This document shows, piece by piece, positions 1-64,000 of a DNA stretch of 64,000 nucleotides. A model generated the notes under the pieces. The model had not been told where the DNA came from. It made no database searches and saw only the letters and a program-made list of their open reading frames with translations. The stretch covers positions 2,944,304 through 3,008,303 of the forward strand of contig NZ_AP019547.1 of assembly GCF_013168275.1 (NCBI RefSeq), in the 5' to 3' direction. The first letter of the stretch is position 1, and each line of letters starts with the position of its first letter. Both the position numbers and the translations under genes were made by a program. The DNA comes from Candidatus Nitrotoga sp. AM1P (GTDB taxonomy: Bacteria > Pseudomonadota > Gammaproteobacteria > Burkholderiales > Gallionellaceae).

Positions 1-399
1 TTTGAGGTGTTGCTTCTGGAACGCGCTGATCACCCAGGTTCCTGGCAATCAGTCACCGGTAGCCAGGATGAAGGCGAGCCTTTGCGCGAGACAGCTGCGC
101 GCGAAGTGTTTGAGGAAACTGGCTTGGATGCCAACCTCTATGGTTTGCTGGACTGGCAGACTCAAAATATCTATGAAATTTATGCAAAATGGCAGCATCG
201 CTATGCACCAGGTACTCGGCATAACACCGAGCATGTATTTGGATTGGAATTACCCTGCGTGCTGTCTGTCCAATTGTCATCGCGGGAACATCTCAGTTAT
301 CAATGGTTGCCTTGGCAGGAAGCTGCAGGGCTGGTGTTTTCGCCCAGTAACCGCGAAGCGATTTTGCAGCTGCCTGAAAGAGAAAAAACGAGGGGCTGA
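1..399 (+). CDS. nudB: Nudix hydrolase, dihydroneopterin triphosphate diphosphatase-like (5' partial)
   Basis: The reading frame is open from base 1, so the N-terminus lies outside the window. A complete Nudix box is visible: G, five residues, E, seven residues, then REVFEETGL. It fits the GX5EX7REUXEEXGU consensus, whose glutamates bind the catalytic metal. The WQSVTGS stretch just before the box resembles E. coli NudB, which removes pyrophosphate from dihydroneopterin triphosphate in folate synthesis. About 130 residues are visible and the family is about 150, so only a short N-terminal part is missing. The gene ends 63 bases before the preferred nadA start. The Nudix fold is certain; the substrate is inferred from similarity to NudB. 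Confidence 0.8.
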   Translation, partial: FEVLLLERADHPGSWQSVTGSQDEGEPLRETAAREVFEETGLDANLYGLLDWQTQNIYEIYAKWQHRYAPGTRHNTEHVFGLELPCVLSVQLSSREHLSYQWLPWQEAAGLVFSPSNREAILQLPEREKTRG

Positions 400-462
400 A
401 ACGGCCCATACATATAGTGAATGAAAGAATTTCAAATGAAGGAAATTGAGAGGCAGGGTGGC

Positions 463-1533
463 ATGATATCGATTGCCTACGATCATCCCGGCTGCGCCAC
501 TTCGACAGCGTGGGCGAAGAAGCCGCGCGAACCGGAACTCGGTGAAAAAGCCATACTTATTGAGCGCATCAAGCGACTGTTAAAAGAACAGGATGCGGTG
601 CTGGTAGCGCACTATTATGTACATCCGGACTTGCAGGACTTGGCCGATGCTACGGGCGGTTGTGTATCTGACTCCCTTGATATGGCCAATTTCGGCCATC
701 AGCATTCGGCGCAAACATTAGTGGTGGCGGGGGTGCGTTTCATGGGTGAGACAGCGAAAATCCTCAACCCGGAAAAGCGCGTATTAATGCCTGATTTGGA
801 TGCAAACTGTTCGCTCGATCTTGGTTGTCCGGTGGAGGAGTTTACTGCTTTCTGCGATGCACATCCGGATCGCACCGTGGTGGTATATGCCAATACCAGT
901 GCGGCGGTAAAGGCACGCGCCGATTGGGTGGTAACCAGTTCTATCGCGTTGCCTATCGTTAAGCATCTAAAGGAGCAGGGGCAGAAGATATTGTGGGCAC
1001 CGGACCGTCATCTGGGTCACTACATTCAGCAACAAAGTGGTGCCGACATGTTGCTGTGGCAAGGTTCATGTGTGGTGCATGACGAGTTCAAGACCAAGGA
1101 GTTGGCTGAACTCAAGGCGCAACACCCGGATGCCAAGGTGCTGGTTCACCCGGAATCCCCCCCGGCAGTGGTGCAGCTTGCTGATGTGGTGGGCTCCACC
1201 ACGCAGCTCATTAAGGCAACACAGAGTTTGGCTGCAAACAAGTTCATTGTGGCGACCGATAACGGTATTCTGCACAGGATGAAAACGTTATCGCCTGACA
1301 AGATGTTTCTTGAAGCGCCTACGGCGGGAGATGGCGCGACTTGCACTAGCTGTAATCACTGTCCGTGGATGGCGATGAACGGGTTGTTAAATCTGGCTGA
1401 CGTGTTGGAAAGAGGGAAGAATGAGATACATGTTGATCCGGTAATCGGGCGTCGTGCCAAGGTCTCTATCGAACGCATGCTGGATTTCGCGCGTCAAATC
1501 GGCCTTCCCACACGAGGCATCGGTAACGCCTGA
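463..1533 (+). CDS. nadA: Quinolinate synthase A
   Basis: Condenses iminoaspartate with dihydroxyacetone phosphate to quinolinate in de novo NAD synthesis, using an oxygen-sensitive 4Fe-4S cluster in the cytoplasm. The three cluster cysteines of the family are present, in the contexts [16 protein letters not shown] and CTSCNHCPW. The [15 protein letters not shown] and [10 protein letters not shown] regions are typical of NadA. The frame is open from an ATG at 421, but that start has no Shine-Dalgarno sequence. The ATG at 463 has GAGAGG nine bases upstream and gives 356 residues, so it is preferred; the 421 start would add 14 residues. nadB is not in the window. Confidence 0.95.
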
Positions 1534-1613
1534 CGAATGTGTGCGGCTAACAATACGTTCATTGCGTATATTAAATGTATGTGGTCTGCTGATGCGGTAT
1601 TGATGAGCCACCT

Positions 1614-2366
1614 ATGACCACACTGAACATCGTTACCTACAACATTCACAAGGGTTTGTCCCATTTCAACCGGCGCATTGTGCTGCACGAATTGCGCGAG
1701 CGCTTGCGTCACCTCAACGCCGATATCGTGTTCCTGCAGGAGGTGCAGGGCGAGAATAGCCGGGATGTACGGTATCTACATGGCTACGCCACTTCGTCGC
1801 AACATGAGTTTCTGGCTGACCAGATATGGCCGCATCATGCGTATGGGAAGAATTCCGTGTATATAGGCGGTCATCACGGAAATGCCCTCTTGAGTCGTTA
1901 CTCGATTGTGGAGTGGGATAATTTGGATATTTCCGCGCACCGCTTCGAGAGTCGAGGCCTGCTGCATTGTGTAATTGACCTGCCAAAAATTGATCAAAGG
2001 AAGATCAGTCAACCGCTGCATTGCATTTGTGTACATTTTGGCTTATTCAAACGTGGCCGCGTAGTGCAATTTAATGCGCTGATTGAGCGTATAAAACAGA
2101 TGGTACCGCTGGATGCACGACTTATTGTCGCGGGTGATTTTAATGACTGGCGCAACAATGCCAGTCAGCTGCTAACCCATGAATTGCAATTGCAAGAGGT
2201 GTTTGAAGCAAATCTTGGCAGGCCGGCACGTAGTTTTCCGGCGGGCATACCGCTACTGTGCATGGATCGCATTTATGTGCGCGGGCTGGAGATTCAGCGC
2301 TGCGAGGTGCATGCGTGGAGAAAAATTTCAGACCATGTAGCGCTGTCCACAACGCTCGCCTTATGA
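1614..2366 (+). CDS. Endonuclease/exonuclease/phosphatase family protein, YbhP-like
   Basis: This 250-residue protein has the landmarks of the Mg-dependent endonuclease/exonuclease/phosphatase fold. These are TYNIHKG near the N-terminus, LQEV around residue 42 (metal-binding glutamate), GDFNDW around residue 180, and SDH near the C-terminus (catalytic His). No signal peptide is evident. Its stop codon overlaps the next start as ATGA, so it is probably translationally coupled to the cardiolipin synthase gene. The same pair (ybhP next to clsB) occurs in E. coli, which suggests a role in phospholipid metabolism, but no substrate can be named from the sequence. Confidence 0.85.
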   Translation: MTTLNIVTYNIHKGLSHFNRRIVLHELRERLRHLNADIVFLQEVQGENSRDVRYLHGYATSSQHEFLADQIWPHHAYGKNSVYIGGHHGNALLSRYSIVEWDNLDISAHRFESRGLLHCVIDLPKIDQRKISQPLHCICVHFGLFKRGRVVQFNALIERIKQMVPLDARLIVAGDFNDWRNNASQLLTHELQLQEVFEANLGRPARSFPAGIPLLCMDRIYVRGLEIQRCEVHAWRKISDHVALSTTLAL

Positions 2367-3532
2367 GTAGTACGCATCTGGTTGACGGTCATATTCTGAC
2401 TCTGTTACGTAACGGTGAGGAATACTTTCCGCGCCTGATTGCGGCGATAGACGCCGCGACCCGTACGGTCTATCTGGAAACTTATATTTATGCCGCCGAC
2501 ACGTGCGGTCGTTTGGTCTCGCAGGCGTTGCAGCGTGCGGCCAAGCGTGGGGTGAGGGTGCACTTGCTGCTGGATGGTTACGGTTCGGCCGATTTGCCGG
2601 TTGCGTGGGTGGATGATCTGCGCGGAGTGGGTGTAGCGGTGTTGTGGTACCGCCCGGAAATCGCACGCTTCAACTTGCGTCGCCACCGTCTGCGCCGGTT
2701 GCACCGTAAGCTGGCGCTGGTGGATGAGACTATCGCCTTTGTAAGCGGCATCAATATCATCAACGATGTGCCGGGTGGCCGGCTTATAGCGCCGCGCTTG
2801 GATTATTCGGTTGAGGTACGGGGAGCAACGGTAGAGCATATACAGTTCATTATGCGGCGTTTGTGGACGCTGGTGTCGTGGATAAATTTTCGGCGGCAGC
2901 GCGAGCGCGTAACACTACTGGCCCCGCACAAGAATACTCAGCAACACAAAGTGGCTTTTGTGTTGCGTGACAACTTGCGTCATCGTCACGATATTGAACA
3001 CGCTTATCTCAAAGCCATTGCCGGGGCGCGGCGAGAGATTATCATTGCCAACGCCTATTTTCTGCCCGGAATGCGCTTCCGCCATGCTTTATTAAATGCG
3101 GCTCGACGTGGAGTGCGCGTTGTATTGCTGTTGCAAGGGCGGGTGGAGTATCGCCTGCAGCACTTTGCTACGCGTGCGCTTTATGATGAATTATTGCGAG
3201 CAGGTATTGAAATTCATGAATATCACGCCAGTTTTATGCACGCCAAGGTGGCGGTGGTGGATGGCTATTGGGCAACCGTAGGTTCATCCAATATAGATCC
3301 ATTCAGCCTGTGGCTGGCGCGCGAAGCTAACCTGGTCGTGCGCGATGCAGGGTTTGCTGAATCATTGCGTGCCGATTTGTTGCAAGAGATTGCGCACAGT
3401 GCTCGGTTGATTTCCCATTCTGTGTGGCGCGAGCATGGTATATGGATGCATTTGCTGATGCGTATCAGCTATGCAATGGTTCGTTTCTTGACTGGCGTGA
3501 TTGGTTACGCACGCGGACATGATAATGTTTAG
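2363..3532 (+). CDS. clsB: Cardiolipin synthase B (phospholipase D family)
   Basis: Membrane-associated phospholipase D superfamily enzyme that makes cardiolipin from phosphatidylglycerol and a second phospholipid. Both HKD motifs are present: HRKLALVDETIAFVSG in the N-terminal half and HAKVAVVDGYWATVGSSNID in the C-terminal half. The frame is open from 2258, but the ATG at 2363 overlaps the stop of the preceding gene as ATGA and starts the protein at its conserved beginning, giving 389 residues. It lacks the N-terminal membrane helices of ClsA, which fits ClsB. It is the second gene of a two-gene operon. Confidence 0.88.
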   Translation: MSSTHLVDGHILTLLRNGEEYFPRLIAAIDAATRTVYLETYIYAADTCGRLVSQALQRAAKRGVRVHLLLDGYGSADLPVAWVDDLRGVGVAVLWYRPEIARFNLRRHRLRRLHRKLALVDETIAFVSGINIINDVPGGRLIAPRLDYSVEVRGATVEHIQFIMRRLWTLVSWINFRRQRERVTLLAPHKNTQQHKVAFVLRDNLRHRHDIEHAYLKAIAGARREIIIANAYFLPGMRFRHALLNAARRGVRVVLLLQGRVEYRLQHFATRALYDELLRAGIEIHEYHASFMHAKVAVVDGYWATVGSSNIDPFSLWLAREANLVVRDAGFAESLRADLLQEIAHSARLISHSVWREHGIWMHLLMRISYAMVRFLTGVIGYARGHDNV

Positions 3533-3652
3533 TCGCTATCGGTCAGATAGATTCGTTGGTCTGATGTAAACCACAATAATCCGACTGCACGGATTTACGT
3601 GAGCGTAAAACGCGCGATGAACCTGTTCTGTTCAATCCGGTCGTTCATGTTT

Positions 3653-4414
3653 TCAATTAGCAAGTCGCTTACGATTTCGAAAAAGCACCGCCGCCCCCAC
3701 CAGTGACATCGCCCATACGATGGCCGCACCACTTGGTAGATCTAACCATACTGACAGCAGTAGCCCGCCAGCATAACCTGAGGAACCTACTGCGAAGGCA
3801 ATGATTATGCGTTGTCGTTTCCGTTGCAGATTGTGTGTGGCGAGTGCGGGGACGATGAGGCTGGCGAATACCAGATAAACTCCAACCAGTTGTACCGAGG
3901 CGGTTACAGCCAATGCGAATAGTGTATAGAAACCCATGCTGCCAAATCGTTTATTAACCACGCTCCACAGCGCCAGCAAAGTGGCAGTGAGGATCGCCGT
4001 TGCTATGAGCTGGGTTTTGCTCACCCACAGGATTTGCCCGACCAGTAAGTCTTTAATATGCTCGCCGGCTTTGGTGTCGTGGCTCATCAGCAGGATGCTG
4101 CCGCTGGCGGCGAGGACGAACAGCAAGCCAATGCAGGCTTCCTGAACTTCTGGTAGTTTGCGTTCTATGATGGTTAGCAGCTCTGCACCTAGCAGGGCGC
4201 TGGTGGCTGCCATTACTTGCACTGCGAGTGGATATTCGGTCAATCTCAGCAGTCCCGCGACGACCACCCCGAGTCCTGCGATCTGGGCCACGGTGATGTC
4301 AGCGAAGATAATGCCGCGTGCCAACACCTTCATGCCGAGTGGGACATGGGTGGCGAGTACCAAAAGCCCGGCAATGAAGGCGGGCAGCAAAATTTCAAGA
4401 TCGACTATATTCAT
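3653..4414 (-). CDS. znuB: Zinc/manganese-type ABC transporter permease (ABC-3 family)
   Basis: A 253-residue integral membrane protein with about eight hydrophobic helices. The VLARGIIFADITVAQIAGLG segment near the N-terminus is typical of ZnuB/MntB-type permeases. The ATG at 4414 is preceded by AGGAG at eight bases; an upstream in-frame ATG at 4444 lacks such a site. It lies 74 bases after the binding-protein gene on the same strand and would form the inner-membrane channel for it. No ATPase gene (znuC) lies beside it, which is unusual. The metal could be zinc or manganese. Confidence 0.85.
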   Translation of the reverse strand: MNIVDLEILLPAFIAGLLVLATHVPLGMKVLARGIIFADITVAQIAGLGVVVAGLLRLTEYPLAVQVMAATSALLGAELLTIIERKLPEVQEACIGLLFVLAASGSILLMSHDTKAGEHIKDLLVGQILWVSKTQLIATAILTATLLALWSVVNKRFGSMGFYTLFALAVTASVQLVGVYLVFASLIVPALATHNLQRKRQRIIIAFAVGSSGYAGGLLLSVWLDLPSGAAIVWAMSLVGAAVLFRNRKRLAN

Positions 4415-4488
4415 CTTGTGTACTCCTAAAATCTCCTTCTTCACATACCATCATGTTAAATGGAAGATGGGAGGAGAGAAGGTAAAAT

Positions 4489-5400
4489 TTAACTAGATGA
4501 TATTCCCGCCAGCAAACGCGCGATAGTATCGTCAAACAGGCCGAATAAATCTTTCGAGCCGTCCGAGCCACCTACACTGAATGGCAAAACTACTTCAGGA
4601 ATGTGCGCGCGCTCGGCAATCCATTTTGATGGTTTGGGATTTTGATAGGCTGAACGAACTACCATTTTTGCCGGAGATTGTTGTAACTGCACTATCACTT
4701 TCGACAGGTGTGACACACTGGGTTCCATACCAGGCTTGGGTTCCAGCACGGCAACTTGTTTTAGCCCCAACCATATATTCATATAAGAATATGCTTGGTG
4801 CTGGGCGACAAAGGGCTGCCCTTTTAATGGTGCGGCCTGCTTTTCCCAGCGGGTTATTGCGGTTTGCCAAGTTTGAGTGAAGGCCTGTAGGCGGCTCACG
4901 TAGAACGCTGTGTTGGCGGGATCAAGCTCGACCAGCCGCTCCGACAGCGCTTTTGCAATAGGGAGAAAGTTGCGAGCATCGAGATGGATGTGCGGATTGC
5001 CCAGGGCATGCAGGTCGCCCAAAGCGCGATCCAGGCTAACGGGGATTTCCAGCATGGTCACATAGCTTGCGGCGTTGAAGTAACCCGGCTTACCGGGGAC
5101 GGCGTTGACATTTCCAGATTCGCGCAGCATGAGCGGTAGCCAAGCCAATTCTAATTCCGCGCCGGTGCACACCACCAGTTGCGCACGGCGTGCTCTGGAA
5201 ATCAGACCGGGACGTGCTTCCACATAGTGTGGGTCTTGCAGTGCGTTGGTAGCGGTATAGATGTTAGCTTTGTTTGCCGCCAGCTCCTTTGTCAGCGCTG
5301 CCCATTCGGGTTCGCAGGCTAAGACTTCCAAGGCTGCATGTACTGGCTTGATGAGTGCCGCCAGCAGCAAATACATTAAAGGGAAGAATATTTTTTTCAT
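4489..5400 (-). CDS. znuA: Periplasmic metal-binding protein of an ABC transporter, ZnuA-like
   Basis: A 303-residue cluster A-I substrate-binding protein. Residues 1-22 form a signal peptide ending KPVHA. Likely metal ligands are His58 (DPHYVEARP), His137 or His139 (NPHIHLD), His201 (AQHQAYSY) and Asp280 (GGSDGSKD), in the usual order for zinc or manganese binders. It lacks the long His-rich loop of some ZnuA proteins. It sits between a porin gene and the permease gene on the same strand, suggesting an outer-membrane to periplasm to inner-membrane route for a scarce metal. Which metal it binds cannot be settled from sequence. Confidence 0.85.
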   Translation of the reverse strand: MKKIFFPLMYLLLAALIKPVHAALEVLACEPEWAALTKELAANKANIYTATNALQDPHYVEARPGLISRARRAQLVVCTGAELELAWLPLMLRESGNVNAVPGKPGYFNAASYVTMLEIPVSLDRALGDLHALGNPHIHLDARNFLPIAKALSERLVELDPANTAFYVSRLQAFTQTWQTAITRWEKQAAPLKGQPFVAQHQAYSYMNIWLGLKQVAVLEPKPGMEPSVSHLSKVIVQLQQSPAKMVVRSAYQNPKPSKWIAERAHIPEVVLPFSVGGSDGSKDLFGLFDDTIARLLAGISSS

Positions 5401-5490
5401 GGTGTTGTCCTTTGGGTTTTGTCAGACAAACAAGGAAGCCATCGTATTTTCCGTTGTCTGCATAGCCTCTTTCACGGCCCTGACGGTTAA

Positions 5491-6876
5491 TTAAAACTTG
5501 TGTACGCCGTGCGCACCCAAACTCATAATATATTGCATAAAGAACTGCGTATCGGCCAGACCCTGCCGAGAATTGTCTTGAGCCACCTGCATGCGCATGC
5601 GCGAAAATTCGCTTGGACTGTAGTCAAACATTATTGTGGTGCGTGTGGGAGTATAGCCATAGTTGCTGATAATATTGGAAGTATTCAGGAAGCCGACCTG
5701 AGCTACACCAGAATTAAGCCGGTCATATCGCAGTCCTACACGCCAACGTGGCTTGAATTGATGAACGCCTTGCACATACCAGCCAGATTGGGTAACTGAG
5801 TAGCTGTCTGGAGTTGTAAGGTTATAAGTGAGCGTGCCATCTTCACGACGCCGGAAATATTCGCCCTGTAGCTTAAAATTTGTTAGACGGATATTCCCAT
5901 TTGGTGCGTATTTCCACACGAAATCCACTCCGGCAGTCTTACTATTACCATTGAACACGTTGCTTACGCCACCTGTGGTACCGAGCAAATCGGGTACAGC
6001 ATCAAATTGTGCGTTCTCACGCTTGGTCTGATGCAAGGAAATACCTGCGAGGAAACTGCTGCTGTCACCTACGTCAGAACCGACATGGGCGAACAGTACG
6101 CTGGAACCCATGCCATTTTTTTGCCGGCTAGTGCCTGGGTAACTGAGTCCTCGGCCGATTTCGGCACCGATTTCAATAAAGGTATCGGTTGGTGCCAGCC
6201 ACCTTAATTGCATGCCGTCTTCACTTAATTGGTTGTTCCAGAATGTGCGATAAACGAGTGGCTGATCAACGAAATCCCATGCATGGGCATGTACCTCATT
6301 CAAGTAACCCAGATGGGAAAAAAATCGTCCAAACATTAGATTGAAGCCATCGCCCAGCGTGGTGGTCTGTATGAAGGCATTTTCCACTCCCAAACCGTTG
6401 TCAGGCGATAAGGCAAGTTTAGCTTCACCACGGAACTGTGGATCGATGTTGGCAATAAGGCTTAGTTCTGTTTCTTGCAAACTGAACCCTTTGCTATATC
6501 CGTGGTCGTTGGGAGCCATGGCAAAGCCGGTGATGGGCACCGCCGGATCTTTTCTTAAGTTTTCATAGGTGCCCGTCAGGATCAGCGAGGTGGCCGGATT
6601 GTATGCGCTCACACTAGAGGCAGGAGCACGGTTGGGCTGTGGTGCGGGGGTTTGTACTTGCGCTTGCGTAACCGTGGCTTCGGCTTGGCGGCTGGCCTCG
6701 GCTTGTTGCAGACGTTGTTCAAGTTGCGTGATACGTTGTTCGTAACTGTCTTTCAGTTGTTTGATCTGTTCGCGAATGTCGTTTAAATCTTTATCACTTG
6801 CAGCATAGACGTTCAGGGGCAAAGACAGTGCCACACATAACATTGCATGCTTAAGAGAATCGCTATAGATCGCCAT
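5491..6876 (-). CDS. Outer-membrane porin-like beta-barrel protein with N-terminal coiled coil
   Basis: A 461-residue protein with a signal peptide (about residues 1-26, ending NVYAA). A short heptad-rich segment follows (about 30-63, rich in Q, L and E), then a Pro/Gln linker, then alternating hydrophobic and polar strands with many aromatic residues. It ends in KF, the terminal aromatic typical of outer-membrane barrels. An internal start at 6843 would also leave a signal peptide. It lies 90 bases upstream of the metal-binding protein gene on the same strand, so it is probably the outer-membrane entry for that metal. The barrel is clear from composition; the substrate is inferred only from neighbours. 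Confidence 0.75.
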   Translation of the reverse strand: MAIYSDSLKHAMLCVALSLPLNVYAASDKDLNDIREQIKQLKDSYEQRITQLEQRLQQAEASRQAEATVTQAQVQTPAPQPNRAPASSVSAYNPATSLILTGTYENLRKDPAVPITGFAMAPNDHGYSKGFSLQETELSLIANIDPQFRGEAKLALSPDNGLGVENAFIQTTTLGDGFNLMFGRFFSHLGYLNEVHAHAWDFVDQPLVYRTFWNNQLSEDGMQLRWLAPTDTFIEIGAEIGRGLSYPGTSRQKNGMGSSVLFAHVGSDVGDSSSFLAGISLHQTKRENAQFDAVPDLLGTTGGVSNVFNGNSKTAGVDFVWKYAPNGNIRLTNFKLQGEYFRRREDGTLTYNLTTPDSYSVTQSGWYVQGVHQFKPRWRVGLRYDRLNSGVAQVGFLNTSNIISNYGYTPTRTTIMFDYSPSEFSRMRMQVAQDNSRQGLADTQFFMQYIMSLGAHGVHKF

Positions 6877-7299
6877 CTCATCTCGCCCGATTGTAATGCT
6901 CTATAAAATTTTGCGTATTTAGCGTTTTACGTGAAATTTATTCTTTACATTTATGCTGGTGTTCTACTCTTCTTTTGTATGAATTTGTCTGTGTGTTGAG
7001 CTATATAGAAAAATCCCAGCGATATTTTAAAGAATCATTGTATGCATATTTAACCAGTATTTTTGGGTAATATTTTTGCGGGTTTTTGTATTGGTTAAAT
7101 AATAGGGTAGCAGCTAAAAAAAGAGAATAAGCAAATTCCTTATTTATTATCTAACGGAAAGCCATCAGTTATTTTCAACTTTACTCGGGTAGATTAAATG
7201 CGAGCAAACGGGAGACACGGATGTTAGTAAATTTTAATTTTAGCGTTCCTTAAAATATAACGTTCTCCAAAAGTTTAGAATGGAGGCGGGCCATTGGTC
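6877..7299. other. AT-rich intergenic region upstream of the porin-metal uptake operon
   Basis: About 420 bases with no convincing gene. It is markedly richer in A and T than its surroundings. It must contain the minus-strand promoter of the porin gene, but no clear Zur-type palindrome was found. Confidence 0.5.
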
Positions 7300-7441
7300 T
7301 CAGTCGAATGCAAGCAAACCGGCAATTGTCTGAGACCGTGATATTGCAACATAGCTTTTCAGGCAAGCGCCGGATGATGTTGAAGCACTGATTATCCTGA
7401 AATAATACACTGGCTTTCCGCCCACCAATATCCATTATGCT
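7300..7441 (-). pseudogene. Decayed fragment of a czcA-type RND pump gene
   Basis: On the minus strand this segment reads GGRKASVLFQDNQCFNII followed by RRLPEKL, matching GGQKAGVLFQGDRRFDII and VRLPEKL of the neighbouring intact CzcA (coded near 8330-8440). The DNA also matches clearly, for example aaccggcaattg against aaccggcagtcg and gcttttcaggca in both. The fragment covers about 47 codons, has no pump domains around it and begins eight bases beyond the czcA stop codon. It is best read as the last trace of a second pump gene or of an internal duplication. Confidence 0.8.
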
Positions 7442-7448
7442 ATGCATC

Positions 7449-10400
7449 TTAGCTGTTACCTTTGGAATCTCGTGGACGGAAGGGTTCATCAGGTTCATGC
7501 CGTAGCCGAACACTTTCTTTTTGGTGGGCCAATTGGTACAGGATTGGCAGGACCAGCAACGTTAGTGCAGTTGATGACAAAATACCGCCAATTACAACCG
7601 TCGCGAGCGGGCGTTGTACTTCGGCACCTGTACCCATGGCGATCGCCATGGGTATGAAGCCCAGGGAGGCTACCAGTGCGGTCATCAGCACCGGGCGCAG
7701 GCGGGTGAGCGCCCCCTCCTGGATCGCTGCATCAAGATGCATGCCTGCATCCCGTAAAGATCGAATGTAGGAGATCATCACCAGGCCATTGAGCACTGCA
7801 ACACCTGACAGCGCAATGAAGCCCACTCCCGCCGAAATAGAAAGTGGAATATCCCGTAGCCACAGCGCCAGTATCCCGCCGGTCAAGGCAAACGGCACGC
7901 CGGTGAACACTAGCAGTCCATCCTTCACGTTATTAAACATCACAAACAACAGCATAAATACTAGCAGCAGCGCGACAGGAACCACAATCTGCAGGCGCTT
8001 TGCCGCTGATTGCATTTGCTCGAAGGTGCCGCCCCAGGTTGTCCAGTAGCCAGCAGGTATTGAAACCTTCTGTTGAATCTCCAGTTTGGCCGCGGTGACA
8101 AACGAGCCAATATCCCGTTCCCGTACATTAGCGGTTACCACCACGCGGCGTTTGCCGTTCTCGCGACTGATCTGGTTCGGTCCAGGCGCCACATTAATGA
8201 TTGCGACGTCACTAAGTTGTATATAGTTGGATGGGGGGCGGCCAGTGGCCCCAAAGTGTTCAATGTCAGCCCGTTGCAAATAATTGGAGCGAAATGGGTC
8301 ATTGGCTTGATTGTCAGGCAAACGAACCGGCAGTCGTTTAAGCGCCTCCATATTGCTCCGCAGCTTTTCAGGCAGGCGCACGATAATGTCGAAGCGGCGG
8401 TCTCCCTGGAATAACACCCCGGCTTTCTGGCCGCCCATCGCAATGGCAACCGCATCCTGTATATCTCCAACACTGACACCATAGCGAGCGGCTTTTTCAC
8501 GATCTATCTGGATAGTAAGCATGGGCAAGCCCGTGGTTTGCTCAACTTTGACATCCGTTGCACCGGGAACTTTAGCCAACACGTTTGAAATTTCTTCGGC
8601 GGTATGGTTCATCATATCCATGTCATCACCAAATACTTTTACGGCCACGTCGCTACGAACGCCGGATAACAATTCGTTGAACCGCATTTGGATTGGTTGG
8701 GTGAACTCATAGTTGTTGCCGGGTACTTTGGTTACCGCTTGCCGCATGGCATCGAGCAGGTCGATCTTGCTACGCCCCGGATCAGGCCACTCAGATTGCG
8801 GTTTCATCATCACGAAATTATCGGCGACGTTAGGCGGCATGGGGTCGGTGGCAATTTCGGCGGTTCCCATCTTGGCAAAAATCGTGTCAACCTCAGGAAA
8901 CTGTTTGATTATCCGCTCCAGTTCAGCTTGCATTTCGATCGCCTGCGACAGGCTGGTTCCGGGAACGCGTAGTGCATGCAGTGCGATATCTCCTTCGTTT
9001 AAGCTCGGTACGAATTCGCTACCCATGCGTGTGGCAAGCAGGCCGCTAAGTATAATGGTGACCATTGCAATACTTAATACCAACTGTTTGTTAAGCATTG
9101 CAAAATTAAGCAGCGGTTGGTAGCCGCGTTTGGCCAGGGTCATCAAGCGACTTTCTTTTTCGCTGATTTTTTGGCCGATCAGTATCGCCACCGCCGCAGG
9201 AATAAAGGTGACCGACAGAATCATGGCCCCCAGCAAAGCAGCCACTACTGTGAACGCCATCGGGTGGAACATCTTTCCTTCCACTCCGGCGAGTGCGAAT
9301 ATTGGCAGATAGACCACCATGATAATTAACTGGCCAAACAAGAGAGGTCTACGCGCTTCTTTGGAGGCGGTAAAGACCTCATGAAAGCGCTCTTCGGGCG
9401 TTAATGCCCGGCCTGCCAAGGCTTGCGTATGTGCAAGCCGCCGTATACAGCTTTCTACAATCACCACTGCACCGTCGATGATAATGCCGAAATCCAGAGC
9501 CCCCAGGCTCATCAGGTTGGCGCTGACCTTGTTTGTAACCATGCCGGTAAAAGTGAACAGCATAGCCAACGGAATGACCATGGCAGTGATGATGGCGGCG
9601 CGGATGTTGCCGAGAAATAGAAACAGGATCGCAATTACTAGCAGCGCGCCTTCGATCAGATTTTTTTTGACGGTGTTGATCGCCTTGTCGATTAAAATCG
9701 TACGGTTATAGACCTCATGGGCTACCACGCCTTGTGGCAGCGTACGGTTGATTTCTTCCAGGCGTTTGGAGACGGCCTGGGAAACTGTTCGGCTGTTCTG
9801 GCCGATCAGCATGTAAACGGTGCCGAGTACCGTCTCGCGCCCGTTCTCGGTCGCGGCGCCGGTGCGAAGTTCCTTACCGATGCCGACTTCGGCCACTTCT
9901 CGAATTCGGATAGGCACGCCTTGTTGGCTGTTAACAATAATGTTGCCGATGTCTTCGATGGTGGCGACCTGACCCGGCGCGCGGATCAGATATTGTTCGC
10001 CGCGCTTTTCGATATAACCAGCCCCGATGTTGTTGTTGTTGCGTTCAAGAGCCGCAACCAGATCTTGCAGTGACAGACCATAGGCCACCAGTTTGTCCGG
10101 GAACGGCGCCACCTGGAATTCCTTCACGTAACCGCCAATGCTGTTGATTTCGGTCACGCCGGGCACATGGCGCAGCTGCGGTTTGATGACCCAGTCCTGG
10201 ATTTCGCGCAGGTCGGTGGAAGTGTAGGGTGTGCCATCGGTCTTCCGAGCACCTTCCTTGGATTCGACCGTCCACATGAAAATTTCTCCCAGGCCGGTGG
10301 AGATTGGCCCCATGCTGGGTTCGATACCCGCCGGTAAGTTGCCCTTGGCCTGCTGGATGCGTTCATTTACGAGTTGGCGGGCGAAGTAGATATCGGTGCC

Positions 10401-10697
10401 GTCCTTGAAAATCACGGTGACTTGCGATAGCCCATAGCGCGATAGCGATCGAGTCTCCTGCAGATTGGGTAGACCAGCCATGACGATTTCGATCGGAAAC
10501 GTGATGCGCTGCTCGGATTCCAGCGGTGAATACCCAGGTGCTGCCGTATTTACTTGAACTTGCACATTGGTAATATCGGGAACGGCATCGATCGGCAAAT
10601 TCTGGTAACTAAAGACCCCCAACACAGCCATTCCAACCGTCATCACCAGCACCAGCCAGCGTTGATCAATGGCAAAACGAATTATTTTTTCAAACAT
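7449..10697 (-). CDS. czcA: Heavy-metal efflux RND transporter, CzcA type
   Basis: The inner-membrane, proton-driven pump of a tripartite metal efflux system. The 1082 residues fit the HME-RND family, with 12 membrane helices and two large periplasmic loops. The helix 4 signature DFGIIIDGAVVIVE is the cobalt/zinc/cadmium (Czc/Cnr/Ncc) form, not the copper/silver CusA form. It is the last gene of a czcC-czcB-czcA order and starts 9 bases after czcB. It probably exports zinc, cobalt, cadmium or nickel from the periplasm and cytoplasm. The exact metal is not readable. A degraded copy of part of this gene lies just downstream. Confidence 0.93.
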   Translation of the reverse strand: MFEKIIRFAIDQRWLVLVMTVGMAVLGVFSYQNLPIDAVPDITNVQVQVNTAAPGYSPLESEQRITFPIEIVMAGLPNLQETRSLSRYGLSQVTVIFKDGTDIYFARQLVNERIQQAKGNLPAGIEPSMGPISTGLGEIFMWTVESKEGARKTDGTPYTSTDLREIQDWVIKPQLRHVPGVTEINSIGGYVKEFQVAPFPDKLVAYGLSLQDLVAALERNNNNIGAGYIEKRGEQYLIRAPGQVATIEDIGNIIVNSQQGVPIRIREVAEVGIGKELRTGAATENGRETVLGTVYMLIGQNSRTVSQAVSKRLEEINRTLPQGVVAHEVYNRTILIDKAINTVKKNLIEGALLVIAILFLFLGNIRAAIITAMVIPLAMLFTFTGMVTNKVSANLMSLGALDFGIIIDGAVVIVESCIRRLAHTQALAGRALTPEERFHEVFTASKEARRPLLFGQLIIMVVYLPIFALAGVEGKMFHPMAFTVVAALLGAMILSVTFIPAAVAILIGQKISEKESRLMTLAKRGYQPLLNFAMLNKQLVLSIAMVTIILSGLLATRMGSEFVPSLNEGDIALHALRVPGTSLSQAIEMQAELERIIKQFPEVDTIFAKMGTAEIATDPMPPNVADNFVMMKPQSEWPDPGRSKIDLLDAMRQAVTKVPGNNYEFTQPIQMRFNELLSGVRSDVAVKVFGDDMDMMNHTAEEISNVLAKVPGATDVKVEQTTGLPMLTIQIDREKAARYGVSVGDIQDAVAIAMGGQKAGVLFQGDRRFDIIVRLPEKLRSNMEALKRLPVRLPDNQANDPFRSNYLQRADIEHFGATGRPPSNYIQLSDVAIINVAPGPNQISRENGKRRVVVTANVRERDIGSFVTAAKLEIQQKVSIPAGYWTTWGGTFEQMQSAAKRLQIVVPVALLLVFMLLFVMFNNVKDGLLVFTGVPFALTGGILALWLRDIPLSISAGVGFIALSGVAVLNGLVMISYIRSLRDAGMHLDAAIQEGALTRLRPVLMTALVASLGFIPMAIAMGTGAEVQRPLATVVIGGILSSTALTLLVLPILYQLAHQKESVRLRHEPDEPFRPRDSKGNS

Positions 10698-10706
10698 GAG
10701 GGTCTC

Positions 10707-12230
10707 CTAATGGTCATGACTTGCACCAGCTTTGCCCAAGTCGGCCTTGATCAGGAAACTGTTCTTCGCGGCGTACCGCTCGCCCGCATTCAAACCCTTG
10801 ACCACTTCAATAAACTTGCCGTCGCTACGCCCAAGTTCCAGCGGGTGCGCTTCAAAGAAAGTACCATAACGGACGAAGACAGCCGTCCAATCTCGCACTG
10901 TCTGGATGGCATCCGCGGAGACTGCTACCGGCACCTCCACCTCATCAGCCACCAGTTCGATATTAACGGGTAGGCCGGGTCGCCAAATGCCTTTGGGGTT
11001 GGCTAAAATGATATGAGCTTCTGCTGTGCGAGTCTGCTCGCCCAGCAGCGCGCCAAGATGCTCCACGCTGCCACTGCTCTGGAAATCAAACGAACTTGCT
11101 TTCACTATGGCTTTCTGCCCGATTTTTACGGTATTCAGATCGTTGGAGTAGATGGTCAATACCGCCCACACTGTGGACAAATCAGCCACGACAAAAATGT
11201 TGGCATCTTCCTTGAGTACTTGGCCGACCGAAATTTGCTTCTGCATCACGATGCCATCAATGGGCGCGCGGATTTCATAGCGCGTGAGATTGCTGGTGTT
11301 AGTCAGAGAGCCGCCGAGCGAAGCCAGCTTCTGTTTTACACTCTGAACGATGATTTCAGCTTCCTGCATTACGTTGCGTGCTTGCAGATAATCCTGTTCG
11401 GCGGAAATTTTTTCTTCCCACAACTTTTTTTCGCGCTCTAACGTGGTGCGCGCCAAGCTCAACCGTTTTTGCGCTGCCAGCAGTTCACTTCGCAGGTCGG
11501 CCAGCGCTTGGCTGGAAATCACTGCCAGGACATGGCCTTTGCGTACAGGATCACCGGCGTTTGCGCCCACCGACTCAACTACTCCGGCTAGTCGCGGTAC
11601 GACATACACCACCCGATCTTCGTTGAAACTGATGTGACCAATAAGTTGCAACGTACTCTTGATGCGTGCGGGTCCAGAGGTCAGCATTTCGATGTTGCCT
11701 TGCTTGATCTGTTGATCGGTCATGCTCACACGTGCTTCGATCTGCTCATAGGCAAACGAGTAAGGTTTATTGTCAAATTGCGCGTTGATCGTTACTTTGA
11801 AAGAATGCGGTTCCTCAACTACTGCGTTGCCTTTTAGATAATCATTTTGCTTGACGAAGGTGATTTTTTGAGGCGTGCGACCGAGGCGTTCGAGGGTGAT
11901 GGTAACTTTGCTGGCGGCAGGATCGAGCGGCTTGCCTTTTTTGTAGGTATAGACGCGAAACTCAGGTTCTATGCCCTCTTCGAAGATCGTTATTTCAACC
12001 CCATAGCCATTTTGTGTGAATAACTTTCCACCGTGTGGACCTGCCTGCGGTTCAGCTTCTGAGTGATTTTTTGAGTGATCGTCGTGTGAGTGGCCGTCAT
12101 GCTCATCTTTATCCTCACCGTGCAGCTTTGTGCCTCCTTGGCTGCTGAGAATCAGTATGGCAATTACGATGCCGATCGCCACAACAACGGCAATGTAGAT
12201 AGTTTGTTTTTTGTTTAGATTCGGTTTCAT
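10707..12230 (-). CDS. czcB: Metal efflux membrane fusion protein, CzcB type
   Basis: The periplasmic adaptor that links the RND pump to its outer-membrane channel. The 507-residue protein starts with an N-terminal anchor helix (about residues 11-30), followed by a His/Asp-rich metal-binding stretch (about 37-62, with repeated DHDGHSHDDH-type spacing). Further on are lipoyl-like halves around an alpha hairpin (LRSELLAAQKRLSLARTT region) and a beta-barrel domain. The C-terminus ends in HDH. Both ends being His-rich supports a role in metal capture or hand-over. The gene lies between czcC and czcA on the same strand. Confidence 0.92.
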   Translation of the reverse strand: MKPNLNKKQTIYIAVVVAIGIVIAILILSSQGGTKLHGEDKDEHDGHSHDDHSKNHSEAEPQAGPHGGKLFTQNGYGVEITIFEEGIEPEFRVYTYKKGKPLDPAASKVTITLERLGRTPQKITFVKQNDYLKGNAVVEEPHSFKVTINAQFDNKPYSFAYEQIEARVSMTDQQIKQGNIEMLTSGPARIKSTLQLIGHISFNEDRVVYVVPRLAGVVESVGANAGDPVRKGHVLAVISSQALADLRSELLAAQKRLSLARTTLEREKKLWEEKISAEQDYLQARNVMQEAEIIVQSVKQKLASLGGSLTNTSNLTRYEIRAPIDGIVMQKQISVGQVLKEDANIFVVADLSTVWAVLTIYSNDLNTVKIGQKAIVKASSFDFQSSGSVEHLGALLGEQTRTAEAHIILANPKGIWRPGLPVNIELVADEVEVPVAVSADAIQTVRDWTAVFVRYGTFFEAHPLELGRSDGKFIEVVKGLNAGERYAAKNSFLIKADLGKAGASHDH

Positions 12231-12273
12231 GGCGATTTCCTTATGGCGTTGTGGCGGTCGACTTTAACGGTTA

Positions 12274-13563
12274 TCAGAGTGTCGAACCATCGGGCGCTTC
12301 GCCAAGAACACGTTCGATTTCGAAAGCAGATCGATGCGCTTCTGCCAAGGCGCGCAGGTATTGAGATTTGGCTTGGAACAGTGTGCGCTGAGCGTCGAGC
12401 GCCTCAAGGAAGCTGAACTTACCCATCAGGAAACCTTTGGTCGCGGCATCGTAGGCACTTTGTGCACCCGGTAGAATCTCTCGCTGTAAAATTTCAATTT
12501 CTTGACGGGCAACATCAAGACGTTCGAGCGCCTGAGCGATCTCATTATTGAGACGGATCTCGGTTCCAGACAGCTCGTCCCGTGCCTTATCGGTGCGGCG
12601 TTGCGCCTCCAAAATATTTCCCTGGTTACGATTGAAGATCGGGATCGGCAATGACACGCCAAGAAGTGCTTGATTGAGGCCTATTTCAGCGTTGCGTCTA
12701 CCACCCAAACTAAGTGTCACGTCCGGAATGCGAAGGCTGCGTTCTACTTCCACCAGTGCCTGGCGGCGGTTCACTTCAAGCTGCGCGCGCGCCAATCCGG
12801 GCGAATTTTCCAAGCGGGCAGTCAAATCTTTCAGCGCGGGTAGTGTGGGCAGCGTTTCAACCTGACCCTCAGCTCGTTCGAAACGAGGTGTTGCATTTCC
12901 CCATATGGCTGTGAGGCGTTTGCGTGCCATTTTCAGGCTGGTGGACGCTTGACTAAGTTCGACCCGAACGCTTGCTTCGGCCACACGTGCTTTTGTTTCC
13001 TCGACCGGGGAAATCTTGCCAGCCGTCACTCGTTTTGAGGCAGCCGTGGTTGCGCGTTGAGAGAGTTCGACCAACCCTTGTGTTAAAAGAAAACGTTCTT
13101 GCGCCACAAGTACATCAAAAAAAGCCACCATGACGGCTGCGCGAATTTCTGCACGCATGGCACTCAATTCTGCCGAGGCTACATCAAGGCGCCGCTCGGC
13201 GGCGGCAACACGTGCCGGTCGTTTGCCACCGAGCTCCAATGGCTGGTTGACGTATAATGCGGTGAGACGATTTTCGGGCCGTGGATCCTCGATTATCGCC
13301 TCAACTCTCGGGTTCGGCCGAAGGCCAGCTTGAAGGATTGATCCAGTGACTGCTTCGAGTTCCCGTTTGGCGGTAGACAGGGCTGCATTGGCGCCATAGG
13401 CTAGTTCGAGAGCGGCTTTTAGCGTAAGTGGAGCGGCTGGTTCGGTAACGCGGAGTGCGGCACTTTCGACGGCCTCATATTTGCCGAGACTTTTCATCTC
13501 GAGGGCTAATGATGGATTGAAAATTATCGCCGCCAACCCCAGCGGTAAAAACAGTTTCATCAT
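12274..13563 (-). CDS. czcC: Outer-membrane efflux channel, CzcC type
   Basis: A 429-residue TolC-family protein with a signal peptide (about residues 1-20, ending NPSLA) and two repeated helical segments. These carry the GLRPNPRVEA and NQPLELGGKRPARV motifs that are typical of CzcC. It forms the outer-membrane exit of the pump. It is the first pump gene of the operon, with czcB following after 43 bases. About 300 bases separate it from the small upstream exported protein; that gap includes a hairpin. Confidence 0.9.
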   Translation of the reverse strand: MMKLFLPLGLAAIIFNPSLALEMKSLGKYEAVESAALRVTEPAAPLTLKAALELAYGANAALSTAKRELEAVTGSILQAGLRPNPRVEAIIEDPRPENRLTALYVNQPLELGGKRPARVAAAERRLDVASAELSAMRAEIRAAVMVAFFDVLVAQERFLLTQGLVELSQRATTAASKRVTAGKISPVEETKARVAEASVRVELSQASTSLKMARKRLTAIWGNATPRFERAEGQVETLPTLPALKDLTARLENSPGLARAQLEVNRRQALVEVERSLRIPDVTLSLGGRRNAEIGLNQALLGVSLPIPIFNRNQGNILEAQRRTDKARDELSGTEIRLNNEIAQALERLDVARQEIEILQREILPGAQSAYDAATKGFLMGKFSFLEALDAQRTLFQAKSQYLRALAEAHRSAFEIERVLGEAPDGSTL

Positions 13564-13814
13564 CCAATTCTCCTGATGAAGTAGGGAAGAAATCCGGCGA
13601 GACCTCGAAATAGTTAAATGTAAAAATTAACGTCTCGCCAATTTAACCCGAATATTCATAAATGTGCGCCGGCTCCCTTAGCCTTAAAAAGTTGTTAAGC
13701 ATTTTTGTTCGGCGGATGCATGAATAATTACACCGCTCCTTCACATTGTTGCCTACCAAACGAGCGAGGTTCGCAGGGGCGAGTGGTTTTACGAGTATTT
13801 GCTATGTAAACCCG

Positions 13815-13830
13815 GCGAGAAAAATCTCGC
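13815..13830. promoter_or_regulatory. Short perfect hairpin in the czc leader region
   Basis: GCGAGA, loop AAAA, TCTCGC. It lies inside a longer imperfect inverted arrangement (AGTGGT and TTTTACGAG on the left, AACTCGTAAAAATA and ACCACT on the right, about 13780-13858). It stands between the small upstream gene and czcC (gap 13564-13866, otherwise without features). No T-run follows on the minus strand, so it is not an obvious terminator; it could be a regulatory or processing structure. Confidence 0.4.
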
Positions 13831-13866
13831 TTAACTCGTAAAAATACTACGCACCACTATTCAATC

Positions 13867-14253
13867 TTATGAAGGAGGTGCCTGAGCTGGAGGGCGGCAA
13901 TATGAAGAATGAAAAGAAATGTGTTTCGTTTGGCCAATAATGGCCAGAGGTATTGCATTGAATAAAGAAATCGGCAATCGGGTATGTGATGCCCCCTGAT
14001 AATCTGTCAATAAAAGGATGTCATCATTTTTATATCCCTGTGCCATGCCAATGGTTGGGAATTCCGTTTTGACATCGCTTAATTCTGGTTGGGCAATTGC
14101 AGCGTCAGCATGATCGAGTATGTCGCCATTGAGATGGAAATGTATGCTACTGGAATGAAAATCATCGCTGATATGTGCATGGACTAATGGCGCGATGCAT
14201 TGCAGCATTGACAGTAGTGCAATCAAGCCTAAATTTTTCCATTTTCGTGTCAT
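13867..14253 (-). CDS. Small periplasmic His-containing protein upstream of czcCBA
   Basis: A 128-residue protein with a clear signal peptide (residues 1-26, ending LVHA). The mature N-terminus is rich in His and Asp (H27, H33, H38, H40, H48), and the end is proline-rich (YCRPPAQAPPS). The position immediately upstream of czcC on the same strand is the one held by czcI-type regulatory or metal-binding proteins in other Czc operons. Direct CzcI identity is not claimed, as only size, export signal and position agree. It probably senses or buffers periplasmic metal. Confidence 0.6.
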   Translation of the reverse strand: MTRKWKNLGLIALLSMLQCIAPLVHAHISDDFHSSSIHFHLNGDILDHADAAIAQPELSDVKTEFPTIGMAQGYKNDDILLLTDYQGASHTRLPISLFNAIPLAIIGQTKHISFHSSYCRPPAQAPPS

Positions 14254-14416
14254 ATGATCAATTCTGAATAGGTCAAATAGCTGTCTTTAATGCAGTTTCA
14301 TAGTCCAGAGTTCTAATAATAGGGCGAGAGGCATAAAAATAAAATAGGTAATTTGCTTATTTTATGGGTGCTTACTAAGCGAAATATATTGGCAATTTCT
14401 ATTTTTAAAAAACCTG

Positions 14417-15283
14417 TTATTCACTTCGTAGCGTGTCAGCTGAAGTAAAAGTCCAAGTACGTGTGATATTGAGAATGTCCGTGTCTTTGCGGATGTCAGG
14501 TGGTAGCGGGGAAAAAGGTGCAGCCAGTTTTACGATACGCCGTGCCGCAGCATCCAGGATGGGCTGCCGGGAAGAGCGGCTCACCTCTACATTTTCCACA
14601 CTGCCGTCGGCACGGATGGAGACGCTGAGTTGCAGTGTGCCATAAATATTTTTCTGGCGCGCAACCTGGGGATAATTCATGTTCCCTACGCGTTCTACTT
14701 TGATACGCCAGTCTTCAATATATTTGGCGAAGCGGTATTCTTGGGTGCGTGCACCGATAAATTTCCGTCGGGGTAATTTCTGATAAGCATCAAATTCCTT
14801 GCTAATTTGTGCTTCCAGGCGTGCGATCTCCAGCTTGCGTTGCGCCATGTCCAGGTTATTCGTACTATCACGGGCACTTTGGTGTTGTTCTTGTCCTTGG
14901 GTTTTTTGTTGCGGTATGCTGTGTGTGCTTATGGCCGCCTGTGCCAGCAGGAGTTTGACTCCTTGTTCAAGCTGCTGCACGCGTTGCGCGGATTGCTCCG
15001 GCGTGAATTGTTTATCATCGGTCAAGGTAGGCAGCGGGCTTTTTGCGTGACGATCTTCAGTTGTATTACCACCGCCGTCGAGGTTGTTTTGTGCCAAGGC
15101 ATCGGCCTTAACAGGGCGCGATTTTGCTTTACTGTTTACCAGTACTACTTGCAGCGGTTGCAGGGAATCATTAGTTTTGCGTGGGTCAGGCAGGGCGAAG
15201 CCGATGCCAAACAGCATAAAAGCATGCAGCACTAGCGAAAATGCCAGGGCAATGACGATTGGCTGTTTGAACAGAATTAGCAA
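14417..15283 (-). CDS. tonB: TonB-like energy transducer / TonB C-terminal domain protein
   Basis: A 288-residue protein with one N-terminal membrane helix (about residues 9-31), a variable linker with a coiled-coil-like Q/E-rich part (about 95-165), and a TonB C-terminal domain. That domain contains YPQVARQKNIYGTLQLSVSI and RADGSVENVEVSRSS. It would span the periplasm and pass proton-motive force to outer-membrane transporters. The linker is less Pro/Lys-rich than in classical TonB, so it may serve a special partner. Its start overlaps the end of the upstream RNase II-family gene by 7 bases, which implies one operon. exbB and exbD are not in the window. Confidence 0.82.
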   Translation of the reverse strand: MLILFKQPIVIALAFSLVLHAFMLFGIGFALPDPRKTNDSLQPLQVVLVNSKAKSRPVKADALAQNNLDGGGNTTEDRHAKSPLPTLTDDKQFTPEQSAQRVQQLEQGVKLLLAQAAISTHSIPQQKTQGQEQHQSARDSTNNLDMAQRKLEIARLEAQISKEFDAYQKLPRRKFIGARTQEYRFAKYIEDWRIKVERVGNMNYPQVARQKNIYGTLQLSVSIRADGSVENVEVSRSSRQPILDAAARRIVKLAAPFSPLPPDIRKDTDILNITRTWTFTSADTLRSE

Positions 15284-17136
15284 GCGGGGGCCTCCTCCTC
15301 AATCTTGGAGATAAAGCGGGCATTGAAATTCAGGTCAAGCAGGTCAATGTCGCCTATCTCTAAAATTACTCGCGTGTTGGGTGGCAATTCCGGTAAGGAT
15401 GGGATGCGGCCCACCAGTGGAATGTGGACGAACTTCACCAGATTTTCGCGTAGCACCAGCGCTTCAGCTTGCTGAATATTTTCCTGCAGCAGCCAGCGTA
15501 AGCACCAATAGCGTTCCATATTGCGTTGGAATTCGTTGTAAAGTGTATAGGCCGTGTCGAAGTCGCGCATTACGGCGAACAGGGCTGTGTCGTTTTTTGT
15601 GTAGGCGGGGGGATCTTCGCGCAACAGGCTGATAATCTGGCGCTGGTTTACAAAGTCTATGTAGCGCCGCAACGGCGAGCTTGACCACATATATTGCGCT
15701 ACGCCCAACCCTTGGTGTGGTGCTGGCACGGTACTCATTTTCACCTTGCCATTGTTTTGCGTGCGGTAGATGCCCGCTACATCGTGCGTCGCGAGCAGTT
15801 TTCCCCATTCCGAATTTACGAAAATCATCAGTTCTGCGACCACCTTGTCGATGGGTGAACCACGTTGCCGAGTACTGATGCTGACGCGATCATTTTCCAC
15901 GTGAAAATTATAATCTACCTGTTGAATACTATTGTCGGCGGATTTGCCACGCGTTGCTTCCAGCTTTTGCGCTAAATTCCATAATAGCGTGAGCTCCGCC
16001 GCAAAGAGAAAATCCTGCTTGCCGGCAGCCAGCGTATCTTCGTTGAATAGTGGTTCCAGCGTGTCAAGACGAAGATTGGCGGCGATATGGATGCGCTCAA
16101 TGCGGTTTTCCGTGCTGAGTACGGCCAAGGTGTCGGCATCCACTTCGAGATACATGGAAAGCGACGGGCAAACTCTGTCGGCACTTAGGGTAAATGCCTG
16201 CATCACGCTGTCTGGCAACATAGTGATCTTGTCTCCAGGCATGTATACCGTGGACATCCGCTGCATCGCGATTGCATCACCTGGCGAACCGGGCGCTATG
16301 CCTAAAGACGGGGCGGCAATGTGCACACCGATACGCCAGTTACCGTTGGCAAGTTCTCTAACCGAAAAGGCATCGTCGATTTCTGTGGTAGTCGCATCGT
16401 CTATGCTGAATGCAGTATCCAATGCCAGCGGCAGGTCGGAACAGACAGCCAGGTCGATCTCCGCGAAACTGGTTCCATGCGGGAAATTTTCAAACAAGAA
16501 GCGCTTTAAATGATAAGCCTGCGTGGAAGGAACTGCTCCGCAGCGTTGCAACAAGTGTGCGGCCGACAAATGCGTAGCGGTGCAGGCGGCCTCCAGTGCT
16601 TTCACCTCAAGGGTGTTGCGATCCGGTTTGTATAATAGATGCGGCAATTTGTCGGTGAATTCCGGCGGCAAGGTGAAAGTGATTAGCTCGTTGGTGTAAC
16701 GCGCTTGCAAGGCGGCTTGCAGGCGTTTTTTTTCGGCGCTGGCTAGCGCAGATTTGAGGGCGTCCGGTGGTGCGGCCTTGTAATATCCCTTGCCTTTTTT
16801 GTAAAAGTACATTGGCGAGGAATGCAGGCGGATCAAGGTGCCCGCTGCCTCGATTGGATGGGGCGCGTGGCCAAAATATTCACTGGCCAGTTCATTAAAG
16901 CCAAAATCATCCGGCGGGCTACATTCCCACAAAAATTCCACATCTATATCTGCTGCGATGCCTTCCGCTTGCGTCATGAATTCAGTCAGCCCCGGTTGGG
17001 CAAAACGTAGCAGCACGTTGGCGGCTTTGATCTTGCTGCGCTTGCCATGCGTGCTTTCCACTTGCAGCGAGGTGATGCTGTCAGTGAGTATCGATCCGAC
17101 CTTGAAAGCGCCGTCTTCTTCGTAAAAAATGTTCAT
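15277..17136 (-). CDS. RNase II/RNB-family exoribonuclease
   Basis: A 619-residue cytoplasmic 3'-5' exoribonuclease of the RNB family. The catalytic metal site reads SIDDATTTEIDDAFSV; compared with E. coli RNase II, the second acidic position is Glu instead of Asp while the others are kept. The downstream WSSSPLRRYIDFVNQRQI corresponds to the conserved TSPIRRY region. The N-terminal cold-shock and C-terminal S1 domains are divergent or short, and the protein is shorter than RNase R. It is followed, with overlap, by a tonB-like gene. Confidence 0.85.
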   Translation of the reverse strand: MNIFYEEDGAFKVGSILTDSITSLQVESTHGKRSKIKAANVLLRFAQPGLTEFMTQAEGIAADIDVEFLWECSPPDDFGFNELASEYFGHAPHPIEAAGTLIRLHSSPMYFYKKGKGYYKAAPPDALKSALASAEKKRLQAALQARYTNELITFTLPPEFTDKLPHLLYKPDRNTLEVKALEAACTATHLSAAHLLQRCGAVPSTQAYHLKRFLFENFPHGTSFAEIDLAVCSDLPLALDTAFSIDDATTTEIDDAFSVRELANGNWRIGVHIAAPSLGIAPGSPGDAIAMQRMSTVYMPGDKITMLPDSVMQAFTLSADRVCPSLSMYLEVDADTLAVLSTENRIERIHIAANLRLDTLEPLFNEDTLAAGKQDFLFAAELTLLWNLAQKLEATRGKSADNSIQQVDYNFHVENDRVSISTRQRGSPIDKVVAELMIFVNSEWGKLLATHDVAGIYRTQNNGKVKMSTVPAPHQGLGVAQYMWSSSPLRRYIDFVNQRQIISLLREDPPAYTKNDTALFAVMRDFDTAYTLYNEFQRNMERYWCLRWLLQENIQQAEALVLRENLVKFVHIPLVGRIPSLPELPPNTRVILEIGDIDLLDLNFNARFISKIEEEAPAC

Positions 17137-17531
17137 AGGGGATGTAGCGAAAAGAGTGCCGCGATTATACCCCAGCGCTGATCATGGCCTGGAATTCACT
17201 TTAGTTACGAATATCAATTAGGCTTTAACCGTACTAAAACCGTACTAAGCCAATAGATGAAAGTCTAGATGATAGATGTGCTCTGAATGGTAATAGAGAA
17301 TTATGTTCATTAAATATCTTGTTGAATTGGTTTTATGCCATGAACGTGATTGCAATTATTTTTGCATGTGTGCGATATCGTACAGACTTTGCATGGTCTT
17401 GTTGTTATTGTTCGTCTCAGAGTCAGCTAAGTTATTAAAAATAGTCAGGCTCGGTTTAAATGTGTAGCAGTGCAGTTTATCGCCTCTACATGAACTGTCT
17501 AAGTTATAACTTAATATTAAAGGAGATTATC
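17137..17531. other. Intergenic region between divergent RNB and EF-hand genes
   Basis: About 395 bases, AT-rich, with no gene seen. A tight direct repeat of AACCGTACTA (17227-17247) flanked by GGCTT and AAGCC could be an operator. The leader ends with AAAGGAG before the EF-hand gene. Confidence 0.4.
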
Positions 17532-17972
17532 ATGAAAAAAACCATTCTTAGTCTGGCGATTGTTTCCAGTTTTGCATTGGGTGTTACAGCCGCGTATGCG
17601 GTAACAGATCCAGCCGGGTGGCAAAGAGAAGGTCAAAAAATGATAGAAATGAAGCATGATAAGAGCCACGACGACATGTCAAATTCGATTACTAATGAAG
17701 AGTATAAAGCTTATTTTGATAAACGTATCCAGCAATTAGGGAAAAAGAACGATGGCAGGGTCTCGCATGAACAAGTGCTATTTATCGACTTCACTTTAGC
17801 GGATTCCAATCGTGATGGTGTATTGAGCCAGGATGAAGCGGCAACTGTTCCGTTGATAAAAGAACACTTCGATGCAATCGATACAAACAATGATGACAAA
17901 GTAACAGGAGATGAATTAACAGCATTCATGGCAACTTGGAGAAAAAGTCATGAAGGCAAGATGTTGCATTAA
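17532..17972 (+). CDS. Exported EF-hand calcium-binding protein
   Basis: A 146-residue protein with a signal peptide (residues 1-23, ending TAAYA). Two EF-hand loops are clear: DSNRDGVLSQDE and DTNNDDKVTGDE, each with acidic residues at loop positions 1, 3, 5 and 12. The frame is open from 17460, but the ATG at 17532 has AAAGGAG close upstream and begins a classical signal peptide. The signal peptide strongly resembles that of the exported protein coded at 18269. A strong hairpin follows the gene, so it is probably a single transcription unit. It probably binds calcium in the periplasm; its partner is unknown. Confidence 0.85.
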   Translation: MKKTILSLAIVSSFALGVTAAYAVTDPAGWQREGQKMIEMKHDKSHDDMSNSITNEEYKAYFDKRIQQLGKKNDGRVSHEQVLFIDFTLADSNRDGVLSQDEAATVPLIKEHFDAIDTNNDDKVTGDELTAFMATWRKSHEGKMLH

Positions 17973-18002
17973 GGCTGGCTAGATTTGTTTTAAGCAACAT
18001 TT

Positions 18003-18040
18003 AATGACAAGGCGATTTTATATCGCCTTGTCATTTCTTT
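18003..18040 (+). terminator. Rho-independent terminator after the EF-hand gene
   Basis: Perfect 14-bp stem (AATGACAAGGCGAT / ATCGCCTTGTCATT, 18003-18016 and 18022-18035) with a 5-base loop, followed by TCTTT. Confidence 0.9.
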
Positions 18041-18116
18041 ATAAAGTGAATTGTAGTATCAAAATTAGAGAATCTTATAATTAGGAACTTTTTTTGATTT
18101 GGTAGTCCCAAAGTTC

Positions 18117-18146
18117 TTGACACATTCCGAAGCTGCCCCGTAGTAT
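18117..18146 (+). promoter_or_regulatory. Sigma-70-type promoter for the small exported protein
   Basis: A perfect -35 (TTGACA, 18117-18122), 18-base spacer and TAGTAT as -10 (18141-18146). The predicted leader before the gene at 18269 is about 115 bases. Confidence 0.55.
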
Positions 18147-18268
18147 GCTAGTCTGAGTCTGCCGAATTTGGAGTATGGGTAGGCTCCGTAAAAGCCTGTG
18201 GTGTAGAAGCTTGGTATGCCTTGATTCTATTCAACTAATCTCGCAAGTTTTATATTAAGGAGCTTCTC

Positions 18269-18745
18269 ATGAAAAAAAGTATTATTAGTCTCGCTATTGC
18301 TTCCTGTTTCGTATTTGGCGCATCGTTAGCGCAGGCGCAAGCCATTTCGGCGCCTAAGCCAGCAATGACACAAGATAAGGCCACCCCCTTTACAGGGAAA
18401 GGTCTGAACACCGCATGGAACTGCTGCAAACAATATGATGATCTTGGCATTAAAGGTGAACGTGATCAGCCTGGAGAAGTTAACGCACCTGGAAAAAAGG
18501 TAAATCATTCTGTAAATAGATCCGCTACAATCGATCCTGGCTATAAAAATGATGATGGAAACCGTATGCCAGAGTTTATGCGAGTGGCTTCTTTGTCTGC
18601 AAACAATGAGCCTACCAACTCTAAAATGTACGGTGCTGGTAAAGATGCTGCAACCACAGGTAATGCACAGGGAACTGGCGATACTTTAGGTCAAGTGCAT
18701 TTCACTCCTACTTCAGGTTTCAAGCAGTGGCTCCCTAGAAAATAA
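18269..18745 (+). CDS. Small exported protein of unknown function
   Basis: A 158-residue protein, not recognised. It has a signal peptide (residues 1-23, ending LAQA) very similar to that of the neighbouring EF-hand protein, preceded by AAGGAG. The mature part is Gly/Asn/Lys-rich, predicted soluble, with a Cys-Cys pair (AWNCCKQYDD) and no obvious repeats or membrane helices. It has its own promoter-like element and a long hairpin terminator, so it is probably monocistronic. The paired arrangement of two abundant-looking exported proteins suggests a shared periplasmic setting, but no function is proposed. Confidence 0.75.
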   Translation: MKKSIISLAIASCFVFGASLAQAQAISAPKPAMTQDKATPFTGKGLNTAWNCCKQYDDLGIKGERDQPGEVNAPGKKVNHSVNRSATIDPGYKNDDGNRMPEFMRVASLSANNEPTNSKMYGAGKDAATTGNAQGTGDTLGQVHFTPTSGFKQWLPRK

Positions 18746-18758
18746 TTATCGTATTATT

Positions 18759-18801
18759 AATAAACGTTAAGGCCAGCTTAAAGCTGGCCTTAACGTTTAT
18801 T
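18759..18801. terminator. Long perfect hairpin terminator
   Basis: A 20-bp perfect stem (left arm 18759-18778, right arm 18782-18801, core AAGGCCAGCT / AGCTGGCCTT) with a 3-base TAA loop. The outer arms are AT-rich, so it could stop transcription in either direction. Confidence 0.8.
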
Positions 18802-19315
18802 AAATAGGCATTGTTGAAAAGATAATACTGAAATAGTCTCACTCGTGCCCACTATGGCCGTATCTGTATCATTAATCATTTGCCGGCAGGCAGATAGCTG
18901 TCAGCGAGTATTAATGTTGTAAATCCCCGATTGATACTCTTGCCAAACCATGGCAGTGCACTTTCGTTTAATCCTCTAGTCGTTTTATTACCACTTTAAT
19001 TACCACAAGGACGGGTCAGGATCTGGCTTGTGATTTTTGATTCATTCCGGCTTGTTGCTGCGCCTGATTTGGTCGACTTCTCCATCGTGCTTAAGCATGC
19101 CCAAGTCCTTTTTAGTTTTATTGAGCAATTTGAGTTGGCCAAGGTTCGCTGATTCACACAAGTTCAATAGTCTCTTTCGGAAGATTTAAAACCTGCTGTT
19201 CTAGTAGTCGCCACCTTTATTTCCACAGTGACATTATTACTAAATGAGGGCTACGTCATGTAGCAGGCGGCGGCGAAATGTGGGTTGGAATTTCTCTGGG
19301 TTATTAAATGCGCCC
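18802..19315. other. Gene-poor region upstream of the chemotaxis operon
   Basis: About 500 bases with no intact gene. On the minus strand, about 19190-19060 reads as a 40-codon open stretch (including LLNLCESANLGQLKLL and DQIRRSNKPE before a stop) with no start codon. It looks like the tail of a lost gene, not assigned to a family. Confidence 0.35.
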
Positions 19316-19342
19316 TAAAGTTTTCAGTCGTATCGCCGTTAC
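19316..19342 (+). promoter_or_regulatory. Sigma-28 (FliA) type promoter upstream of the chemotaxis operon
   Basis: TAAAGTTT (19316-19323), an 11-base spacer, then GCCGTTAC (19335-19342). The consensus is TAAAGTTT-N11-GCCGATAA: all eight positions match in the first element and six in the second, with exact spacing. It lies about 270 bases upstream of the receptor gene and points towards it. Confidence 0.6.
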
Positions 19343-19614
19343 AAGTAGCTGTAAGAAGAATATTTTTTACGTAGATTACGTCACACGATATTTCGTGAAA
19401 CAACCTGATTTATGTGAAACGAAGGTAATAAAAAATGGTGGGTAATATTTTTTAAAACTGAAAATTTTAGATTTCAATTTAATCTATGAAACTAAGAATT
19501 TTAATCATTGCGCAGCATAGACAATTACGTGATTCAGGTTGAAGTTAAAAAAATAATTCGAATTAATTGTTGCTGTGTAATAAATAGTTTTTTATATAAG
19601 GCATGTGGCAAATC

Positions 19615-21600
19615 ATGAAAAATATTTCTATATCAAAAAAATTGATACTGTTATTGGCTCTGCCGCTTATTGGGCTGATTATTTTCTCGGCTATTAATGC
19701 TCAACAAAGCTATGAGGAGTGGAGAAGTCTGACACAAACCGAAGCACTGATGAACGTCGCTGTTGCTATTGGTGACGCTACGCATAATCTGCAAATTGAA
19801 CGCGGTGCCACGGCCGGTTTTGTTCAATCTAAAGGAGAGCGATTTGCCAATGATTTGCCGGGATATCGCGCTGAAACGGATCAAAAAATAGGGGTGCTCA
19901 AGAGCAGCTATTCCCACCTGAATATGGCCAGTATGCCCATGTCCCTTCGAACTACGATGGATGCCGCACTGAGTAAACTGGATGGTCTTAAAGATAACCG
20001 CGATGCAGCTTCGCAGTTCAGAATCACCGCGCCAGAAGCTGCCGGTTATTACACCAAGTCCGCCGCTACGCTTCTTGAAATAATGCCGGTGATTACCGAG
20101 CAGGCCAGTGACTTGCAAGTGGCAAAAAAAATGACCGCATACCTTGCTTTTCTTTATGCAAAGGAACGTTCAGGGCAAGAGCGCGCGTTAATGGTGCCGG
20201 TATTTACAGCCAACAAAATTGAACCGGCGCAGTATCGGATTTTTATAGGTCACATCTCTGCGCAGCTGACGCATCTGGATGCTTTTCTTAATTACGCGAC
20301 CGATGAGGCTCGTGCATTTTACAAAAGCAAGATGTCTGGTTCTTCTGTGGATGAAGTGGAAGCTATGCGCAAGGTCGTAATAGAAAAAGTGGCTGTAGGT
20401 GATTTTGGTATTGAGCCAACCAAGTGGTTTAGCAGTATTACCGCCAAGATAAATAACATGAAAGAAGTTGAGAATCTGCTTGCTGAGCGCATACGAACAT
20501 CTTCTTCTGCTGCTGCTGCGAGTGCCCGCACGGCTTTCATGGCCAGTGCGATATTCGGCTTGCTGGCCATCCTGATAACCGTGCTGGCGGGAGTGTTCAT
20601 CGTTAAAAGTATTGTTTCCGAATTGCACTCTTTGCGGGAAACGATTGCCCTTATTCAGAGCGACAATGATCTTACGCATCGCATCGTGGTGGAAGGCGAG
20701 AATGAAATTGCCGAGACGGGTAATTCCTTCAATCTTCTGATTGGCAGTATGCAGGTCATTATTAATAATGTTATCGAAAGTTCTAAACAGGTACGTCAAA
20801 GTACAACTCAGCTTTCTGCAGCTTCTCTGAAAATTACTCACAGTTCGCAGTCGCAGAATGAAGCAGCGGCTTCCACAGCGGCTGCGGTGGAACAGATGAC
20901 GGTGAGTATTTCGGAAGTGGCGGCGACTGCTGCAGATGTGCATAAGCTTTCCGAGCAAAGTCTGCAACAAACCAAGCAAGGTAATCAAAGCGCAGAAGTG
21001 ATGATTCTCGAAATTGCCAGCATTGAAAAAGCGGTGAATCAGATTGCGGCATCGGTCGGTGATTTTGTGCAAAGCGCGCGCACAATTGCCAGTATGACTC
21101 AACAAGTTAAGGATATCGCCGATCAAACCAATTTGTTGGCGTTGAATGCTGCGATTGAAGCGGCACGTGCAGGTGAACAAGGGCGAGGTTTTGCGGTGGT
21201 GGCGGACGAAGTTCGCAAGCTGGCTGAAAAATCTGCGCAATCGGCCCGTGAAATCGACAAGGTAACCAGTACGATGGACACCCAGTCCAGCAATGTGGAA
21301 AAAGCCATTGAGCATGGTTTGCAGTCATTGAAATCTACTCAGCAGCAGATTAGCACTGTCTCCAGCATGCTGGTCCAGGCGGGCGCTTCGGTAACAGATG
21401 TCAGTAGCGGAGTGAGCAATATTGCCGCATCGGTGGATGAGCAAAGTAAGGGTAGCCATGAAATTGCTCGTCATGTCGAAAGTATCGCGCAAATGGCGGA
21501 AGAAAACTATGCGGCGATCGAGCATGTTGGGCAGGATATATTACGGTTGGAGAAGTTGGCTGGGGATATGGAAGCCGCTGTGGCTCACTTTAAGGTGTAA
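19615..21600 (+). CDS. Methyl-accepting chemotaxis protein with NIT-type sensor domain
   Basis: A 661-residue transmembrane chemoreceptor. It has an N-terminal helix (about 9-27), a periplasmic sensing region, a second helix (about 305-330), a HAMP domain and a long cytoplasmic coiled coil. The conserved signalling tip reads [20 protein letters not shown]. The periplasmic part contains [14 protein letters not shown] and an [10 protein letters not shown] segment, typical of the NIT (nitrate/nitrite-sensing) domain family. An in-frame ATG at 19603 adds four residues. It heads the operon with two cheV genes, cheY, cheZ and cheA. It probably senses a small anion; nitrate/nitrite is only a family-based guess. 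Confidence 0.85.
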
Positions 21601-21728
21601 TTTCTAAAATAATAATGCCGCGCTCTCTCGCTGCATCGTCCAATCTGTAAACCTCTCTCTTCTGCGGTGAGAGTAAATAAGAGGAACGAAAGTGTTTAGG
21701 GGGAGAGAGGCTTACAACGAGGTTAGTC

Positions 21729-22685
21729 ATGTCTGAATTGCTTAGAAATATAGATGGGCGTACCAAGCTGGCAGGTACTAACAAGTTGGAAATTTTGATG
21801 TTCACGCTTGGTTTGGACAATCGCACGGGACGTTGCGAAATATTTGGTATCAATGTGTTCAAGGTGCGTGAGGTGATGCGTGTACCGGCCATTACTCATG
21901 CGCCAGAAATGCCGGACTCAGTGGAAGGCATGGTAAGTCTGCGCGGAGTGTTGGTGCCAGTGATCGATTTGGCGAAATACACTGGAGTGCAGACTGACGT
22001 TAAACCAGGAATTATGGTGGTCACTGAATACAATGGCCACACTCAGGGCTTTTTGGTCGATGCAGTGGATACCATTTTGCGTCTCGATTGGGCTTCTATG
22101 AGGGTGCCACCAGAAATGCTTAATGCCCAAATGGGAGGATTGGTGACTGCTGTCACAGAGTTGGCCGATGGGCGGTTGGTGATGATGATGGATGTGGAAA
22201 AAGTGTTGGCTGAAACTGGACATTTTAATGATGATCTTGCATTGAAGGCGGTCAAGCCCTTAGGTGTTTCTGGTCGTACGGTATTTTTTGCCGATGATTC
22301 CGCAGTGGCACGTAAGCAGATTGTTAGCGCATTAGAGGCAATGCAAGTGAATCATCTTTCTGCCATTAATGGTCGCAAGGCGTGGGACGAATTGCAAAGG
22401 ATTGCTACTTACGCCGAATCAGCGGGGTTACCTGTAAGCGATATGGTGCAGGTTATTCTCACCGACGTAGAAATGCCTGAAATGGATGGTTATATGCTTA
22501 CGCGCCTGATCAAGGAAGACAAACGCTTTGCCAACATCCCGGTGTTGATGCATTCGTCGCTCTCCAGCGAGTCCAATCAACAACTCGGTAAGGCGGTCGG
22601 AGTGGATGAGTACGTGCCTAAATTTGAACCGCATAAGCTTTCGCAGACGCTCGCTCGTCTGCTGACCAGAAACGGAAGGGACTGA
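21729..22685 (+). CDS. cheV: Chemotaxis coupling protein CheV (first copy)
   Basis: A 318-residue two-domain protein. An N-terminal CheW-like coupling domain (about residues 20-165) contains FGINVFKVREVMRVP and VSLRGVLVPVIDLAKYTG. The C-terminal receiver domain (about 178-315) has the acidic DDS pair, phospho-acceptor Asp in ILTDVEMPEMDGY, and the lysine in VPKFEP. It would couple receptors to CheA and adapt the array when phosphorylated. The next gene, two bases downstream, is a close paralogue, so a tandem duplication is likely. The upstream gap of about 130 bases after the receptor gene shows no terminator. Confidence 0.92.
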   Translation: MSELLRNIDGRTKLAGTNKLEILMFTLGLDNRTGRCEIFGINVFKVREVMRVPAITHAPEMPDSVEGMVSLRGVLVPVIDLAKYTGVQTDVKPGIMVVTEYNGHTQGFLVDAVDTILRLDWASMRVPPEMLNAQMGGLVTAVTELADGRLVMMMDVEKVLAETGHFNDDLALKAVKPLGVSGRTVFFADDSAVARKQIVSALEAMQVNHLSAINGRKAWDELQRIATYAESAGLPVSDMVQVILTDVEMPEMDGYMLTRLIKEDKRFANIPVLMHSSLSSESNQQLGKAVGVDEYVPKFEPHKLSQTLARLLTRNGRD

Positions 22686-22687
22686 TC

Positions 22688-23662
22688 ATGTCGATTGCCG
22701 AATATCAATCACAAGCAGACAACATGTCGCTGTCGCAGAGCACGGGTAGCCTGTTTGATACTGTGGATGCCAGAACCAGTTTAGCTGGTTCTAATAAGAT
22801 GGAGATATTGCTGTTTTCGTTGGGTACTCCGGAAACGTTTGGTATCAATGTATTCAAAGTCAAGGAAGTATGTCGTGCGATGGCGATTACCAAGACACCC
22901 AATATGCCAGCGGGTGTGGACGGTATTGTGTCATTACGTGGACACATTCTTCCCGTACTGACCTTGGCTAGATTCATGGGGCTTGATGGAACCATGTCGA
23001 GCGATCAAAGCACGATGATGGTGGCCGAATATAGCCGTCATATTCTTGGTTTTTTAGTGCATGACGTAGATCGCATTATTAGAGTTGACTGGAATAAGGT
23101 ACGCCCGGCAGACGACATGTTTTCAGGCAACAAGGACATGATTACTGCGATCACTGAGCTGCCCGATGGTAAGCTCGTTTCGATACTGGATGTCGAGCAG
23201 GTTCTTGCCAGCGCATTTGGTGAGGATGTGGTGGGTAGCGTGGATAAGATCGAAAATGGGCATGAATTATGTATCTTTTTCGTGGATGACTCGGCGGTAG
23301 CGCGTAAGAAAATAACCGAGGTGTTAGATAAGATGGGTGTTAAAAATTTGCAGGCGAATAATGGGCTGGAAGGATGGGAGCGCTTGAAGGGGTTGGCAGA
23401 TACCGCGCAGAGCAGTGGTACCGATCTGCATGATCAAATTCAAGTGGTGCTCGTAGATGCGGAAATGCCGGTGATGGATGGCTACGTGCTGACTCAACAT
23501 ATCAAGGCTGACAGGCGTTTTGATGGTATCCCGGTGGTGATGCATTCGTCTTTATCATCCGATGCCAACCGCGATATGGGAAAACGGGTTGGGGTAGATT
23601 ATTACGTACCCAAGTTTGATGTGGCGGTATTGAGCAATACATTGCGGCCTTTGCTGGTTTGA
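22688..23662 (+). CDS. cheV: Chemotaxis coupling protein CheV (second copy)
   Basis: A 324-residue CheW-receiver fusion similar along its whole length to the preceding CheV. The CheW part contains FGINVFKVKEVCRAM and VSLRGHILPVLTLARFMG, and the receiver has FFVDDSAVARKK with phospho-acceptor Asp in VLVDAEMPVMDGY. It carries about 15 extra N-terminal residues relative to the first copy. Two CheV proteins could bind different receptors. A gap of 127 bases separates it from cheY, with no clear terminator. Confidence 0.92.
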   Translation: MSIAEYQSQADNMSLSQSTGSLFDTVDARTSLAGSNKMEILLFSLGTPETFGINVFKVKEVCRAMAITKTPNMPAGVDGIVSLRGHILPVLTLARFMGLDGTMSSDQSTMMVAEYSRHILGFLVHDVDRIIRVDWNKVRPADDMFSGNKDMITAITELPDGKLVSILDVEQVLASAFGEDVVGSVDKIENGHELCIFFVDDSAVARKKITEVLDKMGVKNLQANNGLEGWERLKGLADTAQSSGTDLHDQIQVVLVDAEMPVMDGYVLTQHIKADRRFDGIPVVMHSSLSSDANRDMGKRVGVDYYVPKFDVAVLSNTLRPLLV

Positions 23663-23789
23663 TGTATCTGAAAATGACTAACGGGATAAGGAATAAGAGC
23701 AAAAGTTAGAAAAACGTAATGCCTTAAAAGGTACTAAATTTATCTCTGTCCATCGTTTCCTGAGAACTAAAAGCAACTGGAGGTATATC

Positions 23790-24179
23790 GTGGTAGATGC
23801 AAATATGAAATTTTTAGTGGTAGACGACTTTTCCACAATGCGACGTATTGTACGTAACTTGCTCAAAGAGCTTGGTTTCGTCAATGTGCAAGAGGCGGAA
23901 GATGGTGTTGATGCGTTAAAAAAGCTACACAGTGAGAGTTTTAATTTTGTGGTGTCGGATTGGAACATGCCTAATATGACTGGCATTGATCTGCTTATAG
24001 CGATCCGTGCTGATCCAACTCTGAAACACTTGCCGGTATTGATGGTGACTGCTGAAGCCAAGCGCGAAAACATTATTGCGGCAGCGCAGGCAGGTGCCAG
24101 TGGTTATGTTGTTAAGCCGTTTACTGCCGCCACGCTAGATGAAAAACTGAAGAAAATTTTCCTGACTATGCAAAAGTGA
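23790..24179 (+). CDS. cheY: Chemotaxis response regulator CheY
   Basis: A 129-residue single receiver domain that carries the signal from CheA to the flagellar switch. It is very close to E. coli Che[21 protein letters not shown] at the start, phospho-acceptor Asp in SDWNMPNM, Thr in MVTAEAK, and Lys in [10 protein letters not shown]. The start is GTG at 23790 with GGAGG six bases upstream; an ATG five codons later is possible. cheZ follows at once. Confidence 0.96.
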
Positions 24180-24187
24180 GTGATGCC

Positions 24188-24961
24188 ATGACTAAGAAAG
24201 CAGTTGCAGGAGATTCAGATGATTTGGAAGCGTTGTTTGATAGTATTGTCTCGGCGAGTGATGGTGGAAAGGAAGAGACTGCTGTCACCTCATCGTCTTC
24301 GGCTAATAGGGAATTGACCCAAAGTAGCGTTGAGAAAAGTAGTGATGAGATTAGCCCATCGGACAGCGTGGTAAACAAGCTTGGGCAAATGACGCGCAAG
24401 TTTCATGACACTCTGCATGAACTTGGTTATGGCAAAGATCTTGAGAAAGTTGCATCGTTTATTCCTGATGCTCGTGATCGTTTGAGTTATGTCGTTACCA
24501 TGACTGAAAAAGCTGCTGAACGAGTGTTGAATGCCACTGAGGCTGCTCAACCTATCGTGACAAAAATTGAAGTTGATTCCCAACGGTTGGCGCGGGAATG
24601 GCAGATGCTTTTTGATAAGCAACTCGATACTGAGCAGTTCAAGAATTTGGTCACGCAAACCCATGCTTTTTTGGTTGAAATTCCGAAACAGACCAAGGTT
24701 ACTAATGCCCACCTGACGGAAATCATGATGGCACAAGACTTTCAGGACTTGACTGGGCAAGTCATTAAAAAGATTGTGGATGTGACACAGCAAATGGAAA
24801 AGCAGCTGGTGGAATTACTGGTTGAGAGCTCTCCCCCTATCGCTAACCCAGATATGCATGCCGGGCTACTGAATGGCCCGGTGATAAATGCATCAGGACG
24901 CACCGACGTGGTGTCCAATCAAAATCAAGTAGATGACTTGCTTGAAAGCATGGGGTTCTAA
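24188..24961 (+). CDS. cheZ: CheY-P phosphatase CheZ
   Basis: A protein of about 257 residues that dephosphorylates CheY-P. The catalytic helix region reads EIMMAQDFQDLTGQVIKK, with the active Gln, and the C-terminal peptide NQVDDLLESMGF is the CheY-binding tail. The N-terminus is acidic and low in complexity. The ATG at 24188 is chosen; a GTG at 24176 overlapping the cheY stop would add four residues. Neither has a strong Shine-Dalgarno sequence, so translational coupling to cheY is likely. cheA starts directly after the stop codon. Confidence 0.92.
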   Translation: MTKKAVAGDSDDLEALFDSIVSASDGGKEETAVTSSSSANRELTQSSVEKSSDEISPSDSVVNKLGQMTRKFHDTLHELGYGKDLEKVASFIPDARDRLSYVVTMTEKAAERVLNATEAAQPIVTKIEVDSQRLAREWQMLFDKQLDTEQFKNLVTQTHAFLVEIPKQTKVTNAHLTEIMMAQDFQDLTGQVIKKIVDVTQQMEKQLVELLVESSPPIANPDMHAGLLNGPVINASGRTDVVSNQNQVDDLLESMGF

Positions 24962-24962
24962 A

Positions 24963-26841
24963 ATGAATGATTTTGCGGGCATGGAAGAGTTAATGCAGGA
25001 TTTTTTAACGGAAGCATCTGAGTTGTTGTCTGATGTCGATAGTAAACTGATTGACTTGGAAAAGCAGCCCCACGATCGCGACTTGCTCAATATCATCTTT
25101 CGTGGCTTCCACACCATCAAGGGCGGCGCCGGATTTTTGAATGCGACGGAGCTGGTTACGTTATGTCATCTCACAGAAAATCTGTTTGACAATCTGCGCA
25201 ACGGTGAATTAATTCTAAATGCAGATCTTATGGACGCGATTTTTGCAGCCACAGGAGAGGTCAGGCAGATGTTTGACGCATTAGCACAGTACAGGCAGCC
25301 AGAAGCCGCCCCGCCTCACCTGATTTCCGCACTGCACGCTGCCTTGAATGGTGAAGCGGTTGTAACCCAGACTGTTGCCCCGCAGGGGGCTATGCTCGAA
25401 TCTGCGGTTGATAATTCTCTATCATCATCAATGGCTAGTCCAGACTGGAATGTTTTGTATCAGGCCTTGGTGGGTACTTCACCCGTTCAAGTTCAGGCTG
25501 GATCCGATGCGGTGCTAGCTTCTCCTTCTTCAGCCGCAACACAGGCACCATTGCCGCCTGCAGGTAACGTGGAAACGTTACTGCCAGAAGCTCGTTCGTT
25601 TGGCCGACGCTCCAACGATATTCCAGGCAATAAAGCTCCTGCTGCCGGGCGCCGCGAAAATGAGGCGGGCAAGGACAACACAATTCGTGTTGATACTGAC
25701 CGATTGGATCAAGTGCTCAATCTTTCCGGCGAAATTGGATTGACCAAAAATCGCTTGACCCATTTACGCACGGACATTTTACAAGGGCGATCTGACGCGG
25801 CCACATTACTTGCATTAGATGAGTCGGTCAGTCAGCTCGATATGCTGGTGGTGAATTTGCAAAATGCAGTGATGAAGACGCGTATGCAACCTATTGGCCG
25901 TCTTTTCAATAAATATCCTCGTTTGGCGCGCGATTTGGCGCGTCAACTCGGCAAGGATGTTGAGTTGGTGTTGTCCGGTGAAGAGACCGAGATCGATAAA
26001 ACAATGATTGAGGATCTTAACGATCCGCTGGTGCATTTGATTCGCAATGCGGTGGATCACGGGCGTGGAAAATTCGGAGCAGCGCGCGGCGGTGGGCAAG
26101 ACAGCGAAGAGCTTGGTGCATTTAAGTGCTCAACAGGAGGGAGATCACATCATCATCAGGATAACCGATGATGGTAAGGGCATGCGTCCCGAGGTGATCC
26201 GCAACAAGGCCATCGAGAAGGGCTTGATCAATGCGGAATCGGTGAGCAGCCTGGATGATGAACAAAGCTTAGGTTTGATTTTGCTTCCAGGATTTTCAAC
26301 TAAAGATGAGATTTCCAGTGTGTCCGGTCGTGGGGTCGGCATGGATGTGGTGAAAACCAACATTGAGAAATTGAGTGGAAAGATCAGTATTACATCGGTG
26401 CCGGGTAAGGGTAGTGAGTTCACCATTTCATTGCCCCTCACGTTGGCGATTCTGCCAGTGCTGCTGCTACGCCTGTGCAATCAATCATTTGCTGTGCCAC
26501 TGTCATTGGTACGGGAGATTTTATCGGTTCCACCGAGTGATCTGCAGCAGATAGCCGGCAAAGCCACTATGGTGGTGCGCGGTGAGGTTCTGCCGGTGCT
26601 TTCATTGGCCAGTCTGATTGGCTGGGAGCAGACTGACAAACCTGAAGTGGGTGTGCTGATGCAGATTGAAAAAAACAGTTTCATCCTCTCGGCAGATGGC
26701 TTTGCTGGACACGATGATGTGGTGATCAAATCATTGGATACTTTCCGGCCAAAGGGGGTAGCGGGTGTGACGATGTCCAGCGAGGGTGAAATTATATTAA
26801 TTTTGGATATCAAAGAATTGCTTGGCGAGCTATGCAGATGA
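24963..26841 (+). pseudogene. cheA: Chemotaxis histidine kinase CheA, interrupted by a one-base frameshift
   Basis: The two halves together make a full CheA of about 625 residues. The first has the P1 phosphotransfer domain with phospho-acceptor His50 in FHTIKGGAGFL and the P3 dimerisation domain; it breaks inside the N-box at IRNAVDHG. The second half resumes at ENSEQRAAVGKTAKSLVHLS and contains the G boxes (DDGKGM, GRGVGMDVV) and the CheW-like P5 domain. One extra G at 26061-26063 (GGG where GG would give HGVENSEQ) shifts the frame, and the first frame ends at 26171. Everything else appears intact, so the lesion is either recent or a sequence error. As written, no functional kinase core would be made. 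Confidence 0.9.
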
Positions 26842-26891
26842 GGTAGGAGATACCGGATCTGGTCAAAAAATTGCTGTGACTTAATTCGCCC

Positions 26892-26940
26892 GATTGGCTT
26901 GTTTATTGCCAGACCTTAACTGGCAAGCCGATGAGATTTT
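26892..26940 (+). terminator. Possible terminator after cheA
   Basis: Two nested hairpin options (GGCTTG/CAAGCC outside, TTGCCAG/CTGGCAA inside) followed by ATTTTT. It lies between convergent cheA and pgeF. Confidence 0.45.
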
Positions 26941-27018
26941 TCTGATGTTATTTAACGGTTGAAGTGTTGAATATAAGGTGTGGAAAATTTATAAACATCC
27001 ACCACATTAACTATCTGT

Positions 27019-27789
27019 TTACCCTGTTTTCGCAGGGCTGAAAGCACGGGAATTTTTATCCAGCCAGATAAATGTTCCCATTCTCCCCGTCACATTATCG
27101 CGCCGATACGAGAAGTAATTTGCGCTGTCTGTATAGGTACACAGGCCGCCGCCGTACACACGCGTAACACCCGATGCATTCAGGCGCAGACGTGCGAGTT
27201 GATAAATGTCGGCGAACCATTTTCCAGGTGTGTCAGGCACGAAGGCAGCAGCGGCTTGCTGGTCTTTGCCAATAAACTCTGTACGTACTTCATCGCCTAC
27301 TTCGAAAGCTTGTGGGCCGATTGCAGGTCCAAGCCAGGCCATGAGCGTATCGGGAGGTACGTCCATGGCACGCACGGTGTGTTCAATGACCCCATCGCAC
27401 AATCCACGCCATCCTGCATGTACTGCGCTGATTACGCTGCCTTTATCATTGCACAGCAAGACGGGCAGGCAATCCGCCGTCATTACTACACATACCGCGC
27501 CGGGGTGTGTAGATACACAGGCGTCGGCCTCGGGCCAACATTCGGCCTGAGCTGCATCAGCTACTACCACACCATGTACTTGTTTAAGCCACACCGGCTC
27601 GCTTGGCAACATTGGTTCCAGCAGCATGCGATTGCGGGCTACGGCTAAAGGCGCATCGCCTACGTTGCTGCTGAGATTGAGACTGTCATAGGGAGCAGCA
27701 CTTATCCCTCCATTGCGTGTGGTTTGTAGCGTCCTGATATTTTTTGGAGCCGGCCAGTCAGGGATAATGCAGTGTTCAAGCAGGTTCAT
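27019..27789 (-). CDS. pgeF: Peptidoglycan editing factor / purine nucleoside phosphorylase PgeF (YfiH)
   Basis: A 256-residue member of the YfiH/laccase-domain family, known to act on purine nucleosides and to prevent misincorporation of L-Ser into peptidoglycan in E. coli. The zinc-site residues are recognisable: His in KQVHGVVVADA, Cys in MTADCLPVLL and His in AVHAGWRGL. Its start overlaps the end of rluD by 14 bases, so the two are co-transcribed, as in many proteobacteria (rluD-yfiH). Confidence 0.9.
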   Translation of the reverse strand: MNLLEHCIIPDWPAPKNIRTLQTTRNGGISAAPYDSLNLSSNVGDAPLAVARNRMLLEPMLPSEPVWLKQVHGVVVADAAQAECWPEADACVSTHPGAVCVVMTADCLPVLLCNDKGSVISAVHAGWRGLCDGVIEHTVRAMDVPPDTLMAWLGPAIGPQAFEVGDEVRTEFIGKDQQAAAAFVPDTPGKWFADIYQLARLRLNASGVTRVYGGGLCTYTDSANYFSYRRDNVTGRMGTFIWLDKNSRAFSPAKTG

Positions 27790-28792
27790 TTAATGTGCTC
27801 CTGATATTTTTTAATAGCTGTGTTATGTCGTCTGGCATGGGGGCTTGCCATTCTAACCATTCACTCGTTATTGGATGTTCCAGCCCAAGTTGAGTCGCGT
27901 GCAACGCTTGGCGTGGGAAAACGGCCAAAATGGAACGTAATTGTGGTGCACATTTTTGTGCTCCCTTTATATAGACAGAGTCGCCAACCAACGGATGGCG
28001 AATATAGGCAAGATGAACGCGGATCTGATGGGTGCGCCCGGTTTCCAATTTGCAGCGAAGCAGGGTGCAGCCGGGGAAACGCTCCGCTATGGTGTAATGC
28101 GTGGTTGCGGGTTTCCCGTCTTCCACTACTGCCATCTTCGTGCGCAGCGTAGGGTGGCGGCCTATAGGTACATTTACCGTGCCGGCACGTACCACTTCGC
28201 CATATACCAATGCATAGTATTCGCGCTGCACGCTGCGTGCCTGCAATTGGCGCACCAGCGCCGTTTGCGCGGTAAGTGTTTTTGCAACGACCAGCAATCC
28301 GCTGGTATCCTTGTCCAGCCTATGCACAATGCCGGCACGCGGTATTTCTGAAAGCTGAGGCGAATGATGGAGCAAGGCGTTGAGCAGAGTGCCATTCCAA
28401 TTCCCGCTCCCTGGATGTACCACCAGTCCTGCCAGTTTATTGATGATGAGTATGCTGTCATCTTCAAATAAAATGTTTAGCTCGATATCCTCGGCCTGAT
28501 AAGGTTGTTCGGCAGGATTCGATTGAAGTATGACTTCAATCTCTTCGCCACCCCATATTTTTTGTTTGGAAGTGGCGGCCGCCCCATCGAGTTTAACCTG
28601 CTGCTGCGTGATCCAGTCTTGCAGACGGCTGCGAGAATACTCTGGCAACAGCTTGGCTAATACCTGATCAAGGCGCATCCCGGCGTATTCGTCGGGAACT
28701 TTGAACGAAAGTGGGATAGTCTTCAATGTAAGCGGGTTAGGTGCAGAAAGGTTTGCGGTATAATTGGATAACATTTTTTTGGATTCTGCCAT
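27776..28792 (-). CDS. rluD: 23S rRNA pseudouridine synthase RluD
   Basis: Makes pseudouridines 1911, 1915 and 1917 of 23S rRNA (E. coli numbering). The 338-residue protein has an N-terminal S4 RNA-binding domain (GMRLDQVLAKLLPEYSRSRL, about residues 38-57) and the catalytic motif GIVHRLDKDTSGLLVVAKT with the active Asp. The first ATG lies at 28792 and overlaps the divergent bamD start; an in-frame ATG at 28774 is an alternative. It precedes pgeF on the same strand. Confidence 0.92.
   Translation of the reverse strand: MAESKKMLSNYTANLSAPNPLTLKTIPLSFKVPDEYAGMRLDQVLAKLLPEYSRSRLQDWITQQQVKLDGAAATSKQKIWGGEEIEVILQSNPAEQPYQAEDIELNILFEDDSILIINKLAGLVVHPGSGNWNGTLLNALLHHSPQLSEIPRAGIVHRLDKDTSGLLVVAKTLTAQTALVRQLQARSVQREYYALVYGEVVRAGTVNVPIGRHPTLRTKMAVVEDGKPATTHYTIAERFPGCTLLRCKLETGRTHQIRVHLAYIRHPLVGDSVYIKGAQKCAPQLRSILAVFPRQALHATQLGLEHPITSEWLEWQAPMPDDITQLLKNIRSTLNEPA
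28759..28764 (+). promoter_or_regulatory. -10 element of a bamD promoter
   Basis: A perfect TATAAT, 27 bases before the bamD ATG. The -35 candidate TTAGGT is weak. The promoter lies inside the 5' coding region of divergent rluD. Confidence 0.45.
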
Positions 28793-29585
28793 GCGTCATA
28801 GTTTAACTTTAATTCTGCTGCTCATGCTAACTGCGTGTAATATTTTCTCTCCGAAGGATGAGAAACCCGCTTCCGCGACAGCGGATTCCGCCGAGGGAAT
28901 CTACGCCCAGGCCATGGAACAGGTAAATAATGCCAATTATCCTGGCGCTATAAAACTATTCGAGACCTTGCAATCTCGATACCCTTACGGCCGTTATGCG
29001 CAGCAGGCGCAGATGGAGATTGCATACTCACATTACAAGCAAAGTGAACCTGAATTGGCACTTTCTGCGGTGGAGCGCTTTATTAAGCAATACCCGAACA
29101 GTCCGCACGTGGATTATGCCTATTACTTGAAAGGATTGGTCAATTTCGATGAAGATCTCGGTCTATTTGGCGAGGGATTTCATCCAGACTTATCCGAGCG
29201 TAACCCCAAGGCACCGCGCGAGGCTTTTGATGCTTTTAAGGATCTGGTTACACGCTTTCCTAACAGCAAATATGCAGCCGATTCGAAATTACGTATGCAA
29301 TATTTAGTTAACGCGCTGGCACGTCATGAAACGCAAGTCGCAAGTTATTATTTACGCCGTAGAGCCTATGTGGCCGCTCTCAACCGTGCTAATGGCGTGC
29401 TCATTGATTTTCCGCAGGCTCCGGTTACACGCGAAGCTCTGCAAATTATAGTACAGGCCTACGATGCGCTGGGACTGAAAGATTTACGAGACGATTCACA
29501 GCGCGTGCTAGACAAAAACTTCGCGAAAGATGGTGTTAAGCCAGTTGCTAAGCCACGCCAGTGGTGGAAGTTTTGGCAAAGTTGA
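28791..29585 (+). CDS. bamD: Outer-membrane assembly lipoprotein BamD
   Basis: An essential lipoprotein of the beta-barrel assembly machine. The 264 residues begin with a lipoprotein signal ending in the lipobox LTAC (Cys16). The rest is five TPR-like helical repeats, for example YAQAMEQVNNANYPGAIKLF and YPYGRYAQQAQMEIAYSHYK. The frame opens at 28764, but only the ATG at 28791 starts the lipoprotein signal. It is divergent from rluD, as in E. coli, with the two start codons overlapping by two bases. Confidence 0.95.
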   Translation: MRHSLTLILLLMLTACNIFSPKDEKPASATADSAEGIYAQAMEQVNNANYPGAIKLFETLQSRYPYGRYAQQAQMEIAYSHYKQSEPELALSAVERFIKQYPNSPHVDYAYYLKGLVNFDEDLGLFGEGFHPDLSERNPKAPREAFDAFKDLVTRFPNSKYAADSKLRMQYLVNALARHETQVASYYLRRRAYVAALNRANGVLIDFPQAPVTREALQIIVQAYDALGLKDLRDDSQRVLDKNFAKDGVKPVAKPRQWWKFWQS

Positions 29586-29712
29586 ACATTGGCTCCAGCA
29601 TTTGCATAGGTTAGGAAAGGTATCGTTAAACTGCGTGACTTTTTCCAAACTTTAGAGGGTGCAGTCCTACCAAGCTTAGTATTAGTAACAGACCCTAAAA
29701 AAACTTAAAAAT

Positions 29713-30549
29713 ATGGCACGCGAAGAACCGGCATTCAAACTCAAAATTGCCAATCTCTCTTTATTTGTACTCTATGTCCATACAACCGACATGGATCAAC
29801 TAAAAAAACAGTTGGATATGCGTTTTAATAAAACGCAGGATTTTTTCTCCAATACACCCGTGGCTCTTGATCTCTCTGCCATCGCGAATTTCAACATTTC
29901 GCCAGATTTTACGGGTCTTATGTCATTCATGCTGGATCATGGTATGCGTGCCACGGGTGTTGTTGGGGGTTCCACTGAACAGCAGGAAGCCGCCGTACAG
30001 TCAGGCTTGGGACTCTTTCCTGACACGATTATCAGGCCCGCATTAAAGTCGGCATCGACTTCCACGACAACCTCAAGCATTAATGCAGAAGATAACCAGC
30101 CGGAACTGCCGGGATTGGGGATAGAAACTGGAGCGGGTGAACCCAATAACAGCCGCATCCTTGACTCAGATACTCAGATTCAAAAACCAGGTCCCCAAAC
30201 ACCCCCCACTTTCCGTCCGACCATGATAATCAGTAAACCAGTTCGTACGGGTCAGAGAATCTATGCCGAAGGGGCCAGTTTGGTTGTATTGGGTGTTGTT
30301 AATGCAGGTGCTGAACTGATTGCTGACGGAGATATACACATTTACGCCCCGCTGCGCGGTCGGGCTATTGCGGGTGCTCAAGGCAACGAGAGTGCGCGTA
30401 TTTTCGTGCATAGCCTGGAAGCAGAACTGGTTTCCATTGCAGGCTGTTTCAAGGTATTTGAGAACGGTATTCCCGAAAATTTGCGCGGCAAACCCGTTCA
30501 GGTACATCTGGATTGCTCTGATTTGATTATTCAGCCCTTGCTGAGCTAA
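29713..30549 (+). CDS. minC: Septum site-determining protein MinC
   Basis: An inhibitor of FtsZ ring assembly that works with MinD and MinE to place the division site. The 278 residues show the N-terminal MinC domain (about 1-105), a Ser/Thr/Pro-rich linker (about 113-170) and the C-terminal right-handed beta-helix domain ([37 protein letters not shown]), which binds MinD. It is first in a minC-minD-minE operon. Confidence 0.96.
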
Positions 30550-30613
30550 AGGAATTCTTTAGATTCCTCATTTACGGGTAAAATATACCTAAATTTTGTT
30601 CAGGAATATAAAC

Positions 30614-31429
30614 GTGTCTAAAGTTATTGTAGTTACTTCAGGAAAAGGTGGTGTAGGTAAAACCACAACCAGCGCTAGTTTTTCCAGCGGTCTCGCCCTA
30701 CGGGGAAACAAAACGGTTGTCATCGATTTCGATGTGGGTTTGCGTAACCTGGATCTCATCATGGGCTGCGAGCGGCGTGTGGTGTATGACATCATCAATG
30801 TCATCAATGGCGAGGTGTCCCTTAAACAGGCACTTATTAAAGATAAGAACTGCGACAACCTGTACATTCTCCCCGCATCCCAGACTCGAGACAAAGATGC
30901 ACTCAGCCTGGAAGGTGTCGAGCGCATTCTTAACGAGCTAAAAGAAAGTTTTGATTGTATCGTATGTGACTCCCCGGCAGGCATTGAATCAGGCGCATTC
31001 ACCGCAATGTATTTTGCAGATGAAGCTTTGATCGTAACTAATCCGGAAGTTTCGTCGGTGCGAGATTCGGATCGTATTCTTGGAATTCTCGCAGCTAAAT
31101 CCAAACGGGCGGTGGATGGCCTTGAACCTGTGAAAGAATATTTGCTGGTGACTCGTTACGATCCCAAGCGAGTAGAGGCGGGGGAAATGTTGTCGGTTAC
31201 TGACATCCAGGAAATCTTACGTATTCCATTGATTGGTGTGATTCCGGAATCGGAATCAGTACTCCAAGCCTCTAATGCTGGCACCCCAGCTATCCATCTA
31301 GATAAGAGCGACGTGGCTGAAGCCTACCGAGATGTAGTGGGACGTTTCATGGGCGATGAAGGATTGCCGATGCGCTTCGTTACCGCAGAAAAAAAGAGTT
31401 TTTTTAAACGACTGCTGGGAGGCCGCTGA
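30614..31429 (+). CDS. minD: Septum site-determining ATPase MinD
   Basis: A membrane-cycling ATPase that recruits MinC. The 271 residues have the deviant Walker [11 protein letters not shown] at the N-terminus and the C-terminal amphipathic membrane-targeting helix ([10 protein letters not shown]). The GTG at 30614 with AGGA eight bases upstream is chosen; an in-frame TTG at 30596 would add six residues not seen in the family. minE starts one base after the stop codon. Confidence 0.96.
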
Positions 31430-31430
31430 G

Positions 31431-31715
31431 ATGTCCATGATTGCTGGCTTAATCAACTACCTACGCGGCAACGAAAAAAAAACTGCCGTCGTCGCTAAAG
31501 AACGTTTACAGATCATTCTCGCTCACGAACGTGCCGGAAGAGGTGCTTCCACTCCAGACTATCTACCTGCACTTCAAGAAGAGCTGATGGTTGTGATTGC
31601 AAAATATATTCATATCGATCGTGAATCTATCAATGTTCAATTAGAGAAGCACGGCGAATATGACGTACTTGAACTTAACATTACATTGCCGGACAAAATG
31701 CGCAACAACCGATGA
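31431..31715 (+). CDS. minE: Cell division topological specificity factor MinE
   Basis: A 94-residue protein that stimulates MinD ATPase and drives pole-to-pole oscillation. It starts [13 protein letters not shown], the membrane and MinD-binding segment, and the C-terminal topological domain includes [19 protein letters not shown] lies eight bases upstream of the ATG. Confidence 0.95.
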
Positions 31716-31792
31716 GTATGCTCCCGGAGTTTACACTGGGGACAGCGCCTTGATATAAAGGGTTAGTGCTGGGAGAACGAAGGGCTACGTGT

Positions 31793-32419
31793 TTACTTTA
31801 CAGCCTTGATCCACTCAATAGCCTGGACTCGAGCAATCGGGACTGCCTTTCCTGCTCCATCCGGTTGAAAGATCGATGCCTCTCCCTCTTTTACTTCGAA
31901 CCAATCCTTTCCGAAGGCGTCGATGATGTTCGGCTTATGCGTGACCAGGAGCGTGTTCTTTCCCTGTTCAGGGGGTGTCGCTGCCATCTTTCTCAATGCC
32001 TCAGCCCGACGATCATTTTCGATGGGCGTGACGACGAGGCCGCCTTCAGTGATATCGAGAGTGGATGCCACTTCAGTGCCACCGATCAACCTCCCGGTTT
32101 CTACCGCCCGATTGAATTTGCTGGTGTGAACCTTGCCAATTGGAACTTGCAAGGCTTTTAAAGAAGCACCCACTTGGGTGGCTAATGCTTTGCCGCCTTC
32201 ACTCAACAAGCGCTGCTTGGCCGTGTTGTCGTAATTTAGGGGGTCAGTGTCCGCCTGATCGCGATTGGTCGCTCCGTGGCGAAAGACAATGACGTAGCCA
32301 CCTTGCTTCAAACGCTCGGCCAACGCCTTCACATCGACTGTCTGCGCGTGCGCGGTGGCTGATGATGCTAAAGCAAGAAAGACAAAGATCCTGGAAATCC
32401 ATTGTGCGTTTACTTTCAT
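31793..32419 (-). CDS. Periplasmic histidine phosphatase superfamily protein
   Basis: A 208-residue exported protein with a signal peptide (residues 1-25, ending TAHAQ). The phosphate pocket is seen as FRHGATNRDQ, with the nucleophilic His, and a second His in LLVTHKPNIIDAFG. It belongs to the branch 1 histidine phosphatase fold. The substrate is unknown. Its start overlaps the end of the broken DUF3833-like gene as ATGA, so the two formed an operon. It lies between the min operon and integron-type elements and may be acquired DNA. Confidence 0.82.
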   Translation of the reverse strand: MKVNAQWISRIFVFLALASSATAHAQTVDVKALAERLKQGGYVIVFRHGATNRDQADTDPLNYDNTAKQRLLSEGGKALATQVGASLKALQVPIGKVHTSKFNRAVETGRLIGGTEVASTLDITEGGLVVTPIENDRRAEALRKMAATPPEQGKNTLLVTHKPNIIDAFGKDWFEVKEGEASIFQPDGAGKAVPIARVQAIEWIKAVK

Positions 32420-33084
32420 GCATACTCCTCATTTTGGTAAAAGTGGAACTCGGTGACGAAATGATAGAGCTTATGCATGATGCAGTCCAACTTCCACTGC
32501 CCATCTACCTTGATTTTTCCACGTAGCGTAAAGCGATGCAGGCGTTTATTGCCGCGCAATTCTTTATGTGTGAGCACGACGTTTAATGCGTCAACTGGAT
32601 CGTTGCTCGCAGCTGACCGATTGGGATGCCCAAGAAACGAATACTGCCGTAGTTCACTACAGTCCGACCATTGTTAGTGAGATCAAGAATTTGATGCATG
32701 ATCAAGCCCCAACCCTTCAGTGGGTAGCGCAAAGTTAGTCGGTTTCCATCGGTGCGACCCACGGCGAGCCTTGAAGCTTCGGTAAGCGTTGTCGAGTAAT
32801 GACCCGGGGTGGTTTGCCACATCATCCAAGAACGTGACTCAACGGGCTCCCCTTCAAACCGCACGTTTTGTTCAAGCCTAAACCGGCCATCAGCTTGTTG
32901 ACCCAAGGCTTTCAACGGTAAATGGGCGAATTTTTCCTAGAAAAAGCTGCATCTCTCCCTTGCCCTCAGAACGACCGGCGAAGACCTCGTCTGGCACAAA
33001 GGCTTTTCCTTCGGTTTGCGAGTGAGCGGCTAGCGATATCAGCAGTAAAGCTACGAGGACAATTTGTTCGAAGCGCTAGTTCAT
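32416..33084 (-). pseudogene. DUF3833-like exported protein, broken by a stop and two indels
   Basis: Read in three pieces, this was a protein of about 220 residues. Frame one starts at ATG 33084 but has TAG as codon 3, then a signal-peptide-like stretch (VLVALLLISLAAHSQ) and FAGRSEGKGEMQLFLGK. Near 32905 it shifts by one base to ADGRFRLEQNVRFEGEP and onward to 32583. Near 32612 it returns to the first frame, ending LTHKELRGNKRLHR to EEYA at 32416. The two shifts compensate each other. The F-G-R-x-E-G-x-G start and the later SRSWMMW region resemble the DUF3833 family; this is recognition by eye. It overlaps the phosphatase gene as ATGA. Confidence 0.65.
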
Positions 33085-33113
33085 TTGTACACACTCTCCG
33101 CAACAAAAATCAT

Positions 33114-33162
33114 GACTAATTATGGATGTTGAAACGGGCGTTTTCAGAATGGCTTGTTAGAC
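33114..33162 (-). other. Possible degenerate integron attC site
   Basis: On the minus strand it begins with a perfect R'' core GTCTAAC (33162-33156) 29 bases after the binding-protein stop codon. An imperfect palindrome follows around GAAAACGCCCGTTTC and the site ends near ATTAGTC, a poor match to GTTRRRY. Length and position suit an attC, but the second core is degraded. Confidence 0.4.
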
Positions 33163-33190
33163 ATCGACCTGGAAGGACGAACATCATCAA

Positions 33191-34363
33191 TCATCGTCCA
33201 ACGGGATACAGTCCGTGGACTTGAGTTGGATTCTGTCCTTGGATGGCCCCAATGTAGTGCTCCATCTGGAATTTCAGGCGCTCAATGCGCGCACGATCCT
33301 GCATGAAGGCACGGAAACGTACCGGATAAGTAGGGTAGTTGATGACCGGTCCGAATCCCTCCGGTGATGACATGTCGCGCCGCACTGGCCATAGCCCGCG
33401 ACCTTCCTGCATCTCCTTCGACAGCAGCCAACTCATGTAGAGCTTCGCTGCTGCCGGATGACGCGCAGCCTTGAAAATGGCGCCCGTTTGAGGCCAGGTG
33501 AGAAAGCTGTCGTTTTTCGGCAGGATGAGCTTGGACGGGCTGCCGGGAGGCGTGGTCAAAGGGCCCGAGGCGGTAAAGGTCGCGGCCTTGTCACCCTTCG
33601 CAACGACCAGGCGTGCCGGCACCGTACCACGAATCCATTGCACATCCTGCGTCATCAGCTGGTCCATATAGCCCCAGCCGCGCTCGCTGATGATTCGGTC
33701 AAATTGGTACAGCACGGCGTCGTCATCGTGCGGATAGGTCAGGACGATCCGCTCTTTCCATTTTGGATCGAGATAGTCTAATGCGTCGCGTGGGGCTTCT
33801 GCCTCAGGGATTAGCCCGGTATTGATGATATTGCTGAAGCAAAAAACATTGACCGCCACGTAGGCTCCGTCGGGATCGCGAAAATCCGGGTAGACGTGCT
33901 CCCAGCCCAAGGGCTTATAGAGCAATAGATGCCCTTCTGCTTTCCAGCGGTCGTAGTCATGTAGGGTTTGCAGGTGTGCAACGTCGCATTCAAGCTTGCC
34001 GCGCGCAAGCTGATTGTCTATCCGCGCGTCGTGATATTTGCTGAGGTCGACAAGGATGCGGATGTTCATGCCAGGAAAGCGTGTCTTGAAGGCCTGTTCG
34101 ACGGCGGCCTGTGCATTGGGCAGATCTCCGCCCGCATAGACGATCAGGTCAGCGCCTTGAGCGAGGGCGGCTTTGTGTAGCTTGTCGAGCGTCCTTGTTT
34201 CCACCTCCGGGGTAAGCGGCGGCAGAAGCGGTGCTTCTTCGCTCACCCGGCTGCCAGTAGCCTGGGCGAATGCATGGCTTGATGCCTGAAGGGCCAACGA
34301 TCCTGCGAGCGTCAGTTGAATAAAATGTCGCCGGGAAAGTTTTGTCTGTGTTAATGCGTCCAT
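33191..34363 (-). CDS. Tat-exported extracellular solute-binding protein, iron(III)-type ABC family
   Basis: A 390-residue protein with a twin-arginine signal (SRRHFIQLT, Arg11-Arg12) ending around SHAFA. The body (LIVYAGGDLPNAQAAVEQAF at the start, VNVFCFSNIINTGLI, then TWPQTGAIFKAARHPAAAKL) has the order of FbpA/PotD-like binding proteins of ABC importers. No permease or ATPase gene is adjacent, so it is an orphan. It is more GC-rich than the core genes. It lies between an attC site (34394-34456) and a degenerate one, with its start 31 bases from the first, as expected of an integron cassette. The ligand is unknown. Confidence 0.75.
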   Translation of the reverse strand: MDALTQTKLSRRHFIQLTLAGSLALQASSHAFAQATGSRVSEEAPLLPPLTPEVETRTLDKLHKAALAQGADLIVYAGGDLPNAQAAVEQAFKTRFPGMNIRILVDLSKYHDARIDNQLARGKLECDVAHLQTLHDYDRWKAEGHLLLYKPLGWEHVYPDFRDPDGAYVAVNVFCFSNIINTGLIPEAEAPRDALDYLDPKWKERIVLTYPHDDDAVLYQFDRIISERGWGYMDQLMTQDVQWIRGTVPARLVVAKGDKAATFTASGPLTTPPGSPSKLILPKNDSFLTWPQTGAIFKAARHPAAAKLYMSWLLSKEMQEGRGLWPVRRDMSSPEGFGPVINYPTYPVRFRAFMQDRARIERLKFQMEHYIGAIQGQNPTQVHGLYPVGR

Positions 34364-34393
34364 AGTGCGCTCCTTCGTTACGAGGTATGAGAT

Positions 34394-34456
34394 GTCTAAC
34401 GCTGACGCTCAGCGGCCGCCCGCTTGCGGGCGGTCCGCTGGAGCGACTTGTTGGGC
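34394..34456 (-). other. Integron attC recombination site
   Basis: A 63-base imperfect palindrome. On the minus strand it starts with GCCCAAC (R'' core) and ends with GTTAGAC (R' core, fitting GTTRRRY). The inner arms CGCTCCAGCGGACCGCCC and GGGCGGCCGCTGAGCG pair with one extra C and one extra A on the first arm, the extrahelical bases typical of attC, around an AAGC loop. It overlaps the 3' end of the upstream cassette gene. Confidence 0.85.
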
Positions 34457-34922
34457 CACAGCTGGCGCGGTTGGCTTGCTCGTACCAATGATTGCCGCGG
34501 TAATTGATGCGCCCGCAGCGATGACAGCTACGGCCATAGGAAGAATTATCGTCCTCCATCGATTCTTTCGTTCGAGCTGCTTGTCGTGCAGTTGTATTGC
34601 AAGCTCCATTAGCTTGTTCGCGACTGTCGCTTCGAGTGGAGGGCGCTTCTCCTCTCCATCCGGTAGTTGCTTGTGATCGAGCACATAGCGCGCCAAGAGT
34701 GCAACCCGTGGTTTTCGAGTTGGGTCATTGCGCACACGGAAGAATTCCGGGTGTTGCTTGGCGAGAGCCATCCAGGTTTCGCCAACGGAAGGCTTTACTC
34801 TGCAACTCGTCGTTCAGTCCCTCTTCGCTTCGGTATGTGTCCTGGTCATAGGCCAGAACTTGGATGAGCGCGAGAACATCAGCCAAGCGGCCGGGCTGCA
34901 AATATGAAGTAATGGCGTCCAT
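34409..34922 (-). pseudogene. Cassette-borne membrane protein of unknown function, frameshifted
   Basis: The first part (MDAITSYLQPGRLADVLALI onward, from 34922) and the second part (MALAKQHPEFFRVRN onward, ending at 34409) join to one protein of about 170 residues if one A is removed from the minus-strand AAA at 34796-34794; the junction then reads LQSKPSVGETWMALAKQ. The C-terminal half has one membrane helix (TIILPMAVAVIAAGASITAA). The family is not recognised. The start lies 23 bases after a GTTGGGC core and the stop falls inside the attC, which is the standard layout of an integron cassette. Confidence 0.7.
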
Positions 34923-34945
34923 ACGACCGTTTTTCACCTTGGGGC

Positions 34946-34952
34946 CCAACGT
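34946..34952 (-). other. GTTRRRY core site at the upstream edge of the cassette
   Basis: Minus-strand GTTGGGC, 23 bases upstream of the cassette ORF start. It is the R' half expected from an attI or a preceding attC. No matching RYYYAAC partner is seen within 130 bases, so the neighbour has been lost or replaced. Confidence 0.55.
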
Positions 34953-35226
34953 AAAGTAGACACCCTAAAAAATGCCGACAAAGGCGTCTGTAAGGTGCAT
35001 AAACTGGCTTTTATTTTATAAGTTATTGTTTTAATTGAAATAAAAATCTGAATCACCCCCGAATTTAGTTGATAAATGCACTATTTAATTCTCGTTGTGC
35101 ATCATCTGTATTTTTCCCGTCCAAGTACACAGGAGAGCTATAAATACATTCGCCAACAATCTTACAGTAATAGCAGCCTAGCGAAATTATTTCCTGTGAG
35201 CTGATTTTTGATATTTTTTGGTTGAG
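34953..35226. other. AT-rich gap between cassette and glycoside hydrolase gene
   Basis: No gene was seen. It starts beside the orphan GTTRRRY core and shows no integrase remnant or inverted-repeat ends. Confidence 0.4.
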
Positions 35227-37923
35227 TCAATCGTCCTTGTGCGGTTGCAGCAGCTTTGCTACCAAGCCACTCCAGCCGGTTTGATGCGAGGCGCCCACCC
35301 CGCGACCGGTGTCGCCATGGAAATACTCATGGAACAAAATATAGTCCCGAAATTGTGGGTCTTCCTGAAACTTGGTTTGATCGCCGAACACTGGTCGCTG
35401 CCCTGAATCATCGCGTCTGAACAAGCGCGTCAAGCGCAGTGCCAGTTCGTCGGCAACGGCATGAATGGAGAGCATGTTTCCGGAACCGGTAGGGCATTCA
35501 ATTTTGAATTCATCTCCGTAAAATTCGGCGAAGCGGCGCAGCGAAGTTACCAACAGATAATTGACCGGGAACCAGATTGGGCCGCGCCAGTTGGAATTGC
35601 CGCCAAACATCCCCGATTCTGATTCGGCCGGTTGGTAGCTGACGCTCATCGGATTGTCGATGCAGCTGAAGATATAGGGCGCATCTTTATGGGCGCGCGA
35701 GAGCGATCGTATGCCATAGTCGGAAAGGAATTCGGTCTCATCCAGCATACGCCGCAAGAGGGCTTTCATGCGGTGGACGCGCAGCAACGATAGCAGGTGA
35801 CGGTTGCCCCGTCCCGGTTCCTGCCAGCGAGAGACGAGCGCTGCCAACTCGGGACGATTTTTCATGAACCATTCCAGCCGCCGTTTGAAATTCGGCAGCC
35901 GATCAAGTATCTCCTGCTCCAGAATCTCCACGGCATAAAACGGGATGAGACCCACCATGGAACGGACCTTGAGCGGCATCATCCTGCCATTGGGTATACG
36001 CAGCACATCGTAGAAAAACTGATCTTTTTCATCCCACAGGCCGACACCTTGATCGCCGATATTGTTCATCGAGTGTGCAATATACAGAAAGTGCTCAAAA
36101 AACTTGGTGGCAATCTCCTCATAGGTAGGGTTATGCTGCGCCAGCTCGAGTGCAATACGCATCAGATTGAGCGCATACATGGCCATCCAGCTGGTGCCAT
36201 CGGCTTGATTGATATAACCGCCGGTGGGTAGTGGCGCACTGCGGTCAAACACGCCGATGTTATCCAAACCGAGGAAACCGCCCTGAAACACGTTGTGTCC
36301 ATCGATATCCTTGCGGTTGACCCACCAGGTAAAGTTCAGCAGCAGCATGTGCAACTCGCGCTCAAGAAAATCCAGGTCACCACTGCCATTGTTTGCATCG
36401 CATTCGGCCTTGTACACCTCCCACACAGCCCATGCATGTACTGGTGGATTGACGTCGCCGAAAGCCCATTCGTAAGCGGGAATCTGTCCATTCGGATGCA
36501 TGTACCAGACGCGTGTCATCAGCAGGAGTTGATTCTTGGCGAATACCGGATCGATGTCCGCCATCGTGACGCAGTGGAAAGCCAGATCCCATGCGGCATA
36601 CCAGGGATATTCCCATTTGTCGGGCATTGAAATGATGTCTGCATTGTTCAGATGCTGCCATTCACTGTTTCGTCCGTGGTGTCGTTCCTTCGGCGGTGCG
36701 GGCATGCTCGGATCACCTTTCAGCCATATGGGAATATCGATGTGGTAGAACTGCTTGCTCCAGATCATGCCGGCAAAGGCTTGGCGCTGGATCAGGCGCG
36801 CATCTTCGTCAGCAATATCGGTTTGCAGCACGGCATAGAATTCGTCAGCCTCGGCCTGGCGCAAATTAAAAATGGAATCAAAATCCTTGAAAGGCCGCGT
36901 GTTCTCGGCCCGGGTAAGACGCAAGCGAACCTCAATCTTCCCATGTGCCGGTATTGTAAAAACGAAGTGTCCTGCCGCTTTGGTGCCGCTTTGCAACGGA
37001 TTGACGGCGTGAGGGTTGCCATGAACGATATGCTCGTGAAAAGCATCCTTGAAATAACCTTTATTGTCTGTGCCGTACAGGCGTTGTACGTTGGTCTCGT
37101 TATCGCAGAAGAGCAATTCTGTCGCACCATCGAAGTGGCAGTAATAAGTGTCCAATTTTGAGTGTTGCAGTCTGATGGCATTTTGTTCAGAGACTGACAT
37201 TTCCGGTTTTGTGGTTTGTTCATCCCATGTCCACTCGTTTCTGAACCATAGCTGTGGCAGAATGTGCAGCGGCGCGTCGTCAGGGCCGCGATTGTGCGCG
37301 GTAACACGCATCAGAATATCGTGCGGGTCGGCCTTGGCGTATTCCACGAACACATCGAAGTAGCGGTCATCGGTAAAGACGCCAGTATCGATCAGCTCGA
37401 ATTCCGGCATGTCCTGGCCACGCCGCCCATTTTCCTCCACCAGCCATGCGTAGGGGTACGCCTGCTGGGGATATTTGTAGAGCATCTTCAGATAAGAGTG
37501 GGTCGGTGTGGCATCCAGGTAGTAATACAGCTCTTTGACATCTTCGCCGTGGTTGCCCTCATTGTTGGTCAACCCGAACAGGCGTTCTTTCAAAATCGGG
37601 TCGCGCTCGTTCCACAGTGCCAGCCCCAGACATAAGTGCTGGAATTTGTCGCTGATCCCGGCGATGCCATCTTCACCCCAGCGATAGGCGCGACTGCGTG
37701 CGTGATCGTGGCTGAAATATTCCCAGGCTTCACCATGCGGGCTATAGTCCTCACGGACCGTTCCCCATTGGCGTTCGCTTAAGTAAGGCCCCCATCTAGA
37801 CCATTCAGGCTCATCTTTTTCTCGCGCGATGAGCCGTTTTTTTTCCTTGCTGAGGGGTGCGTTCTGGCTGCTCGGTTTTATTGGCTGTAATGTGGGCGGA
37901 GTCGAGGCGATACTCATATTCAT
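35227..37923 (-). CDS. GH63-like glucosidase (MGH1-type glycoside hydrolase)
   Basis: An 898-residue cytoplasmic protein without a signal peptide. It has the (alpha/alpha)-barrel features of the GH63/MGH1 group: WNERDPILKERLFGLTNNEG near the N-terminus, YPWYAAWDLAFHCVTMADIDP in the middle and GMFGGNSNWRGPIWFPVNYL near the C-terminus, where acidic catalytic residues are expected. Related bacterial enzymes hydrolyse alpha-glucosidic or mannosylglycerate-type substrates; the substrate here is unknown. Its start overlaps the end of the upstream amylo-glucosidase gene by four bases (ATGA), so the two form one operon. Confidence 0.8.
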   Translation of the reverse strand: MNMSIASTPPTLQPIKPSSQNAPLSKEKKRLIAREKDEPEWSRWGPYLSERQWGTVREDYSPHGEAWEYFSHDHARSRAYRWGEDGIAGISDKFQHLCLGLALWNERDPILKERLFGLTNNEGNHGEDVKELYYYLDATPTHSYLKMLYKYPQQAYPYAWLVEENGRRGQDMPEFELIDTGVFTDDRYFDVFVEYAKADPHDILMRVTAHNRGPDDAPLHILPQLWFRNEWTWDEQTTKPEMSVSEQNAIRLQHSKLDTYYCHFDGATELLFCDNETNVQRLYGTDNKGYFKDAFHEHIVHGNPHAVNPLQSGTKAAGHFVFTIPAHGKIEVRLRLTRAENTRPFKDFDSIFNLRQAEADEFYAVLQTDIADEDARLIQRQAFAGMIWSKQFYHIDIPIWLKGDPSMPAPPKERHHGRNSEWQHLNNADIISMPDKWEYPWYAAWDLAFHCVTMADIDPVFAKNQLLLMTRVWYMHPNGQIPAYEWAFGDVNPPVHAWAVWEVYKAECDANNGSGDLDFLERELHMLLLNFTWWVNRKDIDGHNVFQGGFLGLDNIGVFDRSAPLPTGGYINQADGTSWMAMYALNLMRIALELAQHNPTYEEIATKFFEHFLYIAHSMNNIGDQGVGLWDEKDQFFYDVLRIPNGRMMPLKVRSMVGLIPFYAVEILEQEILDRLPNFKRRLEWFMKNRPELAALVSRWQEPGRGNRHLLSLLRVHRMKALLRRMLDETEFLSDYGIRSLSRAHKDAPYIFSCIDNPMSVSYQPAESESGMFGGNSNWRGPIWFPVNYLLVTSLRRFAEFYGDEFKIECPTGSGNMLSIHAVADELALRLTRLFRRDDSGQRPVFGDQTKFQEDPQFRDYILFHEYFHGDTGRGVGASHQTGWSGLVAKLLQPHKDD

Positions 37924-39965
37924 TTTCCTTTTCCAATTGAGACATCATGTAAATCCAGCCATGCACGCAGCACTTCCGCAACACTCCATGCCTGGGCAAA
38001 GCAACCGCGCGGTGCGAATGGTGGTTCGGCATCGAATATCTCGCTGACATTGCCGACACAAGCCTCGCCAAGGTGCAGTCCCAGCGGCTCAAGAAAGGAG
38101 CGCGCTTTGTCCGCATCCCGGTAGACGCGGTAGTGCGCATCAACGAACGGCCCGATGAGCCAGGCCCAAACGGTGCCTTGGTGATAAGCCGCATCGCGTT
38201 GCACGGGATTACCCCGATAGTAAGCAACGTAACCAGGTTGATTGCGCGCCAAGCTGCGCAAGCCATGAGAGGTCAACAGCTCACGCGCGCAGATATCCAC
38301 GATAGCTTTTTGCTGATTTTTATCCAACGCACTATTGGGTAACGCTACTGCCAATATTTGGTTGGGGCGCAAACGCGAGTCGTACTTTCGTCCATTAAAA
38401 TCAGGCACACCTTCCGGTCCATCGATCACATCATACAAATAGCTTTGTTCGTCGTTCCAGAAACGCTGGAAGCTTGAACGTACTTGCGCCGCCGCTTCAC
38501 GATATTCGTCAGCCGATTCTATCTTGCCCAGCTGCTTGCTCAAATCGGCCATGATAACCAATGCGTTGTACCAAAGCGCATTTACTTCGACAGGCTTGCC
38601 GATGCGCGGCGTTACTGCCCAATCGCCGATCTTGACATCCATCCAGGTCAATTGCGTACCGTCCTCACCGGCATCCAGCAAGCCATCATGGATGTCGACC
38701 TTGATGCCATAGCGTGTGCCTTTGCGATGATATTCGAGAATATCGACGAGTACCGGATAAAGTTCTTTTGCCAGTGCGATGTCACCGCTACGCTTGGTGT
38801 ATTGATCCACTGCGTGGAAATACCACAACGTTGCATCAACTGCGTTGTATTCGGGCGTTTCGTCATGGTCGGGAAAGCGATTCGGCAACATACCCTCGCT
38901 GATGTGCGCGGCATACGTGCGCAAGATGCTGGCGGCTATATCAAAACGCTGTAACGCCAGGGTCAAACCGGGCAATGCAATCATGGTGTCACGACCCCAG
39001 TCGCCGAACCAAGGATAACCGGCGATGACGGTTTTGCCCGCCGGATGGCCACCATGGTAACGATCGACAATAAATTGGTCGGTTGCCAGTGCCATCTGTT
39101 TTATCCAGCGTGGTGCATCGGAGGGAAGCGCGGCAAACAACGCTTTCGAGGATTCGTGAATGCGCGCACAGACAACAGCAAAATCTTCCGGTGAAGCCGA
39201 TTCGGCGGAAATCACCAATGTCGCATCCTGCCCATCACCGAGAGCCAGGGTAAAACGACCGGGACAGAATAGATCTTCGCTATCGTCTAGCCCACGCGCG
39301 GTCTCCATTCGATGTTTGAAATTCCAGTACCAAGCAGGGTCAGCAATAAATTGGGCGCCATCGCACATTACACGGTAGGGGCGCGCGCTTTGGAATGCAT
39401 GTATTTCGAAGCCATTCGTTATCCCGCGGATAGGCATATCCCAGCCACCCTGGTTGTGGCTGTGGTAATCCCGGTATGTGCACAGTGGCGTCAGTTCGAG
39501 TTCGAGCGTATCGCTTGCACGCAATACACGGAAATGCAGATAAGTGGTGTTTTGCCCAGGTGCCATCAGCACACGTTTTTCGATCAATGCGTCTGCTAGC
39601 GCGTAATGCCACACCGGGACAGTGCCCTCCAGAAAAAAAGACTCGAGGTGAAGGTATCCGTGCGGTGTTACCGTACCGTCAGCGAACTCGTTGCAGGAGA
39701 GATGATAGGTTTTGCTCCCATAACGCACCGTCGCATCCACCTTTGCTACCAGCAAGGTGCGTCCCGCTGGAGGGGACAACGCGGCCATGAGCAGGCCATG
39801 ATAGCGGCGCGTATTCAGATCGCCGACCGTGCCAGAAGCGTATCCTCCCATGCCATTTTTGACCAGCCATTCGAGTTCGATTGCACGTTCAAAATTTCCA
39901 CAAACGCCCCGTCCCAACTGAAATGTTGTCTCGTCTATCGCTTTTATCGAAATTGATTGGATCAA
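37920..39965 (-). CDS. Amylo-alpha-1,6-glucosidase / glycogen debranching enzyme-like (GH133)
   Basis: A 681-residue protein with the N-terminal domain typical of this family (EWLVKNGMGGYASGTVGDLN and RRYHGLL) and the C-terminal catalytic (alpha/alpha)6 barrel. The latter contains AGYPWFGDWGRDTMIALPGL, YNAVDATLWYFHA and AYHQGTVWAWLIGPF. It probably removes alpha-1,6-linked glucose from glycogen-like polymers. It is the first gene of a two-gene operon with the GH63-like gene. No glycogen synthase or branching enzyme gene is nearby. Confidence 0.85.
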   Translation of the reverse strand: MIQSISIKAIDETTFQLGRGVCGNFERAIELEWLVKNGMGGYASGTVGDLNTRRYHGLLMAALSPPAGRTLLVAKVDATVRYGSKTYHLSCNEFADGTVTPHGYLHLESFFLEGTVPVWHYALADALIEKRVLMAPGQNTTYLHFRVLRASDTLELELTPLCTYRDYHSHNQGGWDMPIRGITNGFEIHAFQSARPYRVMCDGAQFIADPAWYWNFKHRMETARGLDDSEDLFCPGRFTLALGDGQDATLVISAESASPEDFAVVCARIHESSKALFAALPSDAPRWIKQMALATDQFIVDRYHGGHPAGKTVIAGYPWFGDWGRDTMIALPGLTLALQRFDIAASILRTYAAHISEGMLPNRFPDHDETPEYNAVDATLWYFHAVDQYTKRSGDIALAKELYPVLVDILEYHRKGTRYGIKVDIHDGLLDAGEDGTQLTWMDVKIGDWAVTPRIGKPVEVNALWYNALVIMADLSKQLGKIESADEYREAAAQVRSSFQRFWNDEQSYLYDVIDGPEGVPDFNGRKYDSRLRPNQILAVALPNSALDKNQQKAIVDICARELLTSHGLRSLARNQPGYVAYYRGNPVQRDAAYHQGTVWAWLIGPFVDAHYRVYRDADKARSFLEPLGLHLGEACVGNVSEIFDAEPPFAPRGCFAQAWSVAEVLRAWLDLHDVSIGKGK

Positions 39966-40142
39966 TTTTTAACTCCTCTGTAAAACAGGCATGGATCGGC
40001 TAAGTCAAATTTTCGAATACGGAGGTTAGTCTGCTCAGGCAGTGAAACTTTACAGGACGATATCGCAACAGGATAGCTACTTAACGCGAAAACAAAAGTA
40101 CAGGCGTATGTTTAGCTAATTGCCCGTTAATACGGCGATGAT

Positions 40143-40470
40143 CTAAAGCCAGCCGTACTGGCTGGTAGAAGAAACGTCAGAGCGAAATACGCCGATGTTG
40201 TACTCATGAGCGATGCGCACGCCGTTGCCTATTAGCAGTTCGCCTTCCAGCTTAAGCCGATTGGCGGCTTGTTCTGGGCTGAGGTCTTCCCGGATCAACC
40301 TCTCGACTTCCGCCCAGCTCTCCGATGAGAATTGCTTGCCATATTGATACAGGCTTGCTTGCACTCATCACGTAATGATTGCGCCTGTTTTGGCCGCCAG
40401 CCGCGTTGACCTTTGTTTCGTCTGAACTCTCGTAAAATCGTCGACTTGTCCACGCCCATCTTTTCTGTGC
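40143..40470 (-). pseudogene. IS30-family transposase remnant
   Basis: On the minus strand an N-terminal helix-turn-helix piece (KMGVDKSTILREFRRNKGQR, then GWRPKQAQSLRDE) is followed in another frame by SWAEVERLIREDLSPEQAAN and RLKLEGELLIGNGVRIAHEY. Both match the start of IS30-type transposases. The catalytic DDE part is missing and the frame is broken, so the element is dead. It marks the edge of the eroded accessory segment. Confidence 0.7.
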
Positions 40471-40624
40471 TTCTTTTACTTGGTCGTTTAAGTGGCTCCG
40501 ATATTAACGCAGCTCGCCACTTAAATTCACTTACAAAAATTGCACTTCAGAGTTGAATCCGCCCAAGGTGAAAAAAGAGTTTGGAATAACAATGGGCAGG
40601 TAATTCGAATATGCACAAAAATAC

Positions 40625-41662
40625 TTATCCACTTGCCGTTTTGTTCAGTGACTCATTCACAATTCCTGCGACAATGTGTTGAATCAGATTGTAGAAAATT
40701 ATTGGTACCATTATATTTGGGTAAGAAGATAAAGCTAAAGAGGCCAACACTAAACCGGTTCCATTATTGTTCATTCCAAGCCCGAACATGAGTGAGGTAC
40801 GATCATCTCGTTCCAACCTGAGTAAGCGGCTCATAACATATCCGGCTGCAAACAGCGTTAAGCATAACCCTGCGGAAATGGCTAATGTGCAGGCCAGGAA
40901 GTCATAATCACGATCAGCAATGGCTTGCGGTAGTGATACGGAAGCATTGGAATAATTCAACAGCAACAAAACGATGCTATTAATGAACTTCAAATAATGC
41001 ATCTTACCGGTTTGCCTATCCTTGCTAATGATCAAGCGCACGGCAATGCCGAGCAATGACGGCAGCACGACCCAAAGACCAAGAAATGTCCCGGAACCAT
41101 ATGCCGCCAAACCCTGTAATATTTTTTCATACTCGTCAGAAGCCATCTCACCAAAAAGGTTAAAAGCAATCGGGGTGATAATTGGACTCAGAATCGTAGA
41201 GAAAAAAACTAATCCCAAGCTTAAAGCCAAATTACCATTGGCGTTTTGTGCCCACGCTGTTGACGATCCGGCGATCGGCATAGCTGCGACCAATGCCAGA
41301 CCTACGAGAATGTGCTGGGCTTCTACCGGATCAGACCAGAGTCCCATCAAAATTGTTACGCCGAAAATATAAGCGATAGGGATAGCCATATTTGCCGTTA
41401 ATCCGGCTAGCAAAATATATTTTTTTTGCGAAATACTTTTTAAGTGAGATATTTTCAATCCCAGTCCAGCATTGAACATAAGTATGGCAAGCATAATCAT
41501 CAGCAACGATATGTTTGTTTTGTGTTGGCTGAGGATGATTTCGCCGAATGAACTATTTCTGATCCATAGACCGGTACTGGGAAAAATTACGGCAATGACA
41601 TACGCCGCGATCAAAAACCAGAGTAGATGGCGGTGTAAGAAGTGTGACATAGAGAGCATCAT
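40625..41662 (-). CDS. Bile acid:sodium symporter (BASS) family transporter
   Basis: A 345-residue membrane protein with about ten hydrophobic helices. Characteristic stretches are LMFNAGLGLKISHLKS, AAMPIAGSSTAWAQNANGN and FGLGMNNNGTGLVLASLAL, the last two resembling the crossing-helix and sodium-binding regions of the BASS/SBF fold. It probably exchanges an organic anion with sodium; bacterial members also carry pantoate-type acids or arsenite-related ions, so the substrate is open. Three closely spaced in-frame ATGs (41662, 41659, 41650) could be the start and none has a strong ribosome site. It stands alone between an IS remnant and a tRNA fragment. Confidence 0.78.
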   Translation of the reverse strand: MMLSMSHFLHRHLLWFLIAAYVIAVIFPSTGLWIRNSSFGEIILSQHKTNISLLMIMLAILMFNAGLGLKISHLKSISQKKYILLAGLTANMAIPIAYIFGVTILMGLWSDPVEAQHILVGLALVAAMPIAGSSTAWAQNANGNLALSLGLVFFSTILSPIITPIAFNLFGEMASDEYEKILQGLAAYGSGTFLGLWVVLPSLLGIAVRLIISKDRQTGKMHYLKFINSIVLLLLNYSNASVSLPQAIADRDYDFLACTLAISAGLCLTLFAAGYVMSRLLRLERDDRTSLMFGLGMNNNGTGLVLASLALSSYPNIMVPIIFYNLIQHIVAGIVNESLNKTASG

Positions 41663-42204
41663 TATTTTTTATAAAAATATCGATAAATGTCGGGCAAGCA
41701 AACAATTCCCTTTTCATTAGGGGGAAGCTGAGGTTGATTGGCTAGAGGGGAGTGCAACGGATTAAGTAGCCAGTAGCTTTTCATAAAGTACGAACGACAC
41801 TTGCGACATTATTACTCGGGCAATATTGTCTGATCTGGCCTCGAAATCCGAACAATGATGGCAGGAGAAATATAATTAGTCGCTAAGAGCCAGTTAATGC
41901 GATTGAGCGTCAGTAGCAGGCCGTACATGGCCGATTAATTTAGATGTTTCTCGCTTGGAGGCAAATTTGAAGTATATCTTCCAGTTGTGATTATAGTTAT
42001 CCCTTAAAGCAAGGACGGCTAGCTGGCTTGTTCACCGAACAGTAATAACAATTCTTATTACTGTTCGTATGGTACCAAAATACCTGTGAGTTTTTTGTGA
42101 GGTTTGTGAACTTTATAATACTTTCTTGCGAAATGTCTCTACTGTTAGGTGAATAAAGCGCAGTAATTTACTGCTAAAGGTGTTTGTACGGGAATTTTTA
42201 GATC
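41663..42204. other. AT-rich gap upstream of the BASS gene
   Basis: About 540 bases with no gene. It contains a perfect inverted repeat (listed separately) and ends at the tRNA-Arg fragment. Confidence 0.4.
42036..42067. other. Perfect inverted repeat
   Basis: CGAACAGTAATAA, 6-base loop, TTATTACTGTTCG. It has no T-run and no adjacent gene. It could be an operator, a relic terminator or an element end. Confidence 0.6.
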
Positions 42205-42246
42205 TTACGAACCAAGGGGGCGGGCGTTCGAATCGCCCCGGGCGCG
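42205..42246 (+). tRNA. tRNA-Arg(ACG) 3' fragment, probable island attachment site
   Basis: The segment reads as a tRNA from the anticodon loop (TTACGAA, anticodon ACG at 42207-42209) through the anticodon-stem 3' strand (CCAAG), variable loop, T arm (GGGCG, TTCGAAT, CGCCC) and acceptor 3' strand (CGGGCGC) to the discriminator base G. The 5' half is absent: the bases upstream do not pair with CCAAG. No CCA follows. Such fragments arise when a tyrosine integrase inserts DNA at the anticodon loop of a tRNA gene. Confidence 0.75.
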
Positions 42247-42288
42247 TTACTCGAACGAAAAACTACCCATCGGTCCCCACTCAAATCG

Positions 42289-42810
42289 GTGCGGCGTACT
42301 CTAATAAATCTGCACGAAGGCTTATTCGCAGGTTTACCGCTTAGTTGGCTTTATTGCCTGTCGAGCCTTCCCGGTACCGCTATGATTGCAACGGGACTTG
42401 TCCTGTGGACTGTAAAGCGCAGGCAAAGGGCTGAGAAAGAGGCGGGGACATCCGATCACGGGTTAGTGCTTGTGGAACGACTTAACGTCGGAACGATCAT
42501 CGGCTTTCCAGTCGCCATTGCAGCCTACTTCTGGGCCAATCGGTTGATACCGGTGAGCTTCGCTGATCGTGCTGCTTGGGAGGCCAATGTTATGTTTATC
42601 GTCTTGGCCGCGTTGCTGCACGCCGCACTGCGACCGGTCGCGCGCGCTTGGATAGAGCAGTCCTGTCTCGCTTTTGCCTTGCTGCCGCTGCTGAACGCGC
42701 TGACCACTGATCGTTATCTAGGTGTGAGTCTGCTTGAGGGCGACTGGGTGATGGCCGGATTCGATCTGACAATGCTGGCTTTTGGGGCAGCTTTCGCGAC
42801 GATTGCGTAA
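42289..42810 (+). pseudogene. C-terminal fragment of a PepSY-associated membrane protein
   Basis: An open frame of about 173 residues with four or five membrane helices. Its start (LINLHEGLFAGLPLSWLYCL and IATGLVLWTVKRRQR) matches the second half of PepSY_TM proteins linked to siderophore uptake. The N-terminal half with the PepSY domains is missing, and the GTG start is only the first available codon. A DUF3325 fragment follows, the normal neighbour of such proteins. This is a truncated piece of an iron-uptake cluster next to the tRNA fragment. Confidence 0.65.
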
Positions 42811-42899
42811 ATGCTGATTCTCAAGCAGCGGACTCAAGGCGCTGGCAGCCGTTCATTTTTACGCGCCTTGGTTGCAATCCAGCATGCGAGACCCACTGA

Positions 42900-43202
42900 A
42901 TGATTCCGCTGCTCGCATGGGGATTGGCCTACGCTGGTTTTGTTTCCCTGGCGCGAGCGATGGATCGGCATCACCGGCAAGTGTGGCATCACGGTGTCTC
43001 CATCCGCTTGCGCGCATTGCTGCGGTTAGCTGGCATGGTCGGCCTTGGGTTGCCGCTCGTAGTCTGTATCGTACATTTGGGTGGGAGCATTAGCATCGTG
43101 TTGTGGCTGCTGACTGTCGCTGCCCTGGCAGTTGCGCTCATGCTCACTTACCGTCCACGCCTCTTGGGTGGTACCGGTATGGCCAACAGGAAGCGCCAGT
43201 GA
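42900..43202 (+). CDS. DUF3325-like small membrane protein
   Basis: A 100-residue protein with three hydrophobic helices; the segment YAGFVSLARAMDRHHRQVW is typical of DUF3325, a small membrane protein found beside PepSY membrane proteins and TonB-dependent siderophore receptors. The frame is complete, but it follows a truncated partner and precedes a broken LysR gene, so it may be non-functional. Its stop codon directly abuts the ATG of the LysR fragment. Confidence 0.6.
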   Translation: MIPLLAWGLAYAGFVSLARAMDRHHRQVWHHGVSIRLRALLRLAGMVGLGLPLVVCIVHLGGSISIVLWLLTVAALAVALMLTYRPRLLGGTGMANRKRQ

Positions 43203-43320
43203 ATGGAATTGCGCTAATTTCGCTGCTTCATTGCTGTCGCCGAGGAGTTGTATTTCGCGCGTGCGGCGGAGAAGCTGCACATCGAGCGATCGTCGTTGTT
43301 GCACAATATCAAGGAGCTCG
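43203..43320 (+). pseudogene. LysR-family regulator fragment with early stop
   Basis: The frame reads MELR, a TAA stop at 43215-43217 where an aromatic residue is expected, then FRCFIAVAEELYFARAAEKL and HIERSSLLHNIKEL, the helix-turn-helix start of LysR regulators. Similarity ends near 43320. The effector domain is absent. Confidence 0.75.
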
Positions 43321-43562
43321 TTTATTCGCGGGAGCCCATCGTGAGTGACTGCTTGTATGTGACACTGGTGATGTTCTGAATTTAAGTCAGAAAGATGGAG
43401 GTTGGCCGAGTTGAGGAAGCAACAAGTGAGAGTCAAAAAAGGTGTCGCAGAAGGTAACGCTTAAGAGATGGTGTTAAACAAATTAGTGGTACATTCGATC
43501 TGACATGCGTAGTATCGTCTGTGGGTGTGTTTCCTTTTCGATATTAAGCCAGACAAGGCGCA

Positions 43563-43606
43563 ATTTGAAAAATGATAAGGCAGGGCGAAAGCCCTGCCTT
43601 ATCATT
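43563..43606 (-). terminator. Terminator of the Ala/Lys-rich protein gene
   Basis: A perfect 16-bp stem (AATGATAAGGCAGGGC on both strands' 5' arms) with a 4-base loop at 43587-43590, followed on the minus strand by TTTTTC. It lies 17 bases beyond the stop codon. Confidence 0.92.
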
Positions 43607-43623
43607 CGCAGACCTGTTAAATA

Positions 43624-44109
43624 TTACTGGGCAGCTTTTTCTTCAATCTTGGCTTTTTCTTTCTTTGACGTGGCTTCGGCGCTAGCTTTCTCTTTCGTTA
43701 CTTTGGCTTCGGCTCTAGCCGCTTTCTTCGCTGCCTTGGCTTCGGCTACCGCCTTTTTCATTGTTGCTTTTGCGTCAACAATTGCTGCATCTCTGGCGGC
43801 TTTCGCATCCTTCAAGCAGGTATCCTGTTCGGCAGATGGTTTCTTTTTGCAATCTGCGCTTGCTGTTTTGTAGGTTGCCTTGGCATTCTTTTTAGCATGT
43901 TTGTAGTCTGCCTTCGCGTCCGATTTTTTCTCGGTTGCGTCAGCAGTCTTGTTGGCTTCCTTGGATTCGGCTTTAGCGTCCTTTTTCATTTCTGTCGCTT
44001 CGGCTTTCTCGGCTTTAACTTCAGCTTTGGAGATGTCTGCCGCGGCGACGTTTAAGCTCATTGAGGCTGCAAAAAATGAAGCGATTAGTACTGATAACAA
44101 TTTGCTCAT
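43624..44109 (-). CDS. Exported Ala/Lys/Glu-rich low-complexity protein
   Basis: A 161-residue protein with a signal peptide (residues 1-23, ending NVAAA). The mature part is almost wholly Ala, Lys, Glu and Asp (for example KAEVKAEKAEATEMKKDAKA), predicted to form a long charged helix, with one Cys pair (DCKKKPSAEQDTC) in the middle. It is not assigned to a family. It may bind polyanions or the cell wall, or act in periplasmic stress. It is a single gene with its own terminator, between the eroded island and the pilus chemosensory operon. Its promoter should lie in 44110-44345, where nothing else is seen. Confidence 0.7.
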   Translation of the reverse strand: MSKLLSVLIASFFAASMSLNVAAADISKAEVKAEKAEATEMKKDAKAESKEANKTADATEKKSDAKADYKHAKKNAKATYKTASADCKKKPSAEQDTCLKDAKAARDAAIVDAKATMKKAVAEAKAAKKAARAEAKVTKEKASAEATSKKEKAKIEEKAAQ

Positions 44110-44345
44110 GACAGATATCCCTGAAAATGATGCGTGAAAAAATATGACCTAGTCTTACTGTAACTAATAACGTACGCTGATCAATCCAGTTGACAAAATC
44201 GCTCTCGCCTACAGGTTGGCAGTTTGCTTGCGGAGCTATGAACAGTGCAGCAGAGATTTGTACACTACAAGATTTGTTTCGGTACTCAAATGCAACTACG
44301 ACGACGATTTATATGAGTAATCAAAAAAGTTGATTAAGGGATCAG

Positions 44346-44789
44346 CTACAGGCGTTGCTCAAACAGGGCGTCCAGATTCAGAATGGGAACGTTTTCGTCT
44401 AACAACTGGAAACAGGAGTGGGCGATAGATGGCCATGCGGGCGAATCCTGGGGTAGCAGACACGCTGTATCGTCTCCGACGCTCATCATGCGAAAATAGG
44501 TAGATAGCCCCAGGGCGCCCCATCGCTGCTCGCCATTTGATCGGGCAAAATAGGTGACGACCAGCGCAAGACTAACTTTTTCCAAAGAGCGTTGGCCGAT
44601 GAGCGGTGCCAGCTCCACGAATGGAATGGCGCGGTCTTGCCAAATACAAAGCGAATGGCAGTAGTCTGGGGCCAGCGGTACATTGACAAGCCTTGGAGAC
44701 ATGACGAGTTCGGCGACTTCGTGCAGACCAATTGCTGCGTGGCGGCCACTTGTAAATTCGAACAAAACGGCGTTATGTTGAGTATTCAT
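44346..44789 (-). CDS. CheW-like coupling protein, last gene of the pilus chemosensory operon
   Basis: A 147-residue CheW domain (FTSGRHAAIGLHEVAELVMS at the start and IPFVELAPLIGQRS in the middle). The ATG at 44789 has GGAGAG nine bases upstream; an upstream start at 44834 would overlap the previous gene more. It overlaps the preceding CheW-like gene by 17 bases. It would link receptors to the ChpA-type kinase. The position matches PilW/ChpC-type accessory couplers. Confidence 0.8.
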   Translation of the reverse strand: MNTQHNAVLFEFTSGRHAAIGLHEVAELVMSPRLVNVPLAPDYCHSLCIWQDRAIPFVELAPLIGQRSLEKVSLALVVTYFARSNGEQRWGALGLSTYFRMMSVGDDTACLLPQDSPAWPSIAHSCFQLLDENVPILNLDALFEQRL

Positions 44790-45219
44790 GCCTGCTCTCC
44801 GAGGAGTTGATGTGACACCACAGTGCACCGACATCGCAACAGAATGCGATGCGTTCTTCGACCTGTACGTAAGCTTTGATCGGCGATTCGGAGAGGCTCA
44901 TACATACGGGTAAAGAATGTAGTGTTGGATCTTGAATGAGGAGCGACTGTACCGAATCCACAGTAATGCCGAAGCGTTGCTCATCTGCCTGTAGTACGAC
45001 GATGTAGCGACACCGTGTATCGATCTTGTTCGCCACGCCCAAATGTGCAGTTAGCGAATGGACTTCGCATGCGTTCCCTTCAATGACCTCGCTCGCTTTC
45101 ATTTCATCCTCTCCGTCCTGTAATGTGACCATATTTTCGAGAGAGACGATCGCGTGTTGGTCGATGAGCAGATTCAGACTGTCAAAACAGATTAACGCGT
45201 ACCCAGCTGCTGCGTTCAT
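44773..45219 (-). CDS. Divergent CheW-like protein (ChpC-like position)
   Basis: A 148-residue protein with weak CheW-domain features (YALICFDSLNLLIDQHAIVS, and RYIVVLQADEQRFGITVDSV towards the middle). It starts directly at the end of the chpA-like gene, sharing one base, and overlaps the next CheW-like gene. ChpC in Pseudomonas occupies this place. Coupling function is inferred from position and fold. Confidence 0.65.
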   Translation of the reverse strand: MNAAAGYALICFDSLNLLIDQHAIVSLENMVTLQDGEDEMKASEVIEGNACEVHSLTAHLGVANKIDTRCRYIVVLQADEQRFGITVDSVQSLLIQDPTLHSLPVCMSLSESPIKAYVQVEERIAFCCDVGALWCHINSSESRHEYST

Positions 45220-48200
45220 TACATTCCGCCGATTGCGTTGTGGATGTGCCCGAGAAGGTCGATGTCGGTGTAGGGTTTGGTCATGTATACGCTAACCCCT
45301 GCGAGCTCGGCTTGTTTACGATGTTTATCCATGGAGCGCGAGGTGATCATGATCACCGGCAACTTGCGGGTGTCGGCGCGTGCGCGCAGGTGCGAGGTGA
45401 ATTCGAGTCCGTTCATGTTAGGCATTTCAAGATCAGTGAGTATCACTCCGGGTGTAAAATTCTTCAGGAGGGTGATCGCTTCTAATCCATCTTTCGCTGC
45501 TTTCACGTTATATCCTGCGTCGCTTACAAGTTGCACTAATGATTTGCGCACGCTAAGGGAATCGTCCACAACAAGAATGCCACCTCGCGCCGATGCCACC
45601 GGATCCTCTGAAGTCATGGAAGGTGCGGCTTCTATTAGTTGTGGCGTGGGAAGGCGCAGCAATTCGGCTAAATTGAGTAGCGGCGCGACGGTGCCGTCAC
45701 CCAGTATCGCGATACCGCCCACGCCATTAATTTTCTTTACGTACCGGCCTGGATCCTTGAGGATTAGGTCACGACCGTCAACGATGCGGTCGACCAGCAC
45801 CGCATGAATATCAAGGTCGACGTGCACAAGCAATACGGACTTCGAATTCATGATTTCTGATGTCATCACGCCGCTGTCATAGCCGATCAGTGCACTCAGG
45901 ACCTTTACCGGATAGGTACGTTTTTGATAGCGCAGGTTTATTTCGCTGCCGATTGATATGAATTCTCCTGCGGCAGGCGGTAACGCTTGGTCCAGCGCGT
46001 AGCTTGGTACCGCAAAAACTTGGTCGGAAGATTCTATTAATAATGCGTGCTGAGCGACGAGTGACGCTTGGAAGCGTAGTAGGAATTCACAGCCTTTCCC
46101 GAACTCGGATCGTACTTCGACCATTCCCTTCATGACGAGAAGTCGGTCGCGTACTACATCAAGCCCGACACCCCGTCCCGATATTTCATTCGTGCGTTCT
46201 CGTGTTGAAAAGCCAGGAAGTAGAATGAAGCGTGACAATTCTTCATCAGAGATATCCTGACTGGCCTGTATCAGGCCACGCTCGATCGCCTTGTGTCGGA
46301 TCGCGCTGTAGTCGAGTCCGTGCCCGTCGTCCCTGCAACGCACAGTGACCGTCTGGCCGCGTCGCGAAAACACAAGATGAATAGTGGACACCTCTGGCTT
46401 TCCAGCATGCATACGTTCATCGGGTGTCTCAATGCCATGATCGATGGCATTTCGCAGTATATGCAGCAGCGGATCGACGAGGTTATTCAGCATATCTCCG
46501 TCGATCAGAATATCTTCCCCTTCGATTATCAGCTTTGCTTTTTTTCCTGTTTGCTGCGAAGTCTGGCGGATGTTGCGGTGCAGGCGAGGGGCGAGGCTTC
46601 CCACTGGGCTCATGCGAGTGGTCATGGCCATGTATTGAAGTTCGCGCTGTACTCGCTGCGTTTGTTGAAGCACGGCGCCCATCTGTGCCACGTCTTCTTC
46701 AATGCGCCGACTGAACTCACGTGTGTCGGCCGCTTCTTCTGTCAGCGCGCGGGTGTTGCTCTGAAGCTCGGAGTACTGTTCCATTTCCAGTGCATCAAAT
46801 ATTTGATCACCGTGAGATGTTTGCGTGTCGCGCAGGTTCGCGAAGCCGCGAATGTCAACCAAGTGCTCAAGATCAAAAATACGTTGCTGTACTTTGAGGC
46901 TCTGACGTAATAAACCGTTAGCGCGTTGTTGAGCCTGCTTTACTTGCTCGGTAAGCTGTCCAATTTTTACAGATAGTTCGCCAGTGAGCCGAAAGAGTTC
47001 GTCCATCGTTGTAACTGGGACACGTATTGTTGGCGCGACAGGTATTTGGTTAGTTATATTACTGGACAGAGCAGTTTCTTCATCCCTGAAGGTTTCAGTC
47101 AGTACTTGGGACGGTGCGTTGTGGGGGGCGGCGTCAATTAAAGCTGGAAGCGTCGCATCGAGATCTGTATTTTCAGCCTGAATCGGGGGTGTCGTGTCGA
47201 GATTGGTGGTTTCTGTTTGAATCGCAAACGTTGCATCAAAATCAGTAATTTCAGTTGATGTTAGGAGCGACGCGTCGAGAGCGGCAAGCGCTGGCAGTTC
47301 GGCATTGATTTCATCCTCAATATTTCCTGAGTGAATCCGGCTCGCCCAATCTAGAACAGACTGCAGTATTTTTTTCGCTTGAGTCTGTGTGGGGGCATCC
47401 TCAATGCCGAGCAGGGAGCCTATCATTTGTTCCAGGCACGCTGCTGCGTCGAGTAGTGCATTGGTAAGCGCCAACGGCGGGCGTATCCGGTTCTGCTCAA
47501 ACCATTCGAGGATGTCCTCTGTGTGGTGTCCGAGTGTTGCGATGCCCCGGATGCCGACGATGTTTGCCGAACCTTTCAACGAATGCGCAATGCGCTTTGC
47601 TGCGGCCATATCATCGTTCGTGGCTTCGCCGCCCACAATATTGCGGATGTAGGCGGAAAATTCGGCGGCCTGTGTTGGCGCTTCTTGCAGCAGCGCCTCG
47701 TACACGCCTCGATCCACGTCGGACGGTAGGGCAAGAGAGATGTCTTCATCAGTCGCCACGCGTGGGCGTTCCAGCTCTTCGGCCTCTGCTTCGGCGCGTA
47801 AATACGCCGCTAACACGGGCTCGGCGGTGAGTTCGGTAATGAGTTTAAGGTTGTGCTCGGCATCCACGGGTGCCGGACAGGGGGGCTGGGAAAAGTGCTC
47901 TGCCAAGTGCTCAGCGGATTCGAAGCTCGTAATGTCAGCAAGGTAAGCGACCACAAGATCCGGCCACAGATCGAAGAAGGCTTGTGCCGCGCCGCGTTCT
48001 TCGGCTTGAAGTCCTACAGTGACCACCAGGCACTCCTGCACCTGAGTGCAACAGGACTCCAAGCCGCGCAGCCCGAGCATTCCGCAGGTTGATGCTGTGC
48101 GTTCAATTTGACTTACATATAGATCGAGTGCGTCGCCGAAAGCGGGATCCACTGGGGTAACCGAACAGATCGTTGCGATCCAACCGGCAAGGTCGGCGCG

Positions 48201-48251
48201 CACCTCTTCGATTTCGGTTAGTAGCGCTTCGATGAAATCGCTCATTTGCAT
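45219..48251 (-). CDS. chpA: Hybrid chemosensory histidine kinase, ChpA/CheA-like, with C-terminal receiver
   Basis: A 1010-residue cytoplasmic kinase for type IV pilus control. The N-terminal region (1-150) resembles an Hpt domain without the His. A true Hpt follows, with phospho-acceptor His223 in AHSLKGSANIVG. A variable linker carries a 13-residue repeat (336-374). Then come the dimerisation domain (about 410-550), a kinase core with N-box LRNAIDHGIET (599-609) and G box GRGVGLDVV (692-700), a CheW-like P5 domain, and a receiver (891-1010) with Asp940 in ILTDLEMPN. It has fewer Hpt domains than Pseudomonas ChpA. It follows pilJ on the same strand. Confidence 0.9.
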   Translation of the reverse strand: MQMSDFIEALLTEIEEVRADLAGWIATICSVTPVDPAFGDALDLYVSQIERTASTCGMLGLRGLESCCTQVQECLVVTVGLQAEERGAAQAFFDLWPDLVVAYLADITSFESAEHLAEHFSQPPCPAPVDAEHNLKLITELTAEPVLAAYLRAEAEAEELERPRVATDEDISLALPSDVDRGVYEALLQEAPTQAAEFSAYIRNIVGGEATNDDMAAAKRIAHSLKGSANIVGIRGIATLGHHTEDILEWFEQNRIRPPLALTNALLDAAACLEQMIGSLLGIEDAPTQTQAKKILQSVLDWASRIHSGNIEDEINAELPALAALDASLLTSTEITDFDATFAIQTETTNLDTTPPIQAENTDLDATLPALIDAAPHNAPSQVLTETFRDEETALSSNITNQIPVAPTIRVPVTTMDELFRLTGELSVKIGQLTEQVKQAQQRANGLLRQSLKVQQRIFDLEHLVDIRGFANLRDTQTSHGDQIFDALEMEQYSELQSNTRALTEEAADTREFSRRIEEDVAQMGAVLQQTQRVQRELQYMAMTTRMSPVGSLAPRLHRNIRQTSQQTGKKAKLIIEGEDILIDGDMLNNLVDPLLHILRNAIDHGIETPDERMHAGKPEVSTIHLVFSRRGQTVTVRCRDDGHGLDYSAIRHKAIERGLIQASQDISDEELSRFILLPGFSTRERTNEISGRGVGLDVVRDRLLVMKGMVEVRSEFGKGCEFLLRFQASLVAQHALLIESSDQVFAVPSYALDQALPPAAGEFISIGSEINLRYQKRTYPVKVLSALIGYDSGVMTSEIMNSKSVLLVHVDLDIHAVLVDRIVDGRDLILKDPGRYVKKINGVGGIAILGDGTVAPLLNLAELLRLPTPQLIEAAPSMTSEDPVASARGGILVVDDSLSVRKSLVQLVSDAGYNVKAAKDGLEAITLLKNFTPGVILTDLEMPNMNGLEFTSHLRARADTRKLPVIMITSRSMDKHRKQAELAGVSVYMTKPYTDIDLLGHIHNAIGGM
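47130..47246 (-). repeat. 39-bp tandem repeat inside the chpA-like gene
   Basis: Three units coding TDFDATFAIQTET, TNLDTTPPIQAEN and TDLDATLPALIDA in the linker between Hpt and kinase domains. The units have diverged. Confidence 0.7.
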
Positions 48252-48309
48252 TGTCTATCATCCTCAGGTCGAAGCACGGCGGCACCATTGTGCCGCCGTC
48301 ATTGCAGGC

Positions 48310-50628
48310 TTAAACAACCGCCTGGAGCTTGGGCATGGCGCTCGTACGCTCGGGCATGACCGACAAACCAAGAGTTTGTGCGCTCGGTAGTTTGAATACG
48401 CCCACCGTTTTTACCAATTGCTCAGCGGATCGAGAGAGCAGGTTGGTTTCGGCCGTCTGGGTTGTAATCTGTTCTCCGGTCTTCTCCGCACTGCGGCCAA
48501 TATCCTCAACTCTGTTTTGCAGAATTTCTGCACTCTTGATTTGTACTTCCAGGCTGACGGCAATCTGCAGCACTAAATCCACCAAATTATCGGTTGCCTT
48601 CTGTGTTTCTGCCATTTGAACGCCGGCTTTTTCAGCGAACTCGGTTCCTTGTACTACTTGAGAGATCGTTTTGTTCACTGTATTGATAGTGTCGTTCGTT
48701 TCGATTTGAATGTTATTTACCAACGTGCCAATTTGTGCGGTGGCGTTGCGAGAGGATTCGGCAAGGCGTTGTACTTCTTCGGCCACCACCGCGAAACCGC
48801 GGCCTGCATCGCCGGCGACTGCGGCCTGTACGCTCGCGTTCAACGCAAGTACATGTGTACGTTCCGCGATTGTATTGATCAAATTTACGATGCCGCTGAT
48901 TTCCTGCGAACGCTCGCCAAGACGCTTAATTCGTTTTTCGGTTTCGGCAATCATTTCACGGATTGAGCTCATGCCCTTCATTGTTCCAGTCACGGCATTG
49001 AGCGCAGAGAGGGTTGAACGGGTCGCATCGCCGGATGCAATATGGGATTTTGCGGTGAGCTGTGCCACATTGTTCATAGCTTCGGTTGAAGTGGCGAGCT
49101 CGCGGATCATTTCCTCGACGCCTTTTCGTTCTACTGCAGCTGTCGCTTGCACTTGATCTGCCTGTCCTTTCAATTTGACCGAGGAATTTTCCACTTGGCC
49201 GGCGATTTGCATGACTCGGTAAAGCACTTTACTCGTCTCTTCCGTGTGCTGATTTACGGCATCAGACACCGTACCCACAATGTCTTGCGTGACGGGCGCC
49301 TTGACCGTGAGGTTTTTCTCTGAGAGCTTCTGCATTGTTTGCAGAAGCGAGATCACCGAATCATTGAGTGCTTCGGTTTCCGCCTCAGCCTTGCGTTGCG
49401 CAGCCATACGTTCTTCCAGCAGTTGATTAACCGTCCGTCCCAAATCGCCGACTTCGTCTTTTGCCTCGATCGAGCCGAGCGCTGTGTTATCTCCGCCACG
49501 CACTTTTTCGACCGATAGCTGTAATAAACGCACTGTGTCGGTGACATTTCGTGTGATCAGCAAGGCGAGAAGCGCTGCAAATATGATAAAGGCGAGTACC
49601 ACGCCCGATAGTATTAATGAACGTTTGAGCAGGTTTGCAACCTTGAGCTGCAACTCGTCGTTCAGCGCCACCATCGCGATATCAATTAATTTGAATTGAT
49701 CGTTGATACTGGCAGTGAACTGCTTGACATACTCTGCGGAACTGAACTGAAGCCGCTGCGCATTGCTGATTTCTGCGGCGGCCAGACCGGCAAGGTGTTG
49801 GATTTGTTCTTCAGCGATTTGATCTTTGCCTGCAATCTTGTTCTTAATTCGCGCTTCCTCGATCTGTGCTTTACCTAACTGATTAGTCGCTTGATTGGTT
49901 TTGGCGGTCAAGGCCGAGATTAAAGTTGCCATCGTTGCGCGGTCGGCCAAGGTGAGTGTTTCTTTGTCTAGCTCGGCACCGGATTGCTGAGCGATGACTA
50001 AGTGCTCGGCTTCCGCGAGTCGGGCGGCGCCAAACGCTCGCACCTGCCCTAATGTCTCAGCGACTTGCGGTAGATCTGCCAGTGTGGCCCGGATCAGGAA
50101 GTGCGTCGCAGCATCTGATTCGAATGAGAGCTTGTAATGATCCATAAGAAGATCAAGCAGGGTCAATTCGGTAGCGACCAGTGCAGAGTGATCAGCAAAT
50201 GATTTGCGCGCGTCTGCGCGTTGACTCGCGGTCTCGGATGCGATTCGTGTCCAATCGGTTTTTACTTTTTCCCATGCTTCGGTCTGTTTGGCATTGTTAT
50301 TATCTTTCATGTAGGGGTCGAAGGTGCTGATCGCCCGGGCAACCTCCGTCTCTTTAGCGGCGCGATCTGCAACTACGGAGGCATTTCCGCCGATGAAGGC
50401 GGCGGCCAAGCCGCGATGCTGTTGAGTATTCTGGATTACCTTGAGCAGCTTTGCTGCGGGGTCAATTCCGCTCGCCTCGAGCTTGGCGGTCTGAATGGCG
50501 GCGGTAGTCTGCGTCAAGAACAGGTAGGCAGGCACTCCGGCAGCGGGTAGCGCGACGGCCCCCAGGAGCAAGAACTTCTGCCACAGCTTCATCCGGGTAA
50601 GGAAGGTAATTGTCAGCCTGCTTTTCAT
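48310..50628 (-). CDS. pilJ: Type IV pilus chemoreceptor PilJ-like
   Basis: A 772-residue receptor with an N-terminal helix (about 18-37), a periplasmic region with PilJ-type helical bundle (NTQQHRGLAAAFIGGN, QQSGAELDKETL), a second helix (about 341-362), HAMP, and a cytoplasmic signalling domain. The tip sequence RTHVLALNASVQAAVAGDAG is the pilus-type variant of the usual receptor hairpin. It probably senses surface contact or pilus retraction, as in Pseudomonas. Its operon position is between pilI and the ChpA-like kinase. Confidence 0.92.
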   Translation of the reverse strand: MKSRLTITFLTRMKLWQKFLLLGAVALPAAGVPAYLFLTQTTAAIQTAKLEASGIDPAAKLLKVIQNTQQHRGLAAAFIGGNASVVADRAAKETEVARAISTFDPYMKDNNNAKQTEAWEKVKTDWTRIASETASQRADARKSFADHSALVATELTLLDLLMDHYKLSFESDAATHFLIRATLADLPQVAETLGQVRAFGAARLAEAEHLVIAQQSGAELDKETLTLADRATMATLISALTAKTNQATNQLGKAQIEEARIKNKIAGKDQIAEEQIQHLAGLAAAEISNAQRLQFSSAEYVKQFTASINDQFKLIDIAMVALNDELQLKVANLLKRSLILSGVVLAFIIFAALLALLITRNVTDTVRLLQLSVEKVRGGDNTALGSIEAKDEVGDLGRTVNQLLEERMAAQRKAEAETEALNDSVISLLQTMQKLSEKNLTVKAPVTQDIVGTVSDAVNQHTEETSKVLYRVMQIAGQVENSSVKLKGQADQVQATAAVERKGVEEMIRELATSTEAMNNVAQLTAKSHIASGDATRSTLSALNAVTGTMKGMSSIREMIAETEKRIKRLGERSQEISGIVNLINTIAERTHVLALNASVQAAVAGDAGRGFAVVAEEVQRLAESSRNATAQIGTLVNNIQIETNDTINTVNKTISQVVQGTEFAEKAGVQMAETQKATDNLVDLVLQIAVSLEVQIKSAEILQNRVEDIGRSAEKTGEQITTQTAETNLLSRSAEQLVKTVGVFKLPSAQTLGLSVMPERTSAMPKLQAVV

Positions 50629-50668
50629 TTTGTTTCTCCAGTCGGGTCGTAAGTTGGGGGCGGGTACG

Positions 50669-51226
50669 TCAGCCAGAAATTCTGTGCGCCATCATTTCGA
50701 AGAAGCGGACATGATCGAGCTCCAGCCACACCTGTTCTTCTTCTGCATAAGCGTTCGATATGTAGTCGCGAATTGACTCTGGGAACGCTGGAAGCGAGGT
50801 TCGATTCGAGGCACCGAAACGCTTGCGGTTCGGAATACCGTTAACCACGATAGCTGCGATTGCATCACCGCGACCAAGCACGAGGAGCATTGTTTTCGAT
50901 TTCGTGTTGCATGCACCGCCGATGAGCGACGCTAAATCAAACACTGGTACAAGATTGCCATGAAGGTTCACTAGGCCAAATAACCAGCGGCCAGTGTTCG
51001 GAAGGCGAAAAACAGGCGGCATTTCTGAAATTTCGTTTACTTGCGCGTGTGGAACCAGAAACTTAATGTTCGCGACTTCAAAACCTATCCATTCCTGAGC
51101 TGCGGCGAGGGGAGCACCGTACCGTCGAGGGAGCCCGATGGTCATGAGTGCTCCTGCCGTGCGTGCCGGGTGTAATGCGACGCTCGGCGCTAGCAGCGAA
51201 TCAGCAGAGTTGATTTCGTTTTGCAT
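50669..51226 (-). CDS. pilI: CheW-type coupling protein PilI
   Basis: A 185-residue protein: an N-terminal extension (about 1-40) and a CheW domain with FEVANIKFLVPHAQVNEISE and FGLVNLHGNLVPVFDLASLI. It joins PilJ receptors to the kinase. It lies 40 bases upstream of pilJ, after pilH. Confidence 0.88.
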   Translation of the reverse strand: MQNEINSADSLLAPSVALHPARTAGALMTIGLPRRYGAPLAAAQEWIGFEVANIKFLVPHAQVNEISEMPPVFRLPNTGRWLFGLVNLHGNLVPVFDLASLIGGACNTKSKTMLLVLGRGDAIAAIVVNGIPNRKRFGASNRTSLPAFPESIRDYISNAYAEEEQVWLELDHVRFFEMMAHRISG

Positions 51227-51283
51227 GGCTGTCTGGTACAGAATGGATCAACAAGGAGACATTCCAATGTGGGAGCGGGGTTG

Positions 51284-51646
51284 TCATAATGTGTTGATGA
51301 GCCTGGCAATATCATCGGATGTATAGGGTTTAACGACATATCCGCTTCCGCCTTGCATTTGTCCCCACATCTTGTCTGCTTTCTGGTCTTTGCTTGTCAC
51401 AAATACGACCGGGATGTCTTTGGTCGCGGGGTCTTTTTTCAAAGCGCGGGTAGCGGCAAAGCCATCCATATCTGGCATGTTTACGTCCATGAAAATCAGA
51501 TCCGGCTTTTCGGATTTGGTCTTCTCGATCGCTTCCTTGCCGTTGGCGGCGGTGACGACAAAGCGGCCTGTGCCGATTACGATTGTTTGAATATTGACAA
51601 GATCAGTATAAGAATCGTCGACGCAAAGAACTTTCTTGATTGTCAT
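51284..51646 (-). CDS. pilH: Single-domain response regulator PilH-like
   Basis: A 120-residue receiver domain with acidic CVDDSY start, phospho-acceptor Asp in IFMDVNMPDMDGF, Thr/Ser in FVTSKDQ and Lys in VVKPYTSDDI. PilH opposes PilG in pilus motor control in the known Chp system; the assignment rests on its order in the operon and on the PilH-like GSGYVVKPYT ending. Confidence 0.85.
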   Translation of the reverse strand: MTIKKVLCVDDSYTDLVNIQTIVIGTGRFVVTAANGKEAIEKTKSEKPDLIFMDVNMPDMDGFAATRALKKDPATKDIPVVFVTSKDQKADKMWGQMQGGSGYVVKPYTSDDIARLINTL

Positions 51647-51694
51647 AATTGCTACTCCTTGTAATGGGTTTGAGTAAAATATAATGCGGTCCGG

Positions 51695-52642
51695 TCAAGC
51701 ATGCGTGGACAGGTACTTGCTGATTACTTCGAAAAGGCGGTTTTCGTTGACCGGTTTTGTGAGGTACGTATCGCAACCAGACATAGTGGCTCGGATCTTG
51801 TCGAAAGTTGAACCTTTACTTGAAAGCATCACCACCGCAGTTTTTGCAGCACCTTTTTTAGACTTGATAAGTTTGCAAACCTGATAGCCATTGATTCCTG
51901 GCATCACGACATCGAGAAAGACACAGGTGTAGTGTTTGGTACCGGTGAGTCCAACTGCCTGTTCCCCTGTTTCGGCGTAATCGACATTGAAACCAAATGG
52001 CGCGAGCTTGACGCGCATGAATTCACGCACAGTCATATTGTCGTCGCAAACTAAAACCCAGTTAAATGGGCGATCCGGCGAGGACACGGGCGCAATGTTA
52101 TTCGTCAGACTGTGATTTACTGAGGTTAACTTCCGCGCCGCTGTATCTAATATTTGTGGGGGAGCTATCGAGGGCACCGATGGTCGCGGGGCTGGTATTG
52201 CGATCATCGGTTGGGTTTTTTCGTAGGGTACTGCTATACGAATTGCAGGCTCTAGTTGGAGCGCTTGGCTGGGTGTGTTAATTCCTACTGCGAGATCGAA
52301 TGCTTTGAACAGTTTTGTCCATTGCAAGGGTCGTGACAAAGTTGTGCACGCAATACCATGATCGGTGTCGCCAATCAGGATTGCAGGCCGAGTGCTTATG
52401 GCATTTTTTTGACGAAAATCCGCTATCGCACTTGTGTCTTCTGCATCAACGAGAAAAACGTCCGGTGCTGAATCCATCGTTGAATCCATTGTCGGCATAA
52501 ACTCGACAAATTTAGGCGCGCGGCGTGCGGATAAACTGAAAATGCTCTTCAAGATAATCCGTTCGGTCTGGCTAAAGCCGTGGATATCTATGGTGTATTG
52601 AGATTTCGCCGGGGACGTAGTTGTGAATGTTTCGATCATCAT
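51695..52642 (-). CDS. PilG-like response regulator with long N-terminal domain
   Basis: A 315-residue protein. The C-terminal receiver (about 195-312) has LVCDDNMTVREFM, phospho-acceptor Asp in VFLDVVMPGINGY and Lys in LTKPVN. The N-terminal 190 residues include a degenerate receiver-like stretch (VFLVDAEDTSAIADF, then SRPLQWTKLFKAFDL) with no complete acidic pocket, and a Pro-rich linker. Ordinary PilG is only a receiver. Its start overlaps the kinase gene stop by four bases (ATGA), so the kinase and regulator are translationally coupled. Confidence 0.8.
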   Translation of the reverse strand: MMIETFTTTSPAKSQYTIDIHGFSQTERIILKSIFSLSARRAPKFVEFMPTMDSTMDSAPDVFLVDAEDTSAIADFRQKNAISTRPAILIGDTDHGIACTTLSRPLQWTKLFKAFDLAVGINTPSQALQLEPAIRIAVPYEKTQPMIAIPAPRPSVPSIAPPQILDTAARKLTSVNHSLTNNIAPVSSPDRPFNWVLVCDDNMTVREFMRVKLAPFGFNVDYAETGEQAVGLTGTKHYTCVFLDVVMPGINGYQVCKLIKSKKGAAKTAVVMLSSKGSTFDKIRATMSGCDTYLTKPVNENRLFEVISKYLSTHA

Positions 52643-54405
52643 AGATTTCCGATCAAACCGGAGGAAATGACGTACTCAACGACTGCGTCGGCGCTTTCAA
52701 AGCGTGCTGCGGCCGATTTGGCCATCATGCGGTTCAGGATGGGTTGAAAGCGTTCGAGACCCACGGGCAATATGGGTACCGGGAGATTGACGTGTTGGTA
52801 AAGAATCGCCTGCACGGAGCTTCCCTTATATGGCGGCCGTCCCGTCAACATTTCGTAAAACATGGCTCCCATGCTATATAGGTCCGTCCGCTCATCGACG
52901 GGTAGACCCAATGCCTGCTCGGGCGCAAGATATGACGGTGAACCCATAATTTCACCGGGGCGGGCAGGTAGCTTGCTGACATCGGAATGCTCGGCAATTC
53001 CGAAATCGGCGAGTGCGAGTGAGCCGTCCCTGCGGATCATTACATTGTCGGGTTTCATATCGCAATGAATGATGCCCAGTGCGTGGATCGCGGAGAGTCC
53101 GCCCATTATCTGCAGCAACGAGGCGATTGCGACTTGCGGTGTAGGATGCTCTGAGATAAGGCACCGTAAATCCCCGCCGGGAAAAAACTCCATAGAGATA
53201 TAAGCGTGGGTTGAAGTGAAGCCCTGTTGATAGATGCGTGCGACGTTAGGATGATCAATCTGTGAGATAAGTGCGAACTCATGTAAAAAACGCTGCAATG
53301 TATCGTCACTGTCAATGTCGATAGCTGCTGTCGGAACAAGTTTTAGAACTTGTTGGGTATGCGTGGTGAGATTTTCTGCGAGAAAAACCTCAGACATTCC
53401 ACCATGTCCCAGCTTGCGCAGTAAGCGAAAGTCTTCCACTTCGATCGGCTGATCTTGAGGAGTCGTCTCAAGCGTGCTTCCGGCGCTCGAATAATGGTTT
53501 TGCATCAAGTCGGTTTGCTCTCGTGCCAATTCGAATATTGCCGTATTTACAGTTACAGATTGACCGAGCTTCTCGTAGAAAGCGCTATCACTAGAAGGGC
53601 TTGCAGTGCGTGGATTGAGTCCTATGACTTCTATGGCTTGAATTTGTACCGTTTTTCCCTTCATTGCTACCGTGTTGCCACGGCCAAGCTGAAAACGGCC
53701 TCCGGCTATACTTGCGCAGGAGCGGCTCGTCGCTATGCTCCAACCAAGAACCTTGGTCATCATTTGCAGGCGAGCAGCGATGTTTACCGTATCGCCGATT
53801 ATGGTGGTTTCGATTACGGTGCCACCGCCCATCTGGCATATCATCACTTCGCCCGAATGTATGCCGATACCGACTGCAAACTGCGGAAATTTCCGTTCTG
53901 GGAAGCGCTGCGCGATCCAATCACGGAAGGAATCGGCGGCGAGCACTATCAGGAGTGCTACTTTAAGTGCGCGCTCGGCGTGATCATCCGGTTGTTCTGC
54001 TCTTGGCTCAAACATTGCTACCATTCCATCGCCGAGGAATCGTACTACCCATCCACACTGCTGACGCACTGGCTCATAAACTCGTTCAAAAAATGTATTC
54101 AAAAATTCAACTACTTCCCCGGCATGAAGTTGGTCGGCGAACATAGTAAAGTTACGAATATCGACGAAGAGCACTGAGCCATTTACTGTGCTCTGGGCCG
54201 CAGGAATTACAACACTGCCGCTGGGTAGCTTACTATGGCGCAATTTGGTATTGGTGCACTCATTAGCTTGGTATCGCAACGAATTATCGCGGGTCGGGGC
54301 ATATTCGGTGATATCTCCGGCTATTAATTTGTGCATGATTTCAGCCTGCTTCAAATGCCCGGAAACGGGCAATGTGATACGGCTTATCTCTGATGATGTA
54401 ATCAT
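52639..54405 (-). CDS. Fused class III nucleotide cyclase and Ser/Thr protein kinase
   Basis: A 588-residue soluble protein, first gene of the operon. The N-terminal half (about 70-265) is a class III cyclase domain: metal-binding Asp82 in VLFVDIRNFT and Asp126 in FLGDGMVAMF, and GDTVNIAARLQ near 204-214. The C-terminal half (about 326-585) is a Hanks-type kinase: glycine loop GHGGMSEVF (333-341), Lys355, catalytic loop HCDMKPDN (Asp449, Lys451, Asn454), DFG at 467-469, and APE in YLAPEQ. All core catalytic residues are present. It is divergent from a PP2C and FHA gene pair. Substrates are probably pilus or chemosensory proteins, by context only. Confidence 0.9.
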   Translation of the reverse strand: MITSSEISRITLPVSGHLKQAEIMHKLIAGDITEYAPTRDNSLRYQANECTNTKLRHSKLPSGSVVIPAAQSTVNGSVLFVDIRNFTMFADQLHAGEVVEFLNTFFERVYEPVRQQCGWVVRFLGDGMVAMFEPRAEQPDDHAERALKVALLIVLAADSFRDWIAQRFPERKFPQFAVGIGIHSGEVMICQMGGGTVIETTIIGDTVNIAARLQMMTKVLGWSIATSRSCASIAGGRFQLGRGNTVAMKGKTVQIQAIEVIGLNPRTASPSSDSAFYEKLGQSVTVNTAIFELAREQTDLMQNHYSSAGSTLETTPQDQPIEVEDFRLLRKLGHGGMSEVFLAENLTTHTQQVLKLVPTAAIDIDSDDTLQRFLHEFALISQIDHPNVARIYQQGFTSTHAYISMEFFPGGDLRCLISEHPTPQVAIASLLQIMGGLSAIHALGIIHCDMKPDNVMIRRDGSLALADFGIAEHSDVSKLPARPGEIMGSPSYLAPEQALGLPVDERTDLYSMGAMFYEMLTGRPPYKGSSVQAILYQHVNLPVPILPVGLERFQPILNRMMAKSAAARFESADAVVEYVISSGLIGNL

Positions 54406-54614
54406 TTGTCCACACCGAAATATAAAATCCTGTGGATAGAGAAAAGCTCAAATTTTTTGATAACTGGATTCATGGCTTGCATTTTTAAGCTTGGATGATC
54501 AGGGCAATGCTGCTTCGATTTGCCTTATGCGCGCAAGGCACAATTAGCCGCTGCTATTTAAAATAGCGGATGACTTTTGGAAAACTTTAGCTCGACTTTG
54601 TATTTTTTACGCTC

Positions 54615-54800
54615 TATGTGATTCGGAGTAGGTAACCTTCGATAAATGCAAAATGAACAAAAAATAAGATGAGCAAAAAAATAGCGTGCTAAAAATCCAT
54701 TCGTCTTAGATCTGTTAACAGATGGGCAGATTTATTTTTCTGCGAGAGGTGAAAGTTGATTACCCACTCTGATCACACATAGAGCTTTTTTCTATTTTAT
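54615..54800. repeat. Intergenic repeat, copy A
   Basis: Matches 63683-63845 along most of its length. Shared stretches include GAAAGTTGATTACCCACTCT, GCTAAAAAT and CATAGAGC or TATAGAGC. It lies in the 550-base gap between the divergent kinase and phosphatase genes, in the same direction relative to the downstream gene as copy B. The centre (about 54700-54735) is rearranged. Confidence 0.75.
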
Positions 54801-54956
54801 TTGTTGGGTGTGCAGTAACATGCTGTTACGTTGACCCTGCGTAGAGGTTCGTCAATATTCCAATTCACCACGGGTACGCGTGTGCTGTAAAAAATGTTAC
54901 GCTAAAAAATGGTAATCTGGAAAACTAGAGTTTTGAATGTATAGAGATGCCCAAAT

Positions 54957-55781
54957 ATGGATATTGAACAGGCGCTAGAAATCGTTAGTCAGACTCACCC
55001 GGGTGTTGCGCGCTCGCACAACGAAGATAGCGTGGCTTATGACGCGTCGTGTGGGTTAGTGGTGCTGGCGGACGGTATGGGCGGGCACAATGCTGGTGAA
55101 ATTGCTAGCGGCATTACAGTTTCGCTGATAACGACCGAAATAAAGCATAGCTTGGAAAGCATGCGTCCTGAAGACAGGGGTGAAGGCGGTGAAGATGTTG
55201 GCGTGGGACTGTTACGCGAAAAAGTGCGAAAAGCCAATGCTTCTATCTACCATTCGTCGCAAAGCCAGCCGCAATATGCTGGTATGGGCACCACGGTAGT
55301 AGCCGGGCTGTTTTACGATAACCGTTTAGCAGTTGCACACGTCGGCGATTCGCGGATGTACCGACTGCGCGGTGAAATATTTGAGCCTATTACTCGTGAC
55401 CATTCACTGTTACAGGAACAAATCGACAGAGGTTTGCTAAGTCACAAAGATGCGCGACTATCCAAAAATAAAAATTTGATTACGCGCGCGGTTGGCGTTG
55501 ATCCAGCAGTCGAGGTAGAAATTCAAATTCATGCGGTGCAAGTAGGCGATATTTATTTAATATGCTCGGACGGCTTGAACGATATGGTCGAAGACGATGA
55601 GCTCAGAGCTACGTTGCACATGCTGCGAGCCAATTTAAAGTTGGTAGCGAAACAGTTGATTGAAATGGCAAACGATAATGGCGGGCGGGATAATGTATCT
55701 GTAATACTTATTAAGGTTAACGGTGAGTTTGCCGTACAGCGTGGCTGGCTTGCAAAAATACTGTCCTGGTTCAAGAATTAA
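54957..55781 (+). CDS. PP2C-family Ser/Thr protein phosphatase
   Basis: A 274-residue cytoplasmic phosphatase with the standard PP2C metal motifs: ARSHNEDS, VLADGMGGHNAGE, AHVGDSRMYR, CSDGLNDMV and GGRDNVSVI. It would reverse phosphorylation by the divergent Ser/Thr kinase. An FHA protein gene follows after 17 bases, and then the pilus ATPase gene. The C-terminal tail (WLAKILSWFK) is hydrophobic/amphipathic and may touch the membrane. Confidence 0.92.
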   Translation: MDIEQALEIVSQTHPGVARSHNEDSVAYDASCGLVVLADGMGGHNAGEIASGITVSLITTEIKHSLESMRPEDRGEGGEDVGVGLLREKVRKANASIYHSSQSQPQYAGMGTTVVAGLFYDNRLAVAHVGDSRMYRLRGEIFEPITRDHSLLQEQIDRGLLSHKDARLSKNKNLITRAVGVDPAVEVEIQIHAVQVGDIYLICSDGLNDMVEDDELRATLHMLRANLKLVAKQLIEMANDNGGRDNVSVILIKVNGEFAVQRGWLAKILSWFKN

Positions 55782-55798
55782 ATACGGGGATTGATGAT

Positions 55799-56593
55799 AT
55801 GGCGGCGAAACTGATACTAAGCATGAATGGTGGGGTGTTGCAGGAATATGTTCTGGACAAGGAGCGCATGACGATAGGGCGCAAGCCGCACAATGAGATC
55901 GTTATTGATAATCTTGCAGTTAGCGGTGAGCATGCAGCGGTAGTGACCATACTGAATGATTCCTTCTTGGAAGATTTGGATAGCACTAATGGAACTTTGG
56001 TAAATGGTGCGGCAATTAAAAAGCATTTTTTGCAAAGTAATGACGTAATTGAAATTGGTAAATATAAACTCAAGTATGTGAACGATCAGAAAAGCCAATC
56101 TACTGCGGCAGACTTCGAGAAAACAATGGTATTTCGTGCGTCTTCCCGTATTGCATCTGCCCCCCCGGTGAAAGCTGAGCCGTATGAAATGTCAGGGAAG
56201 TTAAAGCCTAAGGAGCAACCCCCATTAACACCTGTTGAGAGAGTACCTGAATTGCGACAGGCTGAGGTTGTTACGCCATCGCAGCCGGCTCTTGTAACCC
56301 CTGTCCAGAAAATGCCTGATTTGCAGCAAGCAATAGGTGTAATACAGGTACTGACCGGACCTAATGCGGGAAAAGAACTTGAGCTAGTGAAAAATCTGAC
56401 TACGGTAGGAAAATCCGGCTTGCAGGTCGTCGTATTTACGCGTCGTCCGCGTGGTTATTTCATCACCTATGTCGAAGGGGCAAGCTACCCCAATCTTAAT
56501 GGTAAGCCGCTGGACGACCAACCGTGTCAGCTTAATGAGCACGACATTATTGAGTTGGCGGGGATAAAAATGGAGTTCTATCTCAAAGTTTGA
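55799..56593 (+). CDS. Double-FHA domain protein
   Basis: A 264-residue protein. The first FHA domain (about 1-100) has IGRKPHNEIVIDNLAVSGEH and LEDLDSTNGTLVNG, with the Arg, Ser, His and Asn that hold phosphothreonine. A Pro-rich linker (about 120-175) contains a repeated VTP/VPEL motif. The second, C-terminal domain (about 180-264) looks like an FHA fold that has lost the Ser-His pair (VGKSGLQVVVFTRRP and NLNGKPL). It is the likely reader of kinase output, and it sits directly between the phosphatase gene and the pilus motor gene. Confidence 0.85.
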   Translation: MAAKLILSMNGGVLQEYVLDKERMTIGRKPHNEIVIDNLAVSGEHAAVVTILNDSFLEDLDSTNGTLVNGAAIKKHFLQSNDVIEIGKYKLKYVNDQKSQSTAADFEKTMVFRASSRIASAPPVKAEPYEMSGKLKPKEQPPLTPVERVPELRQAEVVTPSQPALVTPVQKMPDLQQAIGVIQVLTGPNAGKELELVKNLTTVGKSGLQVVVFTRRPRGYFITYVEGASYPNLNGKPLDDQPCQLNEHDIIELAGIKMEFYLKV

Positions 56594-56947
56594 GGGTTTG
56601 TGTGAGTAAACTTTGCACAGTAGATCGAAACCGACATCTTCAGTTCAGAAAGAATGGGTGCTACGTGCCGTACCATGCAGGAAATCAGCGAATGCTTGCA
56701 TGGATTCACACCGGTGATATTGGTGAACGGTCAAGCGTTCAACTTCTATCTCCGCAGAAACAATAAATAAAATTGTATCGTTTCCCATCCGAAATATCAC
56801 AACCTTAAATATGGGTGGCATAACCCGTCTTTGTTTCAAAATCGCATGGAGAACTGTCGTTAAATGCCGCTATCTTGATAGCAAGCAACAAAGTTATGCA
56901 ATCTCACCATACGGCAAGTCACACTTGGAGTGATTAAGGAGAAGTGG
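56594..56947. other. Gap before the pilus ATPase gene
   Basis: About 350 bases with no convincing gene or terminator. The ATPase gene may have its own promoter here. AAGGAG at 56936-56941 is the ribosome site for the ATG at 56948. Confidence 0.4.
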
Positions 56948-59383
56948 ATGGATAATGCACCAATAATACAGCGAGAACGCCGGGCTAATGCTAGCCAGAT
57001 TGAAGCGCAACTGGTGTTCACGAAAAATCTTAATCAGGTTATAAGCAATATTCATGATCACGTCATAAGCAAGATTAATACTGCATACAATTTCGACGAA
57101 ATTATGCTGGGAGTTAGCAAGGATATATGCACGATATTCAACGCTGACCGCCTCACCATTTACTCACTGGATAAAGACAAGGCCACGCTGATTTCAAAAA
57201 TAAAGACCGGGGCTAACTCATTCAAGGATCTCAAACTACGTATTACTGAGCAGAGTCTTGTCGGGTATGTGGCGCTACAAAAAAAAATACTTAACATCAC
57301 GGATGTATACGATGAGAAAGAGCTAACTTCGCATAGCCCCAACCTACGCTTTCTGCAAGACGTGGATAAGCGCACTGGCTATCGTACCAAGCAAGCTCTT
57401 GTGGTGCCCATACTTGATCCCGATAGCAAGGATTTGGCAGGTGTTATCCAGGTTCTTAATAATAAGGCCGATCAACCTTTTTCGGGAATGCTAGTAGATG
57501 GAATATTAGAGCTGGCGCAGAACTTGGCAGTGGCGCTGCGTCAGAGTCAGCAGCAACCTGCTGCTAAAACCAAGTACGATCATTTGGTTTATGACGCGGT
57601 GCTATCTGCTGACGAATTGGATCTCGCCGTATCCACAGCGCGACGCAAAAATGTTGACATCGAGGATGAGCTACTCGACGAATTTCAGGTTAAACCGGCC
57701 GCTCTTGGTAAAGCGCTTGCACTCTTCTTCGGCGTGCCCTATGAACCCTTCAACCCTGAGCGCATCAAACCGACCGAATTACTCAGAAATCTGAAACGGG
57801 AATATGTAGAAAGCAGCCAATGGGTGCCGATAGATGAGATTAAGGAAGGCTTGGTAATTCTTACCACCGATCCAGAGTGGATCCAAACCTCACGCGTGGT
57901 AAACAACGTTTTTTCCAGGAGCCGACTGGTTTATCGGGTTTGTTCGCAGCGCGAATTCAATGCAACCCTCAAATTGTTCTTTGGTGGAGGCGGAGGTGGC
58001 ACCAGCGGTATGTCCGGTAGCTTGGAAATGGACGGTACCTCAATGGATGAGATGCTTACAGCCATGGGAGGGGATGAAGAAGAGTTTGAGGAGATCAATC
58101 AGGAGGACGTCAGTGCGGCGGCAGACAATGAATTAGTCAAGCTGGTGAATAAAATCATCATGGATGCCCATAAAATGGGCGCTTCTGACATTCATGTCGA
58201 ACCCGCACCGGGTAAGGGCAAGACCGTGATTCGTCTGCGCAAGGATGGCTCGCTGCTACCTTATATCGAAGTGCCGTCATCTTTTCGGAGTGCGCTGGTT
58301 ACGCGTATCAAAATCATGTGCGACCTTGATATTTCAGAGAAGCGCAAACCGCAGGACGGCAAGATCAAGTTCAATAAATATGCGCCTCTGGATATTGAGC
58401 TGCGCGTCGCGACCATTCCCTCTCAGGGCGGCATGGAAGACATCGTGATGCGTATTTTGGCCAACGGCGAGCCGATAAAACTTAATGAATTGGGCTTGTC
58501 GGCACGAAACCTTGAAACCCTGAAAGCGGTTATCAGCAAACCTTATGGCCTGTTTTTTGTATGCGGCCCAACTGGATCCGGTAAAACGACCACTTTGCAT
58601 TCTGTGCTTGGCCATATTAATAAGCCTGAGACAAAAATCTGGACGGCAGAAGACCCAGTAGAAATTACGCAGAAGGGCTTGCGTCAGGTGCAAATCAACA
58701 AAAAGGCAGGTATGGATTTCGCTACCATCATGAGAGCCTTTTTGCGCGCTGACCCGGACGTGATTATGGTGGGTGAAATGCGTGACAAGGAAACGGTTTC
58801 CATTGGCATAGAAGCCTCTCTTACCGGTCATTTGGTGTTTGCCACCCTGCACACTAATAGCGCGCCGGAATCCGTCGTACGATTATTGGATATGGGTATG
58901 GATCCATTTAACTTTTCCGATGCCTTGCTAGGTGTTCTGGCGCAGCGTTTGGCCAAACGTTTATGCAAGAAGTGCAAAAAACCCCATACCGCCACTCAAA
59001 ATGAGCTCAAATCATTGCTTGCTGAATATGCGACAGAGCTTATGAACTGCGCTTCCTGGAAACAGGATGCCAATGCTGCTTACAAGTCACTGTACGCCGA
59101 ATGGGTCAAGCTGTTTGCGGATGAAATGGGGAGATTCACGTTATATGAACCGGTAGGTTGTGAATATTGCTCCGGCACAGGTTATCGCGGACGGGTGGGT
59201 TTACATGAGTTGATGGTAGGCACCGACCTGATAAAAAAAAATATTCAGGAACACGCTCGCGTCGCGGAAATGTTTGCTAATGCACTTAACGACGGCATGC
59301 GCACCCTGAAACAAGATGGCATTGAAAAGGTTTTATCCGGCATCACCGACATGCATCAGGTGCGTGTCGTTTGCATGAAGTAA
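56948..59383 (+). CDS. GAF-domain fused PilB/GspE-type secretion ATPase
   Basis: An 811-residue hexameric motor-type ATPase. Order: an N-terminal GAF domain (about 45-200), an MshEN-like domain (about 210-345), a Gly-rich acidic linker (346-390), then the catalytic domain with Walker A GPTGSGKTT (540-548), Walker B region DVIMVGEMRD (604-613) and His box GHLVFATLHT. The zinc motif is split: Cys673 and Cys676, then Cys738 and Cys741, with a long insert. Pilus extension ATPases of this class normally have no GAF domain. The start at 56948 has AAGGAG six bases upstream; a GTG at 56930 is less likely. The pilin gene follows. Confidence 0.88.
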   Translation: MDNAPIIQRERRANASQIEAQLVFTKNLNQVISNIHDHVISKINTAYNFDEIMLGVSKDICTIFNADRLTIYSLDKDKATLISKIKTGANSFKDLKLRITEQSLVGYVALQKKILNITDVYDEKELTSHSPNLRFLQDVDKRTGYRTKQALVVPILDPDSKDLAGVIQVLNNKADQPFSGMLVDGILELAQNLAVALRQSQQQPAAKTKYDHLVYDAVLSADELDLAVSTARRKNVDIEDELLDEFQVKPAALGKALALFFGVPYEPFNPERIKPTELLRNLKREYVESSQWVPIDEIKEGLVILTTDPEWIQTSRVVNNVFSRSRLVYRVCSQREFNATLKLFFGGGGGGTSGMSGSLEMDGTSMDEMLTAMGGDEEEFEEINQEDVSAAADNELVKLVNKIIMDAHKMGASDIHVEPAPGKGKTVIRLRKDGSLLPYIEVPSSFRSALVTRIKIMCDLDISEKRKPQDGKIKFNKYAPLDIELRVATIPSQGGMEDIVMRILANGEPIKLNELGLSARNLETLKAVISKPYGLFFVCGPTGSGKTTTLHSVLGHINKPETKIWTAEDPVEITQKGLRQVQINKKAGMDFATIMRAFLRADPDVIMVGEMRDKETVSIGIEASLTGHLVFATLHTNSAPESVVRLLDMGMDPFNFSDALLGVLAQRLAKRLCKKCKKPHTATQNELKSLLAEYATELMNCASWKQDANAAYKSLYAEWVKLFADEMGRFTLYEPVGCEYCSGTGYRGRVGLHELMVGTDLIKKNIQEHARVAEMFANALNDGMRTLKQDGIEKVLSGITDMHQVRVVCMK

Positions 59384-59396
59384 CCCCCGCACACAC

Positions 59397-59440
59397 AGAA
59401 GAAATAAATCCGTTCGCCCTGAGCTTGTCGAAGGATGGAT
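59397..59440. repeat. REP-like palindromic element
   Basis: The core CGTTCGCCCTGAGCTTGTCG followed by AAGG, flanked by AAATCC, is the inverse of the core at about 63750-63776. It lies 14 bases beyond the ATPase stop, in a typical REP position. Confidence 0.75.
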
Positions 59441-59647
59441 GGATTTACTTTTTTCAATCTTCTTCAGAAGAAGTAAATCTCCAGACCATTATCTTTTTTG
59501 CAATGTGCCTTATGCGAAACCAGAGTGACAAAAACCGTCACTTTCCTGACGTAAATCGGCTTCTCTCTTCAATATGAAGTTCAAAAGTCTCTTTAATTTG
59601 TTATGCGAACTTGGTACAGGCGGTGATGGCTGTAGGAGAAGATGTGC

Positions 59648-59664
59648 TGGCATGAATCCTGCTT
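59648..59664 (+). promoter_or_regulatory. Sigma-54 type promoter of pilA
   Basis: TGGCATGAATCCTGCTT: GG at 59649-59650 and GC at 59661-59662, exactly ten bases apart, matching TGGCAC-N5-TTGC well. The leader to the pilA ATG is about 45 bases. pilA genes are often RpoN-dependent through PilR. Confidence 0.7.
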
Positions 59665-59720
59665 ATATTAAGCCGCACACCCCGTGTACCAAATTTTTAA
59701 CTCTTGAAGGAGTATCAATT

Positions 59721-60191
59721 ATGAAACAAATGCAAAAAGGTTTTACTCTGATCGAATTGATGATCGTGGTTGCGATTATCGGTATTCTTGCGGCCGTAGC
59801 GATCCCTGCTTATCAAGATTACGTAGTTAAGGCTAAGCTTGCAAAAGTCGCAACCGCTGTGGATCCCATTAAGCTGGGAATTGCCATGTATATCCAGGAA
59901 AACGGTACTCCGCCTAATTTTGCTTTAGCTGATGGTGGAGATTGGTCTACTAGGGGCTTAGGATTGGGCGCAACAGGCCCAACAAAAACCACAGAAGTTG
60001 TAAGCTATGCTATGGCAACTACAACCGGCGCTATCACAGTCACTCTGTGCACTGATTGCATTAAGACTGTACTTAATGCCGCAACCCTCACTTGGACTCC
60101 AACACCTTCTGCTACAGGTGTAACTTGGGCGGTTACTTCAAGTGTTACTACTGACCCAGTTCTGATGAACGTCCTCGCCAAGTGGAAATAG
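59721..60191 (+). CDS. pilA: Type IV pilin PilA
   Basis: A 156-residue type IVa prepilin. The short leader MKQMQKG is followed by the cleavage site and the conserved [20 protein letters not shown] helix with Glu at mature position 5. The head domain has only two Cys, four residues apart (Cys110 and Cys113), and lacks the usual C-terminal Cys loop, ending in VLAKWK. The frame is open from 59574, but the ATG at 59721 has GAAGGAG eight bases upstream and starts the leader. It has a sigma-54-type promoter and a clear terminator. Confidence 0.93.
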
Positions 60192-60255
60192 CATTAAATA
60201 AAAATCTCTTCGCCGAACCAAGACTTTAAATTGTAGAGTTGATGATTTTCTGAAG

Positions 60256-60289
60256 ACCCGCGCTCTGTAATGGATCGCGGGTTTTTTTG
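60256..60289 (+). terminator. Terminator after pilA
   Basis: ACCCGCG (60256-60262) and CGCGGGT (60276-60282) with a 13-base loop, followed by a run of T. Confidence 0.9.
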
Positions 60290-60317
60290 TAAGTAGTTAT
60301 TTTAAATGGTGTGAGTA

Positions 60318-61955
60318 ATGAATTTTTTTTCTAACTTTGTATACCCGCGTGACCGAATCAAAGCACTGTTTTTGATGCTGCTGGTTATTGTGGTGTATGT
60401 CCCATTTTTGAATAACCCTCTGATATTTGATGACATCCCATTTTTTGATGCAGCGATAGATCATTACGCAAATACACTGTTTCGTTTTGATTTACGCTGG
60501 TTTCCCTATACGACGTTTGGTGTTACCTGGGTATTTTTCGGTGAAGACCCACTTGTTTTCCGCATACAGAATTTATTGCTGCATGGTATGAATGTGTTGT
60601 TGTTATTGCTGGTGTTGCGAATGTGGATCAAGCTGTTTATCACTGATGTGAGCAAAGAAAAGATCGCGAATTGGGGCGCTTGGTTGGGAGCGCTGGTATT
60701 TGCATGCCACCCTCTAGCGGTTTATGGCGTAGGTTATTTGATACAGCGCAGTATTTTGATGGCGACATTGTTCACATTGATAATGCAATTGGCCTATCTA
60801 CGTGGCCTGCTGGAGGGCGACAAACGCTATATGGCGCTAGCAGTGATGGCATATTTTCTGGCGCTGTTCAGCAAGGAACATAGCTTGATGGCTCCCGCCA
60901 TATTGCTACCTTTGACCTTCGCGATTCGTGCGCAGAATAAACTTTCGTCCCGCGCTTTGCTTGTAACTTGGTTAGGATTTGTATTGATTGGGCTGTTGGT
61001 GGTGTTGCGCATAAAAGGTTTATTTGGTGTGCCTTATGAGAAAGATGCGGCGGCATTGTTTGGGGAACAAGCGCTGCTCCAGGGAACTGCATCGTTGCAT
61101 TTGCTGAGCGTGTTGACGCAGGCGGGGCTTTTTTTTAAATACTGCTTGTTAATGCTTGTGCCCAACCCCGCGTGGATGTCGATAGATATGCGTGAGCCGT
61201 TTATCCTTACTTGGAAAGAGTGGACAAACTGGATCGGCCTGGTTGCTTTTGTTGCTTATGGTGCCTTTGCGCTGATTTTTTTGCTGCGCGGTGGGCGGGT
61301 CGCCTTGTTGGGGTTGGCATTGCTGTACCCGTGGTGTTACTTCATGGCGGAATTTTCAAGCATACGCGTTCAGGAAATTTTTGTGCTGTATCGCAGTTAT
61401 TTATGGTTGCCTGGCTATATGTTGTTATTGCCATTAGTGCTTAGTTCGCTCCCCAGCCGAAAAATTATGCTGGTGGGTGCATTAGCGGTTTTGCTACTCG
61501 TGCCGCTGGCATGGAATCGACTGTGGGTGTTTGCGGATAAATATCGCCTGTGGGATGACGCGGTGCACTTGCTGCATGGCGAAGACCGCCTCGGCGCCCA
61601 TCGTACCTATTTTAATCGCGCACAGGCTTCGGCTGCGGTTAAAAATTGGGATGCGGCCATTGCAGATTATCAAAAATCGCTGGCAATTAATGCAACCTAT
61701 CCTGAGGTTAATGTTGCTTTGGCTACTGCATATTCAAACTCAGGACGGTATCCGGAAGCGCTGGCGGAATTTGATAAAGCGATTGCTGGTAGCCCGAAAA
61801 ATGCCAGTGCCTATTATGGTAAAGGCTTCGTTTTAAAAAATTTACGTGACATGACTGGGTCGATACAGCAAATGGAAAAAAGCTGTCAGTTGGGACTGCA
61901 GCAAGCTTGTGTCATCGTGGCATTGAGTCAGCAGCACAAGAATGTTTCACCATAA
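60318..61955 (+). CDS. Polytopic membrane GT-C-like protein with C-terminal TPRs, candidate pilin glycosyltransferase
   Basis: A 545-residue protein with about ten to twelve membrane helices (residues 15-410) and three TPR-like repeats at the C-terminus (about 430-540, including AAIADYQKSLAINATYPEVN and YPEALAEFDKAIAGSPKNAS). The N-terminal loop FLNNPLIFDDIPFFDAAI has the Asp-Asp feature, and LLLHGMNVLLLLLVLRM the following helix, of TMTC/GT-C type membrane glycosyltransferases. The gene is 127 bases downstream of pilA, beyond its terminator, the place taken by pilin-modifying enzymes (TfpO, TfpW) in other bacteria. Glycosylation of PilA is an inference. Confidence 0.65.
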   Translation: MNFFSNFVYPRDRIKALFLMLLVIVVYVPFLNNPLIFDDIPFFDAAIDHYANTLFRFDLRWFPYTTFGVTWVFFGEDPLVFRIQNLLLHGMNVLLLLLVLRMWIKLFITDVSKEKIANWGAWLGALVFACHPLAVYGVGYLIQRSILMATLFTLIMQLAYLRGLLEGDKRYMALAVMAYFLALFSKEHSLMAPAILLPLTFAIRAQNKLSSRALLVTWLGFVLIGLLVVLRIKGLFGVPYEKDAAALFGEQALLQGTASLHLLSVLTQAGLFFKYCLLMLVPNPAWMSIDMREPFILTWKEWTNWIGLVAFVAYGAFALIFLLRGGRVALLGLALLYPWCYFMAEFSSIRVQEIFVLYRSYLWLPGYMLLLPLVLSSLPSRKIMLVGALAVLLLVPLAWNRLWVFADKYRLWDDAVHLLHGEDRLGAHRTYFNRAQASAAVKNWDAAIADYQKSLAINATYPEVNVALATAYSNSGRYPEALAEFDKAIAGSPKNASAYYGKGFVLKNLRDMTGSIQQMEKSCQLGLQQACVIVALSQQHKNVSP

Positions 61956-62138
61956 GTAATGGCATCATGAACTTGTATGTGGGAATTGCATTAAAGCTGA
62001 ATAATTCAGCTCTATGCAACAAATGAATTACTGACGTAGTTGTATGCCGGTGACCATGTGAGGCATAGATAACACATGCAATCTGATCAATAAGCCGCTT
62101 GTATTATGGCGGAATGGATGTTGGATAGAAATAGTGCA

Positions 62139-63560
62139 TCAATTCTTTTTCTTGCGAGCCGCCGCGATCTCCTTAAACTGTTTCAGCTCGCTTTCAATGA
62201 TCGATAACTCGTGAAAATCGGTACCCGCTCCTTTGGCTAATTCCAGTTGTTCAATTGCAGTGAGTAAATTACCGCGCAGAATGTAAGTATAGGCCAGCGC
62301 ATGGTGCTCTTCTTGTCGTTTGCCCAATGCCGCGTAATTGCGGGCCTGTAGCTCATACAGACGCAGGTCATTAGGGTGCGTGATAATTTGTTCGTTGAGC
62401 AGTTTGAGCGCGTCTTCAAAACGATTGGCATCCAGCAGCAGTTCGATATAGTCATAGGCTAGCGCTCGGTGCTGGGGAAAATTCTGTGTGGCGTTACGGT
62501 AGAATTCAATGTTGCCCGTGTTGTTCTTGTTTGTACGCCTGATTTGTCCAGCCAGCGTCGCAATCATTGGATTTTGTGATATCAGTGTCTGCAAAGGGGC
62601 GAATTCCTGCGTGGCGCGTGCGACCTGGCCGGTGCGCAGTAATGCCAGTACCAAGCCATAGCGTTGGGCTATCTGATTGCCATGTTTTTGCTCCCCAATT
62701 GCACTTTTAAAGAAGTTTACCGTTTCCTGAGAGTTTTTTTGTATGGCCCGCAGTTTGGCGCGCACCAGCTGGAAGTTGAGGCTGTCGGCAACCAGGCGAT
62801 AGGGAGTCTGTTGCACGCGGTTAGCCACATCGGCGATGCGGTCGCTGGTGATCGGATGGGTGCGCAGGTAAGACGGCATGTTGTTGTCCAGCAGGCGTGT
62901 GGATTTTTGTAAGCGCTCGAAGAAGATGGGCATGGCGTGTGGATCGAAGCCGGCTTTTTGTAGAGTGGTGAGGCCGATGCGGTCCGCTTCTTGTTCATGA
63001 GTACGGGTAAAGTTCAGTTGCCGTTGGATGGAGCTGGCCTGCATCCCGACAATGGCCGCCTGTGAGGTTTGTGGGTTGCTGCGTGCGGCCAGGATAGCCA
63101 CTGCAAGCGCAGCTATGGCGGCCACTGAGTCGATTTTCTGGCCTGCTACCATACGTGCCAGGTGATGCTGAGTGACGTGAGCGATTTCGTGGCCCAGTAC
63201 TGAGGCGAGTTCGGATTCGCTTTGTGCCATGAGTATCAGCCCGGTGTTTATTCCAATGAAGCCGCCGGGCAGTGCGAAAGCGTTGATGCTGTTGTCGTTA
63301 AGAGCAAAGAATTCAAACGTTTGTCCTGGTTCGTTGCTGTTGGAAACCAGCTGATACCCAAGCTGATTTAGATAATCGTTGACCTCAGCATCATCAAGGT
63401 AGTCTTTATCAGAGCGGATTTCAAACATACTCTGCTCACCGATTTTTCGCTCCTGTTGCGGTGTCATAGCCTCCTGCGATACGTCGCCCAAATCGGGCAG
63501 ACCTTCAGCGCGGCACACCATTGACCATGCGTAGAGCACTATGTACAGCAAATTTTTCAT
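62139..63560 (-). CDS. bepA: BepA-like M48 metalloprotease with TPR domain
   Basis: A 473-residue periplasmic zinc protease of outer-membrane protein quality control. It has a signal peptide (about 1-18) and the zinc motif GHEIAHVTQHH with a downstream Glu in HEQEADRIGL. A C-terminal TPR region (about 300-470) is as in BepA/YfgC, which degrades misassembled LptD. The ATG at 63560 starts the signal peptide; an upstream ATG at 63596 would add 12 residues. It faces the glycosyltransferase gene across a 180-base gap. Confidence 0.9.
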   Translation of the reverse strand: MKNLLYIVLYAWSMVCRAEGLPDLGDVSQEAMTPQQERKIGEQSMFEIRSDKDYLDDAEVNDYLNQLGYQLVSNSNEPGQTFEFFALNDNSINAFALPGGFIGINTGLILMAQSESELASVLGHEIAHVTQHHLARMVAGQKIDSVAAIAALAVAILAARSNPQTSQAAIVGMQASSIQRQLNFTRTHEQEADRIGLTTLQKAGFDPHAMPIFFERLQKSTRLLDNNMPSYLRTHPITSDRIADVANRVQQTPYRLVADSLNFQLVRAKLRAIQKNSQETVNFFKSAIGEQKHGNQIAQRYGLVLALLRTGQVARATQEFAPLQTLISQNPMIATLAGQIRRTNKNNTGNIEFYRNATQNFPQHRALAYDYIELLLDANRFEDALKLLNEQIITHPNDLRLYELQARNYAALGKRQEEHHALAYTYILRGNLLTAIEQLELAKGAGTDFHELSIIESELKQFKEIAAARKKKN

Positions 63561-63682
63561 GGCAATATGATACCTGCTTTGCCCGGTGGTTCCCAAGCTT
63601 GGAGCGCAGGGTTCTAGAGTGGTATTCGGACGGGATGCCCGTGTTTACCTATTAGCAAGGTATAATAAATATGTACTGGCTT

Positions 63683-63845
63683 TATGTAATTCGTGGTAAC
63701 CCTTCGGTAAGTGCAAGGTGACAATAAGCAATAGTCAGCTAAAAATTAATTCATCCTTCGACAGGCTCAGGACGAACGGATTTACTTCTTCTGCGGGAGA
63801 TTGAAAGTTGATTACCCACTCTATTTTCATATAGAGCCCTTTTAT
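63683..63845. repeat. Intergenic repeat, copy B, with REP-like core
   Basis: Matches copy A at 54615-54800. The core CCTTCGACAGGCTCAGGACG at about 63752 is the REP-like element, inverse to the one at 59397. The end CTCTAT..ATAGAG can form a small hairpin. Confidence 0.75.
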
Positions 63846-63915
63846 TGCACATTTGCTGCATAATTATTGCGAGAGTCCACTTAACCACTGAAAAAAATAA
63901 TTAATTGTAAATATT

Positions 63916-64000
63916 ATGAATATTAACAAGACAGAATTGCAGGTTCAAATAGACGAGAATTCTGCACATGCTTCGGACTTCGCCATAGCGCTGAATTTTG
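63916..64000 (+). CDS. Start of an unknown gene (3' partial)
   Basis: From the ATG at 63916 the frame is open to the window end (28 codons, beginning MNINKTELQVQIDENSAHAS). No ribosome site is obvious and no family is recognised. It lies 70 bases after repeat copy B, the same repeat that precedes the PP2C gene. Confidence 0.4.
   Translation, partial: MNINKTELQVQIDENSAHASDFAIALNF

Follow-up and report, generated by a model that had tools for sequence, protein, structure and literature searches.

The locus raises the question of whether a chemosensory operon and a serine/threonine phosphorylation module lying head to head in Candidatus Nitrotoga sp. AM1P act on type IV pili as one circuit or as two neighbours. 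At 44346..61955 of the window, the whole 64,000-nucleotide stretch analysed here, two divergent operons are separated by 551 bp. The best explanation, to which we give a probability of roughly one half, is a two-stage switch acting on the extension of type IV pili, and the arrangement suggests that in this clade two protein phosphorylation chemistries, one following the other, switch pilus movement.

Architecture of the two operons

The minus-strand operon begins with a 588-residue cyclase–Ser/Thr kinase fusion (52639..54405), in which Pfam, alignment and catalytic columns place Guanylate_cyc at 71-253 and Pkinase (141.9 bits) at 327-539. It continues through a PilG-like long response regulator (51695..52642; N-terminal domain, linker and C-terminal REC, PF00072), a PilH-like single receiver (51284..51646; PF00072, 85.2 bits), a PilI-like CheW protein (50669..51226; PF01584, 68.8 bits), a 772-residue PilJ-like chemoreceptor (48310..50628), a ChpA-like hybrid CheA of 1010 residues with Hpt, HATPase_c, CheW and REC domains by Pfam (45219..48251), and two CheW-like proteins of 148 aa (44773..45219; PF01584, 26.7 bits) and 162 aa (44346..44834; PF01584, 28 bits against a cut-off of 23.5). 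PilG-PilH-PilI-PilJ-ChpA with a CheA–REC hybrid is the gene order of Pil-Chp systems, and the phosphoacceptor His, ATP-binding boxes and REC Asp can be read by eye in the ChpA-like sequence. The label "Chp-like" used in a preliminary description of this stretch is apt, as one Hpt was detected in the ChpA-like protein and the sensor region of the chemoreceptor passes no Pfam cut-off; in a search up to E 5, HAMP and MCPsignal alone passed, and the PilJ-type sensor domain was not found.

Across the divergent intergenic region (54406..54956), the plus-strand operon opens with a 274-residue PP2C-type phosphatase (54957..55781; PF13672; PDB relatives including PstP and PppA) that carries DGMGG, GDSR, SDGL and RDN, which we take to be the PP2C metal-binding motifs, with the metal-binding Asp residues in place. 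It is followed by an FHA protein related to GarA and OdhI (55799..56593; PF00498, hhalign), with a canonical FHA1, a linker containing T109 and a degenerate second FHA; a GAF–MshEN–T2SSE PilB-like ATPase (56948..59383, in an ORF opened by a GTG at 56930; Pfam, with PDB relatives PilB/PilF); a type IV pilin-like protein (59721..60191; PF07963 and PF00114); and a protein with a membrane-protein-like N-terminal part and C-terminal TPRs (60318..61955). By our reading of the sequence, the prepilin most likely starts at 59721 and not at the ORF opening at 59574. Intact motifs were read for kinase, phosphatase, FHA1, Hpt, receiver and Walker elements.

Open reading frames and Pfam searches recovered every gene named in the preliminary description where it had placed it, and a writer, an eraser, a reader and a motor do lie together, in an order kept within the genus. 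The modules it had called interleaved are instead the two divergent operons described above. Its "coupled starts" hold on the minus strand, where the kinase and PilG genes overlap by 4 bp, the ChpA gene and the first CheW gene by 1 bp and the two CheW genes by 62 bp. On the plus strand, PP2C and FHA are spaced by 17 bp, and coupling does not extend to the ATPase, which lies 354 bp (from its ATG start) beyond the FHA gene and 337 bp before the pilin gene. The supposed double-FHA protein has one FHA by Pfam, the degenerate second being weakly supported by hhalign (probability 83, E 9e-6). No Pfam model lies behind the GT-C label given to the last product, in which TPRs alone pass cut-offs; we infer a membrane protein and, possibly, a pilin-modifying transferase.

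Conservation of the locus within and beyond the genus

The preliminary description had tied its combined system to an order not unique to one genome, and on this point it is not refuted. The same order, from CheW to the ATPase, is common to all ten same-genus loci with a full-length kinase and continues through the pilin and TPR genes in nine, the contig ending in the tenth; many of the compared loci end at contig boundaries. Synteny is maintained although kinase identity drops to 78-94%, and dN/dS of the catalytic domains among genus sequences is far below 1. Because of the shared order and this low dN/dS, the layout is more than chance. Of 19 genus genomes, the same 12 carry orthologues of both the kinase and PilJ (the latter at 87% identity or more), and the remaining seven carry neither. 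In G014 the PP2C, FHA and ATPase genes are present and the kinase and PilJ were not found, on a contig that begins 304 bp before PP2C.

Elsewhere the two halves keep different company. Among the matches listed, to about 6e-71, the loci around the 34 other full-length ATPase matches (34/34; G004, split over contigs, set aside) contain FHA in 31 cases, PP2C in 30, a CHASE2 kinase in 23 and a CHASE2 cyclase in 20, and relatives also carry cNMP-binding genes beside the ATPase. The CHASE2 kinase and CHASE2 cyclase are absent here, and a search for CHASE2-kinase remnants upstream of PP2C gave two weak matches to the same residues (E 0.12 and 0.28). A metallo-beta-lactamase/PDEase_II-like gene sits between FHA and ATPase in relatives; at this position the window holds a plus-strand fossil (56651..56746) matching the C-terminus of that gene through its final residue (tblastn, 50% across 32 aa, E 1.5e-7).

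The kinase search (at least 40/300, at most four candidates scored per genome) yielded 59 places. Once the window, five cyclase-only places and seven nearer the CHASE2 kinase had been removed, 46 were left, in 44 loci; the named-genome scan covers the matches listed, and near relatives may be missing. Neighbour genes were recounted by tblastn because the ORF caller had picked antisense frames in G+C-rich loci. Kinase relatives adjoin PilG-long or ChpA-type genes in 12 of these 44 loci outside the genus, with no such gene seen in the remaining 32. One of the 12, L191, carries the order kinase-PilG-PilH-PilI-PilJ-ChpA. Such neighbours also occur in G028 (L051) and Derxia lacustris (L092), and the long PilG form adjoins kinases in other families as well. 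Compared with the seven loci nearer the CHASE2 type from the same search, 12/44 gives p 0.13, a contrast we judge weak; it reaches p 0.001 only with 23 module loci added, and the loci are not independent. In the kinase tree a split (98/96) separates the CHASE2 kinases from a set of 50 rows that includes the window kinase, which speaks against the fused kinase being the old kinase of the cluster relocated, and the Chp label requires 8 changes (at least 6 by starred branches) against a shuffled mean of 18.6. Two loci, L056 and the Chp-linked L226 (counted among the 12), group with the CHASE2 kinases, so the 44 loci include some whose kinase is not closely related to that of the window.

Because PP2C-FHA-ATPase usually goes with a CHASE2 kinase and cyclase, and the window kinase family is linked to PilG or ChpA elsewhere, the locus is easier to read as two older units brought together than as a single ready-made system. 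The combined system proposed earlier is partly supported, its layout being real and conserved. The accompanying claim that no Hanks kinase lies inside known Chp operons agrees with the Ralstonia operon as printed in the excerpted text of PMC7056806 (five genes, the rubredoxin gene outside, no kinase), but across the order such kinases stand beside PilG- or ChpA-type genes at the frequency given above.

The candidate extension motor and two threonines

The window ATPase scores under the curated cut-offs for PilB (TIGR02538, 468.6 bits against 675.65), TfpB (NF053534, 386.9 against 850) and GspE (TIGR02533, 435.9 against 630.25), and forms its own clade in the tree. By profile scores, neither PilB nor TfpB was found in the genome. 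The PilC and PilD genes, at 1.862 Mb, have no ATPase gene in the upstream position of a canonical PilB, and no significant PilB remnant was detected upstream of PilC. On the PilB model (TIGR02538), nine PilBs of the pilBCD type from the order reach 812.8-849.1; these pilB-pilC-pilD loci were found around ATPase matches, so that PilB is built into each, and they demonstrate the operon in the order without implying that every PilC belongs to one. An ATPase at 2,004,833 was considered as the PilB of the cell and rejected, since NCBIfam (TIGR02533, 668.3) and its neighbours identify a T2SS GspE. The extension-type ATPases of the genome are this GspE and the window ATPase, the others being three PilT-family proteins and one sub-cut-off match. 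Because no PilB or TfpB was found, the window ATPase is the only candidate pilus-extension motor of the genome. In the excerpted text of a paper on the genomes of two iron oxidisers (PMC4643136), the Pil proteins listed are PilACGHIJMNOPQSR, with no B.

Two threonines stand out as candidate phosphosites. In the FHA linker, T109 (codon 56123-56125) is invariant in 36/36 rows, retained at >40% identity and 200-330 aa, while the rest of the linker is 0.41-0.56 conserved. PilG has a conserved N-terminal domain of unknown fold, a fast-evolving linker with an invariant KTQ, and then REC; T143 of this motif is invariant in 12/12 rows and is the sole invariant residue among 12 linker Ser/Thr. The second copy of the window (L053) was left out of the FHA-linker and catalytic/PilG-linker alignments. 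KTQ is missing from the PilG of G028, and two other PilG linkers carry only ATVV or ATQV. A decayed receiver at the PilG N-terminus was considered and rejected (hhalign probability 0.9 of 100); single-sequence folds were poor, with mean pLDDT of 41 for FHA and 37 for PilG.

A proposed switch on pilus extension, its alternatives and known systems

In the two-stage switch, the chemoreceptor array (PilJ-like, PilI and ChpA-like) would hand phosphate to PilG and PilH, and PilG, translationally coupled to the kinase gene, would control the Ser/Thr kinase in trans, standing in for the receiver domain that relatives carry on the kinase itself. The kinase would phosphorylate Thr109 in the FHA linker and perhaps Thr143 in the PilG linker; FHA1 would bind a phosphothreonine, whether of the FHA protein itself or of a partner, freeing or recruiting the GAF-type ATPase, which would drive PilC-dependent extension, and PP2C would reset the switch. 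Judged from its sequence, the kinase half of the fusion is intact, with catalytic Lys, Glu, Asp, Asn and DFG Asp in 11/11 complete genus sequences of this Hanks-type domain. In favour of the switch count the gene order kept in the genus, the matching distribution of kinase and PilJ orthologues there, the co-occurrence of Chp genes and kinase outside the genus, the company that FHA and PP2C keep with the ATPase, the invariant kinase residues, the invariance of T109 and T143, and the search for other extension motors, which gave only GspE. Against it count the uncoupling of the ATPase from FHA and pilin, the 32/44 kinase loci without a Chp-type neighbour, G014, the missing KTQ in G028, and the kinase swap, apparently a single event in a single clade, which leaves co-occurrence in the genus unreplicated. 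A fuller version is more tentative, somewhat short of an even chance: a His-Asp relay would feed a Ser/Thr kinase–phosphatase–FHA switch gating the only extension ATPase, with the Chp-operon kinase having replaced the CHASE2 kinase and cyclase and writing both Thr109 and Thr143.

A serious if unlikely rival is that the operons share no circuit, the Chp-kinase operon steering pili alone (its kinase acting on PilG or transcription) and PP2C-FHA-ATPase being constitutive or served by the second kinase of the genome, a Pkinase-HDOD protein at 489.7 kb that could act with PP2C and FHA and also counts against the two-stage switch; the head-to-head arrangement would then bring shared expression only. 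The 551-bp gap fits this account, as do the lack of PilJ or ChpA near the ATPase (0/34 other loci, among the matches listed) and the small number of kinase loci, out of 44, with FHA or PP2C nearby (L056, L227). It sits poorly with synteny kept through kinase drift, and with a genome that has two kinases, no CHASE2 kinase and one PP2C match (a search with the window PP2C found no second), yet an invariant FHA T109.

Improbable, by our estimate, is that the kinase targets PilG T143 and tunes chemosensory output, with FHA reading of phospho-PilG as the only bridge to the motor: KTQ persists within a drifting linker and, outside the genus, no pair recurs more often than kinase-PilG (7/44 loci), but the motif differs there and FHA T109 is conserved far more widely.

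The preliminary description had counted three signalling layers, of which the cyclase layer is doubtful. The cyclase half keeps D82 and D126, presumably the metal Asp pair, and N208 and R212, presumably the transition-state Asn and Arg of a class III cyclase; it looks impaired, its base-selecting Lys, kept in the REC-bearing relatives L049 and L051, being Arg (R122) in 11/11 complete genus sequences and a further catalytic residue being lost in 2/11 (Asp126 in G001, Arg212 in G008). A cAMP arm, in which this cyclase would make cAMP under Chp control for the ATPase GAF domain to sense, is very improbable given these losses and the decayed phosphodiesterase-like gene, even with purifying selection on the cyclase half, its standing as the sole class III cyclase domain found in the genome, six cNMP-binding matches there (four over cut-off), cyclase and PDE GAFs among the PDB relatives of the GAF domain, and cyclase, PDEase_II-like and cNMP-binding genes beside the ATPase in relatives.

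Known controls on pilus extension motors include c-di-GMP partners, inhibitors and cAMP-driven expression; neither serine nor GAF appears as a word in the excerpted text of a review on how PilB is controlled. If true, the two-stage switch would add a fast, reversible control layer, unite two phosphorylation chemistries in one pathway, and account for pilus extension in a genome where PilC, PilD and PilT-family genes are present and no PilB or TfpB was found. The PilB-like motor would be tied to kinase, phosphatase and FHA reader across the order and to a chemosensory operon in one genus, and two named threonines make the proposal directly testable.

Among known systems, GarA/OdhI-type switches share FHA1 sequence kinship and one conserved Thr adjoining the FHA domain; in GarA and OdhI this Thr precedes FHA and the partners are metabolic enzymes, whereas here it follows FHA1 and the proposed partner is the motor ATPase. 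TfpB, the second extension motor of Acinetobacter baylyi, is likewise a PilB-like ATPase outside the pilBCD operon (PMC8213720, whose main text does not contain the word GAF), but the window ATPase is far under its cut-off, and a true TfpB in the same genus (G010, 918.6) occurs without a window-type kinase. The Pil-Chp systems of Pseudomonas aeruginosa and Ralstonia solanacearum (pilGHIJ-chpA) share gene order and the CheA-REC hybrid; here, in contrast, PilG has 315 aa and ChpA 1010, a kinase gene is present and no known PilJ sensor domain is found. In the type VI secretion threonine phosphorylation pathway (PpkA, PppA, Fha), as here, Ser/Thr kinase, PP2C and FHA genes surround a cell-envelope machine, and PpkA phosphorylates Fha in Acidovorax citrulli according to PMC12607579. 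No type VI secretion families were found by Pfam among the 20 window proteins scanned; the machine here is instead a PilB-like pilus ATPase, and the kinase is fused to a cyclase and heads a chemosensory operon. We regard the locus as a new variant, a type VI-like kinase–phosphatase–FHA switch placed on a pilus motor and probably driven by a chemosensory operon.

A conserved pair of facing operons

The layout of the cluster, which lies in the final 64 kb of a single-contig assembly of 3,008,303 bases, is real and conserved. On the minus strand, an operon running from 54405 down to 44346 opens with the fused kinase, whose 588 aa comprise a class III cyclase domain at residues 71-253 and one of the Hanks-type kinase fold at 327-539, and continues with PilG-, PilH-, PilI-, PilJ- and ChpA-like genes and two CheW genes; the PilG gene shares 4 bp with that of the kinase. 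The facing plus-strand operon, from 54957 to 61955, encodes a PP2C phosphatase, an FHA protein, a GAF-MshEN-T2SSE ATPase (GAF-ATPase), a type IV pilin and a C-terminal-TPR protein, with spacings of 354 bp between FHA and ATPase and 337 bp between ATPase and pilin. Downstream lies an M48 peptidase-TPR gene (62139-63596), also present in 11 of 34 relatives' ATPase loci.

Ten further full-length kinases from the genus were compared by neighbourhood, and every one shows the order CheW-CheW-ChpA-PilJ-PilI-PilH-PilG-kinase opposite PP2C-FHA-ATPase, with the pilin and TPR protein next in nine and the tenth contig stopping after the ATPase. In genome G018 the two halves lie on separate contigs, the break falling at the kinase. 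The kinase is present in 12 of 19 genus genomes, and a PilJ orthologue at 87% identity or more occurs in exactly those 12. Among the seven others, G004, G010, G011 and G016 carry an older cluster form or pieces of one, and G014 has PP2C-FHA-ATPase, searches for kinase and PilJ finding neither. Searches of G005 (~100% complete) for kinase, PilJ, GAF-ATPase and PP2C gave no match, as if the whole apparatus had been lost together, and the same searches gave none in G002 (72% complete). In pairwise comparisons with the window, dN/dS lies at 0.07-0.13 in the kinase, 0.08-0.22 in the cyclase, 0.03-0.06 in the ATPase core and 0.08-0.15 in PP2C.

Two older units

Around 34 other full-length GAF-ATPases of the genus, family and order, with genes counted by tblastn, we found FHA in 31 loci, PP2C in 30, a metallo-beta-lactamase/PDEase_II-like gene in 32 (two being fossils), a GAF-HD-GYP gene in 27, a CHASE2-Ser/Thr kinase in 23, a CHASE2-cyclase in 20, a pilin in 21 and a cNMP-binding-rhodanese gene in nine; PilJ or ChpA was found in none of the 34. 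These counts indicate that an older unit already tied kinase, phosphatase and FHA protein to the GAF-type motor, and that a cyclase and a likely cAMP phosphodiesterase were often part of it. The ATPase cluster found across the order, as seen in the relatives' loci L066 and L059, additionally holds genes for Usp, cNMP-binding-rhodanese and GAF-HD-GYP proteins, a hint that cAMP and c-di-GMP may also feed into this motor. Another locus (L236, G063:C5:35000-54999) has a kinase nearest the CHASE2-STPK kinase domain flanked by two PP2C-FHA pairs, a duplicated eraser-reader set.

With a profile of the fused kinase, matches at E 1e-60 or better were obtained in at least 40 of the 300 genomes from the order. 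Outside the genus, 44 loci have the fused-kinase family as their best match. A long PilG directly adjoins the kinase in seven of them (the L212 match covering the PilG N-terminal part only), and six have a ChpA-type CheA no more than a few kb away together with a PilJ- or CheW-type gene; the total is 12 of 44, L191 (kinase-PilG-PilH-PilI-PilJ-ChpA) being counted in both classes. G028, of the same family, encodes a REC-cyclase-kinase, PilG, PilH, PilI and a NIT-domain protein truncated by the contig end, and in Derxia lacustris a REC-cyclase-kinase is followed by PilG. Pfam scans of four such kinases (L049, L051 and two in L056) showed an N-terminal receiver in each, and tblastn also matched this receiver in further relatives; the kinase of the window genus is without it, PilG being translationally coupled in its stead. 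L056 (G038:C1) carries a tandem pair of REC-Ser/Thr kinases adjoining an FHA protein with 56% identity to the window's region of FHA1, the canonical FHA domain.

A possible kinase replacement and the pilus motor

The window genome contains two Pkinase matches, the fused kinase and a Pkinase-HDOD fusion at 489.7 kb (G000:C1, ~489.6-491.5 kb; L251:4639-6465), and a single class III cyclase domain, that of the fused kinase; neither of its two CHASE2 proteins coincides with a kinase or cyclase match. In the FHA-ATPase gap the phosphodiesterase-like gene survives as a fossil, both in the window (32 aa, 50%, through the last residue, E 1.5e-7) and in G009 (85 aa, 40%, E 2e-20), and fragments of this gene occur in G014 and G018. 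In the kinase tree, a 98/96 split separates the window kinase from the CHASE2 kinases. Replacement of the original kinase by one from another lineage stays a suggestive reading because it seems to have happened a single time in a single clade, unreplicated.

PF00437 matches in the window genome comprise the GAF-ATPase, a protein at 2,004,833, a pair at 1.892-1.894 Mb, one at 405 kb and one under the cut-off. The ATPase at 2,004,833 is GspE (668.3 over 630.25), neighboured by GspG above its cut-off and GspF-, GspH- and GspK-like proteins below theirs, and the pair and the 405-kb protein belong to the PilT family (497.2, 456.5 and 420.0 over 319.1). At 1.862 Mb there are PilC- and PilD-like genes, and no gene for an ATPase precedes them; their names come from Pfam and from identities of 66-74% to the PilC found in pilBCD operons. 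A full pilB-pilC-pilD set is present in nine genomes of the order, one of them with a frame-broken PilC, and each of the nine PilBs passes the PilB model. Judged by model score, G010, which lacks the fused kinase, encodes a true TfpB (L254, G010:C277; 918.6 over 850), with which five further ATPases of the family and order group in the tree. Among the matches listed, the 12 kinase-bearing genomes have none of PilB or TfpB kind and, beyond the GAF type, at most one 37-40% match each, which is GspE in both genomes tested (the window's and G006). From such matches the clade seems to lack both PilB and TfpB and to retain the GAF-ATPase, a reading properly tested for the window genome only. GAF-ATPases form a single clade (100/100) whose closest neighbour is PilB; the branches there are long and the support is modest (88/86). 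The c-di-GMP motif model of NCBIfam matches GspE, and the GAF-ATPase is not among the matches listed. Two iron-oxidiser genome papers report type IV pilus genes, one listing PilACGHIJMNOPQSR (PMC4643136), and the word pilB is absent from the main text of both.

A possible two-stage switch

Within the kinase half, Lys355, Glu376, Asp449, Asn454 and Asp467 are invariant in all 11 complete genus sequences. The cyclase half has Arg122 in 11/11 where the REC-bearing relatives L049 and L051 have Lys; Asp126 is His in G001, Asp205 and Arg212 are altered in G008, and metal-site residues, read by eye, are also lost in a Burkholderiales MAG relative (L093). Judging from these residues, we take the cyclase half to be probably impaired and retained for another reason, its dN/dS being still low. 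Six cNMP-binding matches in the window genome, four above cut-off, mean that cAMP receivers may exist there.

The linker after FHA1 is weakly conserved (0.56 before the motif, 0.41 after), and its Thr109, in D-F-E-K-T-M-V, is invariant in 36/36 rows whichever kind of kinase the cluster holds. Conservation of the PilG linker within the genus is 0.72, with pairwise dN/dS from 0.26 to 1.2; K142-T143-Q144 stays the same in 12/12, T143 being the sole invariant residue among 12 Ser/Thr. On alignment grounds, Thr109 and T143 are candidate switch sites. A comparable D-F-E-K-T-Q stretch closes the G028 kinase, and A-T-V-V and A-T-Q-V occur in two PilG linkers from another family; likeness among such short motifs could be chance.

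A two-stage switch, in which the chemosensory relay would act through the Ser/Thr kinase on the FHA protein (T109) and thence on the pilus-extension ATPase, with PP2C resetting it, is given roughly even odds (about 0.5). In the open-licence literature, no title among the matches listed concerns a kinase-phosphatase-FHA set at a PilB-like gene or a Hanks kinase in a Chp operon, a silence that is weak evidence of novelty because it covers open-licence sources only, by title and some passages. Both halves of what the preliminary description presented as a pilus chemosensory operon combined with a Ser/Thr phosphorylation module are older than it supposed, and the special feature here is their union.
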